A stretch of 64,000 bases of DNA, from assembly GCA_964017155.1 (NCBI GenBank), contig OZ024856.1:40666770-40730769 (forward strand), in the 5' to 3' direction. Position 1 is the stretch's first letter; the number at the start of each line of letters is the position of its first letter. The notes beneath the pieces were generated by a model. That model was not told where the DNA came from and searched no databases. It saw only the letters and a list, made by a program, of their open reading frames with translations. Below are positions 1 to 64,000 of the stretch, piece after piece. The stretch is from Oasisia sp. SBJ-2009. Its lineage: Eukaryota > Annelida > Polychaeta > Sabellida > Siboglinidae. The position numbers were made by a program, and so were the translations under genes.

Positions 1-910
1 TTGAGCTGGAAAATCCATATTAATAATTTAGCCAAAAAAATTGCATGAAATGTAGGAATGCTAAATAAATTAAAATATTTTCTCCCATTGTACACCATGA
101 AGACTTTATACTATTCATTAATATTACCTCATCTGCAATATTGTGTCCTGTTGTGGTCAAATACATACACAATTCATTTAAATAAAATAAAGATATTACA
201 GAAGAGAGCAATAAGGATAATTACAAAATCACAATATACATCACATACAGACTCATTATTTTCAAAATTAAAACTGTTAAAGTTAAGTGATATATATAAA
301 CATCAATTAGGGATTTTTATGTATAAATCCGTTAATGATCAACTCCCAGACAACTTGACTTCTATGCTTAAACTAACAGAAAACGTTCATAACCATAATC
401 TTAGAAATTTTAATGGGTTTTACATTCAAAACATAAGAACAAACAACAGAAAGTTTACAATAAATTATTCAGGTCCAGTCTTCTGGAATACACTACCTCA
501 ACATGTAAGAAAGATTAGAACAGTAAAACAATTTAAAGGTAAGCTAAAGGAGTTATTACTGATGGGATATGTATCTTAGGCATTTATAGGGATTATGTAC
601 CGTAGTTATAGTATTCTTTTATTTATTTATCATTACTTGTATTTATTTTTTAGACTTATTTAAGTACTTAGTAATAGTAATATTAGTAGTTGTAGTATTC
701 TAATAGTATCATTCATGATAATAATATTTATTTATTTTTATATGTTTAGTTTACTTTTACAATAATGTCCATAAAGTTTTATGTTCTTGGTGGTCCTCGA
801 TATAAGCCCCTAGGGGTTTCTAGAGGATCTCCACGGTTACATTTTATAATCATGTTTATGCTTATGTTTGTATGTTGTTGTGACCGAAATAAAGTTCAAT
901 TCAATTCAAA
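1..910 (+). mobile_element. 5'-truncated LINE 3' fragment (reverse transcriptase C-terminus and 3' UTR)
   Basis: The segment encodes the C-terminal part of a non-LTR retrotransposon ORF2. Readable motifs are a LSWKIHINNLAKKI thumb-like block, YYSLILPHLQYCVLLW, KIKILQKRAIRII and the end block SGPVFWNTLP followed by FKGKLKELL. The frame has a TGA at 46-48 inside the first block, so the copy is dead; the remaining ORF runs 58-579. An AT-rich 3' UTR follows and ends in AATAAA and a short TTCAA-type tail near 890-910. It is truncated by the window edge. It is related to, but a different subfamily from, the element at 60.7-63.9 kb, because its C-terminal end differs. Jockey/CR1-like placement is an inference. 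Confidence 0.8.
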
Positions 911-923
911 AGTGGGAGTATTG

Positions 924-972
924 CCATAGCATAGGCATGTGGGGGGGGGGGGGCCACATGCCTATGCTATGG
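924..972. repeat. Perfect 19-bp palindrome with G11 loop
   Basis: The left arm ccatagcataggcatgtgg (924-942) and its exact reverse complement (954-972) flank eleven G residues (943-953). It could form a hairpin or cruciform, and the G-run is unusual in AT-rich surroundings. It begins a field of related palindromic motifs that continues to 3.8 kb. Confidence 0.9.
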
Positions 973-1040
973 AAAATTACCCACCTCTTGTTTCTTCATG
1001 GATTTTTTGTTATTTGAGTAATGATTATTAATCACATTGA

Positions 1041-1320
1041 AGCCCTTGGCAAAAAAAACTTTTAATTTTCTATAGAATATTCTATAGGATTTTTGCTTAT
1101 AGTTTTCTATAGGATTTTCGCCAATAGTTTTCTATAGAAAAATCTATAGAATTCTTTAGAAAACTATAGAAAAATCTATAGAATTCTTTAGAAAACTTTA
1201 AGCCACACAAAATCTATAGAAAATTCTGTAGAATTCTATAGAAAACTGCAAAATTCTATAGAATTCTATAGAAATCTATAGAAATCTAGAGAAAATCTAT
1301 AGTTTTCTATAGAATTGTTT
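1041..1320. repeat. Dense field of self-complementary TCTATAGAA-type repeats
   Basis: About 260 bp consist of variants of ttctatagaa and gaaaactatag in both orientations. The motif is itself palindromic, so many alternative hairpins are possible. No coding potential and no known family was recognised. It follows directly on the palindrome at 924-972 and precedes the inverted repeats at 1571-3470, which also use ctatgg/ctatag boundaries. Confidence 0.75.
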
Positions 1321-1570
1321 GCCAAGGGAGGTAATGTTTCGTTTATATTTATTCAACATTCGTGTCATTGCACTTTGTCATACATTAAATATTATTGTTA
1401 TTATTGTTTCCTGTAAAATATCTCCATTTCAAACTGACACTGGGGACAGTGGGCATATTTTGTTGACACTTGCACCAACACCAGTATTTTATTTCGTGTC
1501 CAATTTCATGGGAAACGTTCTGCTTGGTCCACGTTCTGCTTAAGCAAATGAAACAAGGTGGCGGGGGGGG

Positions 1571-3470
1571 GGGGTAATATATTTCTTTGGTATAGTATGG
1601 CTCATAATAGTAAATGTTTTCCAATTTATATGGTTATGTGATGGTGTATGATTCATATAAGCATCATAGTAAATATCCATTTGATAATTACCGAATAAAT
1701 GTTTTACAGGGGGGCCAGAGGTCATAATATGGGTTTAATCCAGCAGGGATTAAATACATTTTGCTCACAGCACCAACTAACTCGTAAACATTGTCCAGTC
1801 ACATCTGGACAATGTCACCATAGATGAGGCCACGATGAAGCTGGGGCGGGGCTGGACACAGTCACCACCCGGCATCGCATATCATGAGACTTCAGTTTTA
1901 ATTCCTCTGTCAGCAGAGGAAGTGCGTTTCACGGAGCAGCCCGTTTTTAAACACAATTTTCCCTCCCACCTACCCCATCTGCCCCAGCTTGGTTTGGCCT
2001 CTTTCCTTCACGGCTTCCTATGTTTGCTGTGTCGTTTTATTTTGTAATGTTTTGCTCTGTCGGGTGGTTACGTCATCCAAGGGGTTTTAGGGCGAGGACA
2101 TGTGCGAATGTACCTACCGCTTTCCCCTTGTCTTTCTTTATATGGACGTGTACATGATCTACTGTTTGCATTAGGTGGTGCACTGCGGGTAGCAAGAGGT
2201 TGCGCCCCTACGTCAGTTGGGGTTAGAGGCGCCTTGAGCTACCTTGCGGTGCTCCCGCTGTATTTCATGTTGCATGTTTACCTTTGATGTTTCCGTTGTA
2301 CTATATTGTGTGGGTGGTTTCTGGCCCCCACATTTATTTTGCTTAGATAGCTAGTTGCTTAGATAATTTCTCGTGCAATCCCCATTGACAAACATGACAT
2401 CTATATGATTTTAAGGGGATTTGCTTTATTTATCTAGGCCAACGGCAATGCTCAATGCGTATACTATATGACTTATCTTTACTGGTGTAATTAAAGGGCA
2501 TTGCCATTTTCCAACCACATTTGTTTCTGTTTTTTCTTGCTATCTCTCGCTCCATAAACCTAGCAAAGCACAGCAGGCTCCCATTACCTTTACTTAGTAC
2601 AATACTGGTGAGGGGAGCAAAATATATGTTTTTATGGCACAGTATGTTGACCCATGGCTCATCTTAGTAAATGTTATAAAAAATATTTGCCATTTTATAT
2701 GGTTATGTGTCCTGTGTATGATTCATTCAAGCATCATAGTAAATATAATTTGATAAAACCCAAATAAATGTTATAGTGGGCGCTGGGGTGATATATCTAT
2801 GGTATAGTATATTGACCCGTGGCTCATAATAGTAAATGTTATAAAAATATTTGCCTATATATATGGTTATGTGACAGTATATGATTCATATAAGCATCAC
2901 AGTAAATATCCATTTGATAATTACCGAATAAATGTTCTACAGCGGGGGGTCACATTTCTATGGTATTATATATGCACCTGTGGCTTGTTATACATAGAAA
3001 ACTGTAATGCTTTTTCAATCTGGATGGTTATGGGCTTGTAGTTTTTTCATAATTTATATATTATCCTATAGAAATGTGGCCCCACCCCTACAGCCATCAA
3101 AAACAAACTTTTTGCTATTACCATGAAGACTTTTCTCTGTGGTGTTTGTATAATAAATCTACAAGCCCATAACTATCCAAATTGGTAAAGTCTTACAGTT
3201 TTCTATGTATATCAAGTTACTGGTCAGTATACTATACCATAGAAATGTGACCCCCCCACCCCTACAGCCACCCAAAATAAACTTTTTGCTATTATCAAAT
3301 AAACATTTCTCTGTGATGTTTGTATGATAAAACTACAAGCCCATAACCACCCAAATTGGCAAAGTTTTACAGTTTTCTATGTATAACATGCCACGGGTCA
3401 ATATACTATACCATAGAAATACGACCTCCCACCCCTAGAGCCACTCAAAACAAACTTTTTGTTAGTATAA
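1571..3470. repeat. Cluster of ~170-bp dispersed repeat units in both orientations
   Basis: Forward copies at about 1571-1712, 2617-2790 and 2791-2950 share ggtatagtat, ggctcat, agtaaatgtt, gcatca(t/c)agtaaat and aataaatgtt. A forward copy of a related unit (about 2951-3060) is answered by reverse copies at about 3065-3235 and 3236-3425, which share ctacaagcccataac and ttacagttttctatgtat. Copies join at G- or C-rich runs next to a tttctatgg/ccatagaaa motif. The arrangement resembles nested or fold-back non-autonomous elements. The stretch between units (about 1735-2600) is non-repetitive, with a GC-box-like ggggcggggc at 1843-1852 and nothing else recognised. Confidence 0.65.
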
Positions 3471-3895
3471 AAGGCTTTGAAATCCTTGAATTTTATAAGT
3501 ATGAAAGAATTGGATATTAAAAAAAATCAATGACATTTGCTGCTAACAGGTTTAACAAAGAAAACAAATTCATTTTTATTTGGTAACCTAAATTGAAGAT
3601 TATATGTTATCTTCTGAAGTTAAATAGTTGGTTATATGCTGTAATTTAACATTATAATCAAAACCATTATTTTAAATATACATCCATAAAATATGGGGAT
3701 GGGTAATTTTTCTATAGGGCGGGTCATTTTTCTATAACTGAAAATCTATGGAAAAGTGACCTTGGGGTCATTATTCTATATAGAATAGTGACCCCCGTTC
3801 ACTATAAAACTAAAGTTAAATTCACAAGAATAAATAAGATATTTAATTATAACTTAATTTGCACAGGTGCCAGGTGACACAGATATCCTGCTGCA
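3471..3895. other. APMAP 5' flank with palindrome
   Basis: No gene was seen. A nearly perfect palindrome (3764-3795) has the form ggggtca...tattcta / tagaata...tgacccc with one mismatch per arm, and a second ctatagg/tcattttt pair lies at 3697-3740. A possible 3' splice site (tgcacag at about 3866) lies just upstream of the APMAP start, so a non-coding 5' exon may sit further upstream. This is inference. Confidence 0.4.
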
Positions 3896-6800
3896 ATGGA
3901 CACAGACACAGTTCGCCATCGGTCCACTGGGCAGACTCAGAGCGCCTCTGGTGGTGGTGATGAGAAACAAACCAAGAACATCATGGATGAACCCGAGGAA
4001 GAAACTGGAGATGCCGGGTACAGAGACTAGCATGGATACGTGTTAATTGGCGTTGTCAGATTACTGTCTAATACTAGGGTTGTGTGACTTTTATCTAATT
4101 AATATTCCTTATCAAATCTATAAGGCTTAATCCAATAGGGATGTAATAAATTAATACATTGAACTTTCGATGCAATACTATCACTGAAATTTAATGTGTA
4201 ATGTTGAATGAAGTCAACCTACCCCAATGTCATGAACTGTAGCACATATGGATCGGCATTCAGAAGTGACTGACTTAATATTTGCAGGTTCCAGGTAATA
4301 TATAGCTTAATTAATTCACATCTAGTAAAAGTGGACACATCAATGGGTTTACAACAACACGTGTACCCACTGACCATCAACTTGATTTTTAAAGTTTTAT
4401 TATATGATGTTAACTTGTCTTAAATCCACAACCCCAACATCAATGGCTGCAGTGATACTGTCACGATAGTAAAACTAATACCCGTACAGTATCTCAGATT
4501 GGGTGATATATTGCTGCAATAATCTACCATATAATATCTAATATGTACACATGGTGTAGAGTGTAGAACTAATTATAATATTTAATAGACATCTGACAGA
4601 ACAAATGTACCCTAAAATAACTCATTTCAGGCTTTCAGTAGATAGCCTGAAATACATCATTTGCATTGTTATTCTTAATGTAATATAATTGTAATTTATT
4701 ATACTAGGTAACTGCCACCTGACATGTAAGGATTATCAATACATTGGGGTAGTACGAGAATTTTTACATCACTATTAAATCATTGTTGAAACCGCAAATA
4801 CAACTGTATTATTTTTGTAGGAATTAATCAACTGTTCTATTATTTATCAATGCAGTTTTATTAAGTGCTATACGGAAACGTACATATCTGTTTCAGATGG
4901 ACAACTCTGATTAGAGTTCTGGCTGGGATCATTGTCATCTTTGTATTTATACCTGCACTTTCACTTTTTCTGGTCAGTTTGACTGTTCAAGCCCCTATCA
5001 ATCCTGTCCTAATAAGGTAAGGAAAATAAATTTAACTACACTTCATTATTGCAATAATACAAATGCATAATTTTTCAAATCACCATCAACAATATGATAT
5101 CCTGAATTAAAAATAACATAGACCTATTAAAATACATACAGTCTATGTATTTATGTGAACATGATTACTGTGGTAGTAGTTGAAATTGTAGTGATTACGT
5201 TCCATGCATGTTTATGTTCTGTATATTTCCTTGATAATTGACATATGTAATAATGTATGCACTACAAACTTGCAACTCTGGACAAAAACTAGATATCGAT
5301 TATAAATATAAGTAATTACAGTGACATAGGTAGCCGGTAATTGTGTTTCTCTCTTTGAGTTAGTACAATCGTTCACAAACCATGAAACTAGGAAGATCTG
5401 GTAATAATAATGATGTTAAAATTATTCCAAAGATGAAATTGTTCTTGAGCTCTGCTTAGATGAGAAATGAAGACATACGATTGAATTTGTAATTGACAGC
5501 GTTCCTGAACCACCGAAATTGGAGGGCGCACTAGAGGTCAATGACCTTCTGACCAGAGGTGAACGACTCTTTGAGAATGAGATTTGGGGACCTGAATCAA
5601 TTGTGTTTCACAAAGGTACAAAATATCTAGGTATTTGCCAACATAGTTAGGTGACTTTCTCTGGAACTCTGGTGCGATCTCTTTCAATAACACATTATGT
5701 TATCATCATCATACAATAATTTAATAATAATAATTAAGATAATAATTTACACATCACTCCACATCTAGTATTCCTGCTGTTGTAGTCACTGCAAGTCATG
5801 TGCACATGATTAACCAAAGTTGTGGTTGAACATTTGTGTTTACTCACTTATTTAGTCAGATCTTTTTTTAAGACAAACAGTTACTGTTTCTGGGTTTGTG
5901 TCTCCACAATGTTTAAATCCAGAATAACCCAGCACTTGTGTCTACACTGCCATACAAAATGTTCCAGAAGTAAATTAGTTGTTTTCAGCAATTTCACTTG
6001 CATACTTTTGTGAAAGCCATGTGTTTGTAGCCACTATTTTGATTCGTCAGCCCAGATCACATGTATACTGGCACTAGCGATGGGAAAATTCTGGACATCA
6101 AAGATCGGAAAATTAGTGTCTTGGCAACCTTAGGAAGGCCTCCGTGTGGTATGTCTGGTATATTTGTTGTTATAATATATATATATGTACTTGTTATGAG
6201 CTAACACGCCCAGACAGCATTTAATTCACTGATATTGTTAAATATTGGTTGGTTTATTTGATTGTGTTAAATTTTATGCCAGTCTTACAGATAGCATTAG
6301 GTAAATGTGTGCATTTAGTAGACATGTTTTGTATTTACCATTTTAAAACAGCATACAGTAAGCTATGATTAAAAAAAATAATTAAGACATCATTTGTTAG
6401 CAAATAATGGTTGATGACAAGTGAGATGATTTGTTACAATCAACTTATGCGACAACATAAACATCTTGTAGTTGAACGGAGTTGCCACTTGCAAAAATGA
6501 AAGCCAAAGCCTGTTGCACAAATATGGTTAGGGGCAATGAGAAATACATTCTACTCTGTAATAATGTAAAGCGCAGTGGCTCAGAGGTGGAGCTTCGGAC
6601 TCTGGACTAAGAGAACCCGGGTTTGAATCCTGTCTGTGATGTTAAAACTGTCGGCAAGTTTCCCCCCCCCCCATTGCTCTAGTTCACGTAGCTGTATAAA
6701 TGAGTACAGGTGGAAGGTGGGTATGTGTACGAGCAGCCTATACACATTAATTGTACCATATGGCTGGATGCTTCCCTGAGAAGTTGATTGATTGAACAGG

Positions 6801-9800
6801 CCTGCCAGGGAAGTAAAGTGTAAAAGCACTTTGAGCAGTCCCGAGGACCAGATACTGGGCTATATAAGAACTTACCTTTTTATATAACTGGAAGAGGATA
6901 AATGGTGACTAGATGTAGCATGTCTGAGCTGTGGTATGTTACACGTAGGCTCAACCAAAGATGAACTTAACTGTGGCCGACCACTCGGCCTACGGATGCA
7001 TGAAGGAAGTTTGTATGTTGTCGATTCATACCTGGGACTCTTCAAGATTTCTGTTGAAACAGGTAACAGAAACTTCTCTCATGATTGAGTCGTGAATGGT
7101 GCAAAGAGTTGATCAAATATAACATTTTGTATTGATACAAATGTATTGTCGGGTCCCAGTGACCTAGGCTACGACGTTATAGAAAAATGTGAATTAATGT
7201 GTACCCCGCTGGTATGTGGTGTGATGAAAGGCTAAAAAGACAGTTTGTTTGAGTAAACATGTGATAGTTATATATAATTGCTGTCTCATTTCAACAAGAA
7301 CACCAGTACAATGAATACGTAGGCGTTCATTAGCTTCAATGTTTAGAACTTTTGGGCAGTTTCTAAGCTTCAGACAGTGTAAGATGTGTACGTTATATTT
7401 CTACCAAATTGACCGATGCATTTATTACCCCTCCCTTTGTCCCCTGTGGGGTTGAACCCCATCCCTCAGTCTGTTCCTCCCAGGGTGGTTTCTCTAGCTA
7501 TTCCAGTATTTTCAATGTTCATCTATTCTATGGTCTATCCATCATGTGAATAATTTATGTAAGTTGTAAATTGTTATGTACAATAAATGCCTTTTTATTT
7601 TTAGGATATTATTTTAAACGTATTCTCTAGATATCCCTGTAAAGCAAAGGAAACTACAATGATGTTATATATTTTCAGGCAAGGCACAGCTGCTTCTGTC
7701 AGAAATTGCTGGTGTGAAGCCTATGTTTCTGAATGACCTTGACATTGACAGAAATGGTGTCATTTACATATCGGACTCATGTAGGAAGTGGCAGAGGAGA
7801 GAGTACATGTACCCTTGCTTGGAAGGAACTGGTAGTGGAAGGTGTGATTGACTTTCTACCTGCAGAGGTTCTCTGTCTGTGACAGGAAATATAGGTTTAT
7901 AACATTTAAAATTCCACAAACTGCAGGCAGTATTTAATGATGTCAACACCATAATAAGTACATTTACAGTGTTGACAGTGTTGTTTCATGTTTACATGCA
8001 TTTGTTTGTTTTTATTCTAAAGACTAAGTGTAAAAAGTAATTCATTATACTTTTTTATTATTCTACTGAAAATGCCCCACCTACAAATGGAAGTACAAAA
8101 TATACAAAGATGCAGACTATGGCTTTTTTATGTGAATGACATGTTATATGTAAGCAGTTTAAAAAAGTGTATATGTAAAATGTTCACAACTGGTTGATGA
8201 ACCAACTGCGAAACATCTATAGGGTATGTTGAAAAAAGTAAAGCCATTACACATCTTCCAGGGTTGTAGAAATTCTATCTATTCATTTAGATAGCCTCAT
8301 GCAAATGTACACGCACACAAACATAATTACTTAATTCACAGACACAAGCACTCATGAATTTACACGTACCCCACTCACACACACTCGCTAACTCAGTGTA
8401 GTTATTACTTGGAAGTTTAGTGACAACTTGATGACAACTGTTGTGTCAGATTGATCTGCTTCGATCCACACAAGAACACTACAGAAGTGCTGATTGACAG
8501 ACTGGCCTTTGCTAATGGCGTCCAACTCTCACTAGACGAAGATTTCGTGCTGGTGGTCGAGGGGATTTTTGCTCGCATCCTCAGGTAGTGTGGCTGTGGT
8601 GTCGTTACAACAGTAACAACTTACCATGTTCGATATATTATGTGTACAATACGTCTATATCTAAACATGCTTTAGCCATATCACTTTGGGAAAAATCAAG
8701 TAATAATTTATTATTTGCTCTGCGTCTATTGTATGATCTCTTTCACCAGCCTTATATGTAACGCAATTATGTAAGGAGCATTCTGTTTTTCTTACAGGTA
8801 CTACTTGAAGGGTCCTAAGAAGGGACAAATGGACACCTTTGTTGAGAATCTACCTGGTGTACCTGACAACATCCGTCCAAGCAGTGGTGGGGGTTACTGG
8901 CTGTGTGACGCCCTGCCCCGTGGGCCAGGGTTCTCCCTCTTTGACTTCCTTGCCTCCAGACCTTTGGTGCGTCGACTGCTCACTCAGGTACACAGGATGA
9001 GCTAATGCTGGCTTCATAACAGTTCCAGCCACACAGCCCTGTCTCAGGTTAATGTAGGATGTTTTCAGTTTTCTTTCTCTAGACATAGTGAGCTCACAAG
9101 AACCTTTGTCTGCTTCTCTGCATGAGATGTTCTACTTTCCCAGCGAAAGCTGCTGTGGATAACAGACACAAGAGGAAAATGGCTTTTAGTGATGGTGTCT
9201 CTTCCACTAGACATTTTGCAAACTGGAATGTACAGCTTCAACACCTAGAATTGGACCTTGGTCCTCTCGATTAGTGTATAAACTTCTTTTACTAGGGATG
9301 TAATTTATATTTCATGTACGTTTTTTGTCTGGAACAAAGACCGACCGACCGACCGACCGACCGACCGACCGACCGACCGACCGACCGACCGACCGACCGA
9401 CCGACCGACCGACCGACCGACCGACCGACCGACCGACCGACCGACCGACCGACCGACCGACCGACCGACCGAACGACCGACCGACCGACCGACCGACCGA
9501 CCGACCGACCGACCGACCGACCGACCGACCTGTAATCTATCAATCCCTATCTGCAGACATTCAAATTATGACATGGGACATAGACCCTTTCAGAGGTTTT
9601 GGTACAAATATTTTTGTCTGAATGTGCTACTCAGAACAGGTCAAGTTGGCATGCTTTTTATAGCTTATTGTAGCATACTTACTGGCATACACAGGACAAA
9701 ATACTATATAGGGAGGTGTCTAAATGGATATGACTAGATGTTGCATGCCATCAACCACTGTACACTACCATATAGTGCTGGATCTTTTGGGGTGTTTCGT

Positions 9801-10145
9801 GGCCATGAAACCCCCCTGCCCTGTATACATCGCTGGGTCCAAATTCACCTAAGATTAACTGAGGGAGTTTGTGAATGATATCAGTAGTTATTATCAACTG
9901 ATTACGTTGTTGTTTGTACCTTACAGCTGTTCTCGCTGGACCTGCTGGTCAAGTTCCCAGCCCCGTCCATCATGGTGTATGAGCTGAGTGCCCAGGGCGA
10001 GATCGTCCGCTCGTTCTGGGACCTTCATCAAGGTCATCTGGGCATATGCAGCGAAGTCAACGAACACGACGGCGTTCTCTACACTGGATCAATTCGCTCG
10101 CCATTCATTGGCAGATTTGATTTGACGAAAATGAAGAAAACCTAA
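3896..10145 (+). CDS. APMAP: Adipocyte plasma membrane-associated protein (APMAP) homologue, 9 coding exons
   Basis: Exons: 3896-4017, 4897-5016, 5500-5615, 6056-6148, 6949-7062, 7679-7841, 8450-8584, 8798-8987, 9927-10145. All introns are GT-AG, phases agree throughout, and the product is 423 aa (human about 416). A short acidic N-terminus (1-40) precedes one hydrophobic helix (about 45-69, with LAGIIVIFVFIPALSLFLV), typical of a type II signal anchor. The rest is the strictosidine-synthase-like six-bladed propeller, with GPESIVF, MYTGTSDGKI, CGRPLGLR, LNDLDID, ISDSCRKWQRREY, FANGVQLS, DNIRPSSGGGYW and a C-terminal EHDGVLYTGSIRSPF. Vertebrate APMAP is a membrane protein with reported arylesterase activity; the activity here is inferred. 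The start is the first ATG of exon 1 and yields the expected length. It is tail to tail with RTF1. A SINE lies in intron 4. Confidence 0.95.
6565..6895 (+). mobile_element. tRNA-derived SINE (copy A) in APMAP intron 4
   Basis: The head carries a pol III A box (tggctcagagg, about 6578) and a B box (gggtttgaatcc, about 6619). The body contains attgctctagttca, agctgtataaatgagtac, catatggctggatgcttccc and gccagggaagtaaagtgtaa, and it ends near ctatataagaacttacc. A second copy at 47212-47540 matches nearly throughout, which fixes the approximate ends. The body motif ctccagttcactcagctg recalls widespread animal SINE cores. Confidence 0.85.
9339..9530. repeat. (GACC)n tetranucleotide microsatellite
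   Basis: About 48 copies of GACC are interrupted once by an A at about 9473. It lies in the last APMAP intron (8988-9926). All frames are open, so long PTDR- and RSVG-type ORFs appear here, but they are composition artefacts. Confidence 0.97.
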
Positions 10146-10354
10146 TTTTATTCTGGGGTCCAACTTCATGTCATTGTTTGATGGGAACTGGTACTGGAGT
10201 GTCAGGGCCACAGGGCCACAGGGCCCAGGCAGCCTTCTGCTGTGGGTGGCAGGGCTGGTAGACTCAGGGAGAACCATTCTCAGGCATCCAGCAAATGTAT
10301 TTCCGGTTGTCTATAGTATAGCGTTGTCTAGGCGTCCTTGCAGCATGTAAAAAT

Positions 10355-11000
10355 TGAGTTGTGACGTTTTATGTTGCTATTATGAATCTGATTATAATAT
10401 TAATAATTATAATTTTATATTGCATAGTGTATCATTTTTTGTATTTTATACAATAAAAATATTATTAATATCTTTAAATAAAGGAAAAAATGTATTTATA
10501 TACATAACTAAAATTAATACGGTATTAAATAACGTAGCATTTCTAAAACTAAAAAAATCAATAAATTACCTATTTGTCATAAAAATACATGATAATCAAT
10601 CTGGCAAATCATTCCATAACAGTAATACTGATACATGATTATATACATGCGGTTAATAGTAATAAATGATTTAGTATATGTAAACAAATTTAATATTAAA
10701 CATGTTAAAATGGTCATTACACAAGCATGAAATACAAAATAAATGTGTCTTCAGTCGATCTTTGAAGCTGGTGAAATTGTCAAATGTCTTAATAGCAGTT
10801 GGTAAATTGTTTCATAGGGACACAGCAGCGACAGCGAATGAGCCGTCTCCGGCTTTGGTACGGGTACGCTTCATTCTAACTTGTTACTGCTCGCAGTGTG
10901 CAGTGTTCTTGTCGGTTGATACGGGTAGGCCTACACGAGTTCATGTTACGTTGAAGCAGAATTATCTTTTAATACATTCGTCATGTTTTGTTCAATGCGA
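10355..11000 (-). mobile_element. LINE 3' fragment, antisense, just downstream of APMAP
   Basis: Read on the minus strand, about 10860-10740 gives a typical LINE ORF2 end block: GDGSFAVAAVSLWNNLP, then a phenylalanine-rich link and FKDRLKTHLF. Flanking sequence on the coding side contains frameshifts, and the low-coordinate side is an AT-rich 3' UTR-like stretch, so this is a dead 5'-truncated copy. The family was not determined. The AATAAA at 10452-10457 on the plus strand lies inside it. Confidence 0.65.
10452..10457 (+). terminator. Candidate APMAP polyadenylation signal AATAAA
   Basis: This is the first AATAAA on the plus strand after the APMAP stop (10143-10145), 307 bp downstream. It lies within an antisense LINE relic, so use is plausible but unproven. 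Another AATAAA lies near 11417. Confidence 0.35.
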
Positions 11001-14000
11001 TGATCATTGTATCTAATGTGTTCTGTGGCAATTAAGATATCATGGTTTGCATGGAACATACATTGTTCACCCCATGCATTTATTGTCCTCATACAGTTAC
11101 ACCTAGTGGCAGTGGCAGTGAAAACTTCACTTGGCATAAATATGTAACCGGTCATGGACTGATTATGGTGTGAATGCACCCACCTTCGATTGACATATCT
11201 TGTGGAAAGTGTCAATGTATAGCTTTAGACATAACCTTGTGATATATTTCAGTGATAAAAAGTATGTAACAGGATATATATTTTTACAATAATTACAGCA
11301 GTGTAGGGAAGTGAAATATTTATCTCACACGAAGTGCTGATGAAAGTACTGTGACTTTCAATTGCATTGTGATGTACGGTAGATGTTTAACGTTGCAATA
11401 TCAGATGTAGTAATTCAATAAAACATTAACTAAAAATATTCATGAATTATTTATTTACAAAAATACATGTGTATTAAAAGAGTGACGGGTTAATTTCATC
11501 CCCAGTTACATTACTCGTTCAGGTGTATGAATTAGTAAGCTGGATGTATGTCATTCTAAGTGTGATTCTGATTTCCAATGTCACATAATTTTACCCAAGT
11601 ATATACAGAGGGATGGATGCTGTTAGTTTTCTTAAATCTGTCTGTTTTCCAGGAGATACACTAAAAACCAGAACTCCAGTAAATTGTTAGAAAAGGACCC
11701 ACAAGACATGCAGAGATTGTAGGCAGGGCTTCTTCTGTGGATGTCCTTAATATATCATTGCCATGGAGTTGGCACAGTCCTGCCAGTTATTGCTAGACCA
11801 AAGCTGTCTGTGGCCTGGTACTGCAGAAGAAAGGCCACGTCACAGAGTGTGTAGAAGTGACTCCTGCAACCATTCCAATGAAGACTTCAACCTAGGGGAA
11901 AACCGTAAAATTAGAAGGCAATGGTGGGGCCTATAACTGGGACTTCAGTAGGCGAATACCACATAGTGGATAATGTATCTATGGCAATGCTGCTACGAAA
12001 CTAAATACCAGTACATAGTGATTTAAAGGGTGGTCGCGTTAAATGTTTGTTTTTGCAAACTGGAGTCTATCCTTAAATGAGTGGTACTAGCATATGGAAT
12101 GATACAGCCTGATTCAGCAAACATGATCCACCCTCAAACAAAATTTGTCGTAAATGCAAGACACGCTTTAATACACGTCAACATACTGTTGATATCCCTA
12201 GTGTTCACACAACTATATACAAAGTGACATACACATGCTTGTATATAAACGATAGATGTCTGCTGTGTTATTCATTGTATACATACTTAAAAATTATACA
12301 TAATATGCTGGGTTTTTAATGCAAAACATTTCAGTGCACATTTTCATAATTTCTCACGTATTTTCAAATTGCTGTTTTAAAACTTGTTTGGTTAACTGCA
12401 AGAATATGAAATTGGCATAACTGGTCTTTGTATAAAATAAACATGTCATTATATAACTGCTATAAATACTTCCCCATTACTGTTAACACAGTATTTTGTC
12501 ACCCACTGTATGATGCCTATGAATATATACATTACTTGTTACAAATAACTTGGTTACACATAACATTTTCGCACGTGTTTATGCAGAGTTGATTACAATC
12601 AAGTGTGCCACTGTTGTAAACGATTACAGTTGTTGTAGTTACGCTGCAGTGTACAGCATTACGCATTGAATAAATACGGCAACACACTTGAAAAAAAGTT
12701 AATTTCAATACAAAATACACTAAATATCTGCAAACTGAAGGGGTGCAAAATCAACGTTATGTTCTATGGCGAACGGCATACACCATGAAATGAGGGATTA
12801 TTACTGTCATGTTTCCCTTCACCATAAAGTAGATGGGACAGTTGACATCTTTACGTCTGATAGCAGAATAAATGGACATCCCGAGATTCAATCCAAATGG
12901 GAAAGATGACTGCATTTTTCTATATTCACCTGGACAAGTGTACTAAGAGCTGCCTATGATACATAGTAAACTGTTCTAATGTTATATTCCAATATATTAG
13001 ACAGTCTATTAGAAATGTGCACAGCATATTACTGGTCATTGCTACTTATCTGTCCGACATAATCAGTGCTTTTTTTCTATACATTTTGGAGACATGGTTA
13101 TGGAAACAAATGCCACATTCACATAACACCGATTTAATAATCAGCACGTTATAAATGATGCACTATAGATTAGAAACCCTGTTGGCTAAGGCCATTTACT
13201 CAATAACCCTAATGTTGTTTCAACCGTGTATACCAGGAACCACACTGTGAAAGAAATTCTATTGTTTTCCAGTTCTGAATTATGAATCTGGGAAAATGCT
13301 TGTGCCAACATCTTACACATTTCACACTAACACATGCTACCATGGCAAATTCACATAAAACCACCACTGACATAACATAATATCACCAACCATTGACACA
13401 ATATACCATCAGAAACACAGGACGTCCAGACTGCTGGTGAAACACATACATGTGTGCAACACAGACGTAGGTGTTCAATATATGAATATTCGTTAAACGT
13501 GTGAATTGCATGTATTACTCTGTATCAGAACTTAGAGAAAAGCTTACATTTTGGATTTGCCTGGATGGATAGCAATTCTTATCAAACTGTTAAATATATT
13601 TCAGATGAAAAGAAATTAAATATGTAGGAGTGACCTTGAGTGTTCATGTGATGAAGACGATGTTCAGATACGATCAAGGCAACCTCTGGCATCGTTACCT
13701 ATCTTCAGAAGATGAACGAGCCATGTCATAAGGCTGCCACCTGCCAGAGAACTGCCCAACCAACAGTAGGGTGGACACCAACTGGCCACAGACAACCAAG
13801 AATGAAATGGCGCCAAATAAATGACACCCGAGTCACAGATTAGCCAGGGACCGAGTCAGTCCCATTTCCCACTGCATTAAAATACACTGCTTAACTGATG
13901 CGGCATAAAATGTCACAGTGAATCTTCTCTACACACAGTCCAATGCATTGCGCCTCCGTGCTATGCTTCATAAAACAGCCATGTGAGAGGTCTGCAAGAC

Positions 14001-14260
14001 CATTCATTTGCTGCACACACAAGACTGGCTAAATCACCTACATAAAACTGTTTTGGTTTGCAGCCATTTCACTGCTGTAGATATTCCACAGTTCATATAT
14101 AATTAAGACGGTCGCCTTGGCGGAACGTCCGGCATCAGAATCTTAGACATCCAGTGGGACACGATTCCGCCGTTTCCACCATGCATGAACCGAGCAGCTA
14201 TTGCCATCGAAAATTGCTTCAATGGCAGCAACGACTACAGGACAAAGTTATAGTATTACG
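11001..14260. other. Intergenic region between APMAP and RTF1 3' ends
   Basis: No coding region, tRNA or recognisable element was found. The sequence is AT-rich. The part nearest 14260 should include the RTF1 3' UTR, but no convincing minus-strand polyadenylation signal was identified close to the stop codon. The stretch at about 13610-13950 contains broken coding-like text in several frames but matches no family that could be named. Confidence 0.5.
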
Positions 14261-17200
14261 TTATATAAGCCCCTTTCGTTTCTTGTAGTCCTCCAGATTC
14301 AGCGAACGCCGTGGTGCGACCTCCCGAACATGTGACGTCATCCGGTTTGTTGTGATGCCCATTGACGTATCTACAGCAAGAAGTGGCCATATTAGTGAAC
14401 AAGTAAGGGCTTATTTCAACTCTACCATGAGGTCTGCTATCTACTGGCATATAATATGACTTGTCACAGCGTTAATACAAAAGGGACCAGGTGGCCATGA
14501 AACCCTTCGGGCTATACTGTGAGTGTAACTTATAATCAAAATGGTTTTTTTTTACTACTGGGTTATCAGGGTGCCTCCTTAGTAACCCTGTGTGACAGCC
14601 ATGGTGTTACAGCTAGATTGACAGTGCACCAGGTACTAGATTTATTTATATACAGGCAAAATTTGTAAATTTGGGTAGTGGCTTCTTGCTAAATCAGCTC
14701 ACGTACATGTGCCCATTAAATGCATGTAAAACACCTAATGTACATCTTGTCAAAAGTACTTTCAACCTAACCCTAACCCAAGCCTAAATCCTAACACTAA
14801 ACCTAAACCTTATTCCACATAAAAGCAACCAAAAATGGTCACTTGTACGTGAGTGGTTAGCAAGAAGCCACTACTGAAAGTTTGTGGGGGCCCTCATGTA
14901 TCCTCAGATTGATTGATGCAACTACAAATAGTAGTTCATAGTTGCGATCATCTATAGGATTACATCAGAAATCATATAACAAAGTCATCAGTTCAGTATT
15001 GTAAACTAATGTGTTACTGTAATAGACATAACCTGGATGTGAACCACTAAAGAGAGGAGTGAACATTAGGAGTGAATGTGTATCGCTGAAAATGATCTCT
15101 AAGGGAAAAAACAAACTTACTGAGTGGTATATCCACATCGATTTTGATGTCGAAATCATGTACGGAGAAGAGATCGCTGGTACAGTCTGCTGACTTGTCT
15201 GCCGTTAGTGTGACGTCTGCCCCATCAACGTCATCTGTTCGCTGTGACACAATGTGACAAACAGCTTCAATAACCACGCAAGTAAACAAATCACCACAAA
15301 CCCATCACCACAACTTTCTCAGCTGAATTCTGAATATTCTTAATTCCAAGACATAATACGGTAAATATGTGAACTGGATTGCAAACAAAAATACTGAACT
15401 TTGAGTAGGACACGACAGAAAAACAATGAAATCCAAATGCCAATTTACGTGAAAGATCAAATTTTCATCGCCAAATGAATGGATCATTTCATAAAAAAGA
15501 ACAATAAACTATCAGACTGACACTGTTACTGGGCAATTGATTACGCTTGTGAACAAGCGTTTAATCTAATGTTGCGTCTTAAATAATGCATTTTAACTGG
15601 TGTTGCAAAATATGATGTAGAACCAACTGAAGCTTATAATGAAAGAAATTACAACAACATTTCACACCATAGGACTAACCTCTTTATTTGTACCCTGGCC
15701 ATCAGCACCATCTTTCGTTGCTGCCTCTGCTGCCTGGAACGTATCAGGACATCACACAATGTAAACGATACATTAAAAATGCCAAGTTTTATATAGTGCA
15801 ACATAGAGTCATCACCATGCTCCCTGGCAAATATGTCTGTTTGATAACACGCACAACCTATGGGAACTACCGGTATTTGCAATGCTGCAATTACTGCACA
15901 AAGGTTATGTATTAATGTATTGTAGCCGTATTTGAACATATAAATAAACCCTCAACTACCACACAGATTTGAAAGTGAATACAATATACTTTTTTACGTA
16001 CCCAGCAGTTGGTTATTCAAGAAGTGAATAGCTATATTCCTAAAACTCAATTTATTCAACATTTCCTTAAACATAGCTCAACTTGAATATGTTTACCAAT
16101 TAAAACGGGAAGTCATATTATCATAGCAGCTGTATTAGAGGGAGTGAGTAAGAGAGGCAATGAAAGACAAAGGGTTAACCCTACCTCCAAGGCTTTCTCC
16201 TTCTCTGCCTGCTCCTCCAGTTGTTTCTGTAACTTTGCTTCATCTCGCCCCTACGAAATAACACACACAGTGTGAACTCTCACTGAGGAGAAGTAGTCCC
16301 AGTAACTTACATCACACTTACACCTACAGTAACTTGATAGTATTGATAAGTCATTACTATTTCTGTTGTTAAGACATTAAGAGTACTCCAACATTATACT
16401 TTCAATAATGTCTGGAAGTAAATTCCGGAGGTGATTAGAACTCTCAGAATACGAAACAATTTATTTGACCTTTACCTGCAAAACACATACAGTGAGAAAC
16501 ATATCTAACATAACAATTATAAGGTCAGGGAAACTCCTGTTAAGACATAAAATACCGCTAGCACAGAAGCCACCACATATAGATAATAACATAAACAAAA
16601 ACATAATTTGCATGATTTATTGTGTATAACTGGGTACACAACTACACACACAAATATATATATATATATATATATATCACGATACATAATTACAAATATA
16701 GCAATTATTGATATGACAGCTGGATTAATAATTTAAAGTGAAAACCTTTTTTGTGTAAATGAAAACAAGATAAATAAACTTGACCAAAAATCGAGGTGTG
16801 ACTGTAACGAGCACTCAATATTTGTTAGCGGTGTGAGCAACTGTTGAGTGGTTGTATCCGCCCACCTTTGTGACGAGCATGGGTCGACACCGCCGCCGCG
16901 TGAAGGGGTCCTGCTTCTCCAGCTTCATCTCGGCGGCGTCCTTGATGGCCGCCTCCTCCGCCTCCTTCAGGTTCTTCAGCCGGTTCCGCTGGTTGATGTA
17001 ACTGCACAGGGAGCAGGCATTGTAGGTCTGGGACACAGACTGCACAGGGAGCAGGCATTGTATGTCTGGGACACATAGACTGCACAGGGAGCAGGCATTG
17101 TATGTCTGGGACACATAGACTGCACAGGGAGCAGGCATTGTATGTCTGGGACACAGACTGCACAGGGAGCAGGCATTGTAGGTCTGGGACACATAGACTG

Positions 17201-19145
17201 CACAGGGAGCAGGCATTGTATGTCTGGGACACATAGACTGCACAGGGAGCAGGCATTGTATGTCTGGGACACAGACTGCACAGGGAGCAGGCATTGTAGG
17301 TCTGGGACACATAGACTGCACAGGGAGCAGGCATTGTATGTCTGGGACACATAGACTGCACAGGGAGCAGGCATTGTATGTCTGGGACACAGACTGCACA
17401 GGGAGCAGGCATTGTATGTCTGGGACACAGACTGCACAGGGAGCAGGCATTGTAGGTCTGGGACACATAGACTGCACAGGGAGCAGGCATTGTATGTCTG
17501 GGACACATAGACTGCACAGGGAGCAGGCATTGTATGTCTGGGACACATAGACTGCATAGGGAGCAGGCATTGTATATGTGGGATACATAGACTGCACAGG
17601 GAGCAGGCATTGTATGTTTCGGATACATAGACTGCACAGAGAGCAGGCATTGTATGTCTCGGACACATATATTGCACAGGGAGCAGCCATTGTATGTCTC
17701 GGACACATAGATTGCACAGGGAGCAGCCATTGTATGTCTCGGACACATAGACTGCACAGGGAGCAGCCATTGTATGTCTCGGACACATAGACTGCACAGG
17801 GAGCAGCCATTGTATGTCTCGGACACATAGACTGCACAGGGAGCAGCCATTGTATGTCTGGGACACATTGGTTTTACTCAGGGCTTTATGCAGGATAAAA
17901 TTATTGCGTCACACAGCTAGTTTACAAACTTTCAAATGTGCCTGATGACCTGAAATGGGCTACAAACACACATGACACCATTTACACTCACTTTCGAGGC
18001 ATAACTAACACTATCTATGGTTTTGGAAGACCTTTTTGTGCTCCTTCTTTTTTTCCCCCGCCAACACCCGTCCACCCATATTTCTACCCGTCCATATCCG
18101 TTTTTACCTGTCCAAATGACGGGTGGACGGGTCTCTGCATAAAGCTATGGTAATACTGCATATTCATAGACTGTACAGCACAAACGGAGATAAAGAATGG
18201 CGCACAATGTTAGCTGTGTTCACACTATTTCCAGTGATGCTGAAAATGTGAGGCAAAGTTTGGTTGTAAGAAAAGAAAAATATTTTCACTGTGGAAAACA
18301 ACCGTTAACACTATGTTAACGGCAGTTTTCACTCTAATGGCCACAATTTTAACTGATGGCTCCCATTCTTACACCACAGGTCAATAATTACAACCAACTT
18401 TAGCAGGTGTCATAAAACATAACAATTTAAAATATATAAACATAATACATGGGAGACATTTAAATAATGTACACATCTAATATATAAAAGATTAGTCTAT
18501 ACCAAACTATTTCTTGCATTTATGTAAATGCAAAATATCAGTATATAATGTATGTTCACCCTAACTACAGATGACGTCTCATCACCTAGAAACAATGAAC
18601 GTTTGTACACCGGAAGTAGCCACAGGTGTCAGCACTGACCTGACGGAGCTGATGTTGCTACTGCGGAGTCGGTCGAGCTCCGATGCTCGCTGCTCCAGTT
18701 CATCGAGCTGTATTGTGAGGTCTGCCGCCAGCTCCAGATTGCCCTCGTTCTCCGCCATGTCCTGACACAAACACAGACACATGCTACCAGTGATGACAGT
18801 TACTTCACACAAACACAGACACATGCTACCAGTGATGACAGTTACTTCACACAAACACAGACACATGCTACCAGTGATGACAGTTACTTCACACAAACAC
18901 AGACACATGCTACCAGTGATGACAGTTACTTCACACAAACACAGACAGCACGCTACAAGTGATGACAGTTATTTCTAGGCAAACACATCGACCAAGTAAG
19001 AAAAAAGGAAACCTAATAGAACATCTCTTTGCTAAAACTCGCACATTTTGGGAGAACAATTTAAAAACAATAAAAAACTTACATACATCACACATGCATG
19101 CATGCACATATATGTATATATGTGTATGTATATATCTATAAATAC

Positions 19146-19213
<68 letters not shown>

Positions 19214-22200
19214 CTAGTTGAGTATGCACACATTTGTATTTTAAATGGCAATATGCTGATACTGTGCACCTGACGGATTTGATACAAGCTTGTTTGTATT
19301 CAATTTTATATGTTTTTAGTTGTCAACACCCACAAAAGGGACATTAGCCCTGGATTTTATGGTGTTTAAATAATGTTTTTATTATGGGCAAATGTGCCGG
19401 TCAAGAATGTGAAAGTTGGATCCCGCAAATTAAATGAAACCACAGGAAATCCCACTCTAATTACCAGCCAAATCAATCACACATGCAGTGCATTTTCTAA
19501 CAGTATCACCTACTGTCTGCCTCCTCAACATTACATCAACATCAGCAGTGACTGGCCAAGTCCAAATCGCTACGAACTGAATAGCAACAAGATGACTGGA
19601 CCAATTTAACATCAGCATCAATTTTGTCTAGGCCAGACGATACAGAGGCCAAAATCACCAGCAGTGCCCACCTTCAGTTTCATCAGGTGAGTCTTCTTCA
19701 TCGCGTAGTTGTGTGGATTCTTCTGGAACTTCTGCTTATCAGCTACGATCTACAAACAACAACTGTCGACTTTAAGTCACAGAGAAAGGAGAATGTACAG
19801 TTTTCAATTTACGATGACAAGCACAAAATTACTAATAACACTTTTATGCAAAACTGTTCGTGAATTTTCTTTCAATGCCACGTGTGCTTAACAATTCTGT
19901 TTTCTCCATCAAAACCTGCTTGTTGAATGCATAAACATTATTTGGAATAGGTTTTCAGATCTTATTACTCAAATCACAGTCATATGACAGATGGTTGTCT
20001 GAAGAAAAAAAATGGTATACTCGGTAATTACACTAATGACAAAACCTAGTTATTATTACTTAAATTACTTTCACAAAACACATTAGAAGAACCAGTTCTT
20101 CTCAGAGCAATGACCACATACCGTATCAATATCTTTCTCATCAAATTTGTGTTCAAGGGCCTTCCTGATGTCGTTCGCTTTTTTTTCGACTTCGGCTATC
20201 GTGGGAAGCTGAGCGCCCCCTATCATCATTGTTTCAACCCACTTGTTGAACTCTGACTCTGTGAAGTCTTGATTTGATACAAACTCAAGCCGATAGACTC
20301 GTTCCGCTGCCCCATGTCTGTGAAATGCAAAATTCACTGTAAGTTCTAGCTATAGCAAAAGCATTCTAGTTGTCAGAACTCCGGGAATTTGTATTACATA
20401 TGCATAAAAATAAGTTAACAGAACATAGTTGTAAATCGTATGAGAACATAATAAGGATATACCTGCCAGCCAGTTGCAAGTGATCATAGCTTTATTAAAA
20501 GCAGAGTTATGGATATTAATGTAATGGTCAATAAGCGAATCAGATAAACGTTCAGTGACCTGTTTCTACAGTAATACCTGACATAGCTTTTTTTGCAATT
20601 TTTAAGTTCCGTGAGAGCCACGAAATGTATTGAACTGAATCAAAATAGGAGTTGGGTTGGGTTTTGAGCGACTGATTTGACATGGAATGACATTTGACAT
20701 GGAGTGACCTTATAGACATTATACATTCGTACTGCTATCCATCCCTGAAGAGCTACTGACTTAACTTGACCTTCGGGAAATAGCTTACATTGTAAATCTG
20801 GTATTATTTACACAACATTATCAGACTTATCAAATGACCTACTTTAGACGTAACCCTTTGTTTGTCCGTGTTGTGCCAAGCTGATAGATCTTTGCCGTTT
20901 CGACAGCGTCTGTGATTTCTGCCACCTACAATCAGAGATTTTACTATTAACAAGTAAACATAGTCATACCCGGCACTTAAAGGCAGTCTTGGAACTAACT
21001 AACAAGACCAAGCCAAAACAACAGTGTTACCAGTATTATTCTGCCACTGCAGGCAGCATCACAGGTATATTTATCAAGGTAACAGTATGAAACACTGGAC
21101 AAAATCAAAGCTATATGGAGAGCATTCGAATAAATAATATACAACAGTACTGCTGGTGGACTACACATAAACTGTTGATATTATCATGCCTGCATTATGA
21201 CTACCAGCTACATTTTAACATTAATGGTTATTACAACACCAATGTCCATTGTATAAACCATATGGTATAAGCATTAACTGTACTTTACTTTATAAATACA
21301 TTCACCAGAGACACTGACCCTGTAGACAGCCCGGCCATCGTGATTGCCAATACCAATCCTCACATAGCATCCGACGACGGTCTCCTTGAAAAATGGCATA
21401 TGACACCACCTGGAATAGACATGCAATGGGTCAACAAAATGTCACATTTCATGTAGAAAGGTAAATGTAAAAGGCTTGTTCTGATTGATACATTTTGTTT
21501 GTGACTGGTCCAGTCATGCTTCTGATAAATTACCCTCTTGATAGTTTAATTTTTTTTTTTTTTAAATACTGATACATTTATGATTACCAAAACATATTTA
21601 GGTTTTGTGAAAGAGACACCACAAACGGCTACTCTCATGATATGTGTGGGAACTTTACATTATGGAACACTCTATGCACTACCTATACAAACATCACCAG
21701 GCCATTCAATAAGCTTCCTGTAATGATTATTATGAACATGTGTACATTATTATCAGATGCATCCCGTTTTTGTGCGACCTGCCAACAATAGGTTGCTCGT
21801 GCTGCCACCTAGTGACCAACCTATTCTTATAATGGCTGGTTTGAAAAGCCAAATAATTAAGGAAACCACACACCTTCCCACGACTCAACAGGTACTTAGT
21901 TTTTACAAGCGCCAAAAGAATGATAAGCCAGGGAAAACGTCTTCAAATAAGACTACAGTAGCCATGACAATTCCCATATTTACACAACAAAATCTCGCAA
22001 CAATCCTGCAAGCATCAGAAGACGACCTACTTCTCCAGTTTGTGCCGAGACAATCGTATCCTTGCAAGTTCTTCTCGTGTCGTGATGGCCTGCTGCTTCC
22101 TGCGAGGAATCTCACTGAAACCGGAAGGAACGCTACATAACGCTATATGACTATTGGGATAAACATATCCTAAGAGGTCTGATGTATCCACTTAGGCAAG

Positions 22201-25200
22201 GCACTTAGGGTGTCTGCTCATTATCCAGCTCAAGTTTTTTCAGATCAAGACCACTGAATGTCAAAGTCCATGATCGGTTGTTTCGTAACGTCTCTGTGTG
22301 GAATCTTTCAAAATTTTTCCATTTACACACAGGGGCATAGATGCGAATGAAAATTACCCGAAAGTTGGTGGACTCAAACCATGGTCCTTGTCACCGATAT
22401 TCCAGAGTTTCATCCACTAGACCACTGTGCCTTACAAGTCTGAATGAATACAAGCTGGAGGTACATGTGTATGTGTGTATGCATGCGTGTGTGCCTATCT
22501 ACACGTGTGTGCATATACAGTGTCTTACTCACTCTTCAGCTTCGGAGTCTGACTTGCTGCTGTCGCTGTCACTGCTACTGCCAGATGACGACCGTTCACT
22601 CTTCTCAGATTCGGAGTCTGACGACTTCCTCTTTGCATTAACGTCATCATCATCATCGTCATCGTCATCATCATCATCGTCATCATCATCCGAGTACACT
22701 TCACTAGTCTTCAGCTTGTTCTTCTGTTCCTGTATTTCCGCTGCAACCAGTAGTAAGGTGTCACTCGCTTATTGAACTTATACAAACTGGGCAACTACAG
22801 GGTCAGTGGATCATTCATGAAACATCGCAGTCAGTGGCCTCATCAGTAAGTACTTCTGATAAACCTTTCACTAGTTGTTGCACAGATGTTGTTGTATGGT
22901 AACATCAACAGGACCAACATCCATCATCACCACAACAACGACCAATGATGACAACACAACCATGTAGACTAGATAGTGACTTGTTTTTTTTATGAGACAT
23001 ACAACTTGTGATGGACTTTGGCAACACTGTTAGCATAAGAAGAAGAATTTGCCTTTATTTGATCCATACATAATATAACAAATCAATGTCAAAAATCCAA
23101 ATTACATGTAAATTTATTGTATACACAACATAATATGACATTAAAATAAAAAAAATTGTGTCAGGACTCAGGAGCCTCTTCTAAGAGAGTAACAGTCACT
23201 ACTGAGGAGCCACCACCAAAAAGTAACTTTAACAATATAAAACACATCACCCAAAACAAATTCTTCCCAAAAATATTTTATAAATGTTAACAAGAATGTA
23301 GTCTTGCTTCCATGATTAACGAGTTTGTCTTCATGGCACAATGTTTGTGTTGTAAAAAGTTGAAAAAAAGTTAACAAGTGGTTGTTAGTTCATATTTTGG
23401 CATACATATGTGACTCATCTTAACAAAAGCGGTCCGATGTCGGTAAATCAGATTTTCCGTAAATGCCGATTTTGTGAAAAAATTGGGCATTCGTCAATTT
23501 TGAGATTTTCCCTGAAAATAATTCTTTAGTATTCGTTTTATCGATTGCCACACTTGTTATCATCTAACTAACTCTGTTTCATATATTTTAAAGACATTTG
23601 CGTAGAGCTGTGCTAAGTGTTCCGCTCCATTTCCATAAAACAAAGCCGAAAATGCCAGTAATTGCGCGCATTCTTTGCCGCTAATTTTGGGACGATCCCT
23701 ATCATAACGGGTATCACCGCGTAGCTTAACGCGTCATCTGTCCATATATGGTCATTCTATGCTAATGCATGCATTGTCCGGCCTCCAGAACTCTTGGAAT
23801 AGACCCCCTATTCGTTCAACTGTGGTAAACAAACCGGGGTCACATGGTAGCAACAGCTCCGGAAACCGTTCTCATTGGTTCAGCGTGGAACATTTGCATA
23901 ACCGAATGTGCGCACCGTGTATTTACTTCGCGTCACTGCTGACCTAGTTAGCGAGTGAACACGAAGCGAAAAATGGCGTGCAGTGTGGCGAAGTTGTTAA
24001 ACTCTGATGCAAGTGTTCGGGCACAAATAGATAGTTTGATTGAGGCGACCGGAGTACTTTTTGGAGGAAGTGTCTGATGAAAGCGTGGCGGACGATGACG
24101 AGGATGACAATTTTGCGCGAACTACATCACTGACAAAGACGAATATTGAATTCGACTTTCGTGAGAATGATTACGACACGGCACGGCTACGCAAGTCGCG
24201 CTGACCGATCCGTAGAGACGGTGTCAGATTCTCCGGATGAGGAATTGGGAAAAGCAAATGCAATACAGTGTATCATGAAAATTATACTATCTTTGAGTTG
24301 TCCAAATTTCAGCCAGATATGTCCATCCTAACCAAGGCATAAACAGCAGCAGAGTTTCTTCGCTTTTCTTAACAACGAAGGTGACTGCATAAATTATTAA
24401 TTAATCTGCAATTGTTTTTCTAATAAACATTTTGTGTTCATATTAACACGGTATCTTAAGAATGACATTATCTTCCAACAAGCCAAGTTTCAAAAAGATC
24501 GGTCCATGGTAACAAAGGTACATTCCATGAAACTTAACAAATATTTTGCATCAACTTTGAAGGCCATTTTCTTACTTTGAAGGTTTCTACCCCACACATG
24601 TTTGTCAAGCTATAACTTCGGCTAGAATCGAGATATCTTCTAGCATGATATACCATATGAAAGCAGATATTATGCTCTTTCCAGTGGTACTAATAACTCA
24701 ATTTTGAAAATTACTGACATCCGACCGATTTTGTTAAGATGAGTCACATATATAGTGTGTGTACTGTGATTTTCTTTAACTATATCAGGAATGTCATTTA
24801 GTAAGTGGCAAATTATGCCCACAATGTATGAGTAAAACAAGAAATACATGCATGATGACTTAATTATTATCTGACCTAACAATCAGTGGAAATCTCCACT
24901 CAATCCTGTTGTGCATGCATTGTTTGAGGTAACAGTTCTAATTGAACAGATGAATTGAGGCTTTTGTGAACTTTGCAAGGTGAAGACTGAGGTTGGATTC
25001 TTTGTGAGTCTCAAGAGGGATTAAACTAGATTTGTTTGCATTTTCAAGTCACAATAATAGTATCCCTACTCCAGTATCTATGAGCTTGGAGATGGATTTG
25101 CAATTTTCTTTCTCAAAAGCCTGATATTAATTTTAACCACCACAGCCTTGAGATGGCCCCCAAAGAGGAACAAAAAAGTGGAGGAACAGGAAAAAACCTA

Positions 25201-28200
25201 AACATTATAAGAAATGCACCTGAATGACAAAGTGGAGATGTCATTTCTGCCTTGTGCACCAGGAGGCATCAAGAGTTTTCTAAGTAAGCAAGAACATAAG
25301 AGAAACGACACATGACAGACCTTGTTTTCGCTTCTCCTCCCTCTTGGCCTTCAGGTCCTGCAGGGCCGACATCTTCTTAGTGTCCTTCTTGCCCTCGATG
25401 ATCTTCCGTCGTTCCTGACTGCGCTGACTCACCGAACGCATCGCAAATGACTCGGCTGCACGTTTGTCTCGTTTCTGTTCTTTTTTCTTCGCTTTCTTGA
25501 GTTTCTTCTCAATCTCGAATCTGCACATCACGGAAAAAGGTTCTCAGTTTCTGGGCTGTATAGTTATAAAATGTGTTTCACATTTAAGAAAAAAATTCAA
25601 TTTTGTAATGAATCTTCTGAAAACCTTAAATCAGGGCTGCCTACTTCACAAAATATTTTTCCGTAATGGTCATGCTGGTGGAGGTGTCGGGTTGGCAGAC
25701 AGAGGGGGGGGGACTACCCTTATATTACATTAAAGAGCAAAACTGGTAGCTTTGATCTAGAGACACATTTGTGAAGGTATCTCCTATCTATCCCTGGTCA
25801 ATCTGGCAAAACTGGAAGTACCTAGGGTAGGTCATTGAGAGGTCCTTTTCAGTTGGAAGACATGACTTCTTGTGGCTAAGTTACCATGAAAATTGTCCTG
25901 ATTATACAAAATATACTTGATATGTAACCATGCATGCTGCGCTAAAAAAACCTAGACATAATATATATAAGGGGGAGTTCCTTGAAATGATACCCATGTC
26001 TAGTTACCATCTGTGTAATGTTCAGGGCAGGGGTCAATTCAAAAAGAATTGATCAATTCAATTACAATTCAATTCCAGAATTGAAGCGCGAATTGGAATT
26101 TAAAGATTTTGAACAAATTTAATTGAAATTAGAAATGATTTTTTTTTTTTAATTGGAACTTAAAGATTTTGAATTGAATTGAAATTGAATAAAAAGGAAT
26201 TGAGCATCTGATATTTCACAGAAAGTTGGGAGTATTGCAGCGCAGCCAGTGGTGATTATAGGTGGAATTGAAAAACATTGAACTGGAATTGAATAAAAGG
26301 AATTGCAATGAATTAGAATTAAAAGAATGGAATTGGTCCCAGTCCTTATATTGTTGGCCCTTGTTCTAGCCTTTTCAGGAAAACATTTGAAAAACAGAGC
26401 GGCTTTGATAAATCAACACATCCACTACTACTACAGGCAGTGCCACCCCCTCTTATCCAGTCCACCCCACAGTAATTAATCAAGCCTTTCCCAGTGGCAG
26501 TCTGTCAATTCCTCAGCTGTAACTAAATCCAAAGTCTTTAAACCGTTGATGAATTGTTTCTTTCCCTCTAGTCTGGGTTTGCCCCCTGCCCAACCACCAC
26601 AGCAGCCATGGCTTCATTTACTGATAAATTGCAACTAGTGAATTATTACATTTTCTTAGGCAGACCACTGGGTATGAACTTGTCAGGACATTAACTTAAA
26701 TGTAGCAGTTCTTTGATGTGCATACTAGTCTCAAGTCTGATATGCTTATTTGCGTAATACACGTACTACCCGTAATCTGAGGTCAATTTCCGTAAAGATT
26801 ACGGAAAATCCGTAATGGTAGGCAGCCCTGTTAAACCGTTGATGAATTGTTTCTTTCCCTCTAGTCTGGGTTTGCCCCCTGCCCAACCACCACAGCAGCC
26901 ACAGGCTTCATTTACTGATAAATTGCAACTAGTGAATTATCACATTTTCTTAGGCAGACCATTGGGCATGAACTTGTCAGGACATTAATTTAAAGTGTCA
27001 CAGTTCTTTGATGTGTATACTAGTCTGAAGTCTGATATGCTTATTTCCGTAATACAGGGGCAGTTTCCGTACTACCGTAATCTGAGGTCAATTTCCGTAA
27101 TGATTATGGAAAATCCGTAATGGTAGGCAGCCCTGTTAAATACATAAATAAACCTTGGCATTGTTTCCCAAATGCCCTGAGCATTTTGTTTTTCAATGAA
27201 AATAATGGACAGGCAGAGCTAAGCTTTAAGTTATTTTTTTCATTCGCCTCCTGGGCCTACATTTTGCATATCCAAGTTACTGGTCCAAGTTTTGCATGAA
27301 CATGCATTTAATTTGATAAAAACATTGCTTCACAAGAAACCCAGAAGCAAGATCATGTGGACTTTTGTACATATTTGTTTTTTTGAGAAATTAACATAAC
27401 AAATATGAGACGAGAGCATGAAGTTACTCTTGTAGCAGACCAGAACTTGAGCAATCATTCAAAGTAAATGAGCAGCTACCTTCCGTGCAGTTTTGTGAAA
27501 CTCTTAATTTTTGCCTATTCTTTTTTCTTTAAAAAAATTAATATAGCAACATAAATAAGCTACAACACAAAGTTAAATGAAGATTGGGAGTGTGGTGTTC
27601 CCCTCAGTATGCTACTTGGGCCACCTTCAATACACCCAGGCTGTACCTTGTGCGCATGACCTCCCTCCTCTCTATGCGGTTGTACAGCTCCTGCTCCCGC
27701 TCCTTCTCCGTCATCTCCTCCAGTCGCTGTCGGTCCGCGTCGTCCCCGATCAGGTTCTCATCGAGTCCGTCGTGGAACTCCTCCAGCGAGTCGGAGTCGT
27801 TGTCGTCCCCGGAGCCACCATCACTTCCGGAGTCAGACACCTCACCTACATGAACAATATCACTTCAGATACCTTGCCTACATGAACAATATCACTTCAG
27901 ATACCTCGTCTACATGAACGATATCACTTCAGATACCTCGTCTACATGAACGATATCACTTCAGATACCTTGCCTACATGAACGATATCACTTCAGATAC
28001 CTTGCCTACATGAACAATATCACTTCAGATACCTCATCTACATGAACAATATCACTTCAGATACCTCATCTACATGAACAATATCACTTCAGATACCTCA
28101 TCTACATGAACAATATCACTTCAGATACCTCATCTACATGAACAATATAACTTCAGATACCTCGCCTACATGAACGATATCACTTCAGATACCTCGCCTA

Positions 28201-31200
28201 CACATACGATATCACTTCAGATACCTCGCCTACATGAACGATATCACTTCAGATACCTCGCCTACACATACGATATCACTTCAGATACCTCGCCTACATG
28301 AACGATATCACTTCAGATACCTCGCCTACATGAACGATATCACTTCAGATACCTCATCTACATGAACGATATCACTTCAGATACCTCGCCTACATGAATG
28401 ATATCACTTCAGATACCTCATCTACATGAACGATATCACTTCAGATACCTCGCCTACACATACGATATCACTTCAGATACCTTGACTACATGAACGATAT
28501 CACTTCAGATACCTCGCCTACACATACGATATCACTTCAGATACCTCGCCTACATGAACGATATCACTTCAGATATCTCGCCTACACATACGATATCACT
28601 TCAGATACCTCGCCTACATGAACGATATCACTTCAGATACCTCGCCTACACATACGATATCACTTCAGATACCTTGACTACACATATGATATAGATTCAA
28701 GATTCAAAAAACTTTATTGTCCGTTTAAAAACATATTAAAAACGGAAATTTGTCTTCAGTCACACATAAAATGAGAGTAATAAAACATTGGTGAATCATA
28801 AAGGACCTACAGTTGTCAATACACAATAAAATGATAGTAAATATAGTCATCACTAAAATTACTATATTTACTAAAAAATCAAACACACATGCAGAAATTG
28901 AGATAACTAACATACCTTCCTCTGGTTCGGAACTCTTGCCCCCGTCATCCTCACTTTCAGACGACAGATGTGCTACAGCCTTTTTTGCAGGCTTCTTCAG
29001 TTTTGCCTGTTTCTTCTTCCTCTTCCCACCAGTTGTCCACTGTCAATGACAAAAAAAATGTCAGCATTTAAAGAACTAGAAGGGGACTCTCATCTTGTGG
29101 TAAATGAGACAAATTTGCATATGTCAAACACAATGCTATCTTTTGATTTTTGTAAGAACTCAGTAAATTACCACAAAAGATGATGATACAGCGTGTCCAA
29201 AATTACAAGCAGTTTTATCTAAATATCTTGGAGACTGTTAATAGAGAAAGTAGTTCCAGAAATGTGAACCAAGGTCAACCTCACCCCTGACAACAGGGTT
29301 TCAGGAGCAGAATGACATACTATATCAATGTGCTCAACACAGAAATAAACGACTGCTTATAGTAAAAGCTGTCTACACACATAACTACTGCCACTCAGTT
29401 TCTACATCATTAGGAAAGGTCAAGGTTGTTTCATATTGGCTGCGAAAATACCAGATAGTGGCAACTGGCAGTCATAGACAGGATGATATAATGAAGCCTT
29501 CTGATCAGATGCAACACCAGCACGATACAAACATTGAAGTCAGCTTGTGTAAACTGAACATGGACGCTAGTTATCAACATTTAGTTAACTACAAATGAAA
29601 AATGGATGAGGCCCTGATATCGCTTGGACTATATTGTGATTTTGGTGAATCATAGTGGCACTGACATAGAGTATCAATACACAATTAGATAAATTTGTAT
29701 TGAGTTTATGACAAAAATAGGCACACCATAAAACAAACTGCAATCAAATACAAATGTATTGTGTATTACCTTTCCACAAAAATAAATATATGCAAAATTA
29801 GAGAAAAAGATAGTTACATTTTTTTTACAGAAAAAACTGAAAATGGACCAGTTTTCGAGCCCTCGAAGACCTTATGGTACCTTTACAATGATCCAATCAA
29901 ATATAAATTTATTATGTATAGTTGCAGTGCCCTAATAAAACATAGATCCAATACATTTTCTGAGATATGGGAGCTAACGGCCCAAAAGGACTAAAAATAT
30001 TTACACTGGTCAAGTAGAATGCACCATTGTAAATGCAATTAATGCTAATTAATCGGTTAATAACATACTTCTTCGTCACTACCCGAGGAAGATTCTGATA
30101 CGCTGTCACTGTCGGCCTTGGCAGCAGCTGGTTCGGAGTTCGTTTTCTTCTTCTTTGCCAGAGCTTTCAGGGCCTAGACGAAAGGAATAATCAGATTGTT
30201 GCTATCTTATTTGTTCCTGAAATTCTGGGGTCACTTTTTGTTTTCTTCTATTATTATTTATCATACTGGAATGTTATCCATAATTATACTATATACGGTC
30301 ATAAATTTCATAATACTTGCAAAGCTACACATATACACACATCTAGGACGACACAAATTTGCCAAAAAAAGCCTTGAATATAATTTCCTTCCTATTATAA
30401 ACGAGATTCCAGAATTAGTTTTAGAAAAACCTTTATTTTGGGATTGTCATTTAATTATTTCTACTTGTATTACACTATACACAAGCATGGCACTAAATGT
30501 ACTTCAGATATGGCTTCACCTACAGAGATAGACATCGTATTGAAGAAAAAATATAGATGATGTAGAGAGGTATATTAAATGTGTAACATTAGAAGTCGCT
30601 TCTCTGATAGCTACATTTTAGTTTTAACAAGTCACTGACTTCCATTTCACAGGTCATTTTTGATTACTTATAATAGCGTGTTTAACAATAGTTTATGTAC
30701 ACATTATTATTTCTTGTACTTGTTGGGGTCAAAAATAAACATCTTGTTCTAATGGAGCTATTTCTTTTGATTAATGATTACACTCACATACTAGCTACAT
30801 ATTTATAAAACTACTGGGTAGTTTGTTATATTTTTTACAATTTCCAATTCATTTTACCAGCATTTTACAGCAAGGTTTTCATTTTTTTTTTACAATTTAT
30901 GGTGATCATTTCCCTCATCTTCGATGAAAGAAATCATCACCCTAAATTGTCCGAGATGTGTCCGAGATCTGTTTTGGTTGTTTTTCAAAAATTTTAGGAG
31001 TCTGCACGATCAATTTTTCTGGCATGTATAATGAACTCATGAAAAACTGGCAAACATTTAAACCGCTGATTTATTGGCGTAAAGAAGATTGAGTGAAGTC
31101 AAGAAATGGAAAATAAAGAAGTGTCCAACAGGTTACATTTTTTCAAGGCAGCGTACTTAGCCTTTAGAACTAAGACATAATGGGCACAAAACCTAAAATA

Positions 31201-31454
31201 TCGAAATGTGTTGTACTATTCACTAAAATATACAGATTCATTTTGCTAAATAATATTTGGATAGGTGTTTTTGACGGATTTCTGTTTTTGACTGCAACGG
31301 AGTTTCTTGACTTTCTTTGATTTTTGTTGTTTATAGCGGTCCTGTAAATGAATAAGTGGTCACTGAGAAGTTATACCTCTTCAAAATCGGAACCACTATC
31401 ACTGCCATCGCTATCTGATTCAATTAATGCGACCTTCGTCTTTCGTTTAACCAT
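14261..31454 (-). CDS. RTF1: RTF1 homologue, Paf1/RNA polymerase II complex component, 17 coding exons
   Basis: Exons, 5' to 3' (minus): 31454-31377, 30173-30069, 29039-28916, 27845-27647, 25520-25321, 22740-22533, 22114-22031, 21409-21319, 20925-20843, 20317-20122, 19749-19672, 18761-18640, 17001-16866, 16250-16185, 15733-15680, 15241-15121, 14370-14261. All are GT-AG with consistent phases, giving 684 aa (human about 710). The start [16 protein letters not shown] resembles vertebrate RTF1. Residues about 124-190 are the histone-modification domain ([25 protein letters not shown]), which promotes H2B ubiquitylation. An uninterrupted run of 16 Asp (253-268) comes from GAT/GAC repeats. The Plus3 domain (about 318-450: [43 protein letters not shown]) binds phospho-Spt5 in known homologues. 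It ends [14 protein letters not shown]. Introns carry transposons, and three acceptors carry minisatellites. Confidence 0.96.
14675..14874. mobile_element. 200-bp MITE with telomere-like interior (RTF1 last intron)
   Basis: Terminal inverted repeats gtagtggcttcttgctaa (14675-14692 and reverse complement 14857-14874) extend with a small gap into ctcacgtaca. The centre (about 14768-14816) holds degenerate ctaaccctaaccc, cctaaatccta and aacctaaacc units. It has no coding capacity. Target-site duplications were not resolved. Confidence 0.8.
17002..17868. repeat. 40-bp minisatellite abutting the RTF1 exon 13 acceptor
   Basis: About 22 units of 38-40 bp. On the RTF1 (minus) strand each unit ends with tgcctgctccctgtgcag, which at the array edge (17002) is the real 3' splice site of exon 13. 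The pyrimidine tract and AG are therefore multiplied about 22 times. Part of the array has a three-unit higher order (40+40+38 = 118 bp). The minus strand is open in all three frames because the unit lacks stops; the resulting 296-347 aa ORFs are not regarded as genes. Confidence 0.95.
18764..18975. repeat. 42-bp minisatellite abutting the RTF1 exon 12 acceptor
   Basis: About five units of 42 bp (plus strand: acatgctaccagtgatgac, agttacttcacacaaacac). On the minus strand each unit contains tgtgtctgtgtttgtgtgaag, and the real acceptor is tgtgtctgtgtttgtgtcag at the array edge (18762), so the units carry a near copy of the splice site. The copies' AG is out of frame with exon 12. The distal unit (about 18940) is degenerate. 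Confidence 0.9.
19125..19206. repeat. (TA)n microsatellite, RTF1 intron 11
   Basis: An alternating AT tract with a few GT/GC interruptions on the left, in the intron between RTF1 exons 11 and 12. A shorter TA tract lies at about 16656-16677. Confidence 0.9.
22150..22440 (-). mobile_element. tRNA-derived SINE, antisense, RTF1 intron 6
   Basis: On the minus strand an A box (tggtctagtgg, about 22425) and B box (ggtttgagtcc, about 22376) sit at tRNA-like spacing after aaggcacag. The body contains gataatgagcagacac and agtgccttgcctaagtgg, resembling common SINE cores. The family differs from the SINE copies at 6.6 and 47.2 kb. The low-coordinate end is approximate. Confidence 0.65.
23040..23385 (-). 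mobile_element. Possible LINE 3' tail, antisense, RTF1 intron 5
   Basis: The segment starts gaatttgcctttatttgat on the plus strand, that is AATAAAGGCAAATTC at a minus-strand 3' end, as in the other LINE tails of this window. It contains a minus-strand ORF of 69 codons without recognisable motifs. This is weak, based on tail style and context only. Confidence 0.3.
23409..24749. mobile_element. 1.34-kb inverted-repeat DNA transposon with TA flanks (RTF1 intron 5)
   Basis: The ends match as inverted repeats for about 38 bp with three mismatches, starting tgtgactcatcttaacaaaa on both sides (23409 onward, and the complement ending at 24749). A TA dinucleotide flanks each end (23407-23408, 24750-24751), as expected for a TA target duplication. 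Inside, the plus strand from 23973 reads [12 protein letters not shown]..., then after breaks [15 protein letters not shown] and [16 protein letters not shown]. This is an acidic N-terminal-like fragment interrupted by stops with no catalytic domain. It is probably a non-autonomous derivative; the superfamily was not identified. Confidence 0.8.
25632..27135. mobile_element. 1.5-kb inverted-repeat element with CAGGG ends and TTAAAT duplication (RTF1 intron 4)
   Basis: The left end cagggctgcctac (25632-25644) is matched by its exact complement at 27123-27135. The hexamer ttaaat directly precedes the left end (25626-25631) and directly follows the right end (27136-27141), as a target-site duplication would. 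CAGGG termini suggest the hAT superfamily, but hAT duplications are usually 8 bp, so this is tentative. The interior has a GAATT-rich tract (26030-26340) and an imperfect tandem duplication of about 300 bp (about 26541-26831 and 26832-27135), each half ending in the same terminal repeat. Confidence 0.7.
27846..28690. repeat. 32-bp minisatellite spanning the RTF1 exon 4 splice junction
   Basis: About 26 units of 32 bp (plus: gcctacatgaacgatatcac, ttcagatacctc). On the minus strand each unit reads ...gttcatgtag|gcgaggtatctga-agtgat, which parallels the real junction tgtag|GTGAGGTGTCTGA (27846/27845) followed, after six extra bases, by AGTGAT. The unit therefore appears derived from the intron-exon boundary itself and carries the acceptor AG and about 20 bp of exon. 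Units vary as tgaacg/cataca types in partly alternating order. Confidence 0.92.
28690..28905 (-). mobile_element. LINE 3' end fragment, antisense, RTF1 intron 3
   Basis: Plus-strand agattcaagattcaaaaaac followed by tttattgtcc is, on the minus strand, a 3' terminus of the form GGACAATAAAGTTTTTTGAA with a short TTGAATC repeat tail, typical of CR1/L2-like LINEs. The remainder is AT-rich 3' UTR-like sequence with no protein motif. It borders the exon 4 minisatellite. Confidence 0.5.
30240..30755 (+). mobile_element. LINE 3' fragment in RTF1 intron 1, same subfamily as the 60.7-kb element
   Basis: The translated segment [19 protein letters not shown]...PELVLEK closely parallels the C-terminus of the element at 60.7-63.9 kb (RHEFAKKSLKHNLPHTIND...PELVLEK), and nucleotide similarity begins upstream near 30245. 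The frame is broken and no RT core is present. The 3' end lies near an AATAAA at about 30732. It is inserted opposite to RTF1 transcription. Confidence 0.8.
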
Positions 31455-32565
31455 TATTTCAGACTTTTAAAGTCGGTACATTTGTCTTAGCTTCCCAATT
31501 TCGCTCAAAATGGCAACCGGTGGAGCATCCGCATTAATACTGCGTTTCTATTGGCTTAATAATCAGCTATGACACTAATTACTATGCATGAAACTCCAGA
31601 GAGGAAAATAACATCTGAATATGTTTTGAAACTAATATAAATATTGTTGCTATATGTCAAGCAAAGTACAATTGATGCATAATCTTGATTGACAACATTT
31701 ATTTGCTAGCGAATGGTATTAGGATGGCATATATGGGTGCGGAGTATTCTCTACTGCAGCGCCTCATCGCGGACAGTTTTCTTCCGGGATCGTATCAAAA
31801 TCGAACAAACGAAACCACGGGGACACACGTAGACAATGCAACCATGCATTGATCACACATATATTATAATAGTTGCAGAACCTTGTATTGTAATTGTGAC
31901 ATGTAGTACGGTGAATGTATCCTTAGGCAAACCTATGCACGTACCAACCTAAAGAGTATGTACATTTCTGATAATGGAGTTAAACTACATTAATTACTTT
32001 GGAACTCCTAGCTTCGATGGATAATTCACTGATTACTTGTAGGAATGATCATTTTTTGCAAAACACGTTACATAAATGAGATAACTTAAATACATTTTAA
32101 GATTATTCATTGTCTACCTAAGGCTTTAATTACTAAATGTTCCAATATTTTCGTTAGGACAAATATATTATAATGGTTCGTTATATATGTAAATAGAATT
32201 GTTGCAGCTTTTCTGGTTGCACTCTCTTTTTAGTTGCATTATGAACTTAGTAAAACAATTATAAGGGTAACCTTGCATTTCTCTTACCCTTATACTCTGG
32301 ATATGTAATTATGTATGATGAAACATGTGTTGTTGTTGAAATTAATTTAATTCATTCATGAATGCTTTTTCTATCAAAAAGCTGCCTTAATTGGTATATT
32401 CGGCAGACAAGCAGAATCACACAAATTAAGTTAGTTGTAGTAGAGCCTATATTTCAGTCGTTGTCTCAAAAAGACAGATCCAATGTATCTGATCTGGTCT
32501 GACACGAGTATGGCTGAAGATTGTTTCGCTGACGTCCGATTTTTTTCCACTGCCCTTCATGGTAT
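31455..32565. other. RTF1 5' flank
   Basis: Region upstream of the RTF1 start codon (minus). No TATA or other decisive promoter element was found. A less AT-rich patch at about 31725-31830 may mark the promoter or 5' exon. Nothing else was recognised. Confidence 0.35.
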
Positions 32566-33560
32566 ATAATATAATAATAATAACTTTACTGTCCAGTCAA
32601 AGAATGTATATAATATACACTTTGCACTTTGGAGGATGCATAAAAACACAGTATTTAAATCACATAATAATTAATGCATGTACGCCGTAAAATCAAGTAT
32701 AACAATATATAAACCGTAGCTATAAAAGATCAAATATTGGAATAGTAGTTGCTAAATGACAATAATTTATTATAAGATAAATATATATGGTAAAACAACA
32801 CTGCATTGCCAGCAGTAGAGATTTGAAAAGTCGGTCAACGATGATATGATGTGGCTGTTTCATATACTTGACGGATGATGGGATTAATGATTTAAGGGTA
32901 CGATGGGTTTTTACAATTGGGATTCTGCATACTTTCTTCCACAAGGGAAAAGGTCACAATGGTCGTGTAAGAAGTGAGTGGGTCAGTTAAGATTTTCGTT
33001 GCCATTTGCTATGTTCTTGACTTGCGTAATTGCTCCAGACTGGTATCGGGTGTACAACATCCAGCGATCTTGCAAGAAATTGTGAATAGAGTCTATTCTG
33101 TATAATTTGTCTCTGTTTTTGACTGAGAGGTATCCCAACCAGTAAATGAGACCAACAGTCATAACAGTTTTCACAAATGAATCGTGGAACACAAACAAAA
33201 TGTGTTTGTCTATAATGTGCAAGGCATTGAGTTTTCTCACAAGTATAATCTTTGCTGGCCTTTCTTAAATCGATCCATTGTGTTATCATCCCACCTTAAT
33301 TTGTCATCAATTGTTGTACCCAGATATTTATAAGTATTCACAATTTTTTAATTTTGCGGCTTTTTGCCCATTGATGTTGACAGGGTTGGGATGATACACA
33401 CCTAATCGTTAGTATATTACAATTTCATTAATTCTGATAACATTGAACTTAAGGCAGTTGGCCGCACACCATGACACAAAGCGATCTGTCACTTCTGTAG
33501 TCTGTTTCGTCGTTAGAATTATATGTAATCCGCAATTTGCACCAGGATCGAACCACTTCA
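32566..33560 (-). mobile_element. Degenerate LINE (RT C-terminal half), between RTF1 and ZFYVE1
   Basis: Minus-strand reading in shifting frames gives RFVSWCAANCLKFNV (about 33490), then RKLNALHIIDKHILFVFHDS, VGLIYWLGYLSVKNRDKLYR and finally YRIPIVKTHRTLKSLIPSSV near 32920. This is the standard order after the RT active site of L2/Crack-like LINEs. Multiple frameshifts and stops show it is inactive. The 3' end is the plus-strand (TAA)n-like start at about 32566. Confidence 0.75.
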
Positions 33561-33590
33561 CTGAATTTTGGGGGCTTACTCTAGCACCCT

Positions 33591-33640
33591 GCCCGCCCGC
33601 CCGCCCGCCCGCCCGCCCGCCCGCCCGCCCGCCCGCCCGC
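33591..33640. repeat. (CCCG)n microsatellite
   Basis: About 12 perfect copies of CCCG at the upstream edge of the LINE relic. The complementary strand has regularly spaced GGG runs and could form a G-quadruplex. Confidence 0.97.
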
Positions 33641-33693
33641 TCTTCATACACGGTAGGCCTATGTAGTAGTAGCTAGGTCTGTGCAAAGTTAGC

Positions 33694-33729
<36 letters not shown>

Positions 33730-34371
33730 CAAACATAACATGTATAATAAATTATATACACTGCATGAACACATATACAATGTATATAGGCCGGTGTAGA
33801 GACGCTAAAAACACTATACATAAACAATGCATATATAATTATACTATTATAGTGATACAAAGTGCATACGTATACACGTATGTATGTTTTATACACATGT
33901 TGTTGGTACACAATATACAGCACATAATATTGTACAATTAAAGTACACAGGCAGACAGACAGACGCCCGTGCACACACAGACGCGGCGTATGTCTACATG
34001 ACTATGCACGCCAGCGTTCGTGCATGTGTAGGCAATTGCGCGCGCATGCATTACGAGGATGAGGTTAACCAGTTTTTTTTTTGAATTTAGTTATAATTGT
34101 AACTGTGGTCTGTCCATATAGACCAGACACATTTCGTACAAATTCAAAGCGATTAATTTATCATTTGTAAAACCACAATAACTAACTCCAACCAAGTACA
34201 ATATTTCTGATACATATTGAGAACACCCCTAATATAGAGCACAAGTCGACCATGACCTTCCAGAGATCCATGAGTAATCATAAACAAGGACTCATTCTAT
34301 CCTGACTGTTGGTATTCCCCGACCCGAGAAACGCAAACGTCTACCCGCATTTCATGTACACAAAGAAGAAA

Positions 34372-37300
34372 ATGTCGGCGCGACAGTCGCACGGTAGAGC
34401 GACGAATAGAAGCGTCTCGTCGATAAAATATTGCCAGGAGAGGTACAGCTGCGACGGCGAGAAAGCGGAAGCTTGTTACGAGTGCGACGAGTGCGGGTCC
34501 CTGCAGTGCGCCCAATGCGAGGTGAAACTGCACGAGCTGCCGCGGACCACCTTCCACGACCGACGGCGTCTGGAGCCGCCTCCGCCGGAGAAACTCTGTC
34601 AACTACCGACGTGCTCGCGACGAAACTTCGCTGACGTGCGTTGCGACGATTGCGCGCAGAACTTCTGTTTCGACTGCAGCCAGAGCGTCCACGCTCACGG
34701 CAGACGGAAGCACCACAAGCCGCAGCGTCTCGACTCGCTGTCGCTCGGATTAGCGGAAATCAACCTGGACGACCCCCCTGCCGACGGGATTTGCATAAAA
34801 GACGGGTCGGCGGATGATGTAACCGCACGGAATACTAGGAACAGTGTGAACTTGCTGTCACCGGATAGTGATGACAATGACAGTCTGTCGTTGCCATATC
34901 TCACCCTGCCACCACAAGAGAGCTGTCCAACAGGCACTGTTGTGACGGCTGCAGACAGTCACGGACTGGGAGAACTGGCCTGTGCTGCCCCTGTTGTTGC
35001 ACCAACAAACATGACAGATTGCGGAAAAGCACTGAGGAGACAGACAGAAGAGAGCAGTGTGGATAGTGTCTACAAAGACTGCACTAGTTTCCTTCTTGCC
35101 GACCAGCAAGAGATCTTGAAAGTATGCCGCTTTGTTCAACTATTAGATCACCATAACATAAATTATAAAGTTTTTTCTGGTACTAAAAACAGAGTTAATA
35201 AACGAGCATACATAATAGCGACAACATTATAAAATATTAGCTAGACATTACAATTTTTCAAGGGGTTACTGTTATACTATTTTGGAACATTAAACATTCT
35301 GAAATGTTTCCAGAGATTAATATACTATCTGTGAATCTGTCCCCATGTATCTGCATGTTTAATATACATCTCAATGCAGATGTGTATTTATGGCATATCA
35401 ACTTCCCGTTTTAGGTTGCAAATGATAGCGAATTCATTGAGAAGCTTGGTTGTGATTCAAATGTGCTCGTCAAGGTTGTGTCGATATTTGGCAACACGGG
35501 CGATGGTAAATCACACACACTCAACCACACGTTCTTCGGTGGCAAGGAAGTCTTCCCAACCTCCCCGGAGCAAACATCATGCACAATGGGGATTTGGGCA
35601 GCCTTTGACCCTGTCCGAAATGCCATCATCATCGACACTGAAGGACTCCTTGGGGTGTCGGCCAATCAGAACCAGCGAACACGACTGCTGCTGAAGGTCC
35701 TCGCAGTGTCCGACATTGTGATTTACCGCAGTAACGCGGACAGACTCCACAACGACCTGTTTCAGTTTCTTGGAGACGCGTCGGCAGCGTACTCGAAGCA
35801 CTTCTCACAAGAGTTGCGAGCGGCCGTTCGTAGGGGCAACATGAATCTGAGGCCATCTGATCTTGGTCCAGCAGTGGTCATCTTCCACGAGACACGTCAT
35901 ACAGACACTCTCAGAAAGAGTAAGTTATAATAAATAATAAGCCTCAACTGGTCTTGGCATCTTTTATAAAATCGTTGAACCACTTTAAGCTACCAGTTTT
36001 CATTTTTTAGTTAAGATGCAAAATCTTTGTTTCGAGAATATTTTGTAATTTAACTAAAAAATTCACAAAATATTCTCGGAACAAATATTTTGCAGCAATG
36101 CAGGTGAACATAATGCATATAATATCACCAGTTTGCAGTTTAGAACTTATTCTTGAATCGGTTTCAGCCCAGAAATGTGTAATAATAGTATACGGTAATT
36201 TACTATGTATTTAAAAATTAAATACATGTACCGTAACTGGGGAAACCAAAGTTATATGTTATGCTATGTTCTATATACAACGTATGTATGTTTGTCCACT
36301 ATTGCAGACATGGGAGGCGACTCCCCTGAAGGGTTCCTGCGACAACGTTTCCAGGAGTTGTGTCTGTCCATCGATGCCTTCAGCTCCCTGGAGTACGTCG
36401 GTACACAGACAGCAGCGCCCCCTACTGACTTCAGTGTGCTCCAGAATGCCGTCACGAAGCAGCTGATGAATACAAACGTGCGATCAAAACGCAAACCCAC
36501 GGTCGTGTTTAGTGCACTACAGGTAAGGATATTTTATTTACTTAGCTTGGTAGCTCACCAAACTTCTTTTGCCTGTTCTAGTCATCTCATCATCTATATG
36601 TTCGCACTGCATTAATCAGTGGTACACAGTCTGAATTATACTATTGTAGTATCACTTTATAAACTAGTGGATTCTCCCGTCAGGCCAACGAATGAGTAGA
36701 TAGACAGGGCATCGGCTGGAAGGGTCCAAGTATGGGAATGAAGACCAATCGTAGAGGCCATAAACACTGCATGGGGAGGATTCCCGAGTTGTTGAGGCGT
36801 GTGCCCTCTGTTTCCTCTTCTCTGGATAGCTACCGCTCTGTTGCATTCTAGGGTCTCTGTGCCTTGTAACAGTTGTCTCAAGCAGTCCCTGTCATGAGTC
36901 ATCTCCTCCCTGGACATAGAACTCAAGTAATCATTAGCATGGCATTCAGTATGTCTTGATATTGCTTGGAGGGCCTTTTATAATTTACCAAATATCTGTT
37001 CTAACACGGCGACAATCGAGAAAGCGTGTTTAGTTAGTGAAGTCATGAACCAGGCTTTTTATGTTAGAAACATCTAATTTCCGCATGATATTTATAAATA
37101 GTTTATTTTTATAATCTATTTAGTTTAAGACATTTGTGAACAGCTACGTCTAGGGGCAGTAGTGATGTTTGTCAGTAACAAGTCTGTCAAATTAAACCAC
37201 CCTCTACCGTAACTGGGGTATTTACACAGAAACGTCAAATGAAACAGTCTAGTCTAGTCTAGTCTAGTCTAGTCTAGTCTAGTCTAGTCTAGTCTAGTCT

Positions 37301-38421
37301 AGTCTAGTCTAGTCTAGTCTAGTCTAGTCTAGTCTAGTCTAGTCTAGTCTAGTCTAGTCTAGTCACCTAGAGGTCAGCTAGGTTTTACCGTAATGGTTTA
37401 TTTTCAATGGTCAGCTAGCTAATCCGGCTTGACCGCCATTGTCCATTACCAGGTCAAGCTTGTTATCAATGTAAGGCAACACAATTGGGACATCATGTGA
37501 TTTGTTTCTATGAATAAGCAGTATTTGCCAATGGCATATGGCCAACTTGGTGTATTATTATAAACTTGGTTAAATACAGTAGGAAAATGTATAAAGGCAG
37601 CAAACAAAAATAAGTGGATGTGTTGATATTAGAAAAAATAGACCGCTGTAAAGGTTCTAAATCAGCACTGACTGTCCAATGTTCATACTTCACATGTGTT
37701 ATACTGAAACTTAATAAGTAGTCTTAGAAATTGATTAGTCAGACTATGTTTTGAGCTTCCTGTGGTATTTCTATAGGAAAACCTCAGTTGAGTTATTTTA
37801 TGTAACGTGAGACAGTTGTTTTAATTATTGTTCAGTCTGATTAATTATTGTGGATAATTTGTGATCCTAACTTGCACAGAAAGGTGGCAATATCATAAAT
37901 CACATATTCTGAAGAAGTGTGTTGTGCACTGGATCAAGTTTCCCAGACAACAAACAAGCCAATGTGTTTATTATGGTCCACTTTACCAAGATGTTATTTG
38001 ATATCTCAAAGGCAGTGTCACATCCTTCATGTACACAGTGACATAGGGAGACCTTGGCCTGTTTGCTCTAACCTGGTTATAGTCACCAAGCAAGTTGACC
38101 TACTTTTAAATACAACAAGGAGGTCTTTATCTTTTTGGGGCATTCACTGGTGTTGAGTAATGAATGTTATGCACGAAATGTCATGCATGACAGGCAGTTA
38201 TGTTATTTGGTGGACATACTTATAAACTATAAGTTGTTTTTCCCTACTTCTGTCAGGTGTTGAACAAGAAGTTCAGTGGAAAGATTGAGCAATTGGTGCC
38301 AAGTACGTTTCCTGACCAGTACTTCACCTGCACAGCTAATTGCATGGCTTGTGGGTGAGTGACAGCTGTCAATCAAACTTTGTCTTAATACTGTTTGCTG
38401 CAGAGTGCAGCTGCCAATGTT

Positions 38422-38501
<80 letters not shown>

Positions 38502-41500
38502 CTTGTGTCAGCTGGCTATATTTAAACTATATATACACATGTACCAGTACTTTTGTGTTGACTGTGTTTATTTAAAAAAATACTGTGTTTTTGTTACAAA
38601 ACTTAATTCAGCTGAAACATACTGTCAACAATGTTGCTAATAATGTAAATTGTATCAGTTGCTGAGGTATGTTGATAACCAAACTTTAATTTTCAACAAA
38701 CCAGCAATGCTCAATAACTTATCAAAACATTAAAGACACAAACCTGACTGTTTTTATAAACAACCATGTTGTATGATATAAACTGTATGTATTTTTCTAA
38801 GATCGAGAGCCCAAGTGATTTAAGTGCTTACATTTATACAACATACATTATGAACCATGTTATGACAGCAACACGTACATTGTGAACCATGTTATGATAG
38901 CAATACATACATTATGAACCATGTTATGACAGTAACACATACATTGTGAACCATGTTATGACAGCAACACATACATTATGAACCATGTTATGACAGCAAC
39001 ACAGACATTGTGAACCATGTTATGACAGCAACACATACATTGTGAACCATGTTATGACAGCAACACATACATTGTGAACCATGTTATGACAGCAACACAT
39101 ACATTGTGAACCATGTTATGACATCAACACATACATTGTGAACCATGTTATGATGGCAACACATACATTGTGAACCATGTTATGATGGCAACACATACAT
39201 TGTGAACCATGTTATGATGGCAACACATACATTGTGAACCATGTTATGACATCAACACATACATTGTGAACCATGTTATGATGGCAACACATACATTGTG
39301 AACCATGTTATGATGGCAACACATACATTGTGAACCATGTTATGACAGCAACACATACATTGTGAACCATGTTATGACATCAACACATACATTGTGAACC
39401 ATGTTATGATGGCAACACATACATTGTGAACCATGTTATGATGGCAACACATACATTGTGAACCATGTTATGATGGCAACACATACATTTTGAACCATGT
39501 TATGATAGCAACACGTACATTGTGAACCATGTTATGATGGCAACACATACATTGTGAACCATGTTATGATGGCAACACATACATTGTGAACCATGTTATG
39601 ATGGCAACACGTACATTGTGAACCATGTTATGACAGCAACGCATACATTGTGAACCATGTTATGATGGCAACACATACATTGTGAACTATGTTATGACAG
39701 CAACGCATACATTGTGAACCATGTTATGATGGCAACACATACATTGTGAACCATGTTACGATGGCAACACGTACATTGTGAACCATGTTATGACAGCAAC
39801 GCATACATTGTAAACCATGTTATGATGGCAACACATACATTGTGAACCATGTTATGACAGCAACACATACATTGTGAACCATGTTATGATGGCAACACAT
39901 ACATTGTGAACCATGTTATGATGGCAACACGTACATTGTGAACCATGTTATGATGGCAACACGTACATTGTGAACCATGTTATGATAGCAACACATACAT
40001 TGTGAACCATGTTATGACAGCAACACATACATTGTGAACCATGTTATGACAGCAACATGTACATTGTGAACCATGTTATGACAGCAACACATACATTGTG
40101 AACCATGTTATGATAGCAACACATACATTGTGAACCATGTTATGACAGCAACATGTACATTGTGAACCATGTTATGACAGCAACACATACATTATGAACC
40201 ATGTTATGACAGCAACACATACATTGTGAACCATGTTATGACAGCAACACATACATTGTGAACCATGTTATGACATCAACACATACATTGTGAACCATGT
40301 TATGACATCAACACGTACATTGTGAACCATGTTATGACAGCAACGCATACATTGTGAACCATGTTACGATGGCAACACATACATTGTGAACCATGTTATG
40401 ATGGCAACACGTACATTGTGAACCATGTTATGATAGCAACACATACATTTTGAACCATGTTATGACAGCAACACATACATTGTGAACCATGTTATGACAG
40501 CAACGCATACATTATGAACCATGTTATGACAGCAAAGCATACATTATGAACCATGTTATGACAGCAACACATGCATTATGAACCATGTTATGACAGCAAC
40601 ACATACATTGTGAACCACGTTATGACAACAACGCATACATTATGAACCATGTTATGATAGCAACACGTACATTGTGAATCATGTTATGACAGTAACACAT
40701 ACATTTTGAACCATGTTATGACAGCAACACATACATTGTGAACCATGTTATGATAGCAACACATACATTGTGAATCATGTTATGACAGTAACACATACAT
40801 TATGAACCATGTTATGATAGCAACACATACATTGTGAACCATGTTATGACAGCAACACATACATTGTGAACCATGTTATGATAGCAACACATACATTTTG
40901 AACCATGTTATGACACAACACATACATTGTGAACCATGTTATGATAGCAACACGTACATTTTGAACCACGTTATGACGGCAACGCATACATTATGAACCA
41001 TGTTATGACAGCAACACATACATTGTGAACCATGTTATGACAGCAACATGTACATTATGAACCATGTTATGACAGCAACACGTACATTTTGAACCATGTT
41101 ATGACAGCAACATGTACACTATGAACCATGTTATGACAGCAACATGTACATTATGAACCATGTTATGACAGCAACACGTACATTTTGAACCATGTTATGA
41201 CAGCAACACATACATTGTGAACCATGTTATGATAGCAACACATACATTGTGAACCATGTTATGATTGCAACACATACATTGTGAACCATGTTATGACAGC
41301 AACACATACATTGTGAACCATGTTATGATAGCAACACGTACATTTTGAACCATGTTATGACGGCAACACATACATTATGAACCATGTTATGACAGCAACA
41401 CATACATTGTGAACCATGTTATGACAGCAACATGTACACTATGAACCATGTTATGACAGCAACACGTACATTGTGAACCATGTTATGACAGCAACATGTA

Positions 41501-44500
41501 CATTATGAACCATGTTATGACAGCAACACGTACATTTTGAACCATGTTATGACAGCAAAACGTACATTGTGAACCATGTTATGACAGCAACACATACATT
41601 GTGAACCATGTTATGATGGCAACATGTACATTGTGAACCATGTTATGATAGCAACACATACATTATGAACCATGTTATGACAGCAACACATACATTATGA
41701 ACCATGTTATGACAGCAACACATACATTGTGAACCATGTTATGACAGCAACACATACATTGTGAACCATGTTATGATAGCAACGCATACATTGTGAACCA
41801 TGTTATGACAGCAACGCATACATTATGAACCATGTTATGACAGCAACACATACATTGTGAACCATGTTATGACAGCAACATGTACATTATGAACCATGTT
41901 ATGACAGCAACACGTACATTTTGAACCATGTTATGACAGCAACACATACATTGTGAACCATGTTATGATAGCAACACATACATTGTGAACCATGTTATGA
42001 TTGCAACACATACATTGTGAACCATGTTATGACAGCAACACATACATTGTGAACCATGTTATGATAGCAACACGTACATTTTGAACCATGTTATGACGGC
42101 AACGCATACATTATGAACCATGTTATGACAGCAACACATACATTGTGAACCATGTTATGACAGCAACATGTACACTATGAACCATGTTATGACAGCAACA
42201 CGTACATTGTGAACCATGTTATGACAGCAACATGTACATTATGAACCATGTTATGACAGCAACACGTACATTTTGAACCATGTTATGACAGCAACACGTA
42301 CATTGTGAACCATGTTATGACAGCAACACATACATTGTGAACCATGTTATGATGGCAACACATACATTGTGAACCATGTTATGATAGCAACACGTACATT
42401 GTGAACCATGTTATGATAGCAACACGTACATTTTGAACCATGTTATGACAGCAACATGTACATTGTGAACCATGTTATGATAGCAACACATACATTATGA
42501 ACCATGTTATGACAGCAACACATACATTATGAACCATGTTATGACAGCAACACATACATTGTGAACCATGTTATGACAGCAACACATACATTGTGAACCA
42601 TGTTATGATAGCAACGCATACATTGTGAACCATGTTATGACAGCAACGCATACATTATGAACCATGTTATGACAGCAACACATACATTGTGAACCATGTT
42701 ATGACAGCAACATGTACATTATGAACCATGTTATGACAGCAACACGTACATTTTGAACCATGTTATGACAGCAACACATACATTGTGAACCATGTTATGA
42801 TAGCAACACATACATTGTGAACCATGTTATGATTGCAACACATACATTGTGAACCATGTTATGACAGCAACACATACATTGTGAACCATGTTATGATAGC
42901 AACACGTACATTTTGAACCATGTTATGACGGCAACGCATACATTATGAACCATGTTATGACAGCAACACATACATTGTGAACCATGTTATGACAGCAACA
43001 TGTACACTATGAACCATGTTATGACAGCAACACGTACATTGTGAACCATGTTATGACAGCAACATGTACATTATGAACCATGTTATGACAGCAACACGTA
43101 CATTTTGAACCATGTTATGACAGCAACACGTACATTGTGAACCATGTTATGACAGCAACACATACATTGTGAACCATGTTATGATGGCAACACATACATT
43201 GTGAACCATGTTATGACAGCAACACATACATTGTGAACCATGTTATGACAGCAACACATACATTGTGAACCATGTTATGATGGCAACATGTACATTGTGA
43301 ACCATGTTATGATAGCAACACATACATTATGAACCATGTTATGACAGCAACACATACATTGTGAACCATGTTATGACAGCAACACATACATTGTGAACCA
43401 TGTTATGACAGCAACACATAAATAGTTTTGTTTTGACCACAGAGGGCGCTGTATGCAGACTGTGAATCACGAGGATGACGATGTCCCGCACAGTGCGGAG
43501 GATCAGTGCCAGTACAAGCACAGTCTCGACAACAAGGTGTACACATGTCGGGTGAGGCTTCATCTCTTGCATCTGTTTATAACCTTCTCTTGTATGCTTA
43601 TGTATACGTGCATGTGTATGTGGGAGTGTGTGCACATCTGTTCTTAATGCAGAGAAGTGTGTGTGTGTGTGTCAGTGTGTGTGTGGTGTGTGTGTGTTTG
43701 TGTGTGTGTTTGTGTGTATGTGTGTGTGTCATTGTGTGTGCGTGCATGCGTGCGTGCGTGTCAGTGTATATGTTGTCTGTGTGTGTGTATGTGTGTGTGT
43801 GTCAGTGTGTGTGCGTGTGTGCGTGTGTGCGTGTGTGCGTGTGTGCGTGTGTGCGTGTGTGCGTGTGTGCGTGTGTGTGTATGTGTGTGTGTGTGTGTCA
43901 ATAATAATTCAAATTATGATATATAATTGGTGCATGATTGGTGTCTGTGTTATAATAATAATAAAATACTTTATACACAATAACAATGTACATCAAACTC
44001 TTGCATTAGCCTAAGTTTGGAGGAAACCACCTGAGAACATATTAAATATTAATTAATAAAAAAACAAATAAACAAGTTAACTAAAATACCACTAAGTACT
44101 ACTACTGATAGTAATTGTAATATTACTAAAATAAATTAACACATATCTCAATAAAATATTAATAACGGTGAACAAAGGGTTTAAAATAAATACTTTGACT
44201 ACTAATATTATGTTATAGACACTGATAATTGTTTAGTTAAAATGAAATTGAAACAAGTTAATAACAACACTGTTGCTGGTGTCCTAGGCGTGCTATGACA
44301 GGGGGCGGCTGACTGTGGTTGTGCCAAAAGCTGCAGCTGCATCTGACAACACCATCTTTGGACTGGCAAAGTACGCCTGGTCTGGGTGAGTGGATGGGGG
44401 AGGTGTCGGCTGCTTCGGTCAGTCAGTATACGTATAAGTCCCCATGTAGATAAATACATACACACTTACATAGACACTCACATACATGCACATGTACACA

Positions 44501-45274
44501 CACACATGCACACATGCACGCATGGACGCATGCACGCACAAGGTACATAATGTGTGTTTACCTGTAATATTAACCAGTATAAAAGTAACTAAATGTTCAT
44601 TATTCATATGGCACCATTCGCAGTTATCACCTAGAATTTTTTTATTAACTGTTAAGAATATTATGCTTGATTTAGTTAAAATCTAATCCTGTTTCAACAA
44701 AGCTATTTAAACAAACTGCAGTTATTTCACATCTCTGTTTCCTGCTGATGTGCTTAGCTAATTTGTTGTGTATGTTGGAGTCATATATTGTGTGTTTTTC
44801 GTAAATATGAATCGTATGTATTTTATTAATATCTGTCTATAAGAACCTTACAAAGTGATGACTGCGTCACAGTATAATTGGATTGTTTATTAATTAACAA
44901 TAATTTCTAATTTATAAAAATGTTATACAAATATTTCGGTTGCAACCTTTACATCATATGTCAATATAGGATGGTTTAAAAAGAAGATGCATGTACAAGA
45001 GTAGATCACAGTTCGTTCCGTAAGTATTTGGTGACATCCTTTTCAGCTACGTGTTGGAGTGTCCCCACTGTGGCATCATCTACCGCAGTCGTCAGTACTG
45101 GTACGGCAACCAGGACCCAGACAAGGCCGCCATCCGCACGGAAGTGAGGCACGTGTGGCCAGGGGTAAGTCATTAGTTGTCAGTCTCCCTCAGTGGTGTG
45201 TGTTTGTGATACAAGGTGTCTCTGTTGAAAGCAGTGTGGTGATGAATTATGCCTTCTTGTTGTCCTGCCATATA

Positions 45275-45318
<44 letters not shown>

Positions 45319-45370
45319 CATACACATAATATACATACATATATTATACATATATTATACATATATATAT

Positions 45371-45403
<33 letters not shown>

Positions 45404-46241
45404 ATTATACATTATGTAATATATGTATATACAGTATATGTATATATATAAGGCAGCTTATGTCGACCAATGCCTAGAGGACCGGCTTATGTAGACCAGG
45501 CGTATTTTTTTATTTAATACATTTTCCAAAGATGTAAAACAGGAACATTGTTTCTAATAGTAATGTTTAACACATAATGAAAGTTCATAAAAATATTTCA
45601 ATAAATAAGGTATATGCAAAAAAATCAGTCTACATAAAACCGCGTATACATAGATGCCGATTTATGTAGACCGGAGCAACGCCGGAAGCTGCATATATTT
45701 AGTTACCCTTTTTTGCGGTTGACGCAGAATCTAGCTATGTTGTGATACATGTTTATGCAGTAAATTTAACAATTTAGTAAATGCTGTAAAATTAATTGCC
45801 GAATACCAACGGCAACACCAACATTCGGGGGATCTATCAGTCCGCAAAGACAAAATGCAAGTTTTACTAATTTACCCATAATAATATAGCCTTTCGCGTT
45901 AGTATGAAGCATATCATACACTGAACACAAAACTCCAACCCTTCGTTCAGCATATACCATAAATATAGATTTATAAGAACTTTGACACGGTACACATAAC
46001 CTGGCACACAATATACTCAAAAATATGCACGACGCTGGAGAAAACATGCTCAAAATCACTTAAGATGTTGTTCATTTAAAAATTAATTACGCACAGTACT
46101 TCACTGTCATATGAACTGTGTGCACACGCAATGGTACTGATCAATTCAATTGTGTTAGTTGTGAACTAACACGTCGAATCTTTATGTAGACCAGTTTTGG
46201 TCTAATATGCATAATCGGTCGACATAGGCTGCCTTTAGAAG

Positions 46242-46291
<50 letters not shown>

Positions 46292-49200
46292 GAGGAAGAC
46301 CGAAATAGCGATGGGGTTTGCATTAAGCATCACATAGAAAGAGTGGGAGCAGTGGGCTTCTCTTTCTATGCCACACTTAACGCAAACCCAATCGATATTT
46401 CGGTCTCCTTGCCTCCATTTCCCCTCCACTTTCTGGGCATCTGCAATGGTGATCTCTAGCAAATTGTGAGTAGTATATGTATCCTTTTACTTACTGTGTT
46501 AGTAGAAATGTAAATGTAATTTTGTTGGCAATGGAAGTCAAGACTGCATTCCATGAATATTTAGCAAATATTCCTACACCTATATTTGATGTATACAACT
46601 CATATTCTTTTTGTGTTGCTTAGTTTTGGGGATTGCCACTATTTTTATATTTTTATAAAATTGATTTCTAGTTTTGTATATGGTTTCCTTTGCAGCATCC
46701 TTTTTATGAATGTTTTATGCACTAATTCCCCGAAGTAGCCTGAGAATTTTACATGTTATGCATTTGAAGTTTCTGTCTGTGACTGGTTCACAAAATGTTA
46801 TGGTAACTATTTTTTATAATGTGTTTAGAATAATATTGACTACATTCACATAGAATACAAATGAAGACAACTCAGTGCGTAACTGTTTTAATGTTTCTCG
46901 TCACTCCTTTAAGGGGTCTGCCAGATCCTTTGCCCAGAATTGGCAGATCAGTAATTTGTAATGGGAAGTCTGCGTGGGAAAGTTATACATCAAAGGGTAT
47001 TGCGGTTAACTATGCTCGTTTCTACTTTATTCCCAATCAATTTTCTTTGAGACTGGATGTTTTGTTTACCATTTGAATATGTTGTAGGCAATTTTATTTA
47101 ATATGTGAACAATTGCCCTGAGCGTAACAAAGTAACTAAACTGGCAGAAAGTAAACTTTCAACATGCATGTTGTAGTCATAATAACGTAATATTAAAGGT
47201 GACACCTAGGTGTAGAACGCAATGGCTCAGGGGCAGAGCTTCGGACTCTCGACTAAGGTTCGAATCTTGTTCTGCAGTGTTCAAACCTTGGGCAAGTTTT
47301 TTCTCTCTACATTGCTCCAGTTCACTCAGCTGTATAAATGAGTATCTGGCTATAGACAGTGGTGCTTATGTGTACGTGCAGCCTTCGTGCATTAATTGTA
47401 GCATATGGCTGGATGCTTCCCAGAGAAGTTGAGATGGTATTTGATCGAACAGGTCTGCCAGGGAAGTAAAGTGTAAAGCGTTTTCAGCAGTCCTGAGGAC
47501 TGGATACTGCGCTATATAGAAAATTACCTGTTTTAACCCTTACTTTAGCCACCATTCTGACCCTGACTGTCTTGCTCTGTGCCAGGTGAACCCGACCCTC
47601 CAGGGCACTCACAACGCGGCCCGCCGTCTCCTGGACGGCATCCAGTACGTGTCCGACAACATCGCCAGCATGAGTGCCAAGCCGGCCGCAGCGGTCAGCC
47701 ACTGGGTCACTGACCAGATCGCACCCACGTACTGGGTGCCCAACAACCAGATCACAGTGAGTGTCGCACTCACACGCCACCAGGGGGCCTGGTGATGACA
47801 TCATTCTTAGCTGGTCTTTTTGTGAAACTAAGAATGGTTCAGTTTGCTAGGACATTCTCATGGTGTTGACTTCAGCCGTAGCCTTGTGAAAATGGTCAAG
47901 TTGGTAATTGTGTTCAGATACTCAGAAGTAGACAGCTTTGTGTTGAACTTGAACCAGGGATGGCCTGGGTGACTGTGTGGCCTCATGGCTGGTATCAAAT
48001 ATTAGTTTGATTCCACTAAGTTCCATATGACGTGTAGGAGATCTGGGGATAATTTCACTAAGAAAAAATTTCTTAATGAAAATTTTTCTTTAAACAAAAT
48101 CCATTATTACATTGAATGTGATTTTTTCTTCAAAGTGCAAATATACATGGCCGTATTACTGAGGACACTATTTCAATGAAACACCAGTGACAATGTCTTG
48201 CTGGCTCATCATGGCAGTTTTCAGGTATTCAAGATCACTGTCGAGGATCAAAGTTGATTTTAAAGTGCAAAATCAGGTTTAAGATCTCTTAACAACATTA
48301 AAGAACTGGTCCCTGGCATGAGAAGTGGATGTACCTGATAGTCACCGTCCACTGCTTGTATCCGTGTCATCATTTGGATCGTAATAAAGGCTCTTTCTGC
48401 TATGTCCAGTGTCTTTCTCATTGTAAACATTTGGATGAATGCTAATTTAAAGGAAGATAGTGGGTTCATTTTCATTGTAAAATTGTGGCATACAGTACAA
48501 ACTATTATATTATGTGTTAAAAAGCAACTTATGAATTCAATTTCAATGTATACACACACACAAAAGTTATAACAGATAATACAGTTTATGCTGTGGTGTG
48601 ATTTTGCAATGGGAAAGAACAATAAAAGAATTCACTGATATATTGTTTACTGAAGTACTCCTTGTATTAGCATTACTAATTTGATGTTTGATTTCAGCAC
48701 TGCAGGAAATGTGAAACGGACTTTGATGTAACCATTCCCATCCACCACTGCCGAGCCTGTGGAGAGGGGTTCTGTGACGAATGTTCGTTGAAACGTAGGA
48801 AGGTGCCAGAACGAGGCTGGGGCAATGAGTTGGTGCGGGTGTGCGATGACTGCTACGAGAGTAGCAAAGGTAGGGAGCATTAATTAATTTGATGGCTCTA
48901 ATCGGGATATTTTCAGCAGTATGTGCTGTAGAGCTAGAGGCACTGGTGAAATTTAAACTGTGAGATTATTTTTCCAAGGATAAAACTTTGTGATGCTTCA
49001 GCTTGTTTCTCAAAAATTGCCAAACATAATTTTTTTGTTCCAAGAATTTGTTTTAGTTTTTAAAAAGTTTTTGTTCTAAAAATTATATGTTATATTATGA
49101 ACTTTTGTTATTAATTGTAATACATAATTGATTTATTTATATATTCTTTCCTCAACAATGTACTTATTCATGGATCAAGAATGTTGATCTCAAACAATCA

Positions 49201-50889
49201 CTTTCATTGTGCAATCTTCTCTAAAAAATATTTTTTCAAAAACTTATGTATTTCAAAAGGATCTCCTGGAAAATTAATAGCTTGAAAGATGGACTCATGT
49301 TTATTTATTTGAGCTTGGTTTTTGATGTAAAGCTCATTGATCCACTAGGCAGGAATTAAGTCTACGTCAATGTGGCATTGTTAGACTAGTACACGGGTGT
49401 GTGGCTGTGTCTGTAGAGATGGTGCGAGGGAGTGTTAGACTAGTACACATGTCTGTGGTTGTGTCTGTAGAGATGGTGCGAGGCAGTGTTAGACTAGTAC
49501 ACGTGTCTGTGGTTGTGTCTGTAGAGATGGTGCGAGGGAGTGTTAGACTAGTACACATGTCTGTGGTTGAGTCTGTAGAGATGGTGCGAGGGAGTGTTAG
49601 ACTAGTACACATGTCTGTGGTTGAGTCTGTAGAGATGGTGCGAGGGAGTGTTAGACTAGTACACATGTCTGTGGTTGTGTCTGTAGAGATGGTGCGAGGG
49701 AGTGTTAGACTAGTACACGTGTCTGTGGTTGTGTCTGTAGAGATGGTGCGAAGGAGTGTTAGACTAGTACACATGTCTGTGGTTATGTCTGTAGAGATGG
49801 TGCGAGGCAGTGTTAGATTAGTACACGTGTCTGTGGCTGTGTCTGTAGAGATGGTGCGAGGGAGTGTTAGACTAGTACACGTGTCTGTGGTTGTGTCTGT
49901 AGAGATGGTGCGAGGGAGTGTTAGATTAGTACACATGTCTGTGGTTGTGTCTGTAGAGATGGTGCGAGGCAGTGTTAGATTAGTACACGTGTCTGTGGCT
50001 GTGTCTGTAGAGATGGTGCGAGGGAGTGTTAGACTAGTACACATGTCTGTGGTCGTGTCTGTAGAGATGGTGCGAGGGAGCGAGGACGCAAGGGAGGTGA
50101 CGGCCAGGAGGGTCGGGGAGGTGTTCTCATCCACCATGGGCAGTGTAGCCTCTGTTGTCAGCTACCCCATTGGTAAGACGGTCTTGTTACCCTCACTACA
50201 GTCAAACCTCACTGTAAATGTCCGATTTTGTGATCATCCATTTTTTAAATACAGACTTCCCCATAAATCAACGTTCCCTTTGCTGTGTATATCACATTTG
50301 TCGACTCTGTGTGAACCTTGCTACTAACTCATTGAGTCTGGTCGAGTGTGTAATGTGAACTGTGTTGTCAAGTGTGTAATGTGTATTGTGTTGCAAGTTA
50401 TGTGTTGTGTTGTTAAATGTTGTGCACATCACACCTGCCTCACGCTTTACTTGTTTCCTTATATCTTCCACACCTGTTAGACTGTCACTCTGTGCTGAGT
50501 CACCTTCACCATAGACATCATGTTACACTGAATATTTGTAGCCAGGTTATATTATAAAACTTATACAAATAGAATGTTGTTGCAGTAAACATATATCTGT
50601 GAGATAGATTTAAGACCAGACATTATAAAAGCGAGGGCCTGCATATTATGCTGCCAACTGGTGACTTTGATGGATGTAATTTGCTTATGGTGACTACGAA
50701 TTTGGTAATGTCTGATGCTGCCACCTGGTGACTATAACACAATTTAATCTGGTGAAATCAGATCTAGTGGTGCTACCTGGTGGCTAACGAAATTAATTGT
50801 TTCTCTTCCTTGTGCTGGCAACCAGTGACTGCCATAACAAATTATTATTGCTAATCCCAGTGTAATATATACAAGTGTGTGTATGTATA

Positions 50890-50975
<86 letters not shown>

Positions 50976-51521
50976 GCACAAGAACTAGCCTCACCCTTTT
51001 TTCACTATCAATACTCATAATTCCCTCACGACAACCTCCTCATATTATTTATCATCCCAATAATTAATAAAACAATTAATATTTTTACAATACTATCATA
51101 TTATTTATACTTGTATTTATATATATTATTATTATTTTGTTGCACCAGTATTTGTCGTTATGTATTACTTTCGCTGCCGTGGTCTTTACGTTTATGTTAA
51201 GGGTTATGGTTTACGTTCACCCTGCGCCCGCATGCTTCAGTGTCTCACCTGGTGGTGTTTTCACTCACTGCAGTGAAAACTGTTCCAGATCTTCTGCTCG
51301 ACTCGACACGCCCCACCTACTGGGTACCTGACGACGAGATCACCGAGTGTCATGTCTGTCGAAACCCCTTCGGGGTGAAACTGACGAAGCATCACTGTCG
51401 CGCGTGTGGACAGGGCGTCTGTGGAGAATGCTCCGCCCACAACAGGGCGGTGCCGTCACGAGGGTGGGACCACCCAGTTAGGGTGTGTAGCGAATGTAAC
51501 CGGAAAAAGGGCGAATTGTGA
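34372..51521 (+). CDS. ZFYVE1: ZFYVE1/DFCP1 homologue (double FYVE-containing protein), 11 coding exons
   Basis: Exons: 34372-35121, 35415-35919, 36308-36522, 38257-38354, 43443-43551, 44288-44385, 45047-45164, 47586-47756, 48698-48869, 50065-50172, 51274-51521; all GT-AG, phases consistent, 863 aa (human 777; the extra length is mostly in exon 1). Residues about 20-125 hold two cysteine clusters ([27 protein letters not shown]). An NTPase domain follows with a P-loop GNTGDGKS (276-283) and IDTEGLLG; human DFCP1 is a reported ATPase of omegasomes. A zinc-ribbon-like region follows (CPHC...[13 protein letters not shown]). FYVE 1 (about 680-745) keeps eight Cys but reads WVPN and [13 protein letters not shown] 2 (about 795-860) has [12 protein letters not shown] and RVC. 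The start was chosen over an in-frame upstream ATG (34309) because MSARQ resembles the human start. Introns are rich in satellites, notably at exons 5 and 10. Confidence 0.96.
37246..37363. repeat. (AGTCT)n pentanucleotide microsatellite, ZFYVE1 intron 3
   Basis: About 23 perfect copies of AGTCT without interruption, implying recent expansion. Intron 3 (36523-38256) otherwise holds only an unassigned minus-strand ORF (36926-36657). Confidence 0.98.
38424..38492. repeat. (TA)n microsatellite, ZFYVE1 intron 4
   Basis: An uninterrupted TA tract 70 bp downstream of the exon 4 donor. The protein-like Y/I runs across it are artefacts. Confidence 0.98.
38840..43420. repeat. 4.5-kb 32-bp minisatellite in ZFYVE1 intron 4
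   Basis: Roughly 142 units of 32 bp (acattgtgaaccatgttatg + acagcaacacat) vary at a few positions (acagc/tggc/tagc, cacat/cacgt/catgt, gtgaa/atgaa/tttgaa). The rare variant atgattgcaa occurs at 41261, 41997 and 42829, that is 23 and 26 units apart, within long matching variant strings, so blocks of about 0.74-0.83 kb have been duplicated inside the array. The array ends 22 bp before the exon 5 acceptor (43442). Units have AG dinucleotides but no pyrimidine tract. There are no unique spacers. Confidence 0.97.
43655..43900. repeat. (TG)n/(TGCG)n low-complexity tract, ZFYVE1 intron 5
   Basis: Interrupted GT-rich repeat with regular gcgtgtgt units at 43809-43880. All forward frames are open (C/V-rich ORFs), which is artefactual. 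An AT-rich segment at about 43950-44230 begins (TAA)n-like and may be a reversed LINE 3' UTR, without firm evidence. Confidence 0.9.
45269..45450. repeat. (TA)n-rich tract, ZFYVE1 intron 7, left of an inserted element
   Basis: TA/TATACA tract that stops exactly at the left terminal repeat of the element at 45450. A further TA tract (46240-46288) resumes a few bases after its right end. Confidence 0.95.
45450..46235. mobile_element. ~786-bp inverted-repeat element inserted in a TA microsatellite (ZFYVE1 intron 7)
   Basis: The left end aaggcagcttatgtcgacc (45450-45468) matches the complement of the right end ggtcgacataggctgcctt (46217-46235) with one mismatch. Subterminal copies of ttatgtagacc recur inside (about 45486, 45661 and 46180). 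TA-rich sequence on both sides suggests insertion into a TA tract; a TA duplication is possible but cannot be told apart from the repeat. No transposase motif was seen, so it is presumably non-autonomous. Confidence 0.75.
46289..46418. repeat. Long imperfect hairpin (fold-back sequence)
   Basis: The left arm (about 46290-46343) and right arm (about 46358-46418) are complementary over about 50 bp with scattered mismatches, e.g. gaccgaaata...gggtttgc...ttaag...catagaaagag against ctctttctatg...cttaa...gcaaaccc...tatttcggtc. The loop is about 15 bp. It directly follows the TA tract. It could be a fold-back MITE or a transcribed hairpin (it lies in ZFYVE1 intron 7); neither is shown. Confidence 0.75.
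47212..47540 (+). mobile_element. tRNA-derived SINE (copy B) in ZFYVE1 intron 7
   Basis: Same family as the SINE at 6.6 kb: A box tggctcagggg, B box aggttcgaatctt, then cattgctccagttcactcag, tataaatgagtat, catatggctggatgcttccc and gccagggaagtaaagtgtaa. It ends near ctatatagaaaattacc, about 50 bp upstream of the exon 8 acceptor (47585). The B box is slightly closer to the A box than in copy A, a small deletion. Confidence 0.87.
49403..50064 (+). repeat. 54-bp minisatellite spanning the ZFYVE1 exon 10 splice junction, in frame
   Basis: Each unit contains gtgtctgtag|agatggtgcgagg. At the right edge this is the real junction of exon 10 (AG at 50063-50064, exon from 50065), so the unit includes the acceptor and the first 16 exon bases. 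Thirteen acceptor copies run from 49416 to 50064, exactly 648 bp = 12 x 54, with substitutions but no indels. 54 is a multiple of three and the exon 10 frame is open through the whole array, reading repeated [18 protein letters not shown]. Confidence 0.95.
50890..50975. repeat. (TA)n microsatellite, ZFYVE1 intron 10
   Basis: A TA tract with one AAATAT interruption near 50954. Intron 10 (50173-51273) otherwise shows nothing recognisable. Confidence 0.97.
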
Positions 51522-51595
51522 GCACCGTCAAATGTGTCCCAGAGACCATTTCATTAATGTTGTTAAGAGCTCTTAAACCCGACTTTGCATCTTCA

Positions 51596-51601
51596 AATAA
51601 A
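51596..51601 (+). terminator. Candidate ZFYVE1 polyadenylation signal AATAAA
   Basis: First AATAAA after the stop codon (51519-51521), 75 bp downstream. The position is plausible for a short 3' UTR. Confidence 0.55.
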
Positions 51602-52076
51602 TTTTGATCCTTAACAGTAATCTTGAATACATGAATGCTGTTAACATTATGTATCAGAGGGACACTGTCACTGGTGTATCCTAGAAATAGTGTCCATGGT
51701 AATAATGGTAATGGATATTTGCATTATGAAAAACCCCTTTAATCTAACAACGGATTTTATTTAAGGATGAATTTTCCTTAAGAGCTCTTTATCTCTGTGA
51801 AATAATCCCCAGTCGTTCGTGCTGACTGGATGATGATTGTGATCTGATTTGTGATAATGAGAACACTAGTTATGGACTATATTGTTCATGGCTTCAAGGT
51901 TTGGTGATGTTGTGTGTGAAATTTACTTACTTTGGATCACAGCATTTGAAACATGTGATGTTGTGAATGACACCTTTTGAGCTTGCTCTCGCACTAGTGT
52001 CATGTGATGTGGCACATATTTTTGCAGAATAATTTGGAACAACTACCACATCATGTGTGAAAACGACAGCATGTAA

Positions 52077-52350
52077 ACTTACGTTGGTGAAACAAAGAGA
52101 CCACTCAGGCCCAATGACTTAGCCACACGTTCAAAGAACACACAAATTTAGAAAAACCAACAGGAGTAGGAGACCATTGTCGGGCCACGGGACACTCAGT
52201 GTCCATGGATAACACGAACGTCTTGACCCAAGAATAAAACTGGCAAAAGAGAGAAATTAAATAGACCATTGGTATTGAACAGAGAGCCCCTAGCATGAAC
52301 AGAGACCAGGGATACCATCTGCCTGCCATCTACAACCAAACCATCTCACC
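52077..52350 (+). mobile_element. Penelope-like element relic (GIY-YIG endonuclease C-terminus)
   Basis: From 52077 the plus strand reads TYVGETKRPLR and, after a shift of frame near 52140, EKPTGVGDHCRATGHSVSMD, then NWQKREIK, RAPSMNRDQGYHLP and AIYNQT. This order (YVGET, a HC...TGH block, W..RE.K, a P..NRD.G..LP..Y end) is the GIY-YIG domain at the end of Penelope-like retroelement ORFs, from recalled family features. A frameshift and stops (about 52138, 52216, 52241) make it inactive. No reverse transcriptase part was found upstream. Confidence 0.75.
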
Positions 52351-52769
52351 AAAACCTGAGTCATATAACATGACACCAGTACGTGACCAAGGCTCATAGC
52401 TGATGGGTTGAAATGTTGTACGTTTCAAATACCATGCTCCAAAGTAAGTTAATTTCTTACAACAATGTAGTAGTTATTTTGTATGTATTCTAAGGAATCT
52501 TATTTTTGTCTCTGTGTTTTGTTGCGTCACATTGCCTTTGTCATTGGAACAGCAGCAGAGTGAGATTTAAAGAAAAACTTTCTCTGAAGTAATTGGTGTC
52601 TGGTGAAATGAAGACGTCGTTGTTGTCTGACTTTTGGGTACTTTGGTAACCATTCTGCTTGTCACTTGTAAGCTAGGTGATCTTGCCTATTGTCACATTA
52701 GAGATTACCTGCAAATTACCTATGATAGGAGGGGGTAAACAGTGATGTGGGTGTACACAAAGCTGGTAT

Positions 52770-54535
52770 ACTATGTACAGGGGAGGGGTCAGACCTGATG
52801 TGTATGTGGGAGGGGGTAACTCTTGATGTGTACTGTGTTCAGGGGGAAGGGTCATTCCTGATATATATGGGGGAGGGGGTCATTCTTGATGTGTACCATA
52901 TACAGGGGGAGGTGTCAGACCTGATGTGTACTGTGTACATAAGAAGGGGGGTCACTCGATGTGTACTGTGTACAGGGGGAGGTGTCAGACCTGATGTGTA
53001 CTGTATACAGGGGGAGGTGTCAGACCTGATGTGTACTGTGTACAGGGGTAGGTGTCAGACCTGATGTGTACTGTGTACAGGGGGAGGTGTCAGACCTGAT
53101 GTGTACTGTGTACAGGGGGAGGTGTCAGACCTAATGTGTACTGTATACAGGGGGAGGTGTTGGACTTGGTGTGTACTGTGTACAGGGGGAGGTGTCAGAC
53201 ATGATGTGTACTGTGTACAGGGGGAGGTGTCAGACCTAATGTGTACTGTATACAGGGGGAGGTGTTGGACTTGGTGTGTACTGTGTACAGGGGGAGGTGT
53301 TGGACTTGGTGTGTACTGTGTACAGGGGGAGATGTCAGACATGATGTGTACTGTGTACAGGGGGAGGTGTCAGACCTGATGTGTACTGTATACACGGGGA
53401 GGTATCAGACCTGATGTGTACAGGGGGAGGTGTCAGACCTGATGTGTACTGTGTACAGGGGGAGGTGTCAGACCTGATGTGTACCGGGAGAGGTGTCAGA
53501 CCTGATGTGTACTGTGTACAGGGGGAGGTGTCAGACCTGATGTGTACCGGGAGAGGTGTCAGACATGATGTGTACTGTGTACAGGGGGAGGTGTCAGACC
53601 TGATGTGTACTGTATACACGGGGAGGTATCAGACCTGATGTGTACAGGGGGAGGTGTCAGACCTGATGTGTACTGTGTACAGGGGGAGGTGTCAGACCTG
53701 ATGTGTACCGGGAGAGGTGTCAGACCTGATGTGTACTGTGTACAGGGGGAGGTGTCAGACCTGATGTGTACTGTGTACAGGGGGAGGTGTCAGACCTGAT
53801 GTGTACTGTGTACAGGGGGAGGTGTCAGACCTGATGTGTACTGTGTACCGGGAGAGGTGTCAGACCTCATGTGTACTGTATACAGGGGGAGGTGTTGGAC
53901 TTGGTGTGTACTGTGTACAGGGGGAGGTGTCAGACCTGATGTGTACTGTGTACAGGGGGAGGTGTCAGACCTGATGTGTACTGTGTACAGGGAGAGGTGT
54001 CAGACCTGATGTGTACTGTGTACAGGGGGAGGTGTCAGACCTGATGTGTACTGTGTACAGGGGGAGGTGTCAGACCTGATGTGTACTGTGTACAGGGGGA
54101 GGTGTCAGACCTGATGTGTACTGTGTACAGGGGGAGGTGTCAGACCTGATGTGTACTGTGTACAGGGGGAGGTGTCAGACCTGATGTGTACTGTGTACAG
54201 GGGGAGGTGTCAGACCTGATGTGTACTGTGTACAGGGGGAGGTGTCAGACCTGATGTGTACTGTGTACAGGGGGAGGTGTCAGACCTGATGTGTACTGTG
54301 TACAGGGGGAGGTGTCAGACCTGATGTGTACTGTGTACAGGGGGAGGTGTCAGACCTGATGTGTACTGTGTACAGGGAGAGGTGTCAGACCTGATGTGTA
54401 CTGCGTACCGGGAGAGGTGTCAGACCTCATGTGTACTGTGTACAGGGGGAGGTGTCAGACCTCATGTGTACTGTGTACAGGGGGAGGTGTCAGACCTCAT
54501 GTGTACTGTGTACCGGGAGAGGTGTCAGACCTGAT
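52770..54535. repeat. 1.8-kb 35-bp minisatellite downstream of ZFYVE1
   Basis: About 50 units of 35 bp (tgatgtgtactgtgtacagg + gggaggtgtcagacc); the left end (52770-52990) is degenerate, the centre (53900-54360) nearly uniform. Some units are shortened to tgatgtgtaccgggagaggt forms. ORFs on both strands are by-products of the repeat. Confidence 0.97.
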
Positions 54536-56666
54536 ATATACTGTCTAGAGAAAAGGGGTATTTTGTTGTTTAATGCGTGCATTATGTGTACATGATCCCT
54601 AGTATGCTGCTTGCGAGCTGATTTTCCTACCAGAAAAGAGTGTTCAGATAATCAACTTTGTCCTGGTCACTTTCACTTTCACTTGTTGCTGTGCATTTGT
54701 TTTATTATTTTAGCTGTTGTGTATATTTTTTTCTTACAATCTTAGATCATTATTTGCCTTATTGGGTGGGTTCCAAAAGTGTGTTAATGGAACTGTAATT
54801 CAACAATTGTTATTAGCCTTTGACATGAAATGAGTACTGCAGAATAGCCTGATAAAATAACATAGGTGACATGATGGTGATGTGTTTCTAAGGGGCTTTT
54901 CTAGTCATCCTAGACTGCGATGTAGTTGTCGCTGAAATATTAGTAAATGTTCGTGATTCTTGTGGGTTGACCAGAAATGTTCATCTTTGTTTTGTTATTT
55001 AAATTTTTTTTTTTTCTAAGAGGAAACCGTCAAAGTACAGTGTTATGCATGAACAATTTTGATGTTTGAAATGAACAAAGTTATAGCATATTGTAGAATA
55101 GTTAAAATTCACATTTCCATATTGTTTCACTCAGACTAATGACTAAAAGTTATCTACATCAGTGTAGAAGAATATTTGTTCAGTAATGTGTTTGCACCGA
55201 ATGTTATCCTCAGTTGTTTCACTGGGATAGATAATTCAGTTGTACCACTGGCATGTTATCAACACGACTGAAACTTATTTATATTCAAGCAGTTGTGTGG
55301 AGATTGGGGTTACTGTTGTGTATATACATGGATGCTTGATGTCAAATACGGTTAGTGATAATACTAGTAAACAATGGTAGTGGTGTTTGTTGTTATGGCA
55401 GGATCAGGGTTAACGATGAGAGGAAACACGTATTGTTGGTTTACGAGAAGATGTTTCGATGTGAATAGTCATTACATGTAAAACTATTACACTTTCGTTC
55501 TTTAAATGTGATACCCCTACGAATTTGTTACTAACGTGCTTTTTCATTTTATTTAAGAAAATACGTACACAATGTGCCGGTTACATGACTGTATTTACTG
55601 CAACATAAGTTAGATAATAATTGTTCACCTTTGAGGCGAAATATAGCACTACCGGTGCAATTTACTAATGAAAATACCTGTAGGCACCATTTAAAAGTTG
55701 AAGTTGTTTTTACTACTTCACGAGGTTGTGCAGATTCTCCTGAAAAATCTGAAGTGTCACAAAAGTTATTCGATTTAAGAGTGCAACTGGCTACGTCTGG
55801 GGTGTACTTTTTTGACAATGTCGGCATAAATATGCCCACATTTTATATATCAGTATTTATACCTTGTATACAAATGTATAAAAATAAAATTATTATAAGG
55901 AAGTTTGTGTTGTTTGTTTGTGAATGCGAAACCGCATTCGAATGTCGCCTTGAAAGTCTCACAACTGATTTGTTGATCAGGCATGTGTGGTGTAGTGTTG
56001 CATCACGTCTTGTAAGATACAAGAGCTTGTAGGTGCGTGCGAGTGTGGTGGTGGTGTGGTTGTGTGTGTGTGTGCGTGTGTGTGTGTCTATGTGTGTGTG
56101 TCTGTGTGTGTGTGTGTCTATGTGTGTGTGTCTATGTGTGTGTGTGTGTCTATGTGTGTGTGTCTATGTGTGTGTGTCTATGTGTGTGTGTCTGTGTGTG
56201 TGTCTGTGTGTGTGTCTGTGTGTGCGTTTGTGCTTGTGTGTATTTATATGTTGTTACGCTTATGTTCTTCCTTGCATGCATGTGTGCATTTCTAGCTACG
56301 GTCTGTGTACTGTAGTCTAATAACATCATTTGTTATTGCATTACCACGAATCTAATCAATCAGGTGTCAATCAAAACTCGTAGACTATATCTAATCAGGC
56401 CATGGACGTTGTCGATTTATTTCTGCAGAAGGAGGCCAGGGTAGGGAATACCTTTCTCTGGCGCACGCTCGCTTTTTCGTAGGTACGTAAAATGTGGAAC
56501 GGAGATTTGTGAATACAAGCGCCATCTTTTTATTACAGACGAGTTCGTTAAATATCCTTCGGATTTTTCTGTAGTTGACCACAGATGTAGACAAACGGGT
56601 GTTTGGTATATTGATGTTCTTTGGTACATGTGTGTATGCGGGATAGTGTGCATCTGTTCTTAAAGC

Positions 56667-56709
<43 letters not shown>

Positions 56710-57299
56710 TGAGGGGGGGCGTGCGGGTGTGTGTGTATGCGCGCGTGTGTATGTATGTATGCAAATTAACCTTTCCCCGAGATGCTTTGTATTTCAGATT
56801 TTGAAATTAAATGAACAACTAAGTAGAGAGGGTCGTTAGGTTCAAACCAATTCGTAAAAATTCAAGTCTTCAAACCATGAATACTGATTACTCTGAAATG
56901 TGCGAATCGTTGGTGCAAAGTAAAAAAACCGTACATTTATAAAGACACCGGACGATTGGCAACCCTGGCATGGATGGGTGTTTTGCCTGAAGGATTTTGT
57001 TGGTACACATCCAACTGCATAAACGGAACCCTTGAGCAAGGTCCTAACAGGACATTTTGGGGTGAACAAACATACGTTCCTTTAATTACCAATGTACTGT
57101 CAAGATTATCCTGATATGAAAAACAATTCTCATAAAATACATCAGCCTGAGTCATCTAGTTCATCAGACAGCTCAAAGCGCGCTACACACTATTTCCTGG
57201 CAGACGTGTTCAACCGGACATCATCTCGACTTCTTTGGTAATTATTCAGCCACGCTACAATTAATTAATGCGCGTAAATATCGTGCACAAATTCCACTA
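54536..57299. other. Intergenic stretch with TG-rich tracts
   Basis: No gene was recognised. Interrupted (TG)n tracts occupy about 56045-56240 and 56665-56750. An ORF of 133 codons at 55631-56032 shows no motif, and its composition follows the surrounding AT-rich DNA. Confidence 0.5.
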
Positions 57300-57420
57300 T
57301 TGCGTATTTCCAGGTACTCATTCACACAGCTGAGAGAACTGGAGCAACGTAGAGCGAACGAACGTGCCAAATGGGCGAAACAGCTCAACATGATTTGAAC
57401 CCGGGTTCAAAACGCTCATG
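57300..57420 (-). mobile_element. SINE fragment, antisense
   Basis: On the minus strand a B-box-like gggttcaaatc precedes gttgctccagttctctcagc, then tgtgtgaatgagtacctgg, matching the body of the SINE copies at 6.6 and 47.2 kb for about 45 bp. The rest is too diverged to delimit. Confidence 0.5.
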
Positions 57421-58880
57421 TTGAACTTGTCACGCTTAAAGTAACTATTTTATAGTATTAAACATTTACATTGCACTTGTTATGAACACAACATTAACAT
57501 TAGCACAACACAACGTTATTAGTATTTTTACATAGCCATGTTAATAATAGTGGTCGTTATAACAGATGCTTCACAATTCGTACTATAATTTCCCCATTAA
57601 TAATCACCCCACACCCGTTCACCCCCCCCCCCCCCCCCCCAACGTTGCGTTGATTAACCTGGGGTTGGCAGGACAGCTTTGCGATATCGGTTCGTTCATC
57701 ATCCTTCAGACAATGAGTGAGGTGGGTTTTTGGTAATATCTGCTGTGTTTCTGGTCACCCATGATTCACATCGTTCACCCCCTGATGGTAGCGTAATCGC
57801 AATGCCCATCGGGACAATACAAATGTGTTACCTAAACCCTGCGCCATTGTACTCTACAGTGTGGTGATTACCAGACGACCCCAGCCCCACACAGATCAAA
57901 CAGACCACGTGACCGTGTTCTGAGTACACGTTTTAACATTTGTATACATCTATCGAAGAACACCGGCTAGCCACGGAGTAAACATCATTACATTGAAGAA
58001 TGCAAATCAAAAATAGACAGCTAATACACATACACGCCCTCGCCGCGTGTCGCATGCCTGCCCGATTTGATTGCACTGCCCGAAAAAGACTATGCGTGGC
58101 AGACTGTTTAAATGCGAGCGTGGTTTATATCCGATAAGAATACTTATAATTGTCTTGTACTACGGTCATTGGTATTTAAAGATCGCCTCAAAGGCTCATG
58201 CTTACTTCACGTATCCTCAAAAATATCCTATAGAATTAATTATACAACATACAATCAGTTGAATTAATATCGTCGACTGGTGCAAGCGTAAAACAAATTT
58301 TCAGTTAAATGCTACGCTACATTGTTTGACAAATGCCTACAATGTCCATGGTATCGTCTGTTTGTGCAACATTAATTTATACCAACAATAAATTCGATTA
58401 GCATGATATCATCGATTCGTGCAGACTCTGGTGTCACCGTTTTGTTTAGTTGTTGTTATGATGCGTCAGCTGTGGCTAGGTGACGTCTTACTACAATAAG
58501 TTATCGTTGCAGTGAGGGTCTTCGTTTGTAGTAGAGTCTACATAATAATTATCGACATTAGCTGAGCATTTCAGTTGCGATTCGTGCTCCGCAGTTCTTG
58601 TTATCGTCATGCCTCGTTCTGTCAATTAAATCATTACGAACAGCGTTGTTGTGACACTGGTATTTTCTTGTCGTGTGTATCATTCTGTCGTCTGGTCCAT
58701 TTCGAACATCAGGTAAATCTTCGCACGTAGCGAGAATCCTGTCTGGGTCTGTTCCCTCTCAGACGCCAGTCATCGATGCTTCCTCCCTAGAGAGACAAGA
58801 CAGGTCCTACTAATACTGTAGACTACAACAAACAATCTCAAACTATGGAACGTTTCAATGAGAGACGTGTGTGTGAAATT
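57421..58880. other. Intergenic stretch with poly-C run
   Basis: A run of 19 C (57622-57640) is the only distinctive sequence. No exon, RNA gene or element was recognised here. Confidence 0.45.
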
Positions 58881-58882
58881 AC

Positions 58883-59160
58883 TAATTACTACTACTGCTA
58901 CCGCTACCGCTGCCGCTGCCGCTGCCGCTGCCGCTGCCGCTGCCGCTGCCGCTGCCGCTGCCGCTGCCGCTACCGCTACCGCAACCGCTACCACTACCAC
59001 GAACTACCACCACCACCACTACCACGAACTACCACCACCACCACCACCACCACCACCACCACCACCACCACCACCACCACCACCACCACCACCACCACCA
59101 CCACCACCACCACCACCACCACCACCACCACCACCACCACCACCACCACCACCACCACAA
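58883..59160. repeat. (CCGCTG)n then (CCA)n microsatellites
   Basis: (CTACCG)/(CTGCCG) hexamers (about 58888-58998) are followed by CTACCAC units and about 40 CCA triplets (59028-59157). It lies 3' of the minus-strand membrane protein gene and may be in its 3' UTR. Poly-A/T/P/R ORFs across it are artefacts. Confidence 0.95.
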
Positions 59161-59196
59161 CTGTGTTCTAGTCATAATAATAATAATAATAACGTT

Positions 59197-60099
59197 CTAG
59201 TCATCCCGTACCATGTTGTTGTAGGTTGGGTTCTGTGATGCCGCGCTCTCCTGCATTCTCTCTCGGTTACGACTCTGTTCACGCAGCCAAGCGTCGTCTT
59301 TCCGCCATAGCATGTTCCCGGCGCCGACCCACCGATAGTCCCCGTAGTCGCTGCTTCGTCGGTAGTCCTCGTCTTCGTAGTCGTTACTTCGTCGGTACAT
59401 GGTGCGTCGTATCATCGAGCGTAGTGTGTCCAGTCGTCTCAGTATCACAGCCACGAGGGCCACGAGAACAAGAACCACGAGACCGAGCAGGCACAAGACA
59501 GTGAGGATAGACCACTCTGAAAACGTGACAGGTAGTTTTTAGAAGGCCGAGCAATAGTTTAGACGTTTGTGATGGTTCCAGCGATTACGAAATCGGACCA
59601 CCCTAAAGCTGTGAACTGATGACACCAGTTCCTGTAGACCATCAGTAATGATACAGTAAAGAAACAGTTCGCTAAAATCTGGATAATGTTTATTTCTTAC
59701 GTAGGTGAGACATTTCGAACATCAAGCAAATGTTCGCACATAGCAATGATTTATGTATGCCAAGTTGCAAAACCAGATAATATGTACTTCGAGTTAACTG
59801 GTGCAGACGAATGCATAATAATGGTTCCGGCCGTTGCGTGGCACCATTACTATGATTAGTAGATGTAACGCTTCCACATAAAATGGATACACTACTCTTA
59901 AAACGTTATTGCAGGAGTATGCTCTAAAGTGTTCTTATTAAAATAACTAGCATACAATACACTCTCCTGCAAGACAGACAATCATGACGTTGTGCTTAAT
60001 AAGTGATGTAAATAAGACATCAAATGTGCCACAGAAACCGAGAATACTTACTCCAGTTGTTTGCCGACTGTTTCGACGTTGTGACTGAAGATCGGGCAT
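59197..60099 (-). CDS. C-terminal exons of an unrecognised single-pass membrane protein (partial gene)
   Basis: Two exons on the minus strand: 60099-60052 (48 nt; acceptor gacag, donor gtaagt) and 59516-59197 (320 nt; acceptor tttcag, stop TAG). Phases agree across the intron. The product starts ...ARSSVTTSKQSANNW, has one strongly hydrophobic helix (ILTVLCLLGLVVLVLVALVA plus VIL), then a basic stop-transfer RRLDTLRSMIRR and a tail of about 75 residues with acidic-tyrosine repeats (SNDYEDEDYRRSSDYGDYRW) and SQNPTYNNMVRDD at the end. NPTY fits the NPxY signal for endocytic or PTB-domain adaptors, suggesting a type I surface receptor. Upstream exons are not found; the LINE at 60.7-63.9 kb may separate them. 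The family was not recognised. Confidence 0.55.
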
Positions 60100-60736
60100 C
60101 TGTCACATGAAAACAACGCAAATGGTCAAAGGAACATACCACTAATGCAATAATAAAACATCGAAACACTTCTATAGCGCCTATAATCTTAAACATTCAA
60201 GCTCAGAGATGCGCAACAAACTAGATCAAGTGGCTTAATTGGTACTGTTCAATTATATGAAATCTATTTGTGTGGTTCAGTAGACTGTTTATGTGGATGC
60301 AATTTTGTTTACAATACTGCAATTATGTGTACATAATTTTGGTTGTTTCACTATACACAGACACATTTTGTTGACACGCGCTACTGTTTCATGCAGGCTG
60401 TTGTTTAAATAATCTCAACAGAGATGTTAATTTCACTATATCCTCCCTGTGAACATTTCATGATGTCATTCACTCCAAGCCTAATAAGCTTTTCATTTTT
60501 CTTTTTGTTATGTTTTTGTACTGAAAACTATGCGATGGTTGTCTCTATTCAATTACAAGTTTTAGTCGATAGCAATACTTTGCTAAGAACTGCTATGTGT
60601 TTCGAAGTGTACACATCAATTAACTGTATGTATTATATGTATTGCATGTATTATATGTATTACGTCTATCAAAATATCTTCAAACATAGATGCATTTTTA
60701 ATGACAGTATAATGAAATCATATCAATTCAAGGAAA
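60100..60736. other. Intron or LINE 5' flank
   Basis: AT-rich sequence without a supported exon. The 5' end of the LINE that follows was not located. An ORF at 60424-60750 is low-complexity (Y/M-rich) and not considered coding. Confidence 0.4.
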
Positions 60737-63700
60737 ATGACTTCCGATGAAGCTTTCCTCTCCTTTTCAGGAGGCATGCTAAACAACTGCTTAACAAATA
60801 TATTACATATCAATGAAAATGAAACTGACATAAACGAACAACAACTAATTCATCGCTCATCATACCATGATCTCGATCAATTTAGTAAGTTAGCTAAGGA
60901 AAATAAAAATTCATTTAGTATTTTAAGTACAAATATACAGTCAATAAATGCAAAGTTTTCTGAACTTGAGGCATTCGTAGAAGAACTTAATATGATAAAC
61001 TTTAAATTTAGTGTAATATGTCTTCAAGAGACATGGATAGACGAAAGTGAGGACATATCACCATTTCATTTACAAGGCTATGACTGTATATCTCAAGGTA
61101 AAACATGTACCAGCAAAGGAGGGTTGATAATATATATAGATGACCAGTATAAATCAAAAGTAATATGTAATCTCAATACATACCAACAATGGGAAGGCCT
61201 GGTAGTAAAGGTGCAGAGTAATTTATCAAAGACTGTCACTATTGGAAATATATATCGATCGCCGAGAACGCGAAATGAAGACCTAAGCGCTTTTATAGAT
61301 GAATTTACACCGATTATATCAAGTTTGGAAAAAAAACTGTAATAATGATATCGTCATTGCTGGGGATTTCAATATTAACTTACTTAAACTAAATGAAAAC
61401 GAAATGTTTAGTAGCTTTTTCGACATGCTGATCTCACATAGTTTTTACCCTCAAATAACCCTACCCACTAGATTTACTAGAACAACCGGAACCCTGATAG
61501 ATAATTTATTTTGTAGACTTCATGAATCAATACATACCGCAGGGATATTAACTAAGCGCTTTTCGGATCACCAACCATATTTTATGATTATGCATAATAC
61601 TGTAAAATTGCAGTCCCCGCCAAAATATGTAAAAATAAATACATTAAATGAGAATGCAATGATAAATGTCATGAATGAAATAAAATTAGGTAACATTTAT
61701 GAAAAATTAAATACAAATCCAAATGCTGACCCAAATTATAATTATGATATAATATATGAAGAAATTACACGTGCTAAAACTAAACATATGCCAAACAAAT
61801 TAGTGAAATTTAATAGATACAAACATAAGAAATCTGCTTGGATCACACAGGGTATATTAACATCAATCAGATATCGAGACAAAATGTACAAACAATTAAA
61901 ATTAACAAATCCCACCTCAGGCAATTACGAAACTATTAAAATTAATCTAAAAACCTATAACACCATATTAAAGAAAAACATTCGGGCGGCTAAACAAATT
62001 TACTTTGAATCTCGGTTTTCAATTTTTAGGAATGACATACGAAATACATGGAAAACCATAAATGAATGTCTCTCAAAAAAACATACAAACAACAGTTTCC
62101 CAACTTATTTTGAAGACAATGGCTATCAAATGTCAAACAAACAAAACATTGCTGATGCTTTTAATAACTATTTTACAAATATAGCTCAGACAATTGTAAA
62201 TGATATAAAGTATGAAGGTACCAAAGATTTTACCTATTATCTAAATAGACAAATAAATTCAACTTTTAAAATACAAAATGTTGATGAAGAAGCTGTAAAG
62301 AAAATAATACACAATCTACCCACAAAACATAGTTGTGGTTTCGACGGTATCTCCTCCAAATTGTTACAAATAATTGAACCTGTAATTTTAAGATCCTTGA
62401 CTATGGTCATAAATCAGGTGCTAAGTACTGGAATATTTCCAGATAAACTCAAAATTGCCAAAGTAATTCCTATATTTAAAAAGGATGATCCCACATTATT
62501 TAAAAATTATAGACCAATTTCCCTGCTACCAACAATATCAAAAGTACTAGAGAAAATAATTTTTACCCAGTTGTCTTCATACTTTAATGAAGCCAAGCTA
62601 TTTTTCGATAACCAATATGGATTTAGGCCGAAACACAGCACTGAGTTTGCTGCGCTTGAATTAGTAGACAGAATAATAAATCACATGGACAAATACGAGG
62701 TACCAATTAACATATTTCTTGACTTGACAAAGGCCTTTGATACCATTGATCATAATATTTTATTACACAAATTAAGATTTTATGGCCTGGATGATTCGAC
62801 AGTATTTTTGTTTGAAAGTTATTTAAGTAACCGACGACAGTATGTCGTTATTGATGAAATGAAATCAGAAATCCTTCCAATAAATATCGGAGTTCCACAA
62901 GGTTCAATCTTAGGACCTTTATTGTTTACTATTTATATTAATGATTTTCCAGAAGTCAGTAATATATTTAACTTCGTTATGTACGCAGATGATACAACAC
63001 TCTCTAGTACATTAAACCAATTTATTGATAGCACACATCAAAACAAAAGTGTAGAATTTTTAATAAATTACGAACTCTGTAAAGTTATGGAATGGCTAAA
63101 TATAAATAGATTGTCCTTAAATAAAGAAAAATCTAAATATATGATTTTTCATGTACCTAAAAAAGAGATTCAAACTCTTACTCTTAAAATCGATGAATTT
63201 AATTTTCTAGGATTAACTCTGGACACAAATCTTACTTGGAAAAAACACGTAAATAAAATAGCAAATAAATGTTCTAGGATTACGGGCGTTTTAAACAAAC
63301 TAAAGCATGTACTACCACTAGACATTAAAAAACTTTTATATAATTCTCTAATCCTATCACATATTAATTATTGTATTACAGTTTGGGGATACAAAGGTAG
63401 CCGAATATTGAAAATCCAAAAAAAGGCAGTTCGAATAATAGCATTGAACAGGTACAATTCACATACTGAGCCACTTTTTAAAACTCTCGAAATATTGAAA
63501 ATATATGATCTATTAAAAGTGCAAGAACTAAAAATTTTCTATAAATATAGGCACGGTATTTTGCCTGTTTATTTATTAAATTGGAATATTATACCCAATT
63601 ACAATATACACAGTCATGATACTCGCAAAGCAACAAATATACACACATCTATGACAAGACATGAATTTGCCAAAAAATCCCTTAAACACAACTTGCCTCA

Positions 63701-63860
63701 TACTATAAATGATACTCCAGAATTAGTTTTGGAAAAGATTATTACCCACAGTTTACAAGGGTTTGCGTATTACTTAAAAACATATATTTTGCAAAGATAT
63801 CACTACGCATGTACAATATCTGATTGTTATGTATGTCAGATAAGTCTACAAAATCACTAG
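60737..63860 (+). mobile_element. Nearly intact non-LTR retrotransposon ORF2 (endonuclease + reverse transcriptase), one frameshift
   Basis: The ORF starts with MTSDEAFLSF (60737). An APE-type endonuclease follows: LSTNIQSI, CLQETW, GNIYRSP, then after the frameshift AGDFNINL, TRFTRTTGTLIDNL and SDHQPYF. The reverse transcriptase has IPIFKKDDP, NYRPISLLPTISKVLEKI, QYGFRP, FLDLTKAFDTIDH, GVPQGSILGPLLF and the active site YADD, then a thumb and C-terminus ending RHEFAKKSLKHNL...PELVLEK. The only disruption before the end is at an eight-A run (61329-61336), where the frame changes by one base and the first frame hits TAA at 61340. The 853-codon downstream ORF ends at 63860 and the 3' UTR runs past the window. 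No separate ORF1 is visible. Clade (jockey/CR1-like) not resolved. Confidence 0.92.
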
Positions 63861-64000
63861 AACTCAAATTTACATATAAATGAATAGATGCAAACAAATG
63901 TTATATGTTCTTATGTATTTGTCAGTATTGTCATTTCATTGTTTCAATTTGTACACATGTCTTATAGATAGATTTACACATAACATAGAGACAAACATCG

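Follow-up and report, generated by a model that had tools for sequence, protein, structure and literature searches.

Genes and minisatellites in the window

The window, the whole stretch of 64,000 nucleotides analysed here, holds two adjacent genes that carry most of its multi-copy minisatellites. The model of RTF1 (14261..31454, minus strand) comprises 17 coding exons for 684 residues, with GT-AG introns and one open frame. Peptides joined from 12 of these exons, some of them partial (518 residues), gave a PDB match to human RTF1 at E = 3e-118, and exon 13 was identical to the human protein at 22 of 44 residues. As RTF1 is highly conserved among vertebrates, this level of identity points to an invertebrate host. 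The plus-strand gene (34372..51521; 11 coding exons, 863 residues, a single open frame, start codon at 34372 assumed) encodes two FYVE stretches and a GBP-like GTPase region, the latter recognised by a guanylate-binding-protein domain match. We take it to be ZFYVE1, a name that fits this domain content. Exon boundaries in both models were picked by hand so as to preserve the frame and GT-AG, giving 26 acceptors and 26 donors. Third-position GC in the two models was 0.59 and 0.65, and the GC content of the window per 2 kb ranged from 0.29 to 0.48, a combination that fits amphioxus. We judge an amphioxus host likely, but this judgement draws in part on the mirage-type arrays described below and is to that degree circular. 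A strictosidine-synthase-like gene was also seen at about 5.4-10.2 kb; the sole tandem repeat row inside it is a GACC tetranucleotide array.

Tandem repeats were detected with TRF over the window. Six minisatellites make up the set considered below, namely the non-simple rows with a period of 30-60 and at least 5 copies. All copy numbers are those of a single haplotype.

17001-17868, minus strand: minisatellite at the RTF1 exon 13 acceptor, 40 bp x 22.0, with 38-bp unit variants (exon start 17001)
18765-18987, minus strand: minisatellite abutting the RTF1 exon 12 acceptor, 42 bp x 5.3 (exon start 18761)
27833-28682, minus strand: minisatellite spanning the RTF1 exon 4 acceptor, 32 bp x 26.6 (exon start 27845)
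38841-43420, plus strand: minisatellite in ZFYVE1 intron 4, 32 bp x 143.2 (start of exon 5 at 43443)
49379-50080, plus strand: minisatellite spanning the ZFYVE1 exon 10 acceptor, 54 bp x 13.0 (exon start 50065)
52887-54544, plus strand: minisatellite 1.4 kb beyond the stop codon of ZFYVE1, 35 bp x 48.4

The rows excluded from this set all lie outside both gene bodies. They comprise those at 1065-1314, whose periods span 10-50; a GT-rich group at 56043-56241, in which one row has period 30 and 5.7 copies and is a simple GT repeat; rows with units of 12 and 18 bp at 58897-58998; and rows with units of 164 and 174 bp at 2633-3472, present in 1.8 and 2.3 copies. Within the genes there are five further low-copy rows of period 21-30 (26091-26173, 26277-26336, 38561-38601, 44454-44519 and 50341-50410), all of them more than 60 bp away from the modelled splice sites. 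Rfam searches at gathering thresholds and tRNA searches returned no hits.

An earlier note, made from the letters of this DNA, had placed four minisatellites on acceptors, those of RTF1 exons 13, 12 and 4 and of ZFYVE1 exon 10. TRF and the gene models agree with this, and the exon numbers match. The exon 13, exon 4 and exon 10 arrays reach or cross the acceptor; the exon 12 array ends just short of the CAG, three bases from the exon. The array in ZFYVE1 intron 4 runs as far as 43420, leaving 22 bp to exon 5, as the note had described. All 26 donors are more than 60 bp away from every one of the six minisatellites, and the note's statement that no array sits on a donor thus stands. The 35-bp array at 52887-54544, which the note does not mention, is at no modelled splice site and constitutes a counter-example. 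An additional gene with an exon beside this array, at 52.9-54.5 kb, was looked for by eye and none was recognised.

Arrays therefore occupy 4 of the 26 acceptors and none of the 26 donors. Random placement was simulated for all six arrays across the window and for the five genic arrays inside the two genes, each time allowing no more than 20 coding bases to be covered; a mean of 0.04-0.25 arrays fell near acceptors. The observed number (4 arrays at up to 4 bp from an acceptor, or 5 at up to 25 bp) was reached in 0 of 100,000 trials per setting, although the window was chosen because of its arrays and the placement test overstates the genome-wide case. Random duplication alone does not account for the concentration at acceptors in this window. 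The difference between acceptors and donors is 5 to 0 (one-sided sign test, 0.03), or 4 to 0 when only on-site arrays are counted (0.06), and is suggestive only.

Anatomy of the repeat units

The arrays were cut at the acceptor-equivalent point and the unit limits read by eye. In ZFYVE1 exon 10 the unit extends from -38 to +16, carrying 16 exon bases before it restarts. The RTF1 exon 13 unit extends from about -37 to +1, with one exon base, plus two bases of unclear origin. The exon 12 unit consists of 42 intron bases, -45 to -4, and no exon base; its copies read GAAG where the true site has CAG, making it a near copy. The exon 4 unit starts at -13 and carries exon bases 1-13 with two differences, followed by GAAGTGAT, which is found again in the exon beyond a 7-bp gap. 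The exon contribution to this unit is thus 13 bases when read directly and 26 when a 7-bp deletion is allowed (extent -13/+26). The first duplication at exon 4 probably took 26 exon bases, with 7 bp between short GA repeats being lost later. The intron-exon boundary is hence contained in the exon 10 and exon 4 units, and in the exon 13 unit with its one exon base; the exon 12 unit, from which the CAG is absent, does not contain it. The proposal that each unit carries the acceptor or a near copy holds, with exon 12 as the near copy; the exon bases carried number 1, 0, 13 (or 26) and 16 for exons 13, 12, 4 and 10.

Microhomology at the unit limits amounted to 0-2 bp and the break points differed at all four loci. 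This pattern argues for independent ordinary duplications, and not for cutting at one fixed signal. An independent origin had already been suggested from the differing units, and the differing break points support it.

All 52 splice sites were further examined for junction duplication with an ungapped 24-mer centred on the junction. Only exon 10 (23 matches) and exon 4 (21) stood out, with other acceptors at 15 or below. Among the 26 donors none stood out, the best reaching 14 of 24 matches, within background. The same test gave only 15 at exon 13 and 13 at exon 12 and is thus insensitive to units with few or no exon bases, so that it cannot exclude duplications like those of exons 13 and 12 at other sites.

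The intron 4 array of ZFYVE1 differs from the other four. The reading of this array as a copy of its acceptor was rejected: the authentic site scored 6.4 bits and the best upstream AG 0.2, and none of the 112 upstream AGs came near the authentic score. This array looks like a neighbour of the acceptor and is not evidently derived from it.

Which copy serves as acceptor

Peptides of RTF1 joined at the last array copies aligned without gaps to human RTF1 at the exon 3/4, 11/12 and 12/13 joins. These joins were set by hand, so the gapless alignment shows the protein to be complete at these points and does not prove that this copy is used. There are accordingly no missing residues for an array to supply, and for RTF1 the alignment favours the last copy as the one used. 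At ZFYVE1 exon 10, a junction at the last copy keeps the frame and GT-AG.

Acceptors were scored with a weight matrix built from the 22 other acceptors, a crude score. The authentic sites reached 8.7 (exon 13), 9.2 (exon 12), 1.3 (exon 4) and 4.4 (exon 10). Upstream AGs scored at least as high as the authentic one in 5 of 41 cases at exon 13, 0 of 11 at exon 12, and 10 of 79 at both exon 4 and exon 10. At exon 4 of RTF1, 26 upstream copies with the AG kept stand ahead of one real acceptor. In the exon 12 array the GAAG of the unit scored 1.5 at most, against 9.2 for the true site, and no upstream AG there exceeded 4.6. Judged by this matrix, crude as it is, local strength is unable to select the right copy at exons 13, 4 and 10; exon definition would be a natural candidate for selecting the last one.

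Conservation within the arrays

Of the 59 units in the exon 13, exon 4 and exon 10 arrays, 57 retain the AG (the three authentic ones included, exon 12 not counted). Mean column identity in these arrays was 0.94-0.97, that of the AG columns 0.90-1.00, and 28 of 40, 22 of 32 and 46 of 54 columns were invariant in the 40-, 32- and 54-bp units. Selection on the AG was rejected, as its columns do not stand out from the others. Stops in the exon frame numbered 0 in 288 codons at exon 13, 2 in 74 at exon 12, 29 in 278 at exon 4 and 0 in 228 at exon 10; the exon 13 array is stop-free in all frames and the exon 10 array in the exon frame. Shuffled consensus units were open in 19% (exon 13), 42% (exon 12), 3% (exon 4) and 30% (exon 10) of cases. 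Frame openness does not exceed chance, and a role of the arrays as coding exon extensions was rejected as well. Neither AG retention nor the open frames indicate function. In the exon 13 array, adjacent copies resembled each other beyond what random order gives (equalled in 4 of 5000 shuffles), as expected from local slippage; such neighbour similarity beyond chance was absent in the exon 4 (557 of 5000) and exon 10 (3756 of 5000) arrays.

Discussion

The four arrays lie on acceptors, consist of units derived from the junction (a near copy at exon 12), break at different points and, in three cases, hold upstream AGs that score no lower than the authentic site. We consider it very probable that they are minisatellites of the mirage type, duplicated and then expanded, with the upstream copies acting as decoys. 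One short tandem duplication (about 39-54 bp) of the intron end would have occurred at each of the four junctions, through end joining or through slippage during replication, microhomology being 0-2 bp, and exon bases would have been included in three of the four. Such a duplication may be tolerated because the exon-proximal copy leaves an intact acceptor joined to the exon. Slippage or unequal exchange would then multiply the copies on the intron side. The upstream copies would present decoy acceptors that the splicing machinery bypasses for the last copy, probably by exon definition, in which exonic enhancers, the downstream donor and the shortness of the exons could take part.

Canestro and others (NAR 30:2871) reportedly described, in 2002, mirages spanning exon boundaries in amphioxus Adh3, with somatic length instability. 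The Adh3 units are cited as 10-72 bp in the excerpts of PMC3087553, a range that brackets the 32-54 bp found here in other genes. In amphioxus, 5' and 3' boundaries can both be affected, the donor-side cases being mentioned in the legend of Figure 6 (PMC3087553). The repeat of BflGb6 comprises the 3' end of an intron and the 5' part of exon 2, with 6 and 3 units in two haplotypes, and resembles the arrays described here in combining intron end and exon start (PMC3087553). BflGb6 and BflGb9 share with them minisatellite-like tandem copies of the boundary with AG or GT signals in many copies; their units, however, are 150-160 bp long in at most 6 copies, compared with 32-54 bp in 5-27 copies here, and the BflGb9 duplicate is on the donor side, not at an acceptor (PMC3087553). 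According to the same excerpts, RT-PCR suggests regular splicing of these globin genes, haplotypes differ in copy number, and a model of intron gain was put forward from mirages (PMC3087553). In lancelet PGBD5, repeats of 60 bp and 108 bp are described at 5' and 3' splice sites, differing from the present arrays in having 2-7 imperfect copies and in affecting both kinds of site; mirages of Adh and troponin C are cited there too (excerpts of PMC3902484).

The four arrays are best filed as new examples of this described phenomenon, the likeness to the amphioxus mirages resting on anatomy. What they add is a high density, with two adjacent genes affected at 4 of their 26 acceptors, together with the decoys and the copy number. 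Among the literature matches listed, none was recognised as surveying mirages across a genome. Ordinary intronic minisatellites or VNTRs also have tandem units of 30-60 bp in many copies, and are not built from an acceptor. The intron 4 array and the 35-bp array, neither of them built from an acceptor, correspond to this ordinary type.

A mutational process that targets acceptors and spares donors, arising for instance from R-loops or polymerase pausing at the acceptor, would explain why all five multi-copy intragenic minisatellites lie within 23 bp of an acceptor and none within 60 bp of a donor, and why the 26 donors show no standout duplication (best 14 of 24). We nevertheless think it unlikely. 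Unit limits range from -45 to +26 without a fixed cut site, the intron 4 array is not evidently derived from its acceptor, and the contrast of 5 to 0 is weak and stems from a window selected for its arrays. Donor mirages are moreover described for amphioxus in the excerpts of PMC3087553 and PMC3902484 and, if they are the same phenomenon, would speak against a process confined to acceptors. Of the recurring process proposed earlier, the amplification of intron-exon junctions is supported; an undescribed process confined to acceptors is not supported, given these published donor-side cases.

Selection for redundant acceptors, also raised in the earlier note, could act through insurance or through alternative proteins made by exon extension from upstream copies, and it would be consistent with the AG in 57 of 59 units and with the lack of stops at exon 13 (all frames) and exon 10 (exon frame). 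The AG columns, however, do not stand out from a mean identity of 0.94-0.97, shuffled units are open often enough (0.19, 0.42 and 0.30 for exons 13, 12 and 10), exon-frame stops occur in the exon 4 (29) and exon 12 (2) arrays, and the GAAG of exon 12 scores far below its true site (at most 1.5 against 9.2). We therefore judge this explanation very improbable and do not retain it. That common minisatellites simply fell at these places by chance is hardly credible: further repeats do occur elsewhere in the window, including the 35-bp array past ZFYVE1, but none of the 100,000 placements reproduced the observed count and the units copy the junction instead of merely adjoining it.

In conclusion, independently duplicated and expanded mirage-type arrays remain the reading that we prefer. 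With 4 of 26 acceptors affected here in two conserved genes, our data suggest that mirages may be commoner than the few published genes show. It is doubtful, though conceivable, that a recurrent process in this genome specifically duplicates 3' junctions (about 1 in 7 acceptors, in both genes) or, if the host is another invertebrate, that mirages extend beyond the cephalochordates. Were either true, the arrays would offer a natural setting in which to study the choice that the spliceosome makes among dozens of near-identical acceptors. They open two subjects to direct testing: acceptor choice, with the first AG after the branch point set against exon definition, and the raw material of intron gain.

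Other features of the window

The tandem-repeat listing (TRF), the Pfam profile search and inspection by eye gave the following features:

49-579: 176-codon frame, by eye resembling the end of an element similar to the retrotransposon at 60716-63860
2633-3472: two separate adjoining low-copy long-unit repeats (TRF)
about 5471-10142, plus strand: third gene, strictosidine-synthase-like (Pfam Str_synth)
17001-17868, minus strand: minisatellite on the acceptor of RTF1 exon 13 (e13 array), with higher-order structure
52740-54544, plus strand: 35-bp minisatellite with degenerate edge copies, beyond the ZFYVE1 stop
60716-63860, plus strand: non-LTR retrotransposon with a reverse transcriptase frame (Pfam RVT_1)

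In the e13 array, alternating 40- and 38-bp units, giving a 118-bp period in TRF, were confined to the exon-side half, and the intron-side half was made of a different unit variant. The degenerate copies of the 35-bp minisatellite lay at its upstream edge, and no adjoining exon was recognised. Read on the minus strand, its unit holds a pyrimidine run followed by ACACAG, which by eye would make a good acceptor. Of the two low-copy repeats, one had 1.8 copies of a 164-bp unit and the other 2.3 copies of a 174-bp unit (TRF).

The reverse transcriptase frame of the retrotransposon spanned 853 codons (RVT_1, 4e-33). A 208-codon frame upstream of it, and overlapping it, looks endonuclease-like by eye; neither this frame nor the 176-codon frame, which resembles the terminal part of a similar non-LTR element, had a Pfam match.

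The third gene, presumably APMAP, matched Str_synth at 8e-13 with its joined pieces as query, and its sole TRF row was a GACC tetranucleotide array (9339-9530). In RTF1 exon 6, a GAT/GAC codon run (22644-22690, minus strand) encodes 16 consecutive aspartates; this run is a coding microsatellite.
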